From Ulota crispa (Eukaryota; Streptophyta; Bryopsida; Orthotrichales; Orthotrichaceae): a DNA stretch of 64,000 nucleotides. The stretch is taken from the NCBI GenBank assembly GCA_963920765.1, contig OY987245.1, positions 2,310,727 to 2,374,726 on the forward strand. The letters are read 5' to 3'. A model generated the notes under the pieces. The model saw only the letters and a list, made by a program, of their open reading frames with translations. It made no database searches and was not told the origin of the DNA. The translations under genes and the position numbers were made by a program. This document shows, piece by piece, positions 1 to 64,000 of the stretch; position 1 is the first letter of the stretch, and the number at the start of each line of letters is the position of its first letter.

Positions 1-1512
1 TTTTGAAGTCAAAAAGCCAAACTATAAAGAAAAGCTGAGATTTTGATAAGCCATAGCTTATAATTTGTATGTCATTTTGCAACAAGATTTGAAAAGAGCG
101 TTTATCTTAGTCTTAGCTTTTTAGAAAGTCTTTAAACTTGAGATTTGAAACTTAGAGGAAAAAGTTATAAAAATGTGGACAATTGGAGGTGGCTGCCCTT
201 TTGTTAAGAGAAGGCCAAAATTTAGAAGAGCTACAACTTTTGGACGGTATAAAATTTTTTTTTCAAAATTTTAAGAGTGATAGTTTATTGTCATAAATTT
301 TTAAATTGTCTTTAATGATTTCATTTGGAATCTTATTGAAGAAGTCATAATATGTAGAAGTTGGTGGTTTAGGTGCTCTCTAAAAAAACTGAAGCTTACA
401 CTTTGATTGATTATAACTTTTGGATAGAGTTTTATTTTGAAATGAAAATTTTATAAGTTGTAGATAGTGGTATTATCTTTATAAATTAGTATCACATTTT
501 TATGGATGATGTGTAAAACAAAAGTTATAGAGGTTTATAGAGGCAATGTTTAGTTTGCAAAAAAGAAGAAAAGCCTCTACTTTGAACCCGCATAAATTTT
601 GAATAGTAATTTAAATTGAGTTGAAATTTTGAGAAATGTTAGAAGGTTAGAAAAGCTTTTCAAATTACTATTATACTCAACATTTGAATCTTTGAGCCAT
701 CTGTGGCACTAGATAGAAGGTCTCAACTTTTCCAGGACTTGTTATTTGTGATTTTCTCTGTTGTTTTTATTAAAATATGAAGATTTAAAGACATAAAGAC
801 TTGAAGATCTAAAGATATGAAGATTTCAAAATTAATGTTTTTGATTTATTTTTTATGAATGTGTGGAATGTGGCTTTGTTATTCCTAATCGATTTTAGAG
901 GCTCATTTGTCAATTCATTTCAATTTTGTTTTGTAAGCCTTATTGAATGCAGTATAGATTAAACCAAACTTAACCCCATTTATTGTCGTGGTGACAAAAT
1001 GAGATTGATCATCTACAGGGTCAAGACTTGCTATGTTCTCACGATCTAGAGTTTTACTCAGCAGATTGTGAATTTGATTTTAGAATCCTATTATACAAAT
1101 GACAACTTGTGTCTGCTGTCTCGATTTATCCGTCCTATATTCAGTGGACTCTTATTCCTACCTTGACTCTTATATCTCTAAAGCCAACCACAAAATATGC
1201 CAACGAAAGACTAAGATTGAAGATTTGAAGAATGAAGATCAAGACCGACAACAATTCTTACTCAGCGACGCATAATTGCAGCAAAACACCATGCGTGTTT
1301 TCAAGGCGCACTCCTCTCAACTCAACACCAGAAGCAAAAGATTTTTTTTTAACCAAATTATCTAATCTGAAATGGCTATAAAATACTAACGGTATTCTTC
1401 TATAAAATTTCCTGTTTCCAATTCAAGAAAATAAAAAATTCTAACAAAAGAGGTTAGCTAATATCTATAAAATAGAAATAGCTCTGTTTTCCTGAATTTA
1501 AAATTGTCACAT
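1..1512. other. AT-rich intergenic DNA, no gene seen
   Basis: No convincing open frame or element termini are visible. Around 776-830 there is an imperfect GA-rich iteration (GAAGATTTAAAG-like units repeated four or five times). The final 150 bases before the ORF at 1513 contain A/T-rich tracts including TATAAAA-like strings near 1377 and 1466, which could serve as promoter elements, but this is only inference. Confidence 0.4.
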
Positions 1513-2175
1513 ATGACCATGGATTCCAAAACACAGAATCTAAGTGAGATATTATCAGCGCCTAGCATCGTAGTTTGGCAGAGAGTAGATGTGCATCATA
1601 TATACTTCTGTTTCATGTTTGAAGGAACAGCAATTGGAAACGTACGAGCTATGAAATTGGAAGAGCGACGACTGAGGAAATTGTTTGATGTCCTCGAGCG
1701 CATAGTTTCAAACCAGCAGCCCTCTATAATTACCCAATTGCTTGCCATGATTTTGACTGATTTTGAAGGATCAGCGTCAATCGTCACTCACATAAAGGTA
1801 CGGCAAGAGAAGTCAAAAGTGAAAGTGTGGTTTTACCACTGTGTGAATTGCTTCCCTGTCTCCGACAATAACTTTTCTCCACCTGCTGTTGGGACACGAT
1901 TCAACGTCAACGTGGTCTTTTTGTTTGGATATGACGCAAAGCAAAACTACTTTAGCACCTACTTCAAAGGACCAAAGGCTCCAAGACCCTTCTACAGCAC
2001 GGACAACACGAAGGATTCCAACAACTTCTGGAAGAGGACTAATTTGCCGTGGATGAGGGTGAAGACTCCCGTTGACATGTCCCTCGAGCACATAACCGAT
2101 AACATAATTGTTGTAAATATTAACAGCAGTCCAGAATCCACACATCTCGGGCTGATGAAATTCAATGCATCATAA
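1513..2175 (+). CDS. Unrecognised protein, about 220 residues
   Basis: An uninterrupted frame of about 220 codons in AT-rich DNA. The first ATG is at 1513, and a second in-frame ATG two codons later (1519) sits in ACCATGG, the better plant initiation context, so MDSKTQNLSEIL is the likelier N-terminus. The frame ends at TAA 2173-2175, followed by an AT-rich stretch that could be a 3' UTR. The protein has mixed composition with many aromatic residues, a KLEERRLRKLFDVLERI helix-like segment around residue 50 and a conserved-looking core with GTRFNVNVVFLFGYD around residue 130. There is no signal peptide, obvious membrane segment or known motif. The residue mix looks like real protein rather than translated repeat. 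It could be a complete single-exon gene or one exon of a larger gene. I do not recognise the family and assign no function. Confidence 0.5.
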   Translation: MTMDSKTQNLSEILSAPSIVVWQRVDVHHIYFCFMFEGTAIGNVRAMKLEERRLRKLFDVLERIVSNQQPSIITQLLAMILTDFEGSASIVTHIKVRQEKSKVKVWFYHCVNCFPVSDNNFSPPAVGTRFNVNVVFLFGYDAKQNYFSTYFKGPKAPRPFYSTDNTKDSNNFWKRTNLPWMRVKTPVDMSLEHITDNIIVVNINSSPESTHLGLMKFNAS

Positions 2176-2233
2176 AACCTTCTAATTTAATTATATTTTA
2201 TATAGTACTGTAGTATAGGTGTGTTGACATCGC

Positions 2234-5164
2234 TTGTCAAATGTCTCTCAAGTCGGGCGAGCCAAGGTTCTCGAATTTGCATTCTCTGAACCTTGTAGGA
2301 AAAAAGCAAAGACCATCGGACGTCAAATTTGGGAGTTCCTCAGATCAGCGGATACTACAGAGGCTGATGATCTGGATGCTGATGTTCTCGAGGCTGTTGA
2401 TGCAGCTCCAAACCAAGTCCTAAAAGATCGGACAACAGGAGTATCAATCCACTCGGCCGGTTCTGGCGATCCCGCCTGGCAGCGGGACAATGATGTTGAT
2501 GTACAATATCTGAGCCACCTATCCGGGGATCCCCAACAGCTCCATCAAGGCTATCATGTGGTTGCTCTCATCAGGGGATCCCCCGATACATGTCAGTGTT
2601 TGAAACATACACAACAAAGTTCATTCATGTTCTAATTTTGCAGTTTAATTTCTAGATGCTCACAAGGAACCTTCTCAGCAAAGGAGAGGCGAGAGAAGCC
2701 CCACACGGTTGCTATCAAGGCACTCTACTTGCTCTCGCAAACCCGCGCAGCATCGTCTTGTTGTTTTAGAGGTTTGCCTTTTTGCTTGACCATTGGAAAT
2801 TCCTCAATGGGTTTACTGTCGCACTGCAATGCGTTTTTTTATCAAAGGATTTCTTGATGCCATGAGTCATTTGAATCAGTATACTTAATTCTGACTTTAG
2901 GTTCTAACCTTCCAAATCATTTTCAAAATTCGCCTCCAAAATCTCCACCATCGCGTAAGAATCAAGGCAATCAAAGCCCTTTGAATCAGCGCTAGAGTAG
3001 AGAACCCTCGGCTGAACGACAGATGCGGAAATTGTCTAGCTCCTCCAAATCCACCAAGGTTAATCATGACTCATCCACGGTCGACCAGGTTTGAACTCTT
3101 CATATCTTAAGCTTGTAGGTCAGGACATGGAATGATCAGCAGATGACTTTTATCGAGGGATCCCCGAATGCTGATCCATTTTGAGAGCTTTGATAACTAC
3201 TATCCGGAGATCCCCGATGTCTTTTCACGATGGACAGTAACCTTCTTTGATTATTATGATATTCATCAATTCTCATTGCATGTGCAGGATATGCCTCAAG
3301 TACAATCTTAGCAGCAGACTCGGACTTCGAGTCAATTGAAGCAAAAGAACATTGCCGGCCCCACCAACAAATCTCCAACTTGGAGGTCTATCGCAAGCCC
3401 GAAATCAAAGCGATGCCGGGGCATCTAAGAAGTCTGTTTTTACAAGGAAGACGCGAAGTTCGTCAAAGAGGCCAAATCGCCGACAGAAGAACCCTGCTCC
3501 ATCGGCTCGGCACGCCAAAGGTAGTGCCAAAAAGAAACAGCCGGAGGCCGAGGTGGATTGAACTTTCGACACTGATTATGACGCGGAAAAGTCAGATGTG
3601 TCTAGAAGAGCTGAACGCATACGTCATTGGTCACTTGTAACCAGGCGTCTGCCTCCCCTTGCAAATAGGTCGATCCCGTTGATTCCAGCCCCACTCACGT
3701 CTGACCCTATCCAAGTGGCTGCAACTGCACTTTTGTTGCTCTTAGTGTCCAACCAACCACAACCCGCTGTAGCCCCTTCTCAACAGCTACCTCCACATCT
3801 TCCCTTCGCTCCTGCAATTGTGTCTTCGTCCACTTCTCATGGAAGTCTAGGGGATTCAGATGCAGGCATCAATGCATCGGGGGATCCCTGGATACCCCGC
3901 GAACCCTTGCCTGATCCAGTAGATATTTCCATGGAGGAGTCCCAACCCAGTCCTGTGGAACTCATGACTCAAGAGGTTTGTTTGGACATGTTGAAGGACA
4001 TCCGCCCTTTCAATCCTCCACCTGCAACTGCTGGGCAGGCTTTTCCATATTCTGCGGTGGATGTTGGCACACCAAATGAAGGGCTGATTGTGACCATGAC
4101 TGACCCATAGCCCTTGAGTCCGTCAATTGCTCTTTCTGAGGGTGGTTTGGGTGTAGGTGATCTAATATTGTCTCACCAGGAGAAGCTCCAAATGATCAGG
4201 TCTAATTAAAACATAGATTCAGTCAACTCCTGTATTATTATGCCCAGTTTTTTTTTCTTAGGCTCTTTTTTCTATCGATTCATTCTAGCAAATTTGAAGC
4301 CGTGAGGCTGCTGCTATGATGAACTCACAATTCATCTTTTGACTTTGATATTTTTCAGGGAGTGGAACTAAACAAAAAGGATGAATTGGGTAGTCCTTCA
4401 GCGACAAAAATGAATTCATAGGATAGTGAGGAAAAGGAGGTGGAAGATGAAGAAGTTGCAGGTGCTGAGAATGACACCTTACTCTGAGATCGATATCGTC
4501 CCTTCAGGTTCCCGATTTGGTTTCCGTGACGCTAACTTCCTGGCATCAGTGTCCTCTGCAAAATTTACCAGTGCATATTCCTTTACAACCGATGCAGTTG
4601 AATGAGGTACCACTTTGTCGATATACAGTGGTTCTAGACTTGAACAGAGTTATGCTTCACAGATATAGAGCCCAAGGAAAGACCTGTTGTATCCAAAGAC
4701 CAGGAGCTATACGATTTTTGAATTGGTTGTACACTAATGCAATAGTCAGGTTCTAGAGCTGTGCTTCTCAATCTAACATGCAAGTTTTGATTGAACATTT
4801 GATGCTTAACGCCTCATTTGGTGAACTAGACGTCGCTACCTTCACGCAAGATGCTTGCATAGAGTCCTCTTACAGGAGTCATTGTAATCTAGATAAACCA
4901 TATTTTCTTAAAGATTTAAGGACGTACGCGAGGGTGTGCGGGCACAACCCAGCACTAGAGGACATTCTTCTAGTTGATGACAGTCTGTATAAAAATCTTT
5001 TGAAAAATATGTACTACGCAATCCACCCTCTTTCATGGGATGGGGATAAAAATGACACTTTCCTCATCGATCTATTGATTCCGTAGCTTGGCGGACTTTT
5101 CAAATCAAATCAACCTGTTGTTACCTATGTCAGGGAGAATCCGCTGCCGCGGAGCCAGAGATGA
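2234..5164 (+). pseudogene. FCP1/NIF-type HAD phosphatase-like pseudogene
   Basis: A relic of a multi-exon gene whose last exon encodes an FCP1 homology (NLI-interacting factor) domain, the HAD fold of RNA polymerase II CTD-type phosphatases. Visible in order are motif I VVLDLNRVML (about 4627-4656; canonical DLDGTL, so the second Asp is Asn), RPGAIRFLNWLY, SCASQSN, FLKDLRTYARVCG, motif III ILLVDDS (about 4963-4983), YYAIHPLSWDGDKNDTFL and a C-terminal VVTYVRENPL. The reading continues across in-frame stops: TAG 4754-4756 where FCP1 domains carry the Trp of W-S/T-x-A, and TAG 5084-5086 where a Tyr is expected. Upstream coding-like segments are 2234-2635 (acidic, no ATG in this frame), 3352-4200 (Lys/Arg-rich nuclear-localisation-like then Pro/Ser-rich, broken by TGA 3559-3561 and TAG 4108-4110) and 4359-4490 (acidic, TAG 4419-4421). 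Likely introns end in CAG at about 3289 and 4358. With at least five stops and the Asn in motif I it should be inactive. Confidence 0.7.
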
Positions 5165-6669
5165 TTAGATGTGGACCCGGAATTAGTGGAGAGCATTCGA
5201 CAGGGACTACCACCACAGTAGGACACCCCCTTCTAATGTAATCATCCAAAAATCCCTCAATGGTAGTATGTTTCATTAATGCTGTGTAGGATACCGCAAC
5301 GTCTGAGGGGGCTTCAATGTATATAGTATGAGTTGTTGTTCATAGTGATAATGTACATTTGGGAATGAATTATTCATGTTTATTCAATTGAAGACTTCAA
5401 AGTCAAACATCTATAACGACAATTTTTTGAAGCAATCTCAAGATAATATCTTACTTAAATTTTCTAACTATTTTTGTCTTGAATTAGTGTTACTTACATT
5501 ATTATTTTTCATGTTTTGGTTCTATCCCGTGCCATAGAATTGCTGCAGTTTTGGTTGTTTCATCTCTCCAACCATTGGGGAATCCCTTGATGGTACTATG
5601 AGTCTTCGATGTCTTCTAGAATTTTGAACATTTGAAGAGGCCTAAGTGTGTTTCGTATGATTTCTTGTTGACATTGTAATCAATCCATTTGGAATACTCT
5701 TGTCTTTTTTGATCACTTCACGAATTCCAAGTCTCATATTCATAACATATTTGTAGTGCACCGGTCTAGAGATGTACTCCTAGTGGTTGTATTTACGTAC
5801 AATTTTGTGATTCATTCACGCCTACTCGTTTCATTCACATGGTTGTGTTCTAGCCTATGTGTGAAAGTTGCTGCATTGTTAGGACTTTCTCCATTAACCA
5901 CATGATATGCTGATTGCTCTTATAATTTTCAAATTGATTAATTTGAATTCATTTGCTACTTACCTTACTTAGGTAGTACAGTTCAATGTTTGTATTGTAA
6001 ATTGGTTATGTACCCGCATTCACTTTTTGAAGTTACATTTCAATGTTTTGTTCATTGGATTCAGATGATTTTCTCACGCATCTCCTTTGAGTTTGTGATT
6101 TAATTTGTTTGGCCTTGTAAGTGAAATGCAATGATAGTATATTTTATTTTTACGGTATTTGTCGTTCTCCATTTATCCAGGGATCCCCCGATGATGGCAT
6201 GTTCCTTCAATCGTCATACTTGACTTTTTTGTCAAGTCTTGCATTCCTCATCTTTGATTCTCTTGTGAGGTTTTGTCGTTGGCAGTTCTTACACTACAGC
6301 GTCCTTGATTTCTACTCTACCAGATATGAACCACCCCGTGGTGGATATTTCCAACTTGACCAAATGACCGAATATCCCTTCTTTCTTCTTTCTTATTTGA
6401 TCTAGTGCTGATTTTTATTTGTATCATGTCACAATTATGACTACGCAAAGGCCTCACAGTTTTGTCATTCTTGTCTACTCCAGAGCCTTGCCGACTAAAA
6501 TATTGTTTCTCTTTTCATGGATATATCTTCTGAATGTTAGTCCCCTATTATACTTCAGAAATTCCCCATTTCTCTTGTATACCAGAAGTAAATGTTTGAC
6601 TATATGAAATCATCTACAACAGGTATTTTCATAAGATCATGTGCACAATATATCGGGAGATCCCAGTGA
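2519..6669. repeat. Dispersed palindromic GGGGATCCCC motif cluster
   Basis: Near-palindromes of the type ATCSGGGGATCCCCSGAT recur within 4.2 kb: about 2519-2539, 2569-2590, 3151-3169, 3201-3219, 3874-3893, 5573-5590 (GGGGAATCCC variant), 6174-6192 and 6651-6669. Each is flanked by A/T-rich, ATC/GAT-ending contexts. They overlap coding-like and non-coding parts of the FCP1-like pseudogene and the DNA after it, so they are not explained by a protein motif. Confidence 0.55.
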
Positions 6670-6819
6670 CTTAGACCGCCCCTCATTACCTTTCTTGCAT
6701 GTTTCTACACTTAGCGCCTTCTTATTGCTTACTTTAGAGAGATACCCCGACGTTTACAATCATGGTCGAGTCCAAAATTCCTCGTATAGTCCAAAAGTAG
6801 TTAAATATGACATTTAGCT
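5165..6819. other. Intergenic DNA after the FCP1-like relic
   Basis: No supportable gene. The first 200 bases may be the old 3' UTR. Open frames at 6121-6405 and 6419-6607 have low-complexity hydrophobic translations and no recognisable motif. The stretch carries three copies of the GGGGATCCCC-type motif. Confidence 0.35.
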
Positions 6820-6931
6820 ATGTTTGGGGTGACCTCCTCAATTCAAATTGGGGTGAGTATTTTGGATTGAGGTGAGCTAGTGAGGTACAAAATGGTACCT
6901 TTGTTTTTCCCAATTTACCTAATATGGTGTT
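6820..6931. mobile_element. Truncated AACACC-type MITE (right part)
   Basis: Only the right part of the 4-bp-duplication family is present: a GGATTGAGGTGAG-like stretch, GTACAAAATGGTACC, then TTTTTCCCAATTTACCTAA and the terminus ATATGGTGTT, followed by TTGT. The left terminus is not seen. Confidence 0.6.
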
Positions 6932-8945
6932 TTGTGCGATTCCCTGCAGTTGGAATGACTTTGATACAGTTTGAATTTGAAACAGAGAGAGCCTTCCAGT
7001 AAAGCATATGCATGCACGCACTTGTATACATATTTTACAGAGAACATGTATCGGTGTAGAGCGGCAGCAGGAGCATATGAATCTAGACTGGTGCTCTATA
7101 TGCTAGCAGAAACTGCAGTCTCTCAAGTCTGTCTCTCTCTCTCGCTTTCTTTTTACTTCATCTCCTTTGGAAGTGACAATACCACTACTTCCCTAGAAAA
7201 CAAAGAAAGAATATTTCTCAGTTCCGGCTCCCCTGGGCGGGGTCAAGGAACAGACACCTTACAACTTACAAGTCTTTTGAATTGCCTCATTAACATCCAC
7301 AGAAGTTGAGGCTCTTTTCTCTCAAGCGTATATGATCTCGGCCGGAGAGTTGATGCTATCGGTAGAGGGTAGGAGACTAGCAGTAGGAGAGATGGATAAT
7401 TCCCATGACTCCACGCATGTGCAGAGCTTATTATTATTACATGTAGCTACCGCTTGGCCTCGTGTTTGGTGCACTCCAGAATTGCAAAAATACTGCGACA
7501 GGTTGAGGTCGACATCCATCATTGTAGATTTGCTCGTTGATTTCATCCGATTAAAGGGGGCTGGACACAAACTCACGTCCAAAGAAAGCCCTCTGTTCTG
7601 GAGATTTCTAGTACGAAAGAATTTTGCAATTGATCTGCACTTTTGATAGAATTTTGCAGCTGTAACTTCACTGTTGCTAGTCACTGCGTCACTCTATTTT
7701 CTCATCGCCTGTGCTTTGACGACCAACTGAAAAGCGTAATCATTCATCGCCATCATGACTTGTTACCATGGCGAATTTTCGAGAGTGTGACTCTCTTGCA
7801 CTCAATCACCTCAGGCCACCTCAGAAGTCAGACCCACATTAACATGCATGCATGTGTACACGCGTCTATACATAAATATACTGGAGTTTGGAACTCTGAG
7901 CATGTTGCAGTCTTGCTTCTTTCACACCTGCCATTGTAATAATGAAGTCCATCTTTGGTTTTGTTTGCATATTGATCTTACTAACTTTGTTGTGCAGTGA
8001 AACAGCATTATGGTAGCAGCATCCATAAGTGTTGCGTCCCCATGTCCATCACCTGACAATGGCAGGGCTAATTAATAAAAAAACAAATGGTTGTGAGTGA
8101 ATGAGTGATGGATATGGGTGATGAAGTGATGGTTTTGTGTGACTAGCATGAGGTTTTGAGTACCCATCTCACTATTTAAAAACCAACAAGTCTTGTGATT
8201 AGCATCTCTTACACATGGTTCTTATAATTTCAGTGATTTTAGACTTTGAAAAATCTTTGTGAACAAATGCTTGTAATTGAAACCTTGAAATTGATACCAA
8301 TATTTTTGGTTTCCATTTCCTAACTTATAATATTTTTTCCAAAGTTAGTCAATTGTTTTACCTACTCCAAAACCCTTATTTCCACGCTTATGGGTGCGCC
8401 TACCTTACATATCCTACAACTAAGTTAAACAGTTGGGGATTTAGCAACTTGAGCATTCTTTCAGCAAACAGATACCCTGTCATTTCCTACAAGTTCTCTT
8501 TTATTATTTTCTGGCCATTAGATTCTTCCCCCGCCTTCTGAGCTACTCTCTCCATTATTTATGATGGTTCCACTTCCACTTGAGCCTAGGTACCTCGTAT
8601 TTCTTTCCAAAATTCTTCCAAAAGAATGGTGTGGTCTTGCAATGGGGTCCAACACTGGAATAAATGTGGCAAAAAGTCGGACCAATGGGCTTCTAGGTCG
8701 TGTAAAAAGCAGTGCAGAGATGTACCGTGTACCACATGGCTGACCTGCTGAAGTGGCCGACATCCTTATTCGCATCTTGAGTGCCCCAATCTCAGTTCTT
8801 TTTTTACTTTTTTTCACTTCTTTTCATGGTGCTTGCCGAACTCCAATCTCAGTTATTTATTTACGTATTTCTGGCACACTTCGTGACAACGAGCCAACGG
8901 CCTCCTATCTCAATTCAATTTGGAGCTTTCATTTAGAGCAGTGTT
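6932..8945. other. Intergenic DNA, no confident gene
   Basis: Mixed-composition DNA with a short CT-rich run near 7131-7145. Open frames on both strands (for example 7332-7646 plus and 7322-7684 minus) overlap each other completely, lack known motifs and cannot be told apart, so none is called. Slightly higher GC around 7200-7800 and 8520-8800 might mark old exons. Confidence 0.3.
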
Positions 8946-9400
8946 TTTTTTTTTTGGGCAATTTAAGGCCCAATTGCCTCAAAAAAAAAAAAAAAACTAG
9001 CTTCAAGCCTATAGGAAAAAAAGGGGGAGTTTTTTTCAAATAATGCCATATTGCAATAATGAAAATCGCATTGCAGCCTAGGCTTTCATAAAATCCTTAT
9101 CAAATTGAAAATTGATGTCATCATTTTAGAATTACTTGAGCATTTTAATTTTTTTGAGGTGTTGCCTAATCCAATTCAATACAATATTTAAGTAATGCCA
9201 ATAGTTTTTTGGATGTTTTCAAAAAATGATCAATGAATGTTATTTTTACCTATAAAAAAAATCCCATGATGCTCCAAAAATCCATGCATTGGAGCCACCT
9301 TCAGCTCCAACTAAAATAGGGGTGAAGCCAGCAAGCTACAAACCATTTTCAAAAAATGCCACCCAAGCATTGGTGAGAACCCCAAAAATGCTCTAAATTT
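8946..9400 (+). repeat. Dispersed repeat D, copy 1
   Basis: Matches 46987-47400 along nearly its whole length in direct orientation, with shared blocks such as ATTGCAATAATGAAAAT, GAGGTGTTGCCTAATCC and CTTCA(G/A)CTCCAAC. It begins in a poly-T tract with a short hairpin (GGGCAATT..AATTGCC). No terminal inverted repeat or ORF was recognised, so its class is unknown. Confidence 0.65.
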
Positions 9401-9466
9401 TAGAGCATTTGCACCGTTACACGTCAGGGTCTAACACATGCGGACACATGTAGTACTAGATACTAA

Positions 9467-10038
9467 GGGCATCTCCACCGGTGGCTCAAACACTCTCAAA
9501 GTGGATGAAAAGTGTTGAGGGCTTAAGGCCCCTCTCAAAATTCTCTTAAGACACTTTGGCCTACCGTATCTAGCAAGGGCCTTTCAAGACACTGAAGTTA
9601 ATGGAAAAAACAGTACTTTTGGGACTTTTGAGAATTAAGGTGATCACCTTAATCTGAGCTCCAGCATTTTTTTCGTACACATGCCCTCATTTGAGAGGAG
9701 GAATTTGGAACCTCGAGAAAAAATCTTAGCGGTTCAGATTGAATCTGATACCTTCAAATCCGGTTTATGATAACATTTTGGATTTAAGGTGGAGTACAAA
9801 ATGGGACCCTTGATTTTTCCAATTTACCTAATATGATGTTCACTATTCATCCTAAGTTTAGTGAACTTTATTCTTTACTTTCCTTAATAGGCAGTCATGT
9901 CAAATGATTATTTATGGGGCGTGTTGGAGTGCAAGACCACCTTTTCAAAGAGCAAGAGATTGAGTGGAGATCAAGGGGCTTGAGGGCCAACCAAACAAAT
10001 GGAAACCTTTGAAAGAGCTTGGACCAATGGAGATGCTC
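9467..10038. mobile_element. Tourist/PIF-like MITE H1
   Basis: Termini GGGCATCTCCACC... and ...GGAGATGCTC are inverted repeats flanked by TAA on both sides (9464-9466 and 10039-10041). The interior matches the element at 39095-39418 block by block (GTGGATGAAAAGTGTTG, ATTCATCCTAA, TTGGAGTGCAAGACCA). A second MITE (9594-9840) is inserted inside. TAA/TTA duplications are typical of PIF/Harbinger elements; no transposase is present. Confidence 0.8.
9594..9840 (+). mobile_element. AACACC-type MITE A2 nested in H1
   Basis: Flanked by the 4-bp duplication CACT (9590-9593 and 9841-9844). The uninterrupted H sequence at 39095-39418 lacks it. It contains the family's AAGGTGATCACCTT palindrome, GAGAGGAGGAATTT, CCTTCAAATCCGG and the right terminus ATATGATGTT. 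The left terminus has diverged. Confidence 0.8.
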
Positions 10039-10041
10039 TAA

Positions 10042-10603
10042 GTTCTTAGCAACATTCTTGAAATTGGTTTTGGGTGTTTTTGCCAAATGGCTATAACCAT
10101 GGGAAGAATGGAGCTATTATTGCAATATGGAAGGAAAATGGTAGAAGCACAATAGATAAATCACAAAAGAAAAAAAATAGAATTTTGGATATATCTCATT
10201 TTTGAAGTAGAGTACAACTTGCAAATTTAAAGGCAATTGTGGAGTTTAGAGATGGCTACTTTTGTTAATTAGTTAGTTGCAATTGCTAACAAATCTTGGA
10301 AGATGTAAAATATTTGCAATCGTGGTGCAAATTTACAAATGTTGTAAGACAAACATTGTGATTGTCAATAATTTGGGAGTTAAACCCAAGTTAGGTTAGC
10401 AAAATTGGCCATTTTGCAATATGAGATCTTTGCACATTAACAAAAAAAATCACTTTAGTATGTGTTAGAATTAACATTAGTAATGAAAAGTTGCAATTGC
10501 ACTTGCCTCAAACTCCACACTCCAGCTTTCTTTGCAAGTTCAAGTAAAATCCAATGGACATTTGGTTGAAGTTAAGGTTCAACTTTAGAATTGCAAAGCA
10601 TGC
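10042..10603. other. AT-rich spacer, nothing recognised
   Basis: No gene or element termini seen between the H1 MITE and the next TTAA element. Confidence 0.4.
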
Positions 10604-10607
10604 TTAA

Positions 10608-11511
10608 CCCTTTAGAGACCACCAAACCAAATTTTGGTTCAGCAAAGTGGTTTTTGGCGTATAGAGTAAAATCTCTCAACAATTTGGAAATTGGTCTTGA
10701 AGAACGCTTGTGATCACAAGAATTTTGCATCCAACCAAAAAAACAACAATGGAATTGTGTATGTGAGTTCATAAATAATGGTGTTTATATAGCATGGCCT
10801 CAAAATACGTATTCATATTTGGTCAAGGATGGATCAAAGCAACAGCACAATACACCTAACACCTAAGAAGAATGCCAAATTTCAATTATGCTATCCTAAA
10901 AAAATCCAGATTGCTCAAGAAATATGTTTGTATTGGTTTCCTATATGGTAGTAGTATAATTGTAGTATTTGAAGACCTATTGAAATGGTGCTATCATTTC
11001 ATCTTAAAAATTTGTTGTCATACATTTAAGGCCAAATTTTTATTGTTTTCACCAACTAGATTTCCATAGCATTTATCAAGTTTCTTGTAAAAATATTTTT
11101 GGGTAGCAAAGAAAGTGGGATTTTTACCCTTTTTGTCCACTTAGCTACGACTTGTGATTGCTATATTCATCCATTTTGTGTGAAACTAGTCTTATTGGAA
11201 AGGTGGGAAACACAACTTTTTAGAAATATAAGGCTCTTCTCAAGCAAAGCTCATATGAAGTCATAAGATCCAAAACCACACAAGCATGAAAACTAGAGAA
11301 TTCCCGCCTACAACTCACTCAATCATTATAGTATATCACCTCCAAAGGTAGATCTAAGTGAGATTTTGATACTTTATAGTAAACAAGGTCTACTTCTCAT
11401 TGGTACGGTTGGATTATTGAAATTGGGTCCATAATTGATTCAAACGCACATTCAAGTTTACTACCCTGGTTTCTAATAGATTTTGTGAGAACATGTGTGG
11501 TCTTTAAAGCA
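10608..11511 (-). mobile_element. TTAA element, subfamily F, copy 2
   Basis: Starts CCCTTTAGAGACCACC after TTAA (10604-10607) and ends near GTGGTCTTTAAAG before TTAA (11512-11515). Its interior is the reverse complement of 36958-37864, including the TTTTCACCAACTAGATTTCC and GAAATGGTGCTATCATTTC blocks. The short frames inside (10572-10772, 10872-11069) are not genes. Confidence 0.75.
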
Positions 11512-11515
11512 TTAA

Positions 11516-13714
11516 CCTCTACTACAATTCAATTGCGCAGGCATTTTTTTTGCGCAATTGAACCTAAACCGCTTTGATAACAAGCAATTGAGCACTAGGC
11601 CGCACAATTATGTGCACAACAAACTTTACAATTTGGAGGTGATTGCCATGAATGAGAGGGCCAAAGGGAGAGCTGATCCGTTGCAATTCTGCAACAAAGA
11701 TCAATGCCTCAACAAGTAAACTACTAAACCTAAACTCCACTAGTTCAACTAACCCCTCCACTAACCTCAATTTGCAAATTTTACGCATGAGCAAATTGGA
11801 GATTTCCATTTGGACGGTGGAGATGTTGCTGCTACAACAATAGGTGTATGCTTGAGATAGTTGAGGAGCAACATTCTTGATGCTTTCAAAAGAGATGGAT
11901 GCAAGCTACAGAGCAACAACAAATAGCAAGCTGCAATTTGACATTTTCCAAGTACATTTTCTTGCTCAAATCTCCATTTTTTTCAATTTTTTTCCATACA
12001 TGTGTAGTTGTGTACCGAGGGCACATTTTAATTTTGTAGAAATCCAGCTAAATTTAACCAATTTAAAGAACACTGCCAAGCACTCTCTAACAATCACAAT
12101 TGTGTGGCCGTGATGTTGGATTTCTTGAGTTATACATATACAATTTTTTCCTACTTAGACAGTCAAATGCCATATTTAATTAAACATGGATATTCACGTG
12201 ATTATGGACTATGTAAGAAATTGGAAGATCTCTTGATATTTTAACAAAATAAGAGAAAATACTTGAAAATCTCCTAACGTTCAAACAAGATATCAAGGAA
12301 TTTTTTACAATTCAAGCTAGCTGTTAGTAAATGTTCATGTGTTTAAACAAAACATTGGTAAATCTCTAACTGTTTTTTATATTCCAACAACAAAAAGAAT
12401 GATTATTTTGGACTTTGCAAATTCTATGTTTAGTGAAAAATGCCATTGTTAATCCAATAATAGATTTGAATGTTTTATGCAAATATCACAAGAGATGAAA
12501 GTTAATTGATGTGTTTTCCAAAACTTTGTTTTAATTTCAATGTCCTAGGATTAACCAACTGAGCATGTTGTTATGATTGTTATTCTTTGCTTCCGGGAAC
12601 ATAATGATTTATAAATCATCTTGCCATAGATACAAGCGCTCCAAACTCGTTTTTATTTTTAACACCACAACACATGGAGATTGATAAGCAAAGCATTTTG
12701 TTTAAATACTTTTAAACTCTTAAAAATAGAAAAAGAGCTGTATATTCATCTAATTGATTTTAGAGAGTTGTTAGATTGCATTTGGAGTCGACATTAGACT
12801 ATACTTAAATGTCATCAATGAGGCATTGTAAAGTGTACTATAAAAGTCAAATGTTTACACTACAAACTATCTTGTAGTAAAATTAGGTCACATTGAATTT
12901 CTTAATATTGATCTAAAATTCAATCATGATAATGAATTTTTGGATTGAAGCATATATATTATACAAAGCTTAGAAAGTATAGTTCTCCTCAAATATGATC
13001 ATTTGAAAACAACCCTGGACTGATTTTGTTATTGTGTTTTGAATTTTGAGCCTAAAAGTTTTGTGAATTTACAAAACAAGTTTGATGGCTTGTTGAGAAC
13101 AAATGATTCCTTTCTTTGAGATCAATGAAGAATAATATTGATTTATACATAATGGCAAAGTAGAACATACAAAACCAAAGATGTTGAATTTGACTACTTA
13201 AACTTATAGGTTTTTTAGGCTGAAGCTTGACAAGCTATAATCCCTCTAAAGAGTCTAGGATCAAAATTTTATTTTTGATGTTTAATTTTTTTTTCTTGTA
13301 CTTGAACTACAGTTTTCATGAGTTAAGCAGCTATTTTTCAGTTTTTAGTTTCTAGTATTCTAAATCTTTGTGATATGAGTATTTTTGTATAGTAAACTAA
13401 GAAACCCTTCTTTGTTGTTTAGTAAGTGTATCTGTGTATGAGATGTAACCATAAATCACAAGCTTGAATTATAGTATTTTTTATGTTCAAAGGCAAGAAT
13501 AAAGATTTTTTTTTAAATTTCAACAAAGTGCAAGTATTGAAACCATATACTTTATTTGCTATTGGTTATACAATCATTGCTCAAACATATAATTAGGATT
13601 TGAAATTTAAGCCATATAAAATGCTATATAAATAATCGGCTCACCTACAAGTGCTCTACCTACCAATAAAGTAATTACATGTGAGAATTGTCAACAACAA
13701 TCAAGCAATATGCA
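11516..13714. other. Long AT-rich stretch, no gene
   Basis: No supportable coding region or transposon ends. The only structure noted is a perfect 12-bp inverted repeat TTCAATTGCGCA / TGCGCAATTGAA at 11528-11539 and 11551-11562 around an 11-base loop. Open frames at 11564-11843 overlap on opposite strands and are low complexity. Confidence 0.4.
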
Positions 13715-13718
13715 TTAA

Positions 13719-13943
13719 CCCTTAAACGTCTGAACATGCCACTCCAACCAATACAATACAAGGTATTTTTCTTGTGTTTGAAATGGATTCATACCTTTAC
13801 TACATTTCATATCAACAACAATGTTGGAGAATAGATCAATGTAATTTTAGTGAGCTATTTGAGATCTCAAATTACAACTTTTATTGGTAGCAAATGTCAA
13901 TTATACGACATTATATATATCATGGCCTATGGTCATTTAAGGG
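13719..13943 (-). mobile_element. TTAA element, subfamily C, copy 1
   Basis: A 225-base element between TTAA (13715-13718) and TTAA (13944-13947), with termini CCCTTAAACG...CATTTAAGGG. The interior is the reverse complement of copies at 15036, 33484 and 39542 (shared ATTGGTAGCAAATG and AATACAAGAAAAATA-type blocks). No ORF. Confidence 0.8.
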
Positions 13944-14055
13944 TTAAGGTGATGTGTATTCTTGCAAAGTTTTGGAAGAACGCTAGTTCAAAGCTAGCCA
14001 GTTGAAATGGAAACAAAGCGTTTGCAATTTATAAACATTGAAAAATTGGTTTTAA

Positions 14056-14890
14056 CCCCTAAAGGCCCAAGTGGCCTCTTAGGGGCCAAGTGGGGTTTTG
14101 GGTATGTACTTACAGCTAAACTATTTTGTGCAATTTTCTATAACTTTATTGAAGGTAGGGAATTCAATTACCTAGGTAGACATCTAATATTTTCTTCATT
14201 CCAACATTTATTGAAGAAGTTATGCATGAATTTTTGAAAAACAGTGTAGAATTAGGCAGCCCAAAAAATTGCATTTTTTTTAAATAAAATTTTGAAATCG
14301 GTTCTTTAGACTTATATATATGTGGGAAGCTTTGAATCATTCAATTCCAATTGATGAGATGAAAGTTATGAGAAGTTTTAGCTAGCTAGTAGGTACAAGA
14401 CTCCCAAACCTCCATTCCTTTTTCCCTTGTAAAATTTGGTGCTTTACTTTTTTGAGTGGTTTGTGTTTTTTTTTTGACTTTTTTGTTTCCAAGTTGTAGT
14501 AGACTAAGATTCCTTGGTTTTCACCATTTAGATCAAAGTAATTCAAATTTCTCAATTTTACATATGTCTTCCAAATTTGCCTAGTATATATGCAAATTTC
14601 ATGGCCTTATAGCATTGCAAGATTTTACAAAGTATGATTTGCACCTCCAATTCATTTAAAAATTCTCCCACACATACCCAATTTGATCTTTTACATGGGA
14701 AGAATTAAACCTCAACTTTGTGTAGAGCAATTTATTGATTTAGGAGTTGTCAAAGGCTTATGAAATTTTTGAGCAGCAAAGAAAAAAAAAATCTTTTCAG
14801 ATGTCAATATCTCATTCTTGTACATCTAGAAAGAGCTGATTTTTCTCCCACAAGTACCTTTACAAAAAAAAAAACTTGGGCCTTTAGGGG
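14056..14890 (+). mobile_element. TTAA element, subfamily B, copy 1
   Basis: Starts CCCCTAAAGGCCCAAG after TTAA (14052-14055) and ends CTTGGGCCTTTAGGGG at 14890. The right flank reads TAAAA, so one T of TTAA seems lost. Shared B landmarks are AGCTAAACTATTTTGTG, GGGAAGCTTTGAATCATTC and GATGAGATGAAAGTTATGAG. The 76-residue frame at 14007-14237 runs through the terminus and is not a gene. Confidence 0.8.
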
Positions 14891-15035
14891 TAAAATCTAA
14901 AAAGGATTATTTTCAATAAGAAATAGAGGAAATAACCAAAATTGTTCCTTGATGAACCGGTTCAATACGGGAATTGAAGTAAATCAACCAAAACCAATAT
15001 TCCTTGGACCTTGTGCTTGAACATTCTAGGGTTAA

Positions 15036-15269
15036 CCCTTAAAGGACAAAGCTACTATAATTCATACTATGTATGCTGCTATATAATTGGCATTTGCTAC
15101 CAACAAAAAGTTTTAATTTGGGATTTTGACTACCTCACTAGAACAAAATTGATCTATATTCTAACTTCTTTGTTGATCTCAAATATAATAAAGGTGTGGA
15201 TGCACTCCAAATACAAGAAAAATATTTTGTATTGTATTGGTTGCAAAGGGCTGCTTGGTCGTTTGAGGG
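15036..15269 (+). mobile_element. TTAA element, subfamily C, copy 2
   Basis: CCCTTAAAGGACAAAG... to ...GTTTGAGGG, with TTAA at 15032-15035 and 15270-15273. The right TTAA is the same four bases that begin the next element, so the two are directly abutted. The open frame 15011-15376 spans this junction and is spurious. Confidence 0.8.
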
Positions 15270-15273
15270 TTAA

Positions 15274-15676
15274 CCCTTTAACGACCGTGGTTGATTCTAG
15301 GGGTGGGCAATCCTTTGTATGGCCATTTGGGGCAAATTTTAAAACTATTGAATATAGATGTCTACCACAGATCTAACCGTACATATGGAAGTATCTTGCA
15401 AGGTTTAGTGTTATGCATCATGAATTATGCTCACTTTTTAGTTGTTATGGCCATCTTTTTGCATTTAGTGGTGTATTTTCAGCCGGTACTCTTTTAATTT
15501 TTTCAACCCTCTAACCACATGCCACCTGAGATTGACCTGGTTATTGTCCTAAACTCTTCACTTTCCAATTCCCCAAACCCATCCCTTTTGTCATGTCATC
15601 AAAATCCTTAACATGATCTCTACAAACTGAAAAGAGTCAAACTCGACCAGGAACTGGTCAACCAGTCGTTGAAGGG
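15274..15676 (+). mobile_element. TTAA element, subfamily I, copy 1
   Basis: Starts CCCTTTAACGACCGTGGTTG and ends CAACCAGTCGTTGAAGGG, with TTAA on each side (15270-15273 shared, 15677-15680). The interior is nearly collinear with 56325-56728 (GGGCAATCCTTTGTAT, AGTATCTTGCAAGG, CACATGCCACCT). No ORF of its own. Confidence 0.8.
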
Positions 15677-15680
15677 TTAA

Positions 15681-17186
15681 CAAGAAGAAAGCGGTGAGCG
15701 GTCACTACTGAGCGGTGACCGGGCACTGGCACATTCCTGTAAGAGAAAGAGAATAGTCGAGAAATATACAGGGGAGCTTGAAAAACGCCGGCAACGATGA
15801 CGTAATCTGTGCTTTTGCAGGGCGAAGATGCTGCTGGAGTGGGGGCGGTGAGCAGAAGACATGGTCCAGGGGGTGCACCTCATGTCCCGCATGCCCCCTA
15901 GTAACCTAGTTTGCTCATGTCCTGGATGCCCCCTATTTCAAGCCGTTGGAAGTGGCTCAAGAGCCATCCCATGGGCTTCTCTTGCTTGTGATCGGACAAC
16001 AGAACCAATGAATCATGTCCTTGCCATGTTTGGCTGGCACCGCTGCACCACCCATGCCTCACATCAAGGAATTTCTTTTGGTTTTTCATCTCCTCTGGTT
16101 TTTCATTCGTTGAGCGACACACACCTTAGAGGCTTAGACTGCAAACAGGTGAGGAAAAAATGATTCGAATCATCCTTGTGTGTACATGTATCCATAGAAT
16201 CTGCAACTTTCATCCAAATTTTGGCATTGCATCTTATGTTTGTTTTCAAGGGATATGGTGATTTCAACCATTTTTCCACCAAGTTTTTTTTAGTATTAAA
16301 GTAGCTAGTATAAAAACGAGGTAAGGTTGTCGCTAAACTTTACTTGAGAAAAAACTACCCTGTTTTCAGCTTTTTCTAGGGGAGCAACTCTAGGCCCTCA
16401 TATATGTGAAAGATATGTTATAGAGTGCATTCTACAAGTAAATTGAATGAACAACTAAATGGTAAGAGCTTTCAACCATGACGTATGTATCATTTTTGCA
16501 TAGTTGCATTTACCGTTGCACTCATCAAATATTTGGTTCTTTATCAATAAACATGGTTCCACACCATGTTCATGATAGTGTCAGATGACATACTAGCTTG
16601 CCAAAAGTGAGTTTTTTATTTCCAAGTTTAGTAGAAAGGAGGCCTCTATTTGTGAATTGTGAAGTGCATTTTGATTGATGGATAGCAAGTTATCATTGAA
16701 ACCACCCACCACCAAAACAAAATGAAAAGCAGATGAAAAGTCTTTACATACAAACAACCAAATTCATTATGTACTTGGTAGAATTTGATTGGCCTCGTAA
16801 AAAGGTATATACAAATATGATATTTTCATAGTTGCAATACTTGAAGCAAATAATTCAAAGTTCCTTTTTAAATGTATTATGGAATGAAAAACATTATGTT
16901 TCACAAATGGGTTTTTAATCTTTCTGACAAATGGTTTTTCCTTTGTGTTTCTGATTTTTATATATTAGTTAAGAGAGCTTGTTGTTATCGAAGGATTATA
17001 CTTTGAACTAGACAAATTGATATTTTTAAAGAAACTTCTCCTTAAATTACAAACTATTTGCAAAGGAACATTTTGGAGATCTACATTGTTCAAACACCAA
17101 GAAACTAACACAAGCTAACAATGTTTGAACAAGTGAAAGATGTTTTTGGATATTTGCACATGCGTGTACACACATATATAAATATA
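15681..17186. other. Intergenic, GC-richer at its left end
   Basis: 15690-16160 is clearly GC-richer than its surroundings and has overlapping open frames on both strands (15861-16163 plus, 15677-15892 and 15898-16122 minus) without recognisable motifs. It could be an old exon or promoter remnant. 16160-17186 is AT-rich with nothing recognised. Confidence 0.3.
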
Positions 17187-17682
17187 CTAATATAGAGGCA
17201 CACGATTTGAGTGAGTTGGACACATACGGGTAACACAACATTCAATTTTACAAAAAATCAATATCTTACAAATCAATTGGTCTAGAATTTAATCATCATG
17301 TACTTCATAGAAAATCAATATCTCATAATTGGTTTAAAATCTAACCTTGATGCATTGTTATTTTGGTTCTTTTTTGAAACCAAAAATAGTGATTGCCTTC
17401 ATCACAATCCTATTCTTAAACACTTTGTTAGGAGGCGGTTGGCCTTTTGTTGATTTTTTGGCACATGGTTGGAGGGCGTTTGGTGTATTATATTTAAGGC
17501 ATCTTTTATGTTTCAACTTTCACCAAAAAAGTCTAGAAGGTTTTGGAGGACATGATTGGAGGGTGCTTGGTGTTCTATATATAGGCCTTCTTTATTGCTT
17601 CAATTTACTCCAAAAAGTTCTAAAAGGTTTTGGAAAAGGGCTTGGAGTCAATGAGGGTTAGGCTCCCACTTAGTAGTAGTAG

Positions 17683-17683
<1 letters not shown>
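17187..17683 (-). mobile_element. Non-autonomous Helitron, copy 1
   Basis: Reads on the minus strand. It shares with 40738-41238 and 60608-61093 the block ACATTCAATTTTACAAAAA, the CAATTGGTCTAGAATTTAAT series and the GGAGGGCGTTTGGTGT / CCCACTTAGTAGTA end. The 3' CTAG is degraded (CTAA at 17187-17190), and the 5' end merges with the adjoining AT microsatellite, so the right boundary is uncertain. The 104-residue frame at 17347-17661 lies wholly inside and has no Rep or helicase motif. Confidence 0.65.

Positions 17684-17728
<45 letters not shown>
17684..17728. repeat. (AT)n microsatellite
   Basis: About 22 uninterrupted AT dinucleotides directly abutting the 5' end of the Helitron copy. Confidence 0.95.
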
Positions 17729-17731
<3 letters not shown>

Positions 17732-17752
17732 TTAAACTATAGGATATAAAAT

Positions 17753-18178
17753 GGGAATTCATATGTGCATACAGGGGGTTGATATTTGCACTCCCCCCTG
17801 TGGGGTAAATTATAGATTCCTACCATCAAAAAGTTGAATTTGAGAATTTTTGAATTCAGATTTGGACTTAGAGACCATGCTTTAGCCTAGAACCATAAAA
17901 AAAATTGCAATCAAACAACACCTAGTGAAAAAGCTTAGTGAAAAAACTTAGATAAGAGGAAAATTGTTACTTTTACTTTTCTTTGTAAAAAAATATAATC
18001 TTTTTTACTAGGTGTTGTTCAATTGCAACATTTTTTTATAGTTTTAGACAAAATCATGATCTTTGAGTCCAAATCTGAATTCAAAATTCTCAAATTCAGC
18101 TTTTTGATGATTGAAATCTATAATTTACCTCCCAAGGGGTGTGCAAATATCAACCCCGGTGTGCACATATCAATTCCC
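17753..18178. mobile_element. GGGAATTGATAT foldback MITE, copy J1
   Basis: Termini GGGAATTCATATGTGCA... and ...TGCACATATCAATTCCC with long internal inverted symmetry (ACCATAAAAAAAATTGCAAT versus ATTGCAACATTTTTTTATAG). Flanks are TATAAAAT and TTTAAAAT, an 8-bp duplication with one mismatch, as expected of hAT-type insertion. The short frames here are not genes. Confidence 0.75.
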
Positions 18179-18707
18179 TTTAAAATCCGTCCTTTGGAAA
18201 ACGAAAATAAAAATTGACCAAATGAGATCGCATGAACTCATATTTGTTGACCCAAAACAGCATTTTTATGTTCTTCTGTTTGACCTTTGTAATTGAACAA
18301 AGAAAATCCAGATTATATCAAAAAAAAGGGATTTTTCTTGTATTTAAATAAAATCTGAAATTCTAAACTGAATATTTGTATTACATACTTTTTTTTATCA
18401 ACCTTGGGAACTTTTATTGATAAAAAATGAGCTCCAAAATTCTCAAAAGTCTAAATTGCAAAGGGTGGGCTGGGTGGCCTGTTGTTGAGGTAATACACTA
18501 GCAATTGGAACTTGTTTTTTTCAATTTTTAGAATTTTTGAGAATCACAAAGTGCAATTAGAACTAAAACTGATAAGAACTTTTTTCGCGCATTTTGTGGT
18601 CAAGTTAGTTCGGATTGTTTTCCAAGCCAAAGAAAGCACAAACAAATCAAGAATTTCAAAACAGACGACAGATTATAAGTAAACTGATTCCCATGACAAT
18701 TATTTAA
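18179..18707. other. AT-rich spacer, nothing recognised
   Basis: No ORF of interest and no element termini were found between the two J copies. Confidence 0.4.
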
Positions 18708-19082
18708 GGGAATTGATATATGTACACCGGGGTTGATATTTGCACACCCCCACCCCAGGTAAGTTTTAGATTCCTACCATCGCTGAATTTGAGAATGTTG
18801 AATTCAGATTTGGACTTAGAGACCATGATTTAGTCTAGAACCATAAAAAAAAATTGCAATTCAACAACACAAAAAATGTTACTTTTACTTTTGTTTATAC
18901 AAAAAGGTAGTCTTTTTCATTGGGTGTTGTTGAATTGCAACTTTTTATATGGATCTAAACTGAATCATGGTCTCTAACTCCAAGTCTGAATTCAAAATTC
19001 TCAAATTCAACTTTATAATGGTGGAAATCTAATTTCCTTGGGGTGTGCAAATATCAACCCCGATGTGCATATATCAGTTCCC
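18708..19082. mobile_element. GGGAATTGATAT foldback MITE, copy J2
   Basis: GGGAATTGATATATGTACAC at the left and an inverted, slightly diverged ...GTGCATATATCAGTTCCC at the right. The interior is nearly palindromic around TTTACTTTTGTTTATAC. Flanks TTATTTAA and TAATTGAA agree at 6 of 8 positions. The segment GAGACCATGATTTAG at about 18818 is the intact version of the site that holds a Helitron in copy J3. Confidence 0.75.
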
Positions 19083-19694
19083 TAATTGAAACCCTAATAA
19101 TTATGAATTTCTGTAGTACTTAATTTCATAATTTTTTCTAATTACAAGTATATAAGCAATCTTATATTTTTCGGTTTTATTAATTTTGTGGTTTCTACTT
19201 TTGGTTTCATTTGGCCATTGACTCAAAAAAATTATGAATCGATGAATATAATTGAACGCTTTTGGTGATGGAAGTGACATTTAATTAATACGATTCCCAG
19301 ATGCTACAACTGATGCATGGATGCTGGTAGAATTGGGGGTATTAGGTAGTGCTAAATGGGGAAACTTGGAAATCAACCATTTGTAGCGCCCTTCGTCACT
19401 AGGGGGATTTATGGAGGGGCTAAGTGGCCAATTTTTTCCCAAGCTAACTCGATTTTATCATGTCGAACGTTGACTAAAAGCAAATTATAACCCCTCGATG
19501 TTAGTTTAGCCACTGGAGCTAATCCTCTCTGTGAGGGTTTTTGAGAGTTATACTAATGGCACAGCATGGCTGAAGTCTATCCCAGCAGAATCATACGATG
19601 AATGCTAGTGACATAGAAGATTGCTAAATGTACCATACACCATTTACTTACTGATCGGATACAGTCACCTATCTAGATTCCAGACTCTATGCAC
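19083..19694. other. Spacer, no gene recognised
   Basis: Moderately AT-rich sequence with no ORF or repeat that I could support. Confidence 0.35.
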
Positions 19695-19697
19695 TAA

Positions 19698-20055
19698 GAG
19701 CATCTCCAGCAGCACGTTTAAAGAAGGGCCTCAAAGTTTGGAGGGGATGGGAGCATTAAGTAGCGCAATTGGGTGTGAAGTTCCCTTGCAGTCTAGAAGG
19801 GTTGAGGGCTTACACCTACATTACAACAAATCGCAAGGGTACATTTGGCATTGCACCGTGAACAATGCGTGAACAGTGCTTGGCTAGGACCGTAAAGGGG
19901 GCCTAGAGAAAGCTTGAATTTGACATGAAAGTGGCCAAGCTTGAAAGGCCCTGCTCTTGCGCATCAACAAATATAGTGATGTTGGAAACTTGAATCGCAA
20001 AAGCTGTTACAAATTGAACGCAAAGGGCTGTTTTTACGTGCTGCAAGAAATGCTC
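19698..20055. mobile_element. Tourist/PIF-like MITE H3
   Basis: GAGCATCTCCAGCAGCACGT... to ...ACGTGCTGCAAGAAATGCTC, flanked by TAA at 19695-19697 and 20056-20058. The right TAA is also the left TAA of the next element. The frame 19621-19872 crosses the terminus and is not a gene. Confidence 0.8.
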
Positions 20056-20058
20056 TAA

Positions 20059-20474
20059 GAGCATCTCCAATCCAGCTGTAACACATGCAAAAGCTTGTAC
20101 AGAGTGTTAAACCAAGCTTGAGTAAGAACATGGGCTCCAATGTAGCAATTACTTGCAATTGCATTTTTCAGGGCTCCCCACATAAGACCCCTCCTTGCAT
20201 ATTTGCACTATTTGGAGAGTCTTGCATACCACTCAAGAGTGTTTGATTCTCTAACCTAATGCAATTTCAAATGTTTCTGCCATGAATCTCCTCACATAAA
20301 CACTTAAAAAAGACATAAACAATTAAAAAATTGTGTTTAATGTGTGCTATAAAGTGTGTGCATTGGGAGTTGGAGAGCTGAGAAATGGCCCTATCCTCCT
20401 CCTGCCCCCCGTAGTCAGACCCAATTTGACAACATGTTGGGGTCTTCTATTATGGTTGGATTGGAGATGCCCTC
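20059..20474. mobile_element. Tourist/PIF-like MITE H4
   Basis: GAGCATCTCCAATCCA... to ...TGGATTGGAGATGCCCTC. The left TAA is present, but the right one is replaced by the start of the next repeat. Interior blocks (ATAAACAATTAAAAAATTG, GGGCTCCCCACATAAG) reappear inverted in the element at 47443-48054. Confidence 0.7.
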
Positions 20475-20743
20475 AGGTAGGAGGCTCCAATTGCATTTGC
20501 GGTTTAAAGTAGCCCTCTACCAACCCTTTACCTTAGTTACGTTCATTGTTTAGGAAGGAGTGACATGTTCCTTCAAATATCTATTATTGTTATTGATGAG
20601 TTAAATTAAGTTAGCAAGTTAACCTAACTTGCTAAGCCTACTTAACTCATCAATAATATTAATAGATATTTGAAGGAACATATCACTCATTCTTAAACCG
20701 TGAACTCAATTAGAACCAGAACGCAATTGGAGCCTCCTACCTT
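20475..20743. mobile_element. Foldback element with GTAGGAGGCTCC ends
   Basis: GTAGGAGGCTCCAATTGC (20478-20495) is repeated inverted at 20723-20740. Inside, 20548-20698 is a near-perfect palindrome centred on TTAGCAAGTTAACC. No ORF. The class is unassigned because no clear target duplication is visible. Confidence 0.7.
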
Positions 20744-22604
20744 ACTGAGCTATTTGTTTTGTTGATGGTTTTGAGTTTGATTTATACCCGGAATTCAACA
20801 AAAAATTGAAGTGTTTTGTTGGCTAATGTTTTCAAACTCATCCCACAGCGAACCACATACATTTTCAGTCCACAGTTGAATTTGGTTACTGATGGGTCTA
20901 GGTGCTGATTATCACTCACTCAGAACATCGGATCCCACTAGCAAATGAGCATCACTGTCAATCAGTACGCATTATCCAGCATATTTTGGTCCAAGATGGA
21001 TCCATCACCATCACCCCTGGGCCATGGATTTTTAAATAGTTCATGGGTATACTGTAAATCTGATGGTTCACTGAGAGTTTTGGTACCTTGCTTTACTGCA
21101 ATGCCCATTACAACCTTTACATGCATTCTTTGCAGATGCACTGGTTCAACTCTAGTTTGCTAGAGGTAGCAGGACCCAATTTTCCATATCATTCTCAATC
21201 TCCAAGCCATTAGAAAAAAAGATAGTTGCAATCACCCTCAAAAGTGCCCTTGAATCCCCTGACTTCCGTCTCTGCATCTGCCATTCTGTCCTGCAGAGCG
21301 GCCTTCTTTCAAGCTTTATTAGTCTCAGTTCATAATTTTCACCAAGTTTAGGGTTGCCGAAACTTTCCCTCGTTTCACAATAATCGCACCTTCTTTGCGG
21401 CCAGCTTGTCACCTCGTGGGTTCGGTGGCTCCATGACCTCAAGGAAGGCATGAGTTTATCATTCAACAAACTTTGAAGTCTAGGACTCTCAAGAGCTCAG
21501 AGCTCTTCAAAGTAGGACTCGTAAAAGATCTGAGGTTTCTGTAGTGCAATTAAAACTGTGACAATTCCAAGCATCTCTGCCATTTTAATATATACGAAGG
21601 TTCATATTTTGAATCTCTGAAAGTACAAAATCCCAACTGCTTTAATGTTAAGTTCAAAGTTTTCATTTTTCTCCACAAATCAAATCAAGTTCAATTTATC
21701 ACCTTTAACATTCCATTTTACAAGTACTATTGGCGAATGCTCAAGACATAGTCAGTTTTCTAGGTAAATGCTTTGGAACCTAATTCTACTCTGGTCTAGA
21801 ACTCCTTGAAGTTGAGAGACATTACTTTAGCGCCTCTGAATCATATACCAAAAACTAATCTTTGATTGATCTTAAGAAAAGATATGACTCTAAACCCTTC
21901 TGCTCATTGTGAGTCCTTGCCGTCAACTAAAAAGCACAAGTTTTTGGACAATCAAGATGCAAGGAAACATCATGACACAAGGCTCAATGAAACGTCAAAT
22001 GAATGGATCTATTGACCTAATTTTTGAGCATCAAAGTTGTAACATTCAACTGCAGCAAACGATGTTAGTATTGATTTAGGTTTCAAGGCACTCGCCTTTA
22101 AGAGTACCAGTGTTGTGAATATCCACCCTCACAGCGACGAAATTGATGTTGTAACCTTCTGGAGCCCCCAGCACTCAAAAATTTATTGGACAAGTCCATA
22201 ATGGATCTTCCTGCACAGTCAGGTCTAAATTGTAACACGGTGGGACTCAACTTTCAGGAAGAATGCGATGAGTCCAGACATGTGAAGCTAGAATTGGATG
22301 AAAAAGAACTGTTACCATTTCAGTACCTCAGACGGTTAGACATTCACATTCCCCTTCATACGGTACCACATTATTTGGTGCTTCCACTAATCATCTGTTT
22401 AGTGAATTAGTTCTCGATCCCCGTGCCGCTTTTCGCATTCCCCGCCGCACAAAAGCATCACTTTTACAACAAATTTCTGTTAGAAGAGGGGACAATGCAA
22501 GGTCCAATCTCTGCTATATCCATACATTCTGCACGGCACTCAACGATTCTAGCTTCCTCGGAGGAACAACAATGTGAAGAATGTGGCGACCTGCATGGGC
22601 ATAC
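20744..22604. other. GC-moderate region, possible gene relic
   Basis: Composition is closer to coding than most of the window. Short open stretches such as the frame from 22061 (DVSIDLGFKALAF followed by NIHPHSDEID) and 22186-22410 (EECDESRHVKLELDEKELLPFQ) look protein-like but are in different frames and end quickly. I recognise no family; a decayed or many-intron gene is possible. Confidence 0.3.
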
Positions 22605-22866
22605 AACACCATATTATGTAATTTGGGAAAAAGGGTATTTTTGGGATTTTTGAAGGATTTAGGTGATCACCTAGAACTTAGAACCGAGCTCCAACATTTT
22701 TTTGGTACATATGTCCTCACTTGAGAGGAGAAATTTGCAAGGGAAAAATTCTTAGTGGCTCACATTGAATCTAATACCTTCAAATCCGGTTTTAGGTAAC
22801 TTTTTAGGTTTAAGGTGGAGTACAAAATGGTACCCCTCTTTTTCCCTGATTACATAATATGGTGTT
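22605..22866 (+). mobile_element. AACACC-type MITE A3
   Basis: AACACCATATTATGTAATTT... to ...TTACATAATATGGTGTT, flanked by ATAC on both sides (22601-22604 and 22867-22870). The central AGGTGATCACCT palindrome and GAGAGGAGAAATTTGC block are present. No ORF. Confidence 0.85.
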
Positions 22867-22874
22867 ATACAAAA

Positions 22875-22930
22875 ATTGTAATATTTTACAGCATTTGTGT
22901 AAATTGTAATATTTTACAGCATTTGTGTTA
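22875..22930. repeat. 28-bp tandem duplication
   Basis: ATTGTAATATTTTACAGCAT followed by TTGTGTAA occurs twice in a row, with starts at 22875 and 22903, just outside the MITE. Confidence 0.8.
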
Positions 22931-24011
22931 TTGTGGCTATTGCATGCTTCTGGTTCTTTGTATGGCCATTCTACAAAACTTTCAGGATGCTCAGGCAGTA
23001 TTTTCGAAACCATCGAAGATTCTCTCCCCGGGTTTACTTCCAAAGCCATCATGGATATGGGACAGAGCAGTTTAAATGCTGATCGACTTCGACGAGGACT
23101 TATAAATCCATCACATTGAAAATGGATCTTAATATGACAGCCGTGCTATGGTAGTTCTGTTTCAGTCCATGAAGAATGTGCGTGGCGACCATGACCACAT
23201 AAGCTTACCCCCGCCATCGGATGCAGCACCTTTGTTGCGGAGACTCCATGGCGATTCTAAAGACAGCACCGATGAGGCTGCTCATGAGGCAGAATTGGAA
23301 GAATCTACACTAACAATCCTCTCAGTCCTAGGATGCGTGAAAGAAAGGTGGAGATGGTAAGAGTGTAAGACTTTGATCGATTTAACCAATCTGGTCCGAC
23401 CAAATTCTCTTGTGACCTTGCAAACTAAATCTCATCCAGTACCACAGAGCTTTGTCATTATGATGGCGGTTTTTGATTGTCGTATTAGTTGGAATGGCAA
23501 AAATATGGGAGATTGTCAGATATGCAGGTGCGTCTCTTCAAAACCTCAGATCTCACCTTACAGTTCTTTTTTCATTGCTTTTGTCAGAGTTTCTGGCGCA
23601 CTTCAACAGGCTAATTTTAATCATCTGACATTCTGACCATTGTCAAAGATCGCAAAAATAGCATTTGATTCTCGGGCTTTTTGCATGCTGACAAGCACTC
23701 CTGCAATCGTATGTTTGAATGTGTCACACGAATGGGTAGTCGAACTTCGAAGAACCAGTTGGATGTGTTTTGAGGCTAACCTTTATAAATGTCAGAAGAA
23801 TTCACAACTTGTGGACTGAGATGCATTCGCAATACAGAATGATGCTGCTCAGTGGCTTTTGTGATAGACATGTAATCGTTCTTCAACTTTATTCCTTTTC
23901 CGCCGCTCAAATCAGTTTTTCCAGAGTTTTTCTAAAGTTTTTCAAGTTTTTGCTTGTGTCTCTGATCAAGTACATTGCTTAGTTCATTTTCATCAAATTG
24001 GTCAGAGAAGA
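22931..24011. other. Possible remnants of an unrecognised gene
   Basis: 23148-23360 has a coding-like translation (GDHDHISLPPPSDAAPLLRR then AAHEAELEES), and 23373-23636 continues with protein-like residues up to a plausible splice donor CAG|GTGCGT at about 23527. No start codon, domain or homologous family could be identified. It may be one decayed gene with 20744-22604, interrupted by the MITE at 22605. Confidence 0.3.
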
Positions 24012-24015
24012 ATCT

Positions 24016-25202
24016 AATACGATACTCATTAAAAGGGGAAAAACAATACATTTTGGGACTTTTGAAGGTTTCAGGTGATCACCTGAAACTGAGCTTGCAG
24101 CGTTTTTTTGGTACACATGCACTCACGTGCGAGGAAGAATTTGAGAGGGAAAAAATCTTAGTGGCCCAGACTAAATTTGCTACCTTCAAATCTACAGGCC
24201 CAAGCCCTTTTTTTTGTGAAAATCACTCAAAATTGTCATTTTTGCGGGAGTGAGGAGAAATGTAATTTTTTTTTTTTTTGGAAATCTAACCATAAGATCT
24301 TGCCCTTGACAATGGGAGGTACTTACAAAATAAAAAAATTAGCTCATTCTAGATGGTGAGGAGTGAGATATTCACATAAGACGTGAAAAAAAAGTTTTTT
24401 TCACTGCTGCCCAAAAATTTCAGAAGCCTTTGATGGCTCCTATATCAAAAAAATTGCTCTACGCAAAGTTGAGGTTCATTTTTTCCATGTAGAAGACCAA
24501 GTTAGGCAAATGTGGGAGAATTTTCAAATGAAACAAAGGTGTGGATCATACTTTGTAAAATCTTGCAATGCCGCAAGGTCATGAAATTTGCATATATACT
24601 AAGCAAAATTGGAGGATTCATGTAAAATTCAAAAACCCAAATTACTTTGATCCAAATGGTGAAAACCAAGGAATCTTAGTCTACAACAACTTGCAAAACA
24701 AAAGTCAAAACACAAATACACAAAGAGCTCAAAAAAGTAAAGCAACAAGTTTTACAAGGGGGAAAAGGAATGGAGATTTGGGAGTCCCATAACTACCCAC
24801 AAACTAAAACTTCTCATAACTTTCATCTCATCTATTAGAATTGAATGATTCAAAGATGTCCACCTATATAAAAATCTAAAGAGCCAATTTCAGATTTTTA
24901 TTTTAAAAAAATACAATTTTGATTTTTTTTTGGGCTGCCCGCCCTCGCCCTTTTCAGAAATTCATGCATAACTTTTTTGTCTATTGTTGGAATGAAGAAA
25001 AAAATTAGATGCCCATGTAGATCTTTGAATTGCACACCTTCAATAAAAGTTTCAAAATATCACAAAAAGTAGTTTAGCCATAGGTACCTACACAAAATCC
25101 CATTTGTCCCCTGAGGCGACAATGGGTCTTTAGGGGTTAAATGGATTCAGGTGAAATCCAAAATGGTACACATATTTTTCCCCTTTTAATGAATATCATG
25201 TT
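24016..25202 (+). mobile_element. AACACC-type MITE A4, split by a TTAA element
   Basis: The left terminus AATACGATACTCATTAAAA and the right terminus ...TTTTAATGAATATCATGTT are flanked by a perfect ATCT duplication (24012-24015 and 25203-25206). The left half carries AGGTGATCACCT and GCGAGGAAGAATTTGAGAG. The right half (25137-25202) carries GGTACACATATTTTTCCCC. Between them lies a subfamily B element. Confidence 0.8.
24192..25136 (-). mobile_element. TTAA element, subfamily B, copy 2 (nested)
   Basis: Begins CTACAGGCCCAAGCCC and ends GGGTCTTTAGGGG before TTAA (25137-25140). The interior is a reverse-orientation B element (ATGCCGCAAGGTCATGAAAT, CAACTTGCAAAACAAAAGTC, CATAACTTTCATCTCATC). It sits in the TTTAAGG part of the host MITE, a TTAA site in other copies. 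The left TTAA has been lost. The frame 24568-24792 lies inside it and is not a gene. Confidence 0.75.
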
Positions 25203-25321
25203 ATCTTACTTGAGAAGACTCAAGCATCGGCTTGGACTTTGGATTTATGAAAATGATTTGGACAAAACATCACCCTGAAGCTCTTTGTTCATCATCCAAA
25301 GTACAAAGGTTGGTGCACTTA

Positions 25322-26120
25322 GAGCATCTCCATTGGTCTTGGTTCGTTCAAAGGTTTCCATCTATTTTGGAAGGGCCCTCATATCTCCATCCATGGTTTT
25401 CAAAAAGGTGGTTTTGCACTTCATCATGTTCCACAAGTAATCATTTGACCACTTATCATGGAAAGTAGAGGATAAAATTCACTATACTTAACTCATAAAC
25501 ATCAAGGATGACTTTTTTTGTCCTCTGGCTCTGAAAAATGATTATGTATTAAAAAAAGGCAATATTTCATTTGATTTTTTTTCAAAAATGATCATAAACA
25601 CATAGTCTTTCATGGAAGGCAAAAAGTGACCTCATTAGATGCATTCATATTTTTAAGTGACCAAAAATGTGAGAAGATTCACATACGGTGTTAAGTCCCA
25701 AGATGCCCTTCTTGCAATTTTCATAAGGGCACCACGCACTATTGACTTTTAAAACTTCAAGAAATCATATCGTAATAGTGCTGGGCACTTGCCAATGTTA
25801 CACTGTATATTGTATAGTACTGTAGCCAAGTTGTTCATGGTGACCAACCTAGCATTTAAGGATTAAAGATCCTTGATTTCCACCCATACTTTTCAAAAAG
25901 GTGGCCTGTGCTTTAACATGCCCCATAAATAATCATTTGACCATTTATCAAGGAAAGTAGAGGATAAAGTTCACTAAACTTACAATGAATTGTGTTTTGA
26001 AGGGCCCTTGCTAGAAATGATAGGTCAATGTGTCTTAAGAGGATTTTGAGAGGGCCTTCGGCACGTTTCATCCACTTTGGGTGTGTTTCAAACCCTAGGA
26101 GGGTACCAATGGAGATGCCC
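25322..26120. mobile_element. Tourist/PIF-like MITE H6, composite
   Basis: GAGCATCTCCATTGG... to ...CCAATGGAGATGCCC with TTA on both sides (25319-25321 and 26121-26123). The interior contains two direct, incomplete copies of the H unit (CATTTGACCA(C/T)TTATCA and AAGTAGAGGATAAA(A/G)TTCAC occur twice) separated by unrelated AT-rich DNA. The frames at 25232 and 25913 are inside the repeat. Confidence 0.7.
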
Positions 26121-26291
26121 TTAGGTGTTAGAATCCTTTCCCATCTCCCTATTTTGGAAAATGGCACTAGAAATATGTATGGTATGGGCAATTTAATTAA
26201 ATAGAGTTTAATTCAACGTTGATTATAAATTGTTGCGAATTTTGTAGAGATAAAGGTGGTAAAAGTGGATATAGAATTGATGAATAGCATA

Positions 26292-26548
26292 ATCACCATA
26301 TTCAATAATTGGGGAAAAGGGTATAATTTGGGACTTTTAGACTTGCTTTCAAAAGTTTGAGGTGATCTCCTCAAACCGAGCTTAGCATTTTTTTTTGTAT
26401 ACGTGTCCTCACCTAAGAGGAGGGATTTGCGAGGGGAAAAATCTTAGTGGCTCAAATTGAATCTAATACCTTTGAATCTAACTTTTTGGGGTTGAGGGGG
26501 AGTACAAATTGGGACACCTCATTTTTGCAATTTATTGAATATGGTGTT
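26292..26548 (+). mobile_element. AACACC-type MITE A5
   Basis: ATCACCATATTCAATAATTG... to ...TTATTGAATATGGTGTT, flanked by CATA (26288-26291) and CATG (26549-26552), a 4-bp duplication with one mismatch. Internal landmarks GAGGTGATCTCCTC and GAGGAGGGATTTGCGAGG are present. Confidence 0.8.
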
Positions 26549-27883
26549 CATGATATTAAAGAGTTTGCACTTCAAGAACATCAAAACTCCAAAAAATACA
26601 AAAAATCAAATTGGGCAATACAACAAGGTGAAAATTTCATGAAAAAACACAATCTCATAAATGTTGTGATGAGGCTATAATAACTTTATTTAGATTTGCT
26701 TGTTTTGAAAAAAGAGACAATTCTTTTCAACAAATATCTAGCTCTTTGTAAACTTTTAGTTGCAAGTATAACTAGTTGTATTGAATTAGTGTATCATACT
26801 GAAATGTTTTGTGCTAAAGTGATTTTTTGTATCCATGACTTGATCCATGATGATATCTTTTAATAGGTAGTTTTGGATCCAATTAGGGACTCCAAATTTT
26901 TTGGTTTGATGATAGATGAATCTATTTATGTTAGTGTGACATGCCATGTAATAGTTTTGCTATCTTTGTTGAAAAACAAATTCTCATAACACCATTTTTT
27001 AGTTTAATTTAATCTCTTGATGATAAAGAAAAAGGAAATTATTTATAATTATTACTTGCCATTCATTAAAGAGTGGAGTTTGGATGTATCAATGTGTGTC
27101 ATATTTGTGTCCTCGTTTGTGTGTAATAAAGCATGTACCAAGCAAATATTTAATGTAGCAAGCAAACTTTAAAAAATTAGATCATTTGTCACATCAAGTA
27201 GCTGCATTGATCATAGAACTAACTCGGCAAATGTAGAAACTGCAAAGTTTCAAGAGTATGAGTCTTCATCTATTTAAATTGCTACTTTGAATAATTCTTT
27301 GGCCTATTACCTTAAGAATTCTAAAAGGAACTGATGTGTTCATTATGGAATTTAAACAAAATTAAATGATGCACAATTTTTTTTTAAATCATAAAATTAG
27401 AAGGTTGTTAGGATTTCAGGTCATATCTGCATTATGAGATTTTTTGATTCTATCATTTTATAGTTTTGTAAAATGCCAAAAGAAAACAACAAAGGGACGT
27501 CTTCTTTTCTTTAAAACAAAACAAGAAATTTTGATTCATTTATATCTTGTACTAGATGGCTGATTTGCTTCATGATTTGACTATTTGTCCAAATCAATTC
27601 ATTATAAATTTGTAAATGTAACAAGTATTGAATCATTAGTGAGAACATAAATTGATTCCATTTGCTTGATGTATACTATAAATAGCGCTGACCTAAATCA
27701 AGACACTTTTATGATTTTTTCTTCATCGTGTCATTTCAAATCATGTCTTTTAATAAGGTGGATATCTTCAAATACTGTTGGGTTAAAAAGAAGTGTCAAG
27801 TTCCATGAAATTGACATGATATGATAAAAAGTGCCTTGTTTTTTAGAGTTATTACGTGAATTCCAATCTTTAGACGCACATTT
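26549..27883 (+). pseudogene. Decayed hAT/DUF4371-type transposase relic
   Basis: Protein-like fragments resemble the TTF-type zinc finger/DUF4371 family of hAT transposases. EFALQEHQNSKKYKKSNWAI (about 26557-26616) fits the finger region, and about 26870-26980 reads VLDPIRDSKFFGLMIDES then YVSVTCHVIVLL, close to the family's SPFFSLMLDESTDIS core. Later MADLLHDL (about 27555) resembles a downstream LADLL segment. Many stops and frame changes separate them, so it cannot be functional. The first fragment's open frame begins inside the neighbouring MITE. No terminal repeats were identified. Confidence 0.5.
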
Positions 27884-27887
27884 TTAA

Positions 27888-28839
27888 CCCCTAAAAGTTC
27901 AAGTCCTTCCTTTTATGAAAAGTCATTGAAAACTACCACTTTGGAGGAAAGAGTACATAGTAGGAAAAAAGGTTTTTTTTTGGGAAATCCAACCGTAGGA
28001 TCTTGCCCTAAACTATGGGAGGTACATGTGGGAAAAAACCCACCTCATTCTAGAGGTAGAGAATTGAGATTTGACATCTAAAGCAAAAAAAAAAGTTTTT
28101 TCCCTTGTTGCCCAAAAATTTCAAAAGCCTTTGACCGCTCCTACATTAAAAAAAAATGCTCTACTCAAAATTGAGGCTTCTTTTTTCCATTTAGAAGACC
28201 AAATTAGGTATGTGTAAGAAAATTTTCAAATGAATTGGAGGTGTAAAACATACTTTGTAAAATCTTGCAATGCTGCAAGGTCATGAAATCTGCATATACA
28301 CTAGGCAAAATTGGAGGCTTTATGTAAAACTCAAAAATTCAAATCACATTGATCCAAACCGTAAAAACAAAGGGTTCTTAGCTTATTACAACTTGGGAAA
28401 AAAACTAATCAAAAAACAAATACTCAAACTACTCAAAAAAGCACCAAATTTTACAAGGGGCAAAAGGAATGTAGGTTTACAGGTCCCATACCTACCCACA
28501 AACTAACTTCTCACTCATTAATAAAAATTGAATGATTCAAAGCTTCTCACATATACAAAAATCTAAAGAACCAATTTGAGACATATTAATATATTATTAA
28601 ATGCAATTTGTAAAGAAGTTTTTTGGGCTGCCAAGATTGCCTGCCCTCCTCTATTTTTTAGATATTCATAAATAACTTCTTTAGTAAATGTTGGAATGAA
28701 GAAATAATTAGATGCCTGCGTAGGTCTTGGAATTCTCTAACTTCAATAAAAGTTTCAAAAAATCACACAAACTAGTTTGGCCATAAGTACATGCCCAAAA
28801 TCCATTTGTCCCCGGCGAAGACAATTGGGCCTTCAGGGG
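27888..28839 (-). mobile_element. TTAA element, subfamily B, copy 3
   Basis: CCCCTAAAAGTTCAAGTCC after TTAA (27884-27887) to ...TTGGGCCTTCAGGGG at 28839; the right TTAA is degraded to GAGA. Reverse-orientation B blocks (CTGCAAGGTCATGAAATCTG, TTACAAGGGGCAAAAGGAAT) are present. The frames at 28270 and 28708 lie inside it. Confidence 0.75.
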
Positions 28840-28876
28840 AGACAACATTTTGATTTTTTTTGTTAACTTTTTTGAT

Positions 28877-29307
28877 GGGGAAGTTACAAATAGGGGCATG
28901 AAAACGTAAGATATTACAAATAGGGGTGCAGTTTCAAAATAATTACAAATAGGAGCACAATTTCAAAAAAATTGTATTTTTTTGTAATTTTTTTTGGTTT
29001 GGACATTGGTTGACTCAGACACATTGTATTAAATGTTAGCAAACTTCCAAAGAACTTAAAGGTCTCTCCAAATCAATCCTAAATCAAGAAATTTTAGTAT
29101 AAAAAATGGCAATTTTTGAAGACCTTTAAATCTTTTGGAAGTTAGCTAATATTTAATGTGATGTATCTAAATCAATTAATGTCTAAACCAAATAAAATTA
29201 CAAAAAATTATAATTTTTTCTAAAATTATGCCCCTATTTGTAATTATTTCAAATTACTCCCCTATTTGTAATATTTTACATTTTCATGCCCCTATTTGTA
29301 ATTCCCC
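28877..29307. mobile_element. Foldback element with GGGGAAGTTACAAATAG ends
   Basis: The left end GGGGAAGTTACAAATAGGGG and the right end CCCCTATTTGTAATTCCCC are inverted. The sub-repeat TTACAAATAGGGG occurs three times in the left arm and inverted three times in the right. Flanks TTTTTTGAT and TCTTTTTAT match at 7 of 9 positions, suggestive of Mutator-like insertion. Confidence 0.65.
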
Positions 29308-29700
29308 TCTTTTTATCCATCTCATATGCCTTCAAAGGGGGTAAGCTTAGCTTTGTGGAGTTTGACAGATTCAGAACTTCTTCTTAAACATTTTGGAGTG
29401 CAAAAAAAAATTCCAAATACAACTTTTTTAGCTTTTGTTTATTCATATGCATTATATAAGAAACATTTATTTTGATTTTAAATTGCAAACAATAGTGGAT
29501 CTGAAAAATAAATTTTTTAAAGGTAGACCTATGGATCATGTTAACATGAAACTTTGCTTTGCAAGGAAAATATGCTAACATATTGATTTTGATTAATATT
29601 TCAATATGTCAATGTGTTAATAAAGCTACTTGTTTCCAATTCAAATTGTAAAAAAAAAAAGTTTAGAAATTGTTTGAGCACAAGGCATCTTGAAAGTCCA
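29308..29700. other. AT-rich spacer, nothing recognised
   Basis: No element ends or credible ORF were found; the minus-strand frame at 29384-29581 is low complexity. Confidence 0.4.
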
Positions 29701-29704
29701 TTAA

Positions 29705-30420
29705 TCCCTAAAGACCCAAGTGGCCCCTTGGGGGTCAAATGGGGTTTTGAGCATGTAATTACAGCTAAACTATTTTGTGTGAGTTTCTAAAACTTTTATG
29801 GAAGATGGGGAATTCAAAGATCTTTGTGGGAATCTAATTTTTTCTTCATTTTGACAATATTGAGGAAGTTAAAAATGAATTTTTGGAAAATAAGGGAGGG
29901 CAGGCAACCCAAAAGCTTCTTTAAAAATGGCATGTTTTTAAAATAAAATTATAAAATAGGTTCTTTAGACTTCTATATACATGGGGAGCTTTGAATCATT
30001 CTATTTTGATTGGTGAGATGAAAGTTATGAGAAGTTTTAGTTTGTTGGTAGGTATAGTTTCTCTCAAAACCACACCTACCCACAAACTAAAACTTCTCAT
30101 AACTTTCATCCCGTCAATCAAATTGAATGATTCAAAGCTCCCCACATATGGATAAATCTAAAGATCCTACTTCATGTTTTTATTTTTTTTAAATGTAATT
30201 TTTAAAGAAGTTTTTGGGCTGCCCGCCTCCCCTTGTTTCCAAAAATTCATTTTTAACTTCTTCAGTAACTATCAAATGAAGAAAAAATCACATGCCCACA
30301 AAGATTTTTGAATTCCCCATAATTTGTAAAAGTTTCATAAAAATACACAAAATAGTTTAGCTGTAAGTACATGCCCAAAACCCTACTTGGCCCTCGAGGG
30401 GCCACTTGGGCCTTTAGGGA
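29705..30420. mobile_element. TTAA foldback element, subfamily B, copy 4
   Basis: CCCTAAAGACCCAAG... to ...CTTGGGCCTTTAGGGA between TTAA at 29701-29704 and 30421-30424. Almost the whole element is one inverted repeat: two arms of about 355 bases meet near 30062 (AGTTATGAGAAGTTTTAGTT in the left arm, AACTAAAACTTCTCATAACT in the right). No ORF. Confidence 0.85.
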
Positions 30421-30424
30421 TTAA

Positions 30425-31260
30425 GGGTAGCTATAGAAGGGCTATTTGAAGATTTATTCACATATTGAATGTTGCTATTGAGTTTTGGCAAAATTCAGAA
30501 AATATATGACTGTATTCTCACCTTGAAAAAACAACTTAATGACCAACCTTGAGAGGAAGATAAACATGACATTTTAGTTTCATAACCTTCTATGTAATGT
30601 TGGCTAACCTTGTGTGGAGAATGAACATTATGTTTTGGTTTTTTAATGTTGTATGCAAAGTGGGCCATTAAGTTATTTTCATTTCATTTTTATAAACTTA
30701 AAAAAAAATGTTCACCTCATCAAAATGTGATGAGGTGAAATTCCTTGGCCTTCTAGCGGAGAAGGGTTAGGCCAAGTTCAAATTATGTTAAGGATATTAT
30801 TTAATATAAATTTTTGAATGAATTTGATATTTTTGAGTAACTTTTTATTTTTAGGGTGTTGTTTTGATATTTAAGTGTTGTTTTGATATTTAAGTGTTGT
30901 TTTTATATTTAACCCCTAAATGCCCACATCATCAAATATTAGAGTATAAAACACCAGAATTTGGTGCCTTAGGCACTTAGAGGTGAAGTATTGTTTTGAT
31001 GTTTGAATGTGCTAATTTGATGTTTTCAAGTGTTGTTTTAGTGTTTTTGGGTGTTTTTTTATTGCTGTATTTCACTTTCATGTTTTTTTGAATACTTGTG
31101 GTTGCTTTTAAAATATGATTTGAAACGATTCTTTATTCTTTGTAGCAATCAATGTTGAATTGACAGACAAATTGCATTGAATTGATGAAGTGCCCTCAAC
31201 TTAGTTTTTGAATTTAATTTAATTTAATTTATTATTTTTTGATTGATTGTTTCTGCAAGC
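30425..31260. other. AT-rich spacer with a 20-bp tandem repeat
   Basis: 30855-30910 holds three copies of a GTGTTGTTTTGATATTTAA unit. At 30909 a lone TTAACCCCTAAATGCCCA looks like one end of a TTAA element without a recognisable partner. No gene. Confidence 0.5.
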
Positions 31261-31264
31261 TTAA

Positions 31265-31505
31265 CCCCTGAGGGCCCCAATGACCACTATGTGGTCGCTT
31301 AGTTTTGAAAAATGTCCATGTTTGACTCTTATCCTCTTCTTAATGGTAAAGTCAAAGGACTTGTACTTTTTCATGTACCTCCAAGCATGTGTCTACTACC
31401 ACTCAAAAAAAATTCAAGCTATTTGACTCTACTTAGGTAATACTTTTATTGGACTAAGTATACAAGGGTACAGATTTGAGTGAATATGGCATGGGCGCTC
31501 ACGGG
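31265..31505. mobile_element. Short TTAA element, subfamily N
   Basis: CCCCTGAGGGCCCC... to ...GGGCGCTCACGGG between TTAA at 31261-31264 and 31506-31509. It is only 241 bases and shares its right TTAA with the next element. Confidence 0.65.
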
Positions 31506-31509
31506 TTAA

Positions 31510-32540
31510 CCGCTAAAGGTCCAAACATTGTTTTTTGGTAACATAGCAATTTTGGGCAGCAAACTAAAAATAGATTTTGCATTTTTTTCTTTAAATTTTT
31601 TACACAAATGTGCTCAAGGAGTAGCTTTAAGGTCCAATGATTTTCATAACTATTGACTACACGGTTCAAAATTTATTGCATGATATGAAGTTTTGCTTGT
31701 TAGGCAGCCTAGGTAGCTCAAAAAACTTTTAAAATTTACTTTTATAAAATTGAAAAAAGAAAAATTGGTTCTTTAGATTTATATATACATGGGAAGCTTT
31801 GAATTGTTCCATTTTGATCAATCAGAAAAGAGTTATAAGGAGATTTTATTTATGGGCAATTGTGAATCCTCTACTTTGAAATAAACTTTCAAGTTCTTTA
31901 TTTTACTCAATTTTCTATACTTTGGAAGAAAAAAAATCCAAAGGATGTAGATTTTTTAATACAACATTATCACCATTGGATTGGCATTTTCATTTTAATA
32001 ATCAAACTCTTAACAATTTAGTGGTTTGAATCATTGTCTACTTCTTTTTACTTACTTTTTTTCCCGTGTGATGTACAGTGGATGGACAAAAGTGTTTAGT
32101 CAAGACTTGTTCACTTACAAACTCACAAGTTTGTAAGTGAACAAGTCTTGACTAAACACTTTTTTCCATTCAATGTACAATTCCAAATGGTTTGAAAATT
32201 TTCCAAGTGTCTATCCCAGCAACTTGCCTTGAAGAATGAATCCAAAGAGTTACAACCATTTTGAAAGTTTTTTCATACAAATATGACCTTCTGAAGTGCA
32301 ATTGCTTGGACTTTTGCAAGTACAAAAATTGATTTTTTGTCAATTCAAACTCAAATATCTAATGATCTACAAGACAGATATTTCTGATTTTTTTTTTCAT
32401 ATCTTTTTATACTGGTGCACTACAAGATCTTATGAATTCATGTGTCCAAAAAATGGTTTTTTTTCTAAAACTTGGTACTTTTACCAAAAACGACAGTTTT
32501 CGAGCGGTTTTGGTGGAAACTTACTCAAAAGCCTCAGGGG
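31510..32540 (+). mobile_element. TTAA element, subfamily E, copy 1
   Basis: CGCTAAAGGTCCAAACATTG... to ...GCCTCAGGGG between TTAA at 31506-31509 and 32541-32544. Collinear with 52808-53740 (TAGCAATTTTGGGCAGC, GGAGTAGCTTTAAGG, GGGAAGCTTT). It carries a 95-base hairpin insertion, 32078-32172. The frame 32296-32544 is inside it. Confidence 0.8.
32078..32172. mobile_element. 95-bp hairpin MITE nested in E1
   Basis: Flanked by ATGTACA on both sides (32071-32077 and 32173-32179); the homologous place in 52808-53740 is uninterrupted. 32088-32163 is a perfect hairpin with 36-base arms and a 4-base loop. The outer ends GTGGATGG and CCATTCA are imperfect inverted repeats. A 7-8 bp duplication is compatible with hAT-type insertion. 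Confidence 0.8.
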
Positions 32541-32811
32541 TTAAGAAAATTGACTCGAATGTCGAAATAGGTTTACTATTAATTTAAATAACTAAAATTA
32601 GGCAACATCCAAATAACCATGAAGAATTACCAAAAAGTATGAATAAAAGGGCAAAAAGCTGAGTCATCCCATTAACTCCCCGTCTAGCGGCTCTAGATGC
32701 TCAGCCTTCAAGGCTGATCCTAAAAAATCTGAAGTGAACCTGCCATTCTGACTCACTCAGTGCTGAGATATGGCAAAAATGAGCAAACCTATAGAGTTAA
32801 TTTGGTATGAA

Positions 32812-33034
32812 CCCCTCAAGGGCATGAACGCCTTTGCGGCCGTATGTATGGCTGTATGTACAGACGTATTTGAGTTATTCTGAGGGCTTTTCAAAAAAAA
32901 TTATGCATCCACCATCATACAATTCTTCAATATGTATAGTTGTAACACTTAATTTTTAATTAATTCAAACTTTTGAATGTTTGTTGCAGCCGTATTTGGT
33001 ATCGCAACTCTAAAGCCCAAGGGCCCTTTAGGGG
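32812..33034. mobile_element. Probable short TTAA element
   Basis: The left end CCCCTCAAGGGCATG follows TGAA (a one-base change from TTAA), and the right end GGGCCCTTTAGGGG precedes TTAA (33035-33038). 223 bases, with no resemblance inside to subfamily C or N. Confidence 0.5.
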
Positions 33035-33038
33035 TTAA

Positions 33039-33479
33039 GGTAAGAGGCTCATGAATGGACCATCTAAAGGCTGAAACTAAATTTTGGGGAGGTGAAACTT
33101 CTTGAAATATTTTCCAGTAAATTTTCCTTGAAAGACAAGAGGAATTGGCATCTAACTCAAGTTCTTTTGTATTTTTTAGAGCAATGTGGAATTAGTTATG
33201 AAATTTTGAAGTGGAAAGGTCATAAGGCTCTAAAATGGATCACTTCCTCAAATGTACGTCTGCTGTACATTTTTAAAAGGCTATGAATAAGGACATGTAC
33301 CAACAGAGTTCATTTGGGGAGGTGAGCAATATTAGTGCCCTAACAGAGTTCAAGCCTCCTACCTTATCTTTACACTTGGTTGAGTGTGCTTTTGAAACTT
33401 CACTGAAGGCTTATTTGTATTGAAAATCCATTTGGGACTACTTCTATACAATTTGCACATGCAAATCTGACATTCCTAG
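33039..33479. other. Spacer, no gene recognised
   Basis: The 64-residue frame at 33092-33286 has no supporting motif. Nothing else was seen. Confidence 0.35.
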
Positions 33480-33483
33480 TTAA

Positions 33484-33709
33484 CCCTTAAACATCCATAG
33501 GGTATAGTATATATGCTGATGTATAATTGTCATTTGCTACCAATAAGAAATTTTAATTTGGGATCTTAAGTAGCTCACTAGAACCGCATTGATCTATTCT
33601 CCAACTTCTTTGTTGGTCTCAAATGTAGTAGAGGTGTGGATCCATTCCAAATACAAGAAAAATACCTCGTATTGTACTGATCGGAGCAGCACTCTCAAAC
33701 ATTTAGGGG
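33484..33709 (+). mobile_element. TTAA element, subfamily C, copy 3
   Basis: CCCTTAAACATCC... to ...ACATTTAGGGG between TTAA at 33480-33483 and 33710-33713. The interior is near-identical in order to the copy at 15036 (ATTTGCTACCAA, TTTTAATTTGGGATC, CCAAATACAAGAAAAATA). The minus-strand frame 33594-33803 crosses it and is not a gene. Confidence 0.85.
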
Positions 33710-33713
33710 TTAA

Positions 33714-34165
33714 CATTAGCACTTCGAGCAGTCTTTTGTAATAGCAAGAGTGTCGCAATACTATACCAGGGTCAACAATGTGCAATAAATGATTGGTGAT
33801 CATAACTCACAAAAATTACTCAAAATCAATGTTTTCTTATTGGCTAATTTTTGCCTAATTCTTACCTTGAAATCCTAGTGGCCACCACTACACTAAGAAA
33901 TTACACTCAAAAAGTGGATGAAATTGCCAAGTGTCTCCTTGAGCAAACATACGATTTGCCAACTTTTGGATGTAAGTAGCTTATATTAGTAAACTTGTTG
34001 GATGAACGGGCACACATCATTCATTCCTTCCAATATTAGTCAAGTTTTTCTTACATGCACACTTTCTAGGGTGCGAGTGGCTTTACCTTGGCATAAACAT
34101 TAAAAAAACACTGCTCAAAATGCCCAAGAACCACTTTTTGAGTTATTTGTTGCTGATATTTTCAC
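33714..34165. other. Spacer, nothing recognised
   Basis: No ORF or element ends were seen. Confidence 0.35.
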
Positions 34166-34445
34166 TAGATTGAATATTGCATTTAGGTTGCCCCACACTA
34201 ATTTCTTGACATTTTACACTTTTAAAATATTTATTGATGCTACAAGAGACTTTGTCAGTAATTATTGCTAATTATAAATTTTTAAAGGTCTAACAATAAC
34301 AACAAAACTCTAGAATAACATACTAGTGGCTTTCAAATCCTAAATCATGTAAAATCCAAGTTTTTAGAGAGTTACATGCATCTCCAAGTGGCTAAGTGAT
34401 GAGTCATGAGGTAATTTTCTAGGAAAAGGCAATCTAAATGCAATA
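34166..34445 (+). repeat. Dispersed repeat V, copy 1
   Basis: Similar to 52418-52690 in direct orientation: ATTGC(A/G)TTTAGGTTGCCC near the left end and TTTAGAGAGTT(A/G)CATGCATC near the right. Termini and class are unknown. Confidence 0.6.
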
Positions 34446-34619
34446 TTCAGTGCACTTGATCATTTGTAATTTTGGTGTTTGTATCTTGTCTCAAAAAATC
34501 AAATAAAGAGATTGGGCTGCTATTATGGTGTTTTTCTTAACACAAACCACAAATTGCTCAAAGAAAAATCCAACCCTTTTGGAAGTGATAAAATTCCAAA
34601 ATTTATTGTTTTGTTTGAA

Positions 34620-34954
34620 GGGAAAATTTCATGGATACCCCTAAAGTTTGCAATATTTGCATAGATACCCTTGTTTTTTCAAAATTTCCACAAATACCCT
34701 AGGACCATAATTTTTAGGCGTTTATTTCTTTTGCTTGTACTTCCTTCATGACCAATGTTGAAAAAGGAAATGTAATGAAACAAAATAGAAGCAATGTGCG
34801 CACAAAGGAAGAAGGGAAGTGACATGCACAACAAATCAAATGCTTATTTTTTGACCAAGGATATTTGTGCAATTTCTGCAATTTCTGAAAAAGCAGGGGT
34901 ATGCATGCAAATATTGCAAACTTCAGGCCTCAGGGGGTATCCATGAATTTTCCC
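34620..34954. mobile_element. Mutator-like MITE with 9-bp duplication
   Basis: GGGAAAATTTCATGGATACC... to ...GGTATCCATGAATTTTCCC, with AGTTTGCAATATTTGCAT repeated inverted near the right end. Flanked on both sides by a perfect TTGTTTGAA (34611-34619 and 34955-34963), the 9-bp duplication typical of MULEs. No ORF. Confidence 0.85.
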
Positions 34955-34963
34955 TTGTTTGAA

Positions 34964-35930
34964 ATACTTCATTGAGAGGGACGCTTTACATTGACGGCCA
35001 AGCCAGGAACAATAGGTAAAAAACACAAAAAAACAATTCTATTCACTCTCCTTGAGCATGCTAAGACCATTTTCAAGCTATTGACCAATGAGAATCCCAG
35101 AATTTATGATTTTTTGACTGCCTTCGTCCTGGGTCCGAAGTGCCTGTATCCATCGGAGAATGGTATGAGTAATGGTAGCAGCACCCATAACCGTCACATG
35201 ATGATTATTAATAAATACTTAGCAAATTATAGGATCCTATTAGCAGGATCCTATTATTAGCAAGAGAAAAATGATGAGTTTGCATTTTTAAATGTATTAT
35301 TTGGATATTGAGAGAATAAGTTGTGCATTTTTAAAGAGTTGATTGCAATTGCACTTAATACCAACATTTAGGTTTCATGTTTACATGTTATATATCTTTG
35401 TAATTACATCTATTCATTTCCACAAATTTTTCAAAATTTTAGAGGTTATGATTATAGATACAGTATTAGATTTTGAGGTATTTTCTTGGTTTTTGAAATC
35501 CCATTTTGTTAAGCCTCTTTCTTCATCATTAAAAAAATGAGATTGGCGTGTAATTAAAATAGATGAATCAATTATTAATTTTCTAGTTCTTTTTCTACAC
35601 GTGACATCATGACGTATGCATCATTCAGGAGTTCTATCCTTCAACAAAATTAACACCCACTATCCAGAAAGAGTTCAAGTATGTTCAATAACTATGATCC
35701 TCGTATCAATAATAATGATGAAATTTGAAGACTGAAAGTCACGTTGTCTACTATCGGTTCGAAAGTATTTACTATAAGCATTTGTCATAGTAGAATACTT
35801 TATGTATGTGCAAGGCACTCGCAACAAGAATTGATTAGTCCTATGCAAACAATGCACTACACTTATAAAAGAAATATATTAAATCAATAATATTGAATAA
35901 TACATTAGTGCCAAGCAAAGCTCATGAGTG
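34964..35930. other. AT-rich spacer, no gene
   Basis: 34991-35260 is an open frame without motifs. A small duplication AGGATCCTATTAG/AGGATCCTATTATTAG lies at about 35232-35262. Nothing else was recognised. Confidence 0.35.
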
Positions 35931-35934
35931 TTAA

Positions 35935-36898
35935 CCCCTAAAGGACCAAGGGTGTTTTTGAGAAAAAATCTCAGAAACTGCCAACTTTTAGTGCATTGCC
36001 CAAAACTGAAATTAAAAATCTTTTTTCTCAATTTCAACCATACAAAAGTGTGCAAAACAGATAAAATAATATGTGCAAAAAAATTCAGCCCATTTGACCA
36101 AGTGGATTGTAAGATCATAATGTTTGAAGTGAGAAAAACTACTTTTTTTTATTCATGCAAAATAAGGTCAGCAGACTTTGACCCTTCCTAGAGTAAAATT
36201 TTTGCTCTACACAAATTTGAGCTTTTTGACCATTCACAAGTATATGATGTTAGGTTCACTCACAAAAAATTTCAGATGCAAAAGTACAATCTAGCTTGTT
36301 CTAAATCATCCTCCAATACAAAAAGGTTAAGGGAATTGGCAATACATTAGTCATTCTTTCATGATTTCTTGTGCAATGAAAATTTTTTTTATTTGAAATT
36401 GGAATGGTGAAAAGTTAGAGACAAATGTTTGGAATATGTGAAAAAAAAAATTCGAGAGCTTTGGATTTATAAATTGAAAGATGATAGGGCTTGAAGTTAG
36501 AGGATTCTTTTTTTCCTGAAACTGCCCAAACACAGTTAACAAAGTTTGACTCCCTTCAAAATGTGATGTGAGAGCTTAAGTTTTTTTTTTTTTTTTTTTT
36601 TTTTTTTGACAATTTTACATTTTTTTTTAATAACATGTTTACCAAATTTCAAAAGTTGATGAGAGTTTTAGCATAAGATTCTCCAAAGATTCCCAAACTA
36701 CCCAAGTTGCCCAATTTCTTTTGGGCAACATAACTTTTGAACTAGGCATCCAATTGGGGAAAAAACTACATTTCCACTTAGGAAATACTTATTTACACCT
36801 TGTGTAACAATTTTGAGAAAATCAAATAAAAATTAACTCCATATGACCCTACCCAAGTTCTCAAGTGGCTGTTGAACAACCACTTGGTCCTTTAGGGG
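35935..36898. mobile_element. TTAA element, subfamily X
   Basis: CCCCTAAAGGACCAAGGG... to ...ACCACTTGGTCCTTTAGGGG between TTAA at 35931-35934 and 36899-36902. It contains a T27 tract at 36581-36607. The overlapping frames 35879-36191 on both strands are by-products. Confidence 0.8.
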
Positions 36899-36957
36899 TT
36901 AATGACAAGCTTATTTTTTGTTCATGACATGAAGGACTTATGAGAGACATCCCTTAA

Positions 36958-37864
36958 CCCTTCAAGGACCACACCCATTTTCACAAAATCCACTAAAAAC
37001 AAGGGTTGTAAGCTTAGATGTGCAATTGAATCAAACATGGACTCAATCTGAATAACCCAACTGTATGAATGCAAAAGACACCTTGCTTGTTGTATTGTAT
37101 CAAAATTTCAGCTAGACCTACTATTGGAGGTGAAATATGATAATGATTGAATGAGCCATATGCAGAAAACCTTTAGTGTCTCATGCTTGTGTGGTTTTGA
37201 ATGTTAACTCTCCATGCAAGTTTTGATTGAGAAGAACCTTACATTTCTAGAAAGCAAGGTTTCCCACCTTTCCAACAAGACTAGTTTCACACAAAATAAA
37301 CAAAAATAGCAATCATAGGGTGTAACTAAGTGGACAAAAAGGGTAAAAAATTCCACTTTCTTTGCTACCCTAAAACGATTCTACAAAAAGTTTGATACCT
37401 ACTATGGAAAATCCAATTGGTGAAAACAATCAAGAATTGGCCTTAAGTGTAGGATAACAAATTTTAAAGATGATACAACAACACCATTTCAATAGACCTT
37501 CAAATACCACAATTATACTACTATTGTATATAAAAACAATACAAGCGTATTTCTTAAACAACTTGAATTATTTAGGATTGTGCAATTGAAATTTGACATT
37601 TGTCTTGCGTATTTGATGTTGTGTTGTAGCTTTGATCCATTTTGACAAAAAGAATGGATACGCATTTTGAAGCCATGCCGTATAAACACCATTATTTGTC
37701 AACTCACATACCCAATTCCATTGTTATTTTTTTAGATGGATGCAAAAATCTTGTGATCACATGCGTTCTTCAAGACCAAACTCTAAATTATTGAGTGGTT
37801 TCAATTTATAAGCCAACTAAACCACTCCTTGTGACCTAAATATGGTTGCGTGGTCCTTAAAGGG
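36958..37864 (+). mobile_element. TTAA element, subfamily F, copy 1
   Basis: CCCTTCAAGGACCACACCC... to ...GTGGTCCTTAAAGGG between TTAA at 36954-36957 and 37865-37868. Reverse complement of 10608-11511. No ORF. Confidence 0.8.
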
Positions 37865-37875
37865 TTAAGAAGCAT

Positions 37876-38149
37876 TAGGAAAAAATTGAGCCCTCTAGGA
37901 GCCCCCAATATTTGACAAAGCAAGCTATTATTTGGAGGTTAGGCATGCTAGCGTGAGTACAAGAAAAATCACTTGTATCTATAGCTATTTTGTATTGAGG
38001 ACCTTAGCTACATGCACAATCCAAAATAATACAAAAGGCATTGCACTCATAAAACATGTAAATGACTCACTAGTCATTATCCTAATACTTCACTCATCTA
38101 TTCAAATAGAATAAAATAGAAATAAGGTTCTATTGTACATTTGTACCCT
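37876..38149 (+). repeat. Dispersed repeat S, copy 1
   Basis: Reverse-complement match to 44626-44888: GAGCCC..AGGAGCCCCC, GCTAGC..GAGTACAA, ACTTCACTCATCTATTCAAA and TCTATTGTACATTTGTACCC appear in the same order. No ends or coding content were recognised. Confidence 0.6.
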
Positions 38150-39091
38150 TAGCTTTGTCCAATTGGGATGGTATGAAAATATGATTTTTGATTGCATTGA
38201 ACTCAAAGAATGGGCAAAAATAGGAGATTATTGATTTATTTGTTGTAATAAGTACATATCTTGGAATCTTTTTAAGACTTTGGAGGGGGCTATTGGAGGA
38301 TTCAAAATTTTCCTTCCAAGAGAGAATGAAGATATATGCTAAGTTGAATAGTTAAAAATTTATTGTCTTACTACACTTATTATTCAAAAACTTGTTTGTT
38401 TGACGAAAATGATAATCTATTAATGAAATTTGATAAGAATCTTAAGCAAGATATAGGCCTTCCATTCTATGTGCACCTTATTTATAGAGTGTAGGCCATA
38501 ATATAAAATCCAGCCTTTTGTGGGCTAACAGATCTCCAACATTTGAGCCTCTTCTCCAAGTGCGAAGAGGTCCTTAGGTCAACGTACCTGAAGCATCTTT
38601 TGTGTACTTGGTTCTACCAATTTTGTTCATTCCAGGTCCTAAAGGATTGGATTGTTCAAGGTTGTGCACACAGTCCGGGGGGAGTTTTTTTAAGCTTAGC
38701 CCGCCAATATCCTACATTCTCTAGGACCAATTAATTGTGTAGAGTATACTTTTGACTAAACCTATAGAAATAAAGTTTTTTTTTTTTTTTTCCTTGGTTG
38801 ATTTTTTTCCTAAATTCTTGAATTTACTTTCAATCTCTGTTTGAAACCTTTGTAAACCTCAATTGTAGTAAATAAATCAGCCATTTTAAATCTTGAAGGA
38901 AAATTTTCAAGGCAAATACATATCATGGAACAGATTGAAACTTTTAGCGTCTCTCGAAATCAATGTGTATATTTAAACCTAAAATATTAAAAATATTAAA
39001 AAAAGACACTTTAAGAACACTTATTGACACATTTATGTACATACACAATACATATGATATTTATAATAGTGGAATCGTACTTTGTGAGATA
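38150..39091. other. AT-rich spacer, no gene
   Basis: A T-rich run at 38778-38792. The 63-residue frame at 38543-38734 has no motif. Confidence 0.35.
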
Positions 39092-39094
39092 TTA

Positions 39095-39418
39095 GAGCAT
39101 CTCCACCGGTGATTCCAACACGCTCAAAGTGGATGAAAAGTGTTGCGGGCCCTCCTAGAACTCTCTCTTGACACTCTGTCTTACCATTTCTAGCAAGTTT
39201 TTAGCAAGAGTCCTTCAAGCAACTATTCACCGCTATTCATCCTAAATTTAGTAAACTTTATCCTCTACTTTCCTTGATAAGTGGCCAAATGATTATTTAT
39301 GGGATGTGTTGGAGTGCAAGACCAGATTTTTGAAGAACATGAGTGAAGATCAAGGAGCTTGAGGGCCACCCAAAACAGATGAAAAACTTTGAAAGTGCCG
39401 AGATTGGTGGAGATGCTC
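39095..39418. mobile_element. Tourist/PIF-like MITE H2 (uninterrupted copy)
   Basis: GAGCATCTCCACCGGTG... to ...GGTGGAGATGCTC, flanked by TTA at 39092-39094 and 39419-39421. This 324-base copy is the empty-site reference for the nested insertion at 9594-9840. Confidence 0.85.
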
Positions 39419-39541
39419 TTAACAAACCCAACACTTTTGTATAAATGAATGGAAGAAACTGACATGACAACTTGGGGCCATTTCCATCAAAATTTAAGCC
39501 TAAATGGCTTCAAGAATGACTTCAAGCACATGCTAAATTAA

Positions 39542-40353
39542 CTCCTAAAGGATCAAGCAACCCTTTACAACTATTACAATACGGGGTATTTTTCTTGTAT
39601 TTGGAGTGCACCCACACCTTTCCATTTGACATCAACAAAGAAGTTAGAATATAGATCAATGCTGTTCTAGTGAGGTAGTCAAGATCCCAAATTAAATTGT
39701 TTTGTTGGTAAAAAATGCCAATTACACAGTAGTGTATATACTATGTACTCCCTCTGTCCCATTATAAATCTCCAAAAAACTTCTCCATGAGGGATTAACT
39801 GTATTTTAAATCATTATGCTAGTTATACATGCATCCTAGAATCCATATACTACCTACCAAATATTTGCAAAATCTCAAGTTTTTATGTTGTTATTTAGAC
39901 ACCCAAATTCCATGCAAAAAGTACCATATTTGTGCATAGCTTGTGAAGGCCGCCGGCTCCTCATTATTTTAGTCTTTGTATTAATGACACATGCATTCTA
40001 GAATCAATATACCATCTACCAAATGTATGCAAAATCTCCAACTTTGATGTTGCCATTTAGGCACCCAAATTCCATGCAAAAAGTACCGAATTTGTACATG
40101 TTGCTAGCTCCTCATTATTGGTGATTTAAAAATTAGTAGCAGCAATGTTACCTCATATGGGCAAGACCAAGCTTGTTATGAGAAAAATGCTCTTTAATTG
40201 CTTAACTTACCCCCATAAGATCATTGGACATGACAAATGCTTTCTTAGAAATTGAAATTAATAGGGAGCTTTTTAGTGAGACAAAAACTATGCCTAATTT
40301 GGAGCTTTATATTGGGACAGAGGGAGTATTATAGTAGCTTGATCTTTTACGGG
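39542..40353 (-). mobile_element. TTAA element, subfamily C, copy 4 (interrupted)
   Basis: TCCTAAAGGATCAAGC follows TTAA (39538-39541), and GATCTTTTACGGG precedes TTAA (40354-40357). Reverse-orientation C sequence (GGTATTTTTCTTGTATTTGG, TTAGAATATAGATCAATGC). A Stowaway element of 579 bases is inserted near its right end; without it the length is about 230, as in the other copies. Confidence 0.8.
39748..40326. mobile_element. Stowaway-type MITE nested in C4
   Basis: CTCCCTCTGTCCCATTATAA... to ...TTATATTGGGACAGAGGGAG, the characteristic Stowaway (Tc1/mariner) terminus, between TA and TA (39746-39747 and 40327-40328). The interior holds a direct duplication of about 162 bases (CACCCAAATTCCATGCAAAA occurs twice). 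Confidence 0.9.
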
Positions 40354-40616
40354 TTAAGAGTATAACGAGGGACAATTTACGTGAGGCCAAAAGTTCAAGA
40401 TTAGTAATGCAAACCTTGAAAATGATAGGATAAAAAGGATAAAAATAAGAGACCAAGTACAGTCATTAGTAATTTATTGTATCCTATAAAATTAAATATT
40501 TCAAAAGAGTATTTTTATTCAAATATTGTTTTAATAAAATTCGACAAGGATCAAGAACTAACTAATGTCTTTCTGTTTTTGAAGAATCCAATTTTAGGAA
40601 TTTGGACCCTATTATA

Positions 40617-41525
40617 GGGAATTGATATGTGTACCACACCTTTTGAACTGCTTTATCACACCCGGGGTAAATTTTAGATTTCTACCATCAAAAAGCAAAT
40701 TTGAGAATTTGGAATTCAGATTTGGGTTTAGAAACCACTAGTATGCAGGCACATGCTTTGTATGAATTGGACATGTACGGGTAATGCAACATTCAATTTT
40801 ACAAAAAAAAAACATCTCACAAATCAATTGGTTTAGAATTAAATCCTAATGTATTTTACAAAAAGTCAATATCTCACAATTGGTTTGGAATCTAAACTTG
40901 ATGCACCATCATTTTGGTTCTTTTTGGAAACCAAAAGTAGTAATTCTCCTCATCACAATGCTCTTATTTTATACTTTGGTAGGGGGCGTTTGGTGTTTTG
41001 TTGTTTTTCTAACACATGATTGGAGGGTATTTGGTGCTCCATATTTGAGGCATCCTTTATGTTTCAACTTCCACCAAAAAGTTATAGAAGATTTTGAAAA
41101 AAGACATGGTTGGAGGGTGCTTGGTGTTTTGTATCTAGGACATTTTTTATTGCTTCAACTTCCACCCAAAAAGTTCTAGAAGGTTCTAGAAAAGGGTGCG
41201 AAGTCAGTGAGGGTTATGCTCCCACTTAGTAGTATAGATGGTTTAGTCTAGAACCATACAAAAAGTTGCAATTCAACAACACCCAATGAAAAAGTTTATC
41301 TCTATTTACAAACAAAAGTAAAAGTAACTCTTTTCTCTCTAGATAAACTTTTTCATTGGGTGTTGTTGAATTACAACTTTTTGTATGGTTCTAGACTAAG
41401 TCATGGTCCCTAAGTCCAAATCTGAATTCCAATTTCTCAAATTCAGCTTTTATGGTAAAAATCTAAAATTTACCCCGGGGCTGTGATACAATAGTTCAAA
41501 GGGTGTGATACACATATCAATTCCC
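40617..41525. mobile_element. GGGAATTGATAT foldback MITE, copy J3
   Basis: GGGAATTGATATGTGTACC... to ...ACACATATCAATTCCC with a perfect 8-bp duplication CTATTATA (40609-40616 and 41526-41533 region). A Helitron of 501 bases is inserted within it; net length is about 408. Confidence 0.85.
40738..41238 (-). mobile_element. Non-autonomous Helitron, copy 2, nested in J3
   Basis: On the minus strand it begins TCTATACTACTAAG and ends GCATACTAG, inserted between host A (40737) and host T (41239). The uninterrupted site is seen in copy J2 as GAGACC-AT-GATTTAG. Near the 3' end is the imperfect hairpin region corresponding to CATGCA..TGCATG in copy 3. The 99-residue frame inside (40880-41179) shows no Rep or helicase motif. 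Confidence 0.85.
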
Positions 41526-41533
41526 CTATTATA

Positions 41534-42257
41534 TCTTGTCTTTAAAATATTAAAATTCAATTAAAAAACTTTGGCTTTGTAAATGAAACTTGGATGAACT
41601 TGTATTGTGACAAAGGCATATAGCAAATTGGATGGAAAATGCTTTTACCTTGGCAAAATAGCACACTAAAACTCATGCTACATATGATGAGTTTGACACT
41701 GCGGTTGTTGGTTTAGGAAAACTGCTTGTTCACATGCCAAAAATTATACTAGTTAGACATTTAGGGCCGCTTCACACTACAAGTTGAGGCCGGTTTCTAG
41801 CCAGGCATTGACACACTCAATGCTTGTTTCTAATTGGTTGAAATTCTGAAAATGGCCTCAAGGCCTTTACATTAGGAGTCTAAGATTAAATTTTTAGTAT
41901 TTATTTTAATATTCAAAAGACAAGATTTGACATGGTCTCAATTCCAAAAATTGGGATTCAAAAAAAGTGAAGCCAATTCTTGCCCTTGGAGGCGTTGTTA
42001 AATTTTATTAAGATATAATTATTGGAACAAAAATGATCTTTTGAGATACTCAAAATTGTAGAATGAAATAAAAATATCAATGACTCTCTTTGGTCTCTTT
42101 CTTTATCCCTTTCCTCCCAAAACGTTCAAATTTCCTCAAGTGGCCTCAAATTTTTGGCTTCAAGGCCTATACTCATAAGATAGTTAGCCCTTGTTTTTTT
42201 TTACAATTTTATGGGCACTTGGGGCCGTTCTTGAGGCCATTTGGGCTGAAATTTTGG
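41534..42257. other. AT-rich spacer, no gene
   Basis: No element ends or credible coding region were identified. Confidence 0.35.
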
Positions 42258-42261
42258 TTAA

Positions 42262-42803
42262 CCTCTAAACGCCCAATCAACCATTTTCTGGTCATTGCTT
42301 GTTTTTTTTGGGTTGCCCAAGACAAAAGAACTTTTTTCAAATTTTTTTTTTTTTTTTTTTGTAATAGAAAATCAAGTCTAATTTCCAGCTTAACTTGAAT
42401 CATGACAATCCAAATTAAACTCCACCAAGGAGAAAATTTCAAAGCCAAATACTTCAATATTTGCTAGTGTTGTAAAATTTACTACTTTGGGAAACTAATG
42501 ATGTTCTATCCTTTCAAAAGATTGCATTTTTAAAATTTAGGACATAATGACTGTTTTTAACCAATCATACCAAATTTTGAAACCTATGAATAAAATTTGT
42601 AATTTTGGTGAATATTAAATAGTAAATACTTCTAAATTCATTAAACAAAAATCCAAAACTTTTGTTGAGTGTTTGACCGTATGGATAATCACTAAGCATT
42701 ATAATTTTTATTTTCTCTTTTGAAGCAAACATCATCAAAGTTAAAAAAAGTACCATTTTGAACACATCTATGTTTTGCCCTTACCCCCTTGGGCCTTTAG
42801 GGG
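42262..42803. mobile_element. TTAA element, subfamily Q
   Basis: CCTCTAAACGCCCAATC... to ...TTGGGCCTTTAGGGG between TTAA at 42258-42261 and 42804-42807; 542 bases. The frame 42090-42398 runs across its left end and is spurious. Confidence 0.75.
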
Positions 42804-43013
42804 TTAAAATGGCCCCAAGTTTTCATGGCCTTGACTCTTAGTATAAAGCGGGCCTTACTATCAAGAGATTGAATTTTGGAAATTGATTTTACATTTGGAT
42901 TTAGAAACCTTGATTTAGTTTAACCCCTAAATGCTTGAGAGGCCTAAAAGTGGCCTCACATGATTTCACAAGCCCCTTTGAGGCATTGGATCTAAATTTT
43001 TGGCCTTGTTTAA

Positions 43014-43931
43014 CCCTTTAGTGCCCGTCAACTATTTGGCACCTCAAATTTTCACTATACTGTCTACAAAACACATTCAAGGACAAAATCTGTGGTTTTA
43101 AAATTAGATCAGACCGGACATATCAAAGCTATAAACTTTGGCAACATGAATATTAAAAAAAAGTTTGATCTATTGGAAAGATTCCATGTGAGGATTGTGA
43201 GAAGCTTGATGATCCAAAAAAATTTGTTGTGCAAAAACGTGAGACACTAACTAGTTAGTGTCAATTGTGCAATTGAAACTTTTGATAATGGTGGGATTTG
43301 TAGAGGCTATTGCCCCATTCTAGGTTACTGCATTCCAAAAAAATTCAAAATTTGAGTCAATCTATGCATTTCATGACATGATTTGTGAAATTGAGCATTG
43401 GAAGAATACAAATGTGGCCACACATATACGGTTGAATACAACATGCATGGAACATGTTTCCACAAAATCCAATCGGTTAATATCATCTGCATTGGGTGTC
43501 ATTTGAGGTACAAGGTCCCACATTTAGCATTGCAAACCTTCAAAGCCTAAGGAATTATAGAATATGTAATGTTGTAGCTGAAATATGCTATACAAAGAAC
43601 TTCTAAATAAACCATGCATCTTCTGCACAATTGCTAGAGAGTTAGCACTGGATACTTTGGGTGCAATATGTGGGCTTTGGGGCCACGTTGCGGTTGCACT
43701 GAATTAGTATTTCATTTGTTACACCCGTATGAGATTCCCAGCTTCATATGTAAAACACGCATAGCTACCATGTTTCTTTATGCCTTGCTTTGAAATTTGT
43801 TCCAATAGGAGCTCAAACTAAACCCCCAACTCCGTTACGTTTTGTGTTTTTGCAAACTAAATAGAACAAAGATGACAAGAACCACGGAGTACCAAAATCA
43901 ACCCAAAAGTGGTCAACTGGACACTAAAAGG
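43014..43931. mobile_element. TTAA element, subfamily R
   Basis: CCCTTTAGTGCCCGTCAAC... to ...GTGGTCAACTGGACACTAAAAGG between TTAA at 43010-43013 and 43932-43935. A further left-end-like CCCCTAAATGCTTGAG follows TTAA at 42920-42923, perhaps the remains of another element. Confidence 0.7.
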
Positions 43932-44180
43932 TTAAACTACAATTATCAAGGCGTTCAAGTGGTCCATACAAGTGGAGTAATGTCAAGGCAAGTCACAAGA
44001 TGTACAAGTCTTGGTACAAGTGCCTCAAGGGCCTTGATTGGGTGGAACACCATACGAGGCAAGGTGGCAAGTAGTATCTTAGAGGTTGCAACCAGTCAAT
44101 ACCCCTTGCAAGCATCCTTGCATGGGTTTTGTGGTAGTGGGAAATTTGCTTGCAAGCCTCTTAGCAAAGTTTTGAGCCTT

Positions 44181-44476
44181 CATTACAAGGGATTTGGACC
44201 CCCAAAGGGGTTGTGAGTTTTTCTATTCTCAATGTTGGGAACCAGCCCCTACTAGTCATCAAAAAAATTAATTAAAAAAAACATCTTAGAAAAAAATAAG
44301 AATTTTTTTGATTTTTTTTTGAAAAAAATTAATAATAATAATAATAATACAAATTGACATGGTTGCCCTAATGCTAGCCTGGCATGCGGCAGACTGCCCA
44401 TGTGGAAGGTGTTCCCAAAGTTCCCATGGATTTGGGGGAAGGGGCTTCTTTGGGGGTCCAAATCCCTTATAATGCC
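44181..44476. repeat. Inverted repeat around an AT-rich core
   Basis: ACAAGGGATTTGGACCCCC near 44185-44205 recurs inverted as GGGGGTCCAAATCCCTTATA near 44452-44473, around an A/T-rich core that includes an (AAT)n run at about 44330-44348. Likely a MITE, but the target duplication is not visible. The 43842-44216 frame overlaps it and is not a gene. Confidence 0.5.
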
Positions 44477-44625
44477 AAGAGCCCCCTACAAAGTCTCTAA
44501 AGGGATATGACAACATGTACTTACTACAACAAACAAAGCACTAATCTCCTATTTATGCTCATCTTTTGAATTCAATGCAATCACAAAAATTATACTATTA
44601 TGTTATCCCTATTGAACAAAAACTA

Positions 44626-44888
44626 TGGGTACAAATGTACAATAGGACCATAAGTTCTACTTTACTCCATTTGAATAGATGAGTGAAGTACTTGGATAGG
44701 GATTAGTGAGTAAACTTACATATTTTATGAGTACAATGCCTTTTTTTATTGTTTTGGGTTGTGCATGTGGCTTAGGTCCTTGATAGAAGATAACAATGGG
44801 TACGAGTGCCCTTTTTTTGTACTCATGCTAGCCAATTAATAACTTGGTTTGTCAAACCTTAGGGGGGCTCTGAAAGGGCTCAAAACTT
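44626..44888 (-). repeat. Dispersed repeat S, copy 2
   Basis: Reverse complement of 37876-38149, with the same order of blocks (GGGTACAAATGTACAATAG, TTTGAATAGATGAGTGAAGT, GGTCCTTGATAGAAG). Confidence 0.6.
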
Positions 44889-45221
44889 TGCTACAGGTTC
44901 AAGCATATTCTAAACCCTTATCATGGATGCCCTCACCAATTGCGTCGGTTGTCATTTTCCACGTAGTAGCACTTTGTAGCCCCAAAACTTAACATACAAA
45001 GAAGTATAATCTTCAATAATTTGCACGTGTGTGCATCCACATCTAATCTTGCTACTCACAAATTTTGAGATGAATTAGAGGCTTCTAAAATTTTGAAAAA
45101 TCAACAAATAGCAACCACGTGCCAAAGAATGAGATTTTGACATCACATGTTGTTTGATCATATGTTTTAATCTTCCATCTCCCATTATCAATTATTCCAA
45201 AAATTTGCAAGTCACTTTCTA
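44889..45221. other. Spacer, nothing recognised
   Basis: No ORF or element termini were seen. Confidence 0.35.
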
Positions 45222-45222
45222 A

Positions 45223-45346
45223 GGGTATGTTCACACTTGGTATTAGGAGGGGTATTAACAATATGAATGCAATCTAAAGGTGGGTATAGATGCATCTAAT
45301 TTTCCTTCTGCTACTACCACTCTTAACACCAAGTGTGAACATGCCT
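45223..45346. mobile_element. Short MITE with GGGTATGTTCACACTTGG ends
   Basis: AGGGTATGTTCACACTTGG... is repeated inverted as ...CCAAGTGTGAACATGCCT. Flanking TA on both sides is possible. About 124 bases with no ORF. Confidence 0.65.
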
Positions 45347-45471
45347 TATTCCACTATTTTCAATGGTTGCTTTCTATGGATCATCCAATTGACTAAGATA
45401 CAATGCATCAAAGTTATAGGTCTCAAAATACCCTAATTTGGGTAAAAATAGCTTGGGTGCGTAGGGGTTAA

Positions 45472-46388
45472 CCCCTAAAGGACCAAGCAAAATTTTCACC
45501 AAAAACTCTTCAAAATTGCCATTTTTAGAGCATCAACCAAATTTGAATACAAAAATATTTTTATGCATATGTGACCATAGGATCTTGTAGAAGAATGGTT
45601 TCATTCAAAAGATGTGGAAAAAATTTCAGAGTTTCCCACCACGTGGATTGGAAGTTAGAATGGTTTGAACATTCAAAATCGTCTTGTGAAAAATTGGGCA
45701 GCTACCCTACAAAAGGAGAATTTCCTAAGGAAAAAAGGCCATGTGGGCGGTGCTTCTCAAAATTCCTTGTTCCACCTAAGTAAAGTACATGTCAAAAAAG
45801 TTTCAAATTATTTGGAGTTGTATATCATATGGAAAAAAATTAGTAAGTAAAAAGAAAGAGAGAATGATTCAAAACACAAAATTGTTAAGAATTTAATTAT
45901 GGAAATGAAAAATGCCAATCCCAATGGTCATAATGTTTTCATAAACAATATTCATCCTTTGGTTTTGTTTTTTTTCCAAAATGTTGAAAATTGAGCAAAA
46001 TAAAGGACTTCAAAGTTTATTTTGGAGTAGAGAATCTATAATTGCCCGCAAACAAAAAATCCTCTTAAGTTTCATCTTGTTGATCCAAACATAATGACTT
46101 GAAGCTTCCTACTTTCACATAAAACTCCTAAACCAATTTAAAATTTTAGTTTTTGAAGAAAGTAAATTTTAAAAATCTATCCAGGCTGCCCAATGAATGT
46201 AAAAAACAACATATCAGGCCATAACTTTTTACTCATAATTCCAAATGTCATAAAATTTAGTGCATATGAAATATAAACCTTACCCCCACATTCTGTTAAA
46301 ATTTCAACCTAAAATATGAAAAGCTCCAATCAAAGGTACCTGACCAAAATCGCTATGTTCCTAAAAAATGGTTATGGTCCTTTACGGG
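45472..46388 (+). mobile_element. TTAA element, subfamily G, copy 1
   Basis: CCCCTAAAGGACCAAGC... to ...GGTCCTTTACGGG between TTAA at 45468-45471 and 46389-46392. Nearly identical along its length to 50502-51422 and related, in reverse, to 31510-32540 and 52808-53740 (AATCCCAATGGT, AAGAATTTAATTATG). GTAGGGG just before its left TTAA may be the right end of yet another element. The frames at 45571 and 45665 are inside it. Confidence 0.85.
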
Positions 46389-46665
46389 TTAAGGAACCCA
46401 AAAGGTAATAAAAATTGATAACTTAACTGATACCGGGGGCAGGTTCACATTTTACCCACGTCATAAAATAGCGGACATATTTTAACCTGTCCCAAGAAAC
46501 AAGGTGTCAGACTCATTAGGTCCGAGGTAAGTTGTAGTGAAACCCAGCACTCTCAGGCCGTTGGATGCATGCAGAACGCTTTGAATATCACATGTTCTCA
46601 CCACATGATTTCTAAAGAGACCGACATAACATTCAGTAGCGCTCATTATGCCTGCCCTTCCTCCA

Positions 46666-46780
46666 GATGAAGAGTGTGGAATATTTCACACTCTTTCATC
46701 CATCAAGATGAAAGAGTGTGGAATATTTCACACTCTTTCATCCATCAAGATGAAAGAGTGTGGAATATTTCACACCCATC
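46666..46780. repeat. 42-bp self-complementary tandem repeat
   Basis: Between two and three copies of a 42-base unit. Each unit contains GATGAAAGAGTGTG, an 8-base loop GAATATTT, and the inverse CACACTCTTTCATC, so each can form a perfect 14-bp hairpin. The first copy lacks two bases. Confidence 0.9.
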
Positions 46781-46876
46781 AGTAACTAAAAAGACACTTG
46801 GTTGAATTTGTTAAAGAGTCTATGAGAGAGAGGCTCAGTTTAGTGCACATACGTCGATGTGGGGGCCAGCCATGTT

Positions 46877-46908
46877 AGAAAAAAGAAAAAAGAAAAAAGA
46901 AAAAAAAA
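46877..46908. repeat. Purine-rich GAAAAAA repeat
   Basis: Four GAAAAAA-type units in a row. Confidence 0.85.
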
Positions 46909-46986
46909 GTGTCATGATGAAGTTCGTGGATGATACTTGAAGGGAGGGAAAGGCAACTTCTCTTCAAGCTACTGAATGTTATGGAG

Positions 46987-47400
46987 GCAGGGTTTTTTTG
47001 GGCAATAAAAGCCCCAATTGCCTTAAGAAAAACAAGAGTGAGCTTCAAGTGTATAGAAAAAAAAAGGAACAAATTTCAAAAAATACCAGATTGCAATAAT
47101 GAAAATTGCATTGCAACTTAGGCTTTCATAAAATACTTATCAAAATTGAAAATTGATTTCATCTTTAAAAAAAATTTGAGGTGTTGCCTAATCCGATTCT
47201 TGCAATAATGAAGTAATGTCAATGTTTATTTGGAAATTTTCAAAAAATGCTAATGAATACTCTTTGCCTACAAAAAAATTCCACGTTTCTGCAAAAATCC
47301 ACACATAGGGATCACCTTCAACTCCAACCAAAAATAGGGATGGAGCCTCCAAGCTACAAATCATTTTCAACAAATGCCACAAAGCCATTGGTTAGAAAGC
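46987..47400 (+). repeat. Dispersed repeat D, copy 2
   Basis: Direct-orientation match to 8946-9400, collinear across about 400 bases. Its right end abuts the H5 element region. The frames 46930-47471 on both strands lie in it and are not genes. Confidence 0.65.
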
Positions 47401-47442
47401 TAAAAAAAACTCGGTCCAAGGCACTGAGCCGACTGATGGTAA

Positions 47443-48054
47443 GAGCATCCCCAATGTACCCAGAACCCTAGCACTGAAAATCCTGTCAAACCATCTCTGA
47501 CTGCGGCTCACTTGCAAAGTAGGGCCATTTCCCAACCTCCTAGCCCCCAATGTAAACAAGTTACGACACTCACTACACATAGTTTTTTAATTGTTTATGC
47601 CTTTTTAAAATGTTTATGTGAGGAAATTCATGTCAAAAACATTTGAAATTACGTCAGTGTCAAAGAATCAGACACTCTAGAGTGATATGTAGGGGAGGGG
47701 CTCTTGCATGGGGAGCCCTAAAAAATGTAGTTCCAAGTACCTGTTGCATTGGGGCCCTAATTTTCACTCAAGCTTGGCATAACAATATGTAAAAACTTTT
47801 CCGTGCCTTGTTACCGCTAAGGTAACCCGCTCTAATGCCAACCATGTGCCTAATCCCATACAAATGTACAAGATACGTAGATTTCAGGTATAAAATCTAG
47901 ACAAGCCCTAGATAGCTTATCTTCTGTGACAGAAAAGATAAGCTATCTAGGACATGCCTAGATTTTAAACCTGAAATCTATGTATTGTGTACATTTATAC
48001 GGGATTAGGCACATGGTCGGCATTAAAGCGGGTTACCTTACATTGGGGATGCTC
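47443..48054. mobile_element. Tourist/PIF-like MITE H5
   Basis: GAGCATCCCCAATGTA... to ...TACATTGGGGATGCTC, flanked by TAA at 47440-47442 and 48055-48057. The interior resembles H4 in reverse (AATTGTTTATGCC, GGGGCTCTTGCATGGGG). A 220-base palindrome fills its right part. Confidence 0.8.
47818..48040. repeat. 220-bp near-perfect palindrome
   Basis: Two arms of about 105 bases (47818-47922 and 47933-48040), matching at roughly nine of ten positions by eye, around CTGTGACAG. Arms begin TAAGGTAACCCGC and end GCGGGTTACCTTA. If transcribed it would form a long hairpin. Confidence 0.85.
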
Positions 48055-48057
48055 TAA

Positions 48058-48806
48058 CTTAGATCCATTGGCTGATGGTTTTTAAATTCATGCATGCATG
48101 TGGAATTGTTGGTGACAGGAGCTCCAAATTAAGTGCGAAATGGGGATAGTCATTACTGCGTACTAATGAGGCCGCCGCGACCGCGGAGGAACGGCACGCC
48201 GGGCACATGTCGCGAGAGGATGGATGCCACCCAAATTGCGGCTGCCCAGATGCACTTCAGCTAACTTACATTATGAGCGCAGATCGCCCAGGAATTGCTC
48301 TTTCTCGCACGCGAGTCTCTCATTCCAATCGCTGCAGCCATTGCTTATATCTGGCTTTGTGACCTATTTAAGTTAGATCCGTGAAGCTGCTAATCTCGTA
48401 GTTTTTCCCCATACGTTTCCATCGACCTGTGCAAGATTGACTACGTTATGAGTTCAAGTAGTAAAATTTTCTGTTCGCCTGCATGTTGAATTGTTGTTTC
48501 GATCGTTAGCACTTCCTCGGCTTGTACAAGAGTGGTTGCGTTGTTGGCAAGGAATTCAAGCGGTTAGCTCTTTCTCTTTGTTTGCGAAAGCAGAGCGAGA
48601 TTTCAATGCTGTTGAGACCCATGTGGTCTCAGAAAGACTCGAGGGTTCGGATTTACGTCCATTTGCGTTGAGGTTCTTCTGGAGGCGTGCTTGTGGGTAG
48701 AGTAATGTCAAGCAGAATGGCGGCAACTGATCCCGAATTCCGATGTGTGCGTTCGTTTTTTCGTTGTGTGGCGGAAGTTCCGAGGTGAGAGAGAACATTT
48801 CAGAGT
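48058..48806. other. Upstream region of the GC-rich gene
   Basis: Composition turns GC-rich from about 48165 (CCGCCGCGACCGCGG). 48330-48480 contains CTATTTAAG, which could act as a TATA-like element. 48480-48806 is probably 5' leader, with several short upstream ATGs. No repeats are present, in contrast to both sides. Confidence 0.4.
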
Positions 48807-49625
48807 ATGCGTGGGTGCTCGTTGACGACGCTAACACCAGCAGCAGCAGCATCTCGAGAGGCACAGGTGACAATGGGTGTGTACAGGCTGACAATTCCGG
48901 AGACGATCCAGGAGTCCTTGAAACCCGATGCTTGCAAAGGCAGCAATTCCTTCAAATCGCAAAGGCAGCGGTTTCTTATGGAAGACTCGTACTGCGCGCA
49001 CCCATCACCAAAGCCTAGTCGATTCTTTGAAGCTCCGCTGCACGTCATCCCATCGACGACATCGTTGGAAGCGCCCGACCTGGAACACTTCTCGGAGCTG
49101 GACGATGGCAGCAGCACCAGCTCAGTGTTCAGCTCGAGCAGTACTCGCACCAGTCACACCATCTCCGACGACGATTCCCTTCTGATGGAGCTTGTGAGCC
49201 GCACCAGCAGCCTCGACGGCGTCTTCTTCGCTGCGCCCAAGCGACACAGCACTGCGTGCTGCGCGGACGGAGCCTTTCGTCGCGAGCAGCGGAAGAGGCA
49301 AGTCCGTGAGGAGTCGAATAATGCCGTGGACGAGCAACGGGACACGGGCTTGCACAGTTTCCGTCGGGAACTCGAGAGGGAGGACGACCGCGTGGATCGG
49401 AGCCTGGCGTTGTGGGAGGACACCGAGTATGATCGACAGCCGCGTCGCAAGGGTGCGAATGTGCACCCGGCGCCGCCTTCGTGCCATGCTGGCGACATGA
49501 CTGCCTCGGCCGGTTCCAGAAGGAACAAGAAGAAGAATAATTCCGCCACGGCATCATTCTTTAACGGGCTTTTTTCAGGGCTCAACCTCTCGACTTCTCG
49601 AAGATCTCGAAAGTCTTCGAGTTGA
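48807..49625 (+). CDS. Unrecognised Ser-rich plant protein, 272 residues
   Basis: An intact single-exon frame ending at TGA 49623-49625, in a GC-rich island with strong C/G third-position bias. It is the best gene candidate in the window. The first ATG (48807) has A at -3; a second in-frame ATG at 48873 lies in ACAATGGG and gives MGVYRLTIPETIQESLKP, an equally plausible start. The sequence shows no signal peptide or membrane segment. The middle is rich in Ser, Thr and acidic residues (LEHFSELDDGSSTSS, TISDDDSLLMELVSRTSS). Residues about 150-225 are Arg/Glu-rich and charged. The C-terminus has basic nuclear-localisation-like clusters (RRNKKKN, SRRSRKSSS) around a SFFNGLFSGLNL segment that faintly resembles the FLNSLF motif of BIG GRAIN 1-like proteins; this is too short to name it. 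A nuclear or membrane-peripheral regulatory role is conceivable but unproven. Frames on the opposite strand (49122-49714) mirror its codon bias and are not separate genes. Confidence 0.75.
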   Translation: MRGCSLTTLTPAAAASREAQVTMGVYRLTIPETIQESLKPDACKGSNSFKSQRQRFLMEDSYCAHPSPKPSRFFEAPLHVIPSTTSLEAPDLEHFSELDDGSSTSSVFSSSSTRTSHTISDDDSLLMELVSRTSSLDGVFFAAPKRHSTACCADGAFRREQRKRQVREESNNAVDEQRDTGLHSFRRELEREDDRVDRSLALWEDTEYDRQPRRKGANVHPAPPSCHAGDMTASAGSRRNKKKNNSATASFFNGLFSGLNLSTSRRSRKSSS

Positions 49626-50497
49626 TTTCTACAGCCCTGTTGTAATCTGTACAACAATTCGCATACAACAAGGCTTAATTGCACGCACATTGTCGTGCTT
49701 TTGAGAATTAGCATTAGTCGAATTCATAGTTCCATTCGAGCTACTTAAACCTCCCCCTGAACCCGGCTTTTAGAGATTAACTGGCCTTGTACATTTTGCA
49801 AAATAGACAAGTACACTGCTTTGATTTTATCAAATCGACAATTGAGCAAATCTGTATCATGTGACAATTGAGTTCATTGGTTGCAACGGTAATTGGAATG
49901 AAACTTGGACTTCATTGTTTCAACCATAGCCATAGTTGAGTCGGTACATCTGCAGGTTTGTATGCCAATTCCAGTACTGTTGTAATCTCCAATTCTTGGT
50001 ACAGTACTACTTTCATATACAGTGAACATGATAGAACTAACTAATGTACGTTTTCGGATATCAGCGCCCGAGCTTTTTGTTCTGAGAATCGGAGCGATTT
50101 GAAAACGCAAATTGAAAAATCCATGTAGGGGTAGCAATATATGCGCTAACAGAGCGCATGGAATCAACTGCAAGGTCATCTTCTCTCGCTGTTCATGAAC
50201 TTGAGTCCTGGACGATCCTAAGCTCCAAACTCTCGTAAACAACACATATCTTCACATATTTTTAAGTCTCGTTTCAGATTAGGATCACTCTTCTGCTTCG
50301 AGAGGAACGGAAGTCTAGCATTCTGACACCCCAGCCTGTAACTCTATGCAAGCCAAAACGTGTGGCAAACGACTCTTCTGTAACACGATCCTACCATAAC
50401 TCTGATAGTGACAGAAGCTGCCAATTCCTGTAAATGATGACTCCAACTAATTCGCGTAAATTTAGAGAAATAATTTGAATAACAAAGTCAGTCCTGT
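49626..50497. other. Downstream flank of the GC-rich gene
   Basis: Unique, non-repetitive DNA that probably includes the 3' UTR. The minus-strand frame 49874-50245 has no motif and is not called. Confidence 0.4.
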
Positions 50498-50501
50498 TTA
50501 A

Positions 50502-51422
50502 CCCCTAAAGGACCAAGCAAAGTTTTCACCAAAAACTCTTCAAAATTGCCATTTTTAGAGCATCAACCAAATTTGAATACAAAAATATTTGTATGCATAT
50601 GTGACCGTAGGATCTTGTAGAAGAATGGTTTCATTCAAAAGATGTGGAAAAAATTTCAGGTTTTTTTCTCCACATGGATTGGAAGTTAAAATGGTTTGAA
50701 CATTCAAAAACATCTTGTGAAAAATTGGGCAGCTACCCTTCAGAAGGTGAAATTCCTAAGAAAAAAAAAGGCCATGTGGGTGGTGCTTCTCTAAATTCCT
50801 TGTTCCACCTAAGTAAAGTACATGTCAAAAAAGTTTCAAATTATTTGGAGTTGTATAACATATGGAAAAAAATTAGTAAGTGAAAAGAAGTAGAGAATGA
50901 TTCAAAATACTAAAGTGTTCAGAATTTAATTATGGAAATGAAAAATGCCAATCCCAATGGTTATAATGTTGTCATAAACAATATTCATCCTTTGGTTTTG
51001 TTTTTTTTCCAAAATGTTGAAAATTGAGTAAAATAAAGGACTTCAAAGTTTATTTTGGAGTAGAGAATACATAACTGCCCGCAAACAAAAAATCCTCATA
51101 ACTTTCATCTTGTTGATCCAAACGGAATGATTAGAAGCTTCCTACAATCACAAGAACCTCAAAAACCAATTTAAAATTTTAGTTTTTGAAAAAAGTGAAT
51201 TTTAAAAATTTGCCTAGGCTGCCTGCCACTCGCAAAAAACAACATATTAGGCCATAACTTTTTACTCATAATTCCAAATGTCATGAAATTTAGTGCATAT
51301 GAAAGATAAACCTCATCCCCACATTTTGTTAAAATTTCAGCCTAAAATATGAAAAGCTCCAATCACAAGTACTTGCCCGAAATTGCTATGTTTCTAAAAA
51401 AGGGGGTCTAGTCCTTTAGGGG
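50502..51422 (+). mobile_element. TTAA element, subfamily G, copy 2
   Basis: CCCCTAAAGGACCAAGC... to ...AGTCCTTTAGGGG between TTAA at 50498-50501 and 51423-51426. Very close to 45472-46388 throughout, so relatively young. The frame 50644-50883 corresponds to the one in copy 1 but is repeat sequence. Confidence 0.9.
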
Positions 51423-51426
51423 TTAA

Positions 51427-52417
51427 TTGCGACAAGCTTGGAAGTCCTTTCCGAGATGAATGGTAATTCAACTAACTCTCAGATGTAGCAAATAGTAGCA
51501 AATAATGCAGCAGCATGAACTTAGATTAGGGTAACCACACCCATACTTGAGCGTTTAAGGGTTTAGGGTACTTCAGAGTCTCTGAAAATTCAGGAATTTT
51601 TTTGTAGGGTTAGCCTTTCAACAAGCTATCGTGAAACGTAATTTTTGTGAAAAAAAGTATTGTAGATTATTTTATATTAAAGGGCAAAGTGCAGCTCATA
51701 GGGTCCCTATTAGCAGTTCTAGACTACCCTTGATTGCTTTGATGTGTTCCTATACATGTGCTTGATGCTCTCAATCCCAATCCGTTCACAGCAACTTAGC
51801 AATTGACATGTGACAAGATTTTATAGTGCAAGTGACATTCACTGCTCCACTTTGGATGCACAGTGAGTGGTGAACACCTCAAAAGTAGGGCTCCACTCTA
51901 GGGACTGCTCACGTATGGGTGCTGTTACCTTAGTCTAAGATGTTAAATAAAAAATTTCTGTCATGCCCTCGAATAGGAAAATCTTTTGGTGCAAGATTAA
52001 GAAAGAAATGCAACTTGAATCAACATGCTTCAAGTTAGTATGTCTGACCCCACGGAGAAGGTCAGTCGCAAGCAGGTGATGTTCACGCCCAAAAAAATGA
52101 GAGAGTTGTGATAGTTTGCACTTTGCAGGGGTCATTTAAGACTCACGAGGACGCCAACCGAGCTCTACCTACCTTCACACTTTCGGGAAGCCCCTTCTTT
52201 TCAGCAAACACTGGGATATTTTCTCAGCTAAATCAGGTTCTGGTCTATAAATGATAACTCATTTGGAATTCCTTCTGCTGGGATGCCGGAGTTTAGTTGG
52301 CGACCAGCTGATGATTTTAGTAACTTGGCGTTTATATATTTATACGCCTTGCCTACAGGCATATAACCAGAAACCTATTGTTTGTTTGTAGAGAACCAGA
52401 ACAGGCATCTACACCGA
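51427..52417. other. Intergenic DNA, nothing recognised
   Basis: Slightly GC-richer than most spacers. No ORF or repeat was supported. Confidence 0.35.
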
Positions 52418-52690
52418 ATATTGCGTTTAGGTTGCCCCACACTAGTTTTTTTTTGACATTTTTCACTAAATAAGTACTTATTTTTATTACAGTAATTTTC
52501 ATAAATCATTTTCTTAAAAAGAGCTTTGAAACAAAAATAAAGTTGTGGAAAAAACTCGCAGCTTTCAAATTATAAACCATGTAAACTTCTAATATTTAGA
52601 GAGTTGCATGCATCTTGAAGTGGTTAAGCAATGAGTTATGAGGGAACTTTTCAAGGTAAGGTTGAATTTTGAAAGTGAAATATCAAAAAT
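52418..52690 (+). repeat. Dispersed repeat V, copy 2
   Basis: Direct match to 34166-34445; see the shared ATTGCGTTTAGGTTGCCCC and TTTAGAGAGTTGCATGCATC blocks. Confidence 0.6.
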
Positions 52691-52807
52691 TTGATACGGC
52701 TGAATGAATTGGTGCAAGGGAAAAATTAGCTATAATTTTACCAACTTATTATCTTACAAGGGCAACTATTAGTAGGCTCTCTTATGCAAGACAAGTTTTT
52801 GTTTTAA

Positions 52808-53740
52808 CCCCTAAAGGTCTAAACAATGCTTTTTGGCAACATAGCAATTTTGGGCAGCTCACTACAAATGGATTTTTCATTTTTTTTCTTTGAAATTATC
52901 ACACATGATGTGTCCAAGGAGTAGCTTTAAGGCCCATCAAATTTCATAACTTTTGACTTCATGGTTCAAAAGTTATTGCATGATATGTAGTTTTCTTTGT
53001 TCGGGGGTAGCCCAGGTAGCTCAAAAACTTCTTTTAAAAATTACATTTTTTGAATTTTGTTTTTTGAAATTGGTTCTTTAGATATATATATCCTTGGGAA
53101 GCTTTAAATCATTTAGTTTTCATCAATGAGATGAAAGTCATGAGGAGATTTTGTTTGCGGGCATTTATGGATTCCCTACTCTAAAAAAACTTTTAGGTCC
53201 TATGTTTTACTCAATTTTTAATATTTTGGAAAAAAAATAAAGGTAAAGTATGTAGATTGTTTATTACAACATTTCAACCATTGGGATTGGAATTTTCATT
53301 TTTCATAATTAAATTCTTAACAATTTAGTGTTTTGTATCATTCTCTACTTCTTTTTACTTACTATTTTTTTCCTATGTGCTATACATTTCCAAATGATTT
53401 GAAATTTTTCAAGTGTGTACCTGACTTGCCTTGAAGAATGAATACAAAAAATTACAACCATTTTGAAATTTTTTTCATACAAACATGACCTTGTGAAGTG
53501 CAGCTGCCCGGATTTTTGCAGGGACAAAAAAAGACTTTTTGCCAATTCAAACCCAATCACCTAACAATCCACATGGCAAAAATTTCTGAATTTTTTTCCA
53601 CATATTTGGATACTAGTGTACTACAAGGTCTTATAGTTAGATGTGTCCAAAAAGAACTTTTATCTATTATTTGATACTTGCACTACAAATGGTAGTTTTG
53701 GGGCAGTTTTGATGAAAACATAGTCAAAACCCTTTAGGGG
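52808..53740 (+). mobile_element. TTAA element, subfamily E, copy 2
   Basis: CCCCTAAAGGTCTAAAC... to ...AACCCTTTAGGGG between TTAA at 52804-52807 and 53741-53744. It provides the uninterrupted reference for the hairpin insertion in copy 1. The reverse complement of its middle is clearly related to subfamily G. Confidence 0.85.
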
Positions 53741-53845
53741 TTAATTGGACTTTGAACATCCATAAGATGGTATAGAGGTGAGTGGGTATCACTAGATATG
53801 TATGAATTTCAAGATGTCATTGAAGTGTTAGTTGTTTTGGATTTA

Positions 53846-54182
53846 GCCCTTAAATGCCCAAGGTACCATATTTTGGTGTTCAAAAAACTTTAAGAAACTT
53901 TGAAACTTGTTTGAAGGTAAAAATTTGATTGTTTTAAGGGTTTTTTTTTTTGGAGAAGTTAGGGGCTAAAGTTAGCTTTAACATTCAATTTTAATTTCCT
54001 CCATATCTTATTCCAATTGTTTTTGGTGGAAGCTAAATTGCAAGTATAAATTTTGTGTCATGAAAAGTGCCATGAATAGTGTCACAAAGCCCATGACAAG
54101 TTGCCACATTGAAAAGATGGGCATCAATTTGAGAAAATAGTGAAGATTTCTTAGCTTGGGCACTCCCTTGGGCTATAAGGGC
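53846..54182. mobile_element. Possible MITE with GCCCTTA ends
   Basis: GCCCTTAAATGCCCAAGG at the left and CCTTGGGCTATAAGGGC at the right are imperfect inverted repeats about 340 bases apart. There is no TTAA on either side, so membership of the TTAA group is doubtful. Confidence 0.45.
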
Positions 54183-54573
54183 CCTTCTATTGAAATTTTG
54201 TCATTTAACAAAATCTAAAAATGCTTTCAAAATAATTTCACTTGGAACATTTTTGTTATGGAAACCAAAACTCATTCATCATTGAATTTTCTTTCATTCA
54301 TAATGATTTTTTGTCAATAATTGAAGCTAAAAAATTCCTTTGTATTAGGCAGTTGGGCTTGGACAATTGCGTTGCAAGCTCATTTGCAAAAATGTAGTCA
54401 TGGATTTGGAAGAGGGGCTATTACTTTTCAAGTACTAACAATGAACACTAAAGTATTCTAAGTAGTTGTTTCCCAATTTTGTATCCAAAAGTTGCCAATT
54501 TGCATTAAAGGTTTTGGGCAGCTCCACAAAAACCAAAAAGTTCCATACTTATCCACATTCAATCACAACTATC
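54183..54573. other. Spacer, nothing recognised
   Basis: No ORF or element ends were seen. Confidence 0.35.
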
Positions 54574-54577
54574 TTAA

Positions 54578-55501
54578 CCCCTAACAGACTATTGTCCCCT
54601 TGAGGGACAATTCAGACTTTGGGCATGTACCTATGGCAAAACCAATTTTTATGATTTTTTGAAACTTTTGAGGATGGTGGGAAATTCAAAGATGTCTTTG
54701 CACATCTAATTTTTTCTTCATTTTGACATTTATTGAAGAAGTTATGCTTGAATTTTTGAAAAATAGAAGAAGACGGGCAGCCCACAAACTTTAAAAAAAA
54801 TTCATTTAAAACAAATAAAAAACCAAAATTGGTCCTTTGGATTATATATATGTGGGAAGCTTTGAGTCATTCAATTTTCATTGATGAGTGAGAAGTTTTA
54901 GTTTGCGGGTAGGTGTGGAACTCCCAAACCTCCATTCCTTTTTCCCCTTGTAAAATTTGATGCTTTAATTTGTTCTTTGACTTTTTTTTCTTTCAAGTTG
55001 TAGTAGACTAAGATTTCTTGGTTTTCAATGTTTGGATCAAAGTAACTCAAATTTCTCAATTTTACATCAATCCTCCAATTTTGCCTAATGTATATGCAAA
55101 TTTCATGGCCTTATAGCGTTGCAAGATTCTACAAAGTATGATTCACACCTCCAATTCATTTGAAATTTCTCCCACACTTACCTAATTTGGTCTTCTACAT
55201 GGAAAAAATACACCTCAACTTTGTGTAGAGCAATTTTTTTGATTTAGGAGAGAAGTCAAAGGCTTCTGAAATTTTTAGGTAGTACAGGATTTTTTTTTTT
55301 TTCCACTTTAGATGTCAATATCTCACTCCTCTACATCTAGAATGAGCTGATTTTTCCCACAAGTACCTCCCATAGTTTAGGGCAGGATCCTACGATTGGA
55401 TTTTTTTTCAAAAGAAATAACTTTTCTATCTTTCTATTCATTACCCTAGAGGTGGCAATTTTCAATGACTTTTGCAAAAAATGGGCTCAGTCCTTTAGGG
55501 A
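54578..55501 (+). mobile_element. TTAA element, subfamily B, copy 5
   Basis: CCCCTAACAGACTATTG... to ...CAGTCCTTTAGGGA between TTAA at 54574-54577 and 55502-55505. Collinear with 14056-14890. Its right TTAA is also the left TTAA of the next element. Confidence 0.85.
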
Positions 55502-55505
55502 TTAA

Positions 55506-56223
55506 CCCCTAAAGGACCAAGCCCCCTTTTTGGGGACAAATGGGATTTTGGGCACTTACCTATGGCTAAACTATTTTGTGTGATTTTTTGAAACTTTTAT
55601 GGGAGATGGAGAATTCAAAGATTTGTGTGGGCATCTAATTTTTCCTCATTCCGACATTTATTGAAGAAGTAAAAAAAGAATTTATGAGAATTTTAGTTTG
55701 GCGGGCAACCCAAAAACTTCTTTAAAAATTGCATATTTAAAAAATAAAAAGTCAAGGTTAATTCTTTAGACTTATATATATGTGGGAAGCTTTGAATCAT
55801 TCAATTTCAATTGATGAGATGAAAATTATGAGAAGTTTTTGTTTGCGTGTAGGCATTGTTTTGAGATTCTCCACACCTACCCGCAAACTAAAACTTCTCA
55901 TAACTTTCATCTCATCATTTAGAATTGAATGATTCAAAGCTTCCCACATATACGTAAGACTAAAGAAGTAACCTCAAATTTTTGTTTTTTAAAAATGCAA
56001 TTTTTAAAGAAGTTTTTGGGCTGCCCGGCAAACCAAAATTCTCATAAATTCATTTTAAACTTCTTCAACAAATGTCAAAATGAGGTAAAAATTAGATGCC
56101 CACACAAATCTTGGAATTCTCCATCTTCCATAAAATTTTCAAAAAATTACACAAAATAGTTTAGCCATAAGTACATGTCCAAAATCCTGAAAGTCCCCCA
56201 AGGGGACTTTGGTCCTTTAGGGG
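55506..56223. mobile_element. TTAA foldback element, subfamily B, copy 6
   Basis: CCCCTAAAGGACCAAGCC... to ...TTGGTCCTTTAGGGG, with TTAA 55502-55505 (shared) and 56224-56227. Like 29705-30420 it is essentially one long inverted repeat with arms of about 350 bases that meet near 55865. The frame 55929-56159 lies in the right arm. Confidence 0.85.
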
Positions 56224-56324
56224 TTAAAAGCTATGTGACCATTTGGGGGGGCTTTTTTTAGTAGCACCATCTAGAAACCTTGAAGTTCAAGATTGTAAGG
56301 TTACAATTTTATTTTGATGTTTAA

Positions 56325-56728
56325 CCCTTTAACGATCGCGGTTGATTTTGGAGGTGGGCAATCCTTTGTATAGCCATTTGGGGGAAGTTTTAAAATTATT
56401 GAATACAAATGTCTACCACAGATTTGCCCGTACAGATGGAAGTATCTTGCAAGGTTTAGTGTTATGCATCATGAATTATGCTCACTCTTTAGTTGTTATG
56501 GCCATCTTTTTGTATTCATTGGTGTATTTTCAGCGGGCACTCTTTTAGTTTTTTCAACCCTTTGGCCACATGCCACCTTAGATTGGCTTGGTTATTGTCC
56601 TAAACTCTTCACTTCTCAATTCCCCAGACATATTTCCTTTGGCTAATCACTAGATTCAATGCTATTCTCTTTATATGCAAGGAAAAGGGGCCAAATCAAC
56701 CACAAAAAGGTTGACCAATTTAAAAGGG
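56325..56728 (+). mobile_element. TTAA element, subfamily I, copy 2
   Basis: CCCTTTAACGATCGCGG... to ...GACCAATTTAAAAGGG between TTAA at 56321-56324 and 56729-56732. Collinear with 15274-15676. The right TTAA is shared with the next element. Confidence 0.85.
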
Positions 56729-56732
56729 TTAA

Positions 56733-57655
56733 CCTCTAAAGGACCATGGCCTTTATATTGTCAAAAGACATTCAAATCTGCTACTTCTATGGAAAAGAGT
56801 AAAAAAGTTTGAAGATTGGTCTTTTTGCATATCTAACCATAGGATCTTGTACTAGACTTGTATAAAAATGTGTTATTCAAAATTCAAAAACTTTGACCGC
56901 ACAGATTGCAAGATATTTGCGTTGAAAGTGTAAAAAACAAGCGTTTTTGCACCTTACAAGACTAAATTATTCGACTTTGTACTTTTTTAACTTAAATATT
57001 TTGCACCATGGAGTTTTGAGGTTTATTTTTGTATGGTGGGGAATTGAGTTGAGAATCTTTGGATAAAAACCAAAACAAAAAATACTTAATTTTTGTTCTT
57101 AAAAAAACATTATATAGAAGAAGGTTTGAGATTGAACAAAATCTTACGTTGTTAATGACCTTGCAATGGAATTAAATCACAATAATCCCAATGGTGAGAT
57201 TGTTCTAGCAAGCAATCTTCACCCTTTCCAATAGACTTTTTTGCAAAAATGTTAAATTTGCATTCAAAAATGAAGTTTATAAGTTGTTTTTTCAGAGCAA
57301 AACAACACCTACCTGCAAATTAAAACTTCTCATAACTTTCATCTCATCTATCAAAATTGAATGATTCAAAGCTCCCCACATCTATATAAGTCTAAAGAAC
57401 CTATTTCAGATTTTTGTTTGAAAAAAATAATTTTTTTTAAAGAAGTTTTTGGCTGCCAGATCTCTCTTGTTTTTTATAAAATCATGCATAACTTCTTCAA
57501 TAAATGTTGGAATGAAGTAAAAATTACATTCCCACATAGATCTTTGAATTCCTCACCTTCAATAAAAGTTTCAGAAGATCACGCAAAGCAATTTAGCCAT
57601 AGGTACATGCTTGAAATCCCAAAAGCCCCCCAAGGGGACTTTGGTCCTTTAGGAG
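56733..57655 (+). mobile_element. TTAA element, subfamily M (B-like right arm)
   Basis: CCTCTAAAGGACCATGGCC... to ...TTTGGTCCTTTAGGAG between TTAA at 56729-56732 and 57656-57659. The left 550 bases are unlike B, whereas the right 350 bases are a B arm (CTTCTCATAACTTTCATCTC onward), a chimaeric structure. The frame 57361-57735 is in the arm. Confidence 0.8.
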
Positions 57656-57869
57656 TTAAAAATGATCTTACAAAGACAATTCAAAAACTTCAAAACTACC
57701 TTCTAAAAACAAGAAAAACACCCTTGGGCATTTAGGAGTTGAGAGCTTTAGCACTTGCTGCTTGCACTTTGTGGTTTTTATTCTAAACAAGATGTTTCTA
57801 ACCCTACTATTAAGTTTATGAGTTTTGATATTCAAATCCAAATCACCATAACCAAACATCAGATATTAA

Positions 57870-58798
57870 TCCGTAAAGGATCATGCCCATTTTTCTATAA
57901 AAGCCACTAGAAACTACCACTTTGAGGGAATGAGTTGAAAGTTAAGAAAAATAGTTTTTTTGAAATTCCAACCACAGATCATACCCTAGACTATAGGAAG
58001 TACTTGTGGGAAAAAAATTAGTTCATTTTAAATGGAGAAGAATGGGATATTGAATTTTGAAGTGTTTAAAAAAAGTTTTGTTTTCCTTCCTACCCAAAAT
58101 TTTAGAAGCTTTTGACCAATCTTATAGCAAAAAATTGATCTACACAAAGTTGAGGTTCAATTTCTCCATATAGAAGACCAATTTAGGTGTGTGTGGGAGA
58201 ATTTTCAAATGTATTGGAGGCCGTACAACATATTTCAAAAAATCTTTGAGTCCCAAAAGGTCACAAAATTTGCAAATATACTAGGCAATACTTGAGGATT
58301 TTTGTAAAAATTAGCAATTTGAATTTTGCTAATTCAAATGGTGAAAACCAAGAAATCTTAGTTTATAAAAACTAGGATTTTTTTTTTTTAATTACGCAAA
58401 TTGGTCAAAAAGTTAAAGTACCAAATTTTACAAGGGGCAAAAGGAATGGAGGGTTGTGAGTGCCCCAAAATAGGCTCCTTCCACTCCACTCTCCTTTGTC
58501 CAAGTTTCCACACCTTGTGCCCGTACGACCAAAAGGGCTGACCCTCTTTGGAGTCAACAACCACTTACAAAGGAGAGGCCCTACCCAAACTGCCCCTCAA
58601 TCTTCCCCTAGTTTTGATAAATTCTTATATAACTTCTTTGTGGAATGTTAAAATGAGGATTTTTTAATGCCCAAGTAGGTTTTTGAATTTCCCACCTTTG
58701 ATAAAGGTTTCAAAAGATCATAGAAATTAGTTTAGCCATGGGTACATGCCCAAAATCCCATGTGTCTTTCAAGGGGATAGTTGGTTCCTTTAGGGGGG
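57870..58798 (-). mobile_element. TTAA element, subfamily B, copy 7
   Basis: TCCGTAAAGGATCATGCCC follows TTAA (57866-57869). The right end is GGTTCCTTTAGGGGGG before TTAC, so the right TTAA is altered by one base. Reverse B blocks are present (AAGGGGCAAAAGGAATGGAG). Confidence 0.75.
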
Positions 58799-58833
58799 TT
58801 ACAAGGTAAGATGCTTAGGGTTGAAACTAGTAT

Positions 58834-59217
58834 AAACACCATATTTGTTATAATGAGAGAATGGGGACCTCTCAAAATAAATTTGTTGGATTTTGACCAA
58901 AATCACCAATTTCTGTCCCAAAGCACCAATTTCCATTAAAATGAGAGATTTCAGCTCAAATTGAGCTAAAATGACATGAAAGCTTTCAATTTTAAATCAA
59001 AATTGAATGATTTTATGTCAATCTAGCTTAATTCGAACTGAATTGACCTAAAACATTTCAATTTTATATCAAATTTGAAAAGATTTATGTCAATTTAGCT
59101 CGATTTGAGCTGAATTAACATAAACCCTTTTGACAAATTGATATATATATTTTTGAATTTTGGGTATTTTATCTCTCATTTCATTGGAATACTCTCATTA
59201 TAACAAATATGGTGTTT
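58834..59217. mobile_element. AACACCATATT element U with TATA duplication
   Basis: AACACCATATTTGTTATAAT... to ...ATTATAACAAATATGGTGTT, flanked by TATA on both sides. The first 11 bases equal the termini of the A MITEs, but the interior is different and contains degenerate iterations of AATTTAGCTCGATTTGAGCT-like units. Boundaries are exact to within a base or two. Confidence 0.8.
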
Positions 59218-60180
59218 ATATCATAATTCTTATCTTACTATTTAGTGGGAATTATTCATTTTTATTCTCAGTTCAATTTTAGAATGTTGAAAGGATTCAA
59301 GACTTTGTATGAAAAAGGGTTATGTCATTCCAATTTCTTCGAAACACACAAGAAAAATCAATATCTTAGGCTCCAAACTATGAATTATATGACATCAGGA
59401 AAATCTTCATAGTTGAAAATTCTAGTTAGAAGGTAACTTGCCAATGTAAAATTGATAATGGAAGACCAAAAATGAAGGAGGTTGGAAGCAAATGGATGAA
59501 AATGGTGAGCTTTTGAAACAAACTAATCTTCTGTTGAACAAGGTGGGAAATTACCAATTTAAAAGTAAACAAATTATACGCTGTCATAGAAGTCAACAAA
59601 GTAAAGCCTGTATAGAAATCTCGGGATGCCTAAATGAATCAATATGGATTTTTTTTTTTATTGTAAGTACGTTAGTTTCTTTTTAAGGATTCTTTGAAAA
59701 TAACGAATGTTTTTGAAAAATAAAACACCATATTAATTTGGTGATTATGGGCAGTTACCCCAAAGGAAGCTTAGCTATTTCTTTTAAACTTCTCAAATAA
59801 AGTTAATAAACAAGTATTTTTTTTGTTGAGGTACAATTTATAAAGTAAGAATTTTACTTTCTTTGACCTCCATACAAATTTGGTCAATATTTCTACTCAT
59901 TTAAGACTCAGTGATAACATATTCAATATTGTGGCTTTGATCCTATGAGACGTATTGAATTTATTCTAAATTTGCACTTTATGTTCACAAAACATCCCAA
60001 AAATTGGCTGTTTTCTGCTGATAAAATCGAATTTGAAGATTATTGCTTACGCTTCTTGAGTTACTCAGTATGAGGGATTTGGTCAACTTTGATCCTGGTA
60101 ACTCTTAGAATGCATCGTTTGGAATTGTGAGACTTTGTAGAGTTGTGATTTGTAAATCAACATACAATCCTACCAGAGGT
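59218..60180. other. AT-rich spacer, no gene
   Basis: The 64-residue frame at 59492-59686 has no motif. No element ends were recognised. Confidence 0.35.
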
Positions 60181-60184
60181 TTGT

Positions 60185-60438
60185 AACACCATAATGGATA
60201 AATTGGGAAAAACGGGGGTCCCATTTTGTACTCCACCTTAAACCCAAAATGCACCTTAAACCAGATTCAAAGGTATCAGATTCATTGTGAACCACTAAGA
60301 TTTTTTCCCTCCCAAATTTCTCCTCTTAGGTGAGGGCACATGTACCAAAAAAATGCTGGAGTTCAAATTAAGGTGATCACCTTAATTCTCAAAAGTCCCA
60401 AAATGTATTGTTTTTCCCAATCTATCTAATATGGTGTT
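60185..60438 (-). mobile_element. AACACC-type MITE A6
   Basis: AACACCATAATGGATAAATT... to ...TCTAATATGGTGTT, flanked by TTGT on both sides (60181-60184 and 60439-60442). Reverse orientation, with the TTAAGGTGATCACCTTAA palindrome intact. Confidence 0.85.
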
Positions 60439-60607
60439 TTGTGTCATTATAGTATGTAACAAACAAGGAGTTTTAATTGTATGTAAGGGCTTATTAATAA
60501 AATATGATTTCTAAGTAAAGGCAATTTCAATCCTCTCCACTTTTCATTATAGTAGACTATTCATTGTCATTAGGTTCTCAAGTGCAAGACTTGCCAAATA
60601 TTTCATA

Positions 60608-61320
60608 CTAGTATACATGCACACGCTTTGCATGAGTTGGGCATGTATGGGTAAAGCAACATTCAATTTTACAAAAAATTGATATCTCAATTCAATTGGT
60701 CTAGAATTCAATCTAGATGTATTGTATAAAGATCAATCTCACAATTGGTCTAGAATCTAACCCTCATACACTATCATTTTGGTGAGACCAAAAATACCAA
60801 TGGCATGGCTTCATCACAATGCTAATCTTTAATACTTTGCTAAGAGGTGTTTGGCATTTTAATAAATTTCTAGCACATTGTTGGAAGGCGTTTGATGTTT
60901 TATATTTGGAGCATGGCTTATTGTTTCAGCTTCTACCAAAAAGTTCTAGAACATTTTGGAAAATGATATGATTGGAGGACACTTGGTGTTCTATATTGTG
61001 CGCGTCCTTTGTTGCTTCAACTTACAAAAAAAACTTCTAAAAGGTTCTAGGAAAGGGCGCACTCAAGGAAATTTTCCCACTTAGTGGTATAGATAGATAC
61101 ATAGTTTTTGGTGTTTCTTCTCCTCTTGAGAAAAAGATCAATCAATTTTGATGAAGGAAGCTCAAGGGTTTGTATGAAGGAAGCTCAAGGATTTGAATAA
61201 GGGAAGCTCAACAACCTTGATGTGAGGTTTCCCAAGGATTGTTGACCTTCCGTAGTTTAAAAGTTCTAGAAGGTTCTAGAAAAGGGCGTGGAGTGAGTGC
61301 CTCCCACTTAGTAGTATAGA
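60608..61320 (-). mobile_element. Non-autonomous Helitron, copy 3, two 5' ends
   Basis: On the minus strand the 3' end is ...GCATGTATACTAG (60608-60611 holds CTAG, host A at 60607), preceded by a CATGCA..TGCATG hairpin. A first 5' end TCTATACCACTAAG is at 61093. A second TCTATACTACTAAG, with the preceding AAGTTCTAGAAGGTTCTAG block, ends at 61320. The 61094-61320 segment contains three GAAGGAAGCTCAAGG-like tandem units. Confidence 0.75.
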
Positions 61321-61386
61321 TTTGTAGTAATTTTGTGCTACAAATGGCCAACTAGAATAATAGAAAATGATAGGAGCACTCAAGGA

Positions 61387-61643
61387 AACATCATATTCAT
61401 TAATTTGGGTCAAAACAGTCAATTTGGGACTTTTGAAAATTTGGGAAGATTGGGGTGATCACCCCAAAGCAAGCCCCTTTGGTACACTTGTCCTCACGTG
61501 AGAGGAGGAATTTGTGAGGGAAAAAATCTTAATGGCTCAAATTGAACTTGATACTTTTAAATCTGGTTTGAGGTGACTATTTTGGATTGAGGTGGAGTAC
61601 AAAATGGTACCTTTGTTTTTCCCAAATTAATGAATATGATGTT
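61387..61643 (+). mobile_element. AACACC-type MITE A7
   Basis: AACATCATATTCATTAATTT... to ...TTAATGAATATGATGTT, flanked by AGGA on both sides (61383-61386 and 61644-61647). The central GGGGTGATCACCCC palindrome and GAGAGGAGGAATTTGTGAGG are present. Confidence 0.85.
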
Positions 61644-61647
61644 AGGA

Positions 61648-62434
61648 GTAAAACTTAATTTTTCAAGGGCGTTTCATCAAATCTCCATAATAAAATTAGG
61701 AATTTCATGAAATTATGAAAAATAATATGCCATAATTTTTCTGCTTATATACTTATTGATCAATGATAAAAAAATAGTTTTTATTTTAAGTCAAACATCA
61801 AAATGACTAATATTGGACTTGTGGCTAGTTCTTTGTACATTTTATTTGGATGCTAAAATCAAGGATCAGAAACTTCTTTGTAAATTGAATATGACATCAT
61901 TTTGGAGAGAAGTATAGAACATGCTATTTATGATAATAGTGAGTACCTCTAATGCTTATTTAAACAAAAACAAAAATATCATCAAATAAAATGTTCCATT
62001 AAAATCTTCATTAAATACCAAATTAAAAACCTTAAGACGTTGCCCACAGCTTCTGTTGATTTTTGTGTTTTGTCTATACTTTGCCTCTAAACACTTCGGA
62101 ATTAAAAGCGCCATGAAGCCAAATTGCACCATTTAAAAAAAATTCTTTACCCTTGGTGCTGATAAAATGGAATTTACATTCAACAAGTTTCCATCATTAA
62201 GATATGGATAAAATTCTAATTTGAAAAAAGTATTCATGAATAGTTTCGGATTTTGTATTTTTTTTTGTTCAAAACACTAGTGCATGAAGAATTACAAGAT
62301 TTTTCCAAGTACTATTGATTGCCATTGCAATTTTGTTTTGTTTTCCACGAAAATCAGATTTCGTGTTTACTGTAACTTCATATTGAATATGCTGATAAGA
62401 AACAAAATTAGAAAGTTTACTATGTCACAATACA
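61648..62434. other. AT-rich spacer, no gene
   Basis: Only short low-complexity frames; nothing recognised. Confidence 0.35.
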
Positions 62435-62438
62435 CAAA

Positions 62439-62867
62439 AACGCCATATTCATTAAATTGGGAAAACCAGATTCCCAAGTTGTATTTCACCTTAAACTCAT
62501 TGTTTCTTCTTAAACTATTTAAATGTCAAATTTGAAGGCATCAAATTTGGTTTGAGCCATTAAGATTTCATCCACTACAAGAGAAAATGTCCAAAATGAC
62601 AAAAATATGTCCAAATCAACATGGCTAAATTTACAGAAATTGTCCAATTTGACTATTTTTGTCATTTTGGTCACATTTAGTCAATTTGAACATGTCAATT
62701 AGGACACAATTTTGTGTAGTGATCCCTGACAAATTCCTCCTCTCAAGTGAGAGCACATGTACCAAAAAAAATGTTGCTAAAACCTAGAGCTCGATTTAAG
62801 GTGATCACCTTAAACCTAGTTTATTCCCAAACTGGGCGTTTCTTCCCAAATTAACGAATATGGCGTT
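62439..62867 (-). mobile_element. AACACC-type MITE A8 (interrupted)
   Basis: AACGCCATATTCATTAAATT... to ...TTAACGAATATGGCGTT, flanked by CAAA on both sides (62435-62438 and 62868-62871). TTTAAGGTGATCACCTTAAA is intact. A CACTA MITE splits it; net length is about 277. Confidence 0.85.
62573..62721. mobile_element. CACTA-type MITE nested in A8
   Basis: CACTACAAGAGAAAATGTCC at the left and GGACACAATTTTGTGTAGTG at the right; flanked by ATC on both sides (62570-62572 and 62722-62724). CACTA termini and a 3-bp duplication identify the CACTA/EnSpm superfamily. 149 bases, with TGTCCAA(A/T) iterations inside. Confidence 0.9.
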
Positions 62868-62871
62868 CAAA

Positions 62872-63354
62872 GTAAAATCTTGCTAATATCACTACAGTAC
62901 AGTAGATTTTCATATGCACCTAATTCTACCATTGAATCCGTACATCTACAGCACTACAGCACTAAATAAGGTAGGCTCTGAGTCACGTTCCAAGTTTCCA
63001 ACTTATTGACTAAATAAGCGCGAACAGCCACACGCTCAATGAATGTGCACTCCAAAAGTTCCTTGGAATTCAGCCTCCACAGTCTCCGGACTTTCTTCTA
63101 ACCAAATGACCAAACTGCGCCGTCCATGCTTAGCTTGTTGTGTGAATGAAAAGACCAATGCTCGTTTCTTCTGGTTTAGGACTAGAATAATCTGGCAGTG
63201 TTTTGTGGAGAGCTAGTTAGAGATAACACTAATTCCGGGATGACGCCAGGATCGAAGCCATTGATTCTAGAACTGGTCAGATCGAGTGAACATTGAAGTC
63301 TAGAATTCTATGCATAAACCGAGATAGCACGTTGAGCCGACGTCGATTCATGCA
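62872..63354. other. Probable upstream region of the pectinesterase-like gene
   Basis: Non-repetitive, with GC rising towards the start codon. No specific promoter element is claimed. Confidence 0.35.
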
Positions 63355-63685
63355 ATGGCAAAGAATGACATGGTTGGATTCAGAAATCACGTCAGTTCTC
63401 TTGCAGCAATTGTGATGATGCTGAGCTGCTTGCTCCGGCGATGTCATGCGCAGTGGTCGTTTACCGGCGTTCCCGAATTGCCACCATCGCCTTCGTCTGC
63501 CATTGATGATTCCGGTTCTAGTCCGGCGGAAGGGACGGACGTGATTCCAACTACACCTGCCGCTGCGCCTATCCCAACCACCCCAACCACCAGCATCACT
63601 CTTTTGGTTGCGCCCTCTTCATCTCCCATCTTCGATCCACTCAAGTTCTACGACACTGTGCAGGCTGCCATTGACGCGGTTCCAG
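63355..63685 (+). CDS. Pectinesterase-like protein, first exon (partial)
   Basis: The ATG lies in GCAATGGC, a good plant context. The first 36 residues hold a hydrophobic stretch (SLAAIVMMLSCLL) ending in CHAQW, a typical secretory signal peptide with likely cleavage after HA. A Pro/Ser/Thr-rich linker follows, then FYDTVQAAIDAVPG, the conserved N-terminal element of plant pectin methylesterase catalytic domains, which de-esterify cell-wall homogalacturonan. A GT donor (CCAG|GTGCAT at 63686) ends the exon; a TTCTGCAG acceptor is at 63747. After it, KYIVIFV in one frame resembles the family's next strand, but that frame is one base off the spliced frame and stops soon. The active-site residues of the family lie beyond this window or are lost. 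So the gene may be truncated, frameshifted, or spliced in a way I cannot see. A MITE-like sequence starts about 140 bases downstream. Confidence 0.65.
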
Positions 63686-63826
63686 GTGCATGTCTCTTGA
63701 TGTCCTTTGGTTTCAATTCAAATTCCTCGATTTTCTATTTTCTGCAGGGATCCCAAATACATTGTCATATTCGTTATTAACACGCCGTGTCCTTGAGCTC
63801 CAAATATGTAACGTACAGATACCTAG

Positions 63827-64000
63827 AACGCGTATTCGTTGATTTGGGAAAAAAATGCAATTTTGGAACTCTGGATTTTATATTTTAATTTTTTTTGGTG
63901 ATTTAAAGTGAATTTTACAATGATTTATTCAAGACCTTACATCAATGATGAAATATCTTGAAGGCATTATAAAAAAACTCACTTGAAATCACCAAAATAT
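63827..64000. mobile_element. Probable AACACC-type MITE, left end only
   Basis: AACGCGTATTCGTTGATTTG then GGAAAAAAATGCAATTTTGG resembles the left terminus of the A family; CTAG precedes it. The sequence after about 63880 does not obviously follow the family and the right end is outside the window. Confidence 0.45.

Follow-up and report, generated by a model that had tools for sequence, protein, structure and literature searches.

A 64,000-nucleotide stretch of the Ulota crispa genome (contig OY987245.1; that whole stretch is called the window below) carries many short elements that begin with CCC-type ends, finish with the inverse of these and mostly lie between two copies of TTAA. The question that this locus raises is which transposase superfamily such elements belong to in a moss. 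The first-pass annotation had proposed piggyBac, a workhorse of genome engineering whose recorded hosts are chiefly animals, fungi and protists and which is, to our knowledge, seldom documented in land plants. We conclude, with a probability of roughly 95%, that the short elements are piggyBac MITEs (non-autonomous elements) in a land-plant nuclear genome, and that their likely source is a set of 5-6 kb DDE transposons in the same genome.

The ends of the elements are far above chance level in the window. Allowing at most two mismatches, 45 sites fit TTAACCC[CT]TAAAGG (starts between 13715 and 57866), compared with 5 in the reversed window and 0-3 in each of 20 dinucleotide-preserving shuffles. 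The whole genome (275 Mb) contains 18,588 exact ends, against 3 matches to the same pattern read backwards. A looser end scan of the window gave 29 + 31 ends, but as the reversed control itself gives 14 + 14, these scores are no evidence. Pairing by internal score was also too loose (65 pairs, only 32 of them TTAA-flanked at both ends, compared with 14 pairs in the reversed control), and we therefore used a curated list of 22 two-ended elements, picked by a curator to whom the flanks were known (Table 1). These measure 223-1031 bp and total 14,978 bp, or 23.4% of the window, so that the original estimate of about 25 elements filling 27 percent was fair, if slightly high; further ends are unpaired, for example at 10608, 15031, 25136, 25862, 30913, 42924, 43014 and 53847. 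TTAA stands on both sides of 18 of the 22 elements and a single flank is altered in the other four, much as first described. CCY..RGG termini had also been named as a defining piggyBac trait, and 37 of the 44 curated ends do start with CCC or CCT (the rest with TCC in 4, CTC in 2 and CCG in 1), although this count is no independent test of piggyBac membership since the ends were partly chosen for that feature. Terminal repeats are weak in 31510-32540 (8/20), 33484-33709 and 56325-56728 (9/20 each), and a Pfam search of eight long open frames in the window gave no match.

Table 1. Curated elements and related features of the window, with lengths and left/right flanks
Feature	Position	Strand	Remarks
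piggyBac-type non-autonomous element	13719..13943	.	225 bp, TTAA/TTAA; clusters with 15036, 33484, 39542
Non-autonomous element, main cluster	14056..14890	.	835 bp, TTAA/TAAA
Non-autonomous element	15036..15269	.	234 bp, TTAA/TTAA; right TTAA common to next element (15274)
Lone TTAA between abutting elements 15036-15269 and 15274-15676	15270..15273	.	
Non-autonomous element, kin of L038 piggyBac element	15274..15676	.	403 bp, TTAA/TTAA
Non-autonomous element, main cluster	27888..28839	.	952 bp, TTAA/AGAC
Non-autonomous element, long inverted arms	29705..30420	.	716 bp, TTAA/TTAA
Non-autonomous element	31265..31505	.	241 bp, TTAA/TTAA; right TTAA common to next element (31510)
Lone TTAA between abutting elements 31265-31505 and 31510-32540	31506..31509	.	
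Non-autonomous element	31510..32540	.	1031 bp, TTAA/TTAA; weak terminal repeat
Non-autonomous element	32812..33034	.	223 bp, TGAA/TTAA
Non-autonomous element	33484..33709	.	226 bp, TTAA/TTAA; weak terminal repeat
Non-autonomous element	35935..36898	.	964 bp, TTAA/TTAA; clusters with copies in L002, L003, L021
Non-autonomous element	36958..37864	.	907 bp, TTAA/TTAA; clusters with copies in L024, L032, L033, L037
Non-autonomous element	39542..40353	.	812 bp, TTAA/TTAA
Non-autonomous element within dispersed repeat	42262..42803	.	542 bp, TTAA/TTAA; other copies empty among matches listed
Empty-site counterpart (one TTAA) of element L037:8679-9585	45218..45351	-	
Non-autonomous element, main cluster	45472..46388	.	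917 bp, TTAA/TTAA
Non-autonomous element	50502..51422	.	921 bp, TTAA/TTAA; 91% identity to 45472-46388
Non-autonomous element	52808..53740	.	933 bp, TTAA/TTAA
Non-autonomous element	54578..55501	.	924 bp, TTAA/TTAA; right TTAA common to next element (55506)
Lone TTAA between abutting elements 54578-55501 and 55506-56223	55502..55505	.	
Non-autonomous element	55506..56223	.	718 bp, TTAA/TTAA; inner inverted arms 215 bp
Non-autonomous element, kin of L038 piggyBac element	56325..56728	.	404 bp, TTAA/TTAA
Lone TTAA between abutting elements 56325-56728 and 56733-57655	56729..56732	.	
Non-autonomous element	56733..57655	.	923 bp, TTAA/TTAA
Non-autonomous element	57870..58796	.	927 bp, TTAA/GGTT

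A search of the same genome for a transposase, proposed with the initial reading, hit the piggyBac DDE domain (DDE_Tnp_1_7, PF13843; best E 1.3e-73) at least 120 times, a lower bound from the 116 of 528 first-look candidates that were scored; within the window, the same scoring gave no match. Stops are present in 110 of the 120 match rows; the 10 stop-free rows belong to 8 loci. The domain was found in 0 of 14 control genomes, a weak control, as these seem prokaryotic. One sampled DDE region aligns to PDB entries 6x67 (E 1.6e-25) and 9c0f (2.7e-21), which we take to be the structures of the T. ni piggyBac transposase and of piggyBat, respectively. When 20 DDE domains are aligned, D is present in at least 18 of them at ..vtvDe.. 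and ..MrgvD..DQ.., and in at least 12 at ..dnfF..; these columns presumably correspond to the catalytic aspartate triad of the T. ni transposase.

Several of these domains lie in elements whose ends can be traced. Among 20 fetched DDE loci (labelled L002, L038 and so on, as are all loci taken from the same genome for comparison), an element with two ends, 5.0-6.3 kb long, could be drawn in ten, with TTAA on both sides in seven and one base off on one side in three; a convincing end pair is absent in the other ten. The ends of the drawn elements were chosen by hand, not always as the top-scoring pair, and their terminal repeats are identical at 11-16 of 20 positions. In two pairs of independent copies (L019/L028 and L034/L035), similarity spans the whole interval between the TTAA sites and breaks off within 1 bp of them, which confirms the boundaries of two DDE element families, and L022 and L055 have a right end in common. 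An exact TTAACCC-type end lies downstream of 12 of 16 further DDE matches, an uncontrolled count that by itself says little, such ends being common in this genome. TTAA-flanked CCC.. ends of the kind seen in the window thus occur on elements bearing DDE_Tnp_1_7, and this supports the piggyBac assignment. As for the idea that an active transposase had once mobilised the elements, piggyBac enzymes are indeed encoded, but they are many and diverged, with a median amino-acid identity of 36% among the 20 sampled DDE domains.

Many of the short elements are related to one another, and several share sequence with the transposase-bearing ones. Single-linkage clustering places the 22 window elements in 8 clusters, 11 of them in the largest (main) one, so that the first description of the families as internally unrelated does not hold for all of them. 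Among 40 scored genomic matches to 45472-46388, the 39 besides the element itself show 89-91% identity. Sequence is shared with DDE elements at both ends in two window elements and at one end in four more. The former are 15274-15676 and 56325-56728, each of which aligns with the two termini of the L038 piggyBac element (151 + 232 bp and 151 + 248 bp; E values 8e-23, 5e-19, 6e-29 and 3e-15), on which basis 15274-15676 can be read as an internal-deletion derivative. The best matches to the 3′ part of three further DDE elements cover 397 bp for 14056, 561 bp for 27888, 532 bp for 54578 and 638 bp for 57870, at 71-79% identity. Element 14056-14890 has an extra, separate 36-39 bp at its tip in common with DDE-bearing elements, and the final 455-532 bp of 54578-55501 match their 3′ end. 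For the three DDE elements with kinship to the main cluster, a search of 1.6-kb stretches did not reveal the left ends, and in one pair of such elements (e44/e45) similarity stops about 155 bp before the end.

Since the curated pairs were chosen with knowledge of their flanks, the target site was assessed with single ends selected on their internal 16 bp alone, ignoring the flank, in the window and the fetched loci (288 kb). TTAA precedes 39 of 44 ends at a score of at least 16 (reversed control, 0 ends), 65 of 81 at 15 or above (3 ends, 0 TTAA), 94 of 141 at 14 or above (22 ends, 0 TTAA) and 119 of 287 at 13 or above (127 ends, 3 TTAA). At the strictest score, the four TTAA positions are conserved at 0.98, 0.98, 0.93 and 0.95, and conservation this even is what a strict 4-bp target predicts.

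These results bear on the possibility that the elements are Tourist-like MITEs of the PIF/Harbinger superfamily, which duplicate 3 bp (TTA/TAA) and would only seem to have TTAA..TTAA ends. Tourist MITEs are common in plants, and the genome has 150 matches to the Harbinger-type domain DDE_Tnp_4. However, where DDE elements have ends and terminal sequence in common with the window copies, the domain they bear is that of piggyBac, and the about equal conservation of the four positions argues against a 3-bp duplication; we therefore set a Harbinger source aside as very improbable. TTAACCC-type ends were also absent at the one Harbinger-type locus of 150 that was looked at, a weak point given that the locus's own ends were not found. 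Among the paralogous empty sites read, none with a 3-bp duplication was seen, nor was, at that one locus, a Harbinger element with these ends; the first-pass annotation had named such outcomes, for orthologous sites, as contrary to its reading.

Three paralogous empty sites could be read cleanly. Two contain one TTAA (those of 42262-42803 and of an element in L037), and the third contains CCAA (the L002 element compared with L027 and L008, with the same reading in both relatives). When the flanks of 42262-42803 are joined, all 39 non-self matches among those listed run through the junction. The two TTAA sites and this junction support a TTAA duplication on insertion, and the CCAA site counts against it; matches for 54578, 14056 and L033/L022 were not clean. 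A Tc1/mariner-like element, for which the outer T/A would reflect the preferred target while the inner A..T would belong to the terminal repeat, predicts an identical empty site, as its TA duplication would fall within a TTAA target, so empty sites alone do not separate it from a piggyBac element. With such an element, the outermost T would be expected to be less conserved than the bases further in, yet the observed values are 0.98 versus 0.93-0.98, and the transposase-bearing elements are piggyBac, which makes a TA-duplicating source exceedingly unlikely. Kolobok and Sola3, other superfamilies with TTAA target duplications, would give a target of the same length and sequence, but have next to no probability given that the elements with ends and terminal sequence common to the window copies bear the piggyBac DDE domain.

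If the short elements are piggyBac MITEs, the DDE transposases would come from the genome's own diverse piggyBac transposons, about 5-6 kb in length, and would recognise the CCCYT..-type (TTAACCCYTAAAGG-type) ends of the short derivatives; these would be cut out and then inserted at TTAA, with TTAA duplicated. Cut-and-paste chemistry would be expected for the moss elements by analogy with known piggyBac. These enzymes presumably moved the particular copies in the window, and their activity is probably past rather than present. We also lean towards a broader view, in which a land-plant piggyBac radiation of old, deeply diversified lineages (36% median identity) with an undescribed upstream protein stretch may have given rise to MITEs in the tens of thousands and become a major shaper of the moss genome.

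A 2025 MITE catalogue of 207 plant genomes distinguishes five main superfamilies plus a special group, and neither 'piggyBac' nor 'TTAA' occurs in its main text, as far as accessible (PMC12550479). By contrast, a 2023 review names PiggyBac among the MITE superfamilies identified in angiosperms (PMC10004981), a class tally for a fern gives 1230 piggyBac copies totalling 122,417 bp (PMC6890710), and piggyBac is said in general terms to occur in plants (PMC10813416; PMC10140906) or listed among plant superfamilies (PMC10794571). The accessible part of a moss genome paper does not mention it (PMC11704416), and PMC10619864 concerns 'piggybacking'. Among the open-licence papers listed, no title or abstract describes a land-plant piggyBac system. 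The superfamily is already known; how numerous and diverse it can be in a land plant seems little documented. If our reading is right, many diverged families and a large MITE load in a land plant would widen the documented range of the superfamily, and the moss genome would be a natural source of plant-adapted transposases. It also suggests that five-superfamily plant MITE pipelines can misfile piggyBac-type elements, and makes it testable whether piggyBac entered mosses once, long ago, or by repeated horizontal transfer.

Like the plant MITEs of the Tourist, Stowaway, Mutator, hAT and CACTA types, the window elements are short, dispersed and non-coding and have terminal inverted repeats, but they differ in their TTAA target and piggyBac source. 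Animal piggyBac MITEs, such as those of corals and mPok of Daphnia, are likewise short, non-coding, piggyBac-related elements with a TTAA duplication; what differs here is the land-plant host and the genome-wide number of exact ends given above. The transposase-bearing elements resemble T. ni piggyBac and piggyBat in their DDE_Tnp_1_7 domain, TTAA target and mostly CCC..GGG outermost bases, whereas the host and the length of 5-6 kb set them apart from T. ni piggyBac, given as 2,472 bp. Unlike both, they carry, in 9 of the 20 fetched loci, an additional conserved coding stretch located some 1.6-2.6 kb upstream of the DDE domain. This stretch has no match in Pfam (two representatives) or the PDB; a Pfam scan of L036:1-1500 returned nothing, but this segment stops short of the conserved upstream motif and so has no bearing on it. 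A C-terminal cysteine-rich stretch, as in T. ni piggyBac and piggyBat, was seen by eye in several of the transposase copies.

With up to two mismatches allowed, the end motif TTAACCC[CT]TAAAGG occurs 45 times in the window, compared with 0-3 times per dinucleotide shuffle (20 shuffles) and five times in the reversed window. We curated 22 elements of 223-1031 bp, named here by their coordinates and read as piggyBac MITEs, which total 14,978 bp (23.4% of the window). TTAA is present at both sides of 18 of them and altered at one side in four; several ends were left without a partner. Single-linkage clustering on blastn hits no shorter than 150 bp gave eight clusters, the largest with 11 members (the main cluster, including 14056, 27888 and 45472). 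Four pairs of neighbours abut with one TTAA in common, as if the second insertion took the duplicated site of the first, against a background of 451 TTAA sites in the window. The commonest end, CCCCTAAAGG (for example at 35935), includes CCCTAAA, the plant-type telomere repeat unit; its presence there is probably a coincidence. The window also holds four further long inverted repeats beyond the curated elements.

Ends were then picked on their internal 16 bases alone, with the flank disregarded, in 288 kb comprising the window, eight other loci of the genome (L001-L008) and 20 fetched loci (L019-L038) carrying the piggyBac transposase domain DDE_Tnp_1_7 (PF13843; DDE domain). At a score of at least 16, TTAA precedes 39 of 44 ends, and the reversed control yields no ends. 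The proportion is 65 of 81 at 15 or more (three control ends, none with TTAA), 94 of 141 at 14 or more (22 control ends, none with TTAA) and 119 of 287 at 13 or more (127 control ends, three with TTAA). The four TTAA positions are almost equally conserved at the highest threshold (0.98, 0.98, 0.93 and 0.95), as predicted for a fixed 4-bp target.

For empty sites, 41 elements were listed, and the joined flanks of those with sufficient flank were compared with the same 288 kb. Exactly one TTAA is found at the insertion point in an L027 copy related to the 42262-42803 site, and in window 45351-45218, a relative of a site holding an L037 element. Both relatives of the L002 element site have CCAA at this point, consistent with a substitution within that repeat, but TTAA itself is not demonstrated there; hits for 54578, 14056 and L033/L022 were not clean. 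When the joined 42262-42803 flanks were searched against the genome and 40 out of 485 candidates were scored, 41 matches resulted. Apart from two that correspond to the halves in the window itself, every one of them (39) crosses the junction, at 78-93% identity, as judged by alignment span.

The genome (275 Mb, 157 contigs) contains 18,588 exact ends, that is, ends without mismatch, and three occurrences of the same pattern read backwards. It has at least 120 DDE domain matches, with 10 rows stop-free, and 150 Harbinger-type matches. Three sampled DDE regions score 202-218 bits (cut-off 22.4), and a sampled region can be aligned to the transposase of T. ni piggyBac and to piggyBat. Since identity among 20 sampled DDE domains is 28-84% (median 36%), many transposase lineages coexist. 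A two-ended element of 5.0-6.3 kb could be drawn in 10 of the 20 DDE loci (10 kb each), using end pairs hand-picked from candidates, with 11-16 of the first 20 bases matching between the two ends; no convincing pair was found in the other 10. TTAA is at both sides of seven, and one side is one base off in L027, L028 and L038. L019 and L028 are 90% identical across 5,029 bases from TTAA to TTAA, L034 and L035 likewise match TTAA to TTAA as two pieces, and L022 has a right end in common with a further locus, L055. The piggyBac superfamily itself is already known, and general statements of piggyBac in plants, including among angiosperm MITEs, have been published; searches of the open-licence literature turned up no land plant with a full piggyBac system like this one.

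In nine of the 20 loci, the DDE domain is preceded, at a distance of about 1.6-2.6 kb, by a second conserved coding stretch. Its pattern is roughly ..NCL.E..L..LP......WRYLFYRQIAKILGW.., and its carriers are diverged piggyBac elements. Two representatives had no Pfam match, and a profile of eight fragments had no PDB match.

Positions of features in the window and elsewhere in the genome
Feature	Position	Detail
Common TTAA of abutting elements	15270-15273	window
Common TTAA of abutting elements	31506-31509	window
Common TTAA of abutting elements	55502-55505	window
Common TTAA of abutting elements	56729-56732	window
Inverted repeat	17794-19009	window
Inverted repeat	20534-20712	window
Inverted repeat	41238-41404	window
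Inverted repeat	47818-48040	window; foldback, 111-nt arms, 88% complementary, 1 nt apart
DDE locus	L019	two-ended element; upstream stretch
DDE locus	L022	two-ended element
DDE locus	L023	two-ended element
DDE locus	L024	two-ended element; upstream stretch
DDE locus	L025	upstream stretch
DDE locus	L027	two-ended element; upstream stretch
DDE locus	L028	two-ended element; upstream stretch
DDE locus	L029	upstream stretch
DDE locus	L034	two-ended element
DDE locus	L035	two-ended element; upstream stretch
DDE locus	L036	upstream stretch
DDE locus	L037	two-ended element; upstream stretch
DDE locus	L038	two-ended element
Further DDE element e54	C8:11102709	
Further DDE element e44	C5:24512207	
Further DDE element e45	C9:12442616	
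Light-harvesting gene cluster	G000 C4:21391382-21771811	

Some window elements share sequence with these transposase-bearing elements. Both ends of the L038 element align with 15274-15676 (151 + 232 bases) and with 56325-56728 (151 + 248 bases), at 64-67% identity under permissive scoring; stricter scoring recovers both ends in shorter pieces. The two show the pattern of internal-deletion derivatives. Three further DDE elements, e54, e44 and e45, are alike directly 3′ of the DDE domain and once more close to the 3′ end. The similarity reaches the TTAA end over 492 bases for e54/e44 and 506 bases for e54/e45, and for e44/e45 covers 366 bases, ending about 155 before it; their opposite ends did not turn up in the 1.6-kb stretches examined. 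The best matches to this 3′ part are 397 (14056), 561 (27888), 532 (54578) and 638 bases (57870), with 71-79% identity in all such matches. The rest of the main cluster has at most 20-132 tip bases in common with e54, e44 and e45, or none detectable.

When the best 40 of 4,471 first-look candidates for 45472-46388 were scored, 39 proved to be other places in the genome, with 89-91% identity over all or nearly all of the element's length. This star-like divergence suggests that this one family spread in a single old burst, with very recent copies absent. The window has 13 exact ends against its 22 curated elements, and scaling the genome-wide exact ends by this ratio would give some 31,000 elements, or about 21 Mb and 8% of the genome. 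The estimate is rough, since it is extrapolated from a single window whose density of exact ends is about three times the genome-wide average.

The same genome has 56 chlorophyll a/b-binding matches, eight of the strongest lying inside 0.4 Mb in a cluster of light-harvesting genes. For two of three sampled genes, the nearest PDB chains are from 7ksq/7kux, 7xqp and 8htu, then 6l35, all presumably photosystem I structures from the moss Physcomitrium patens. For the remaining gene, 9vfj scores best (a chain matched in at least two domains), followed by 8htu and 7xqp.
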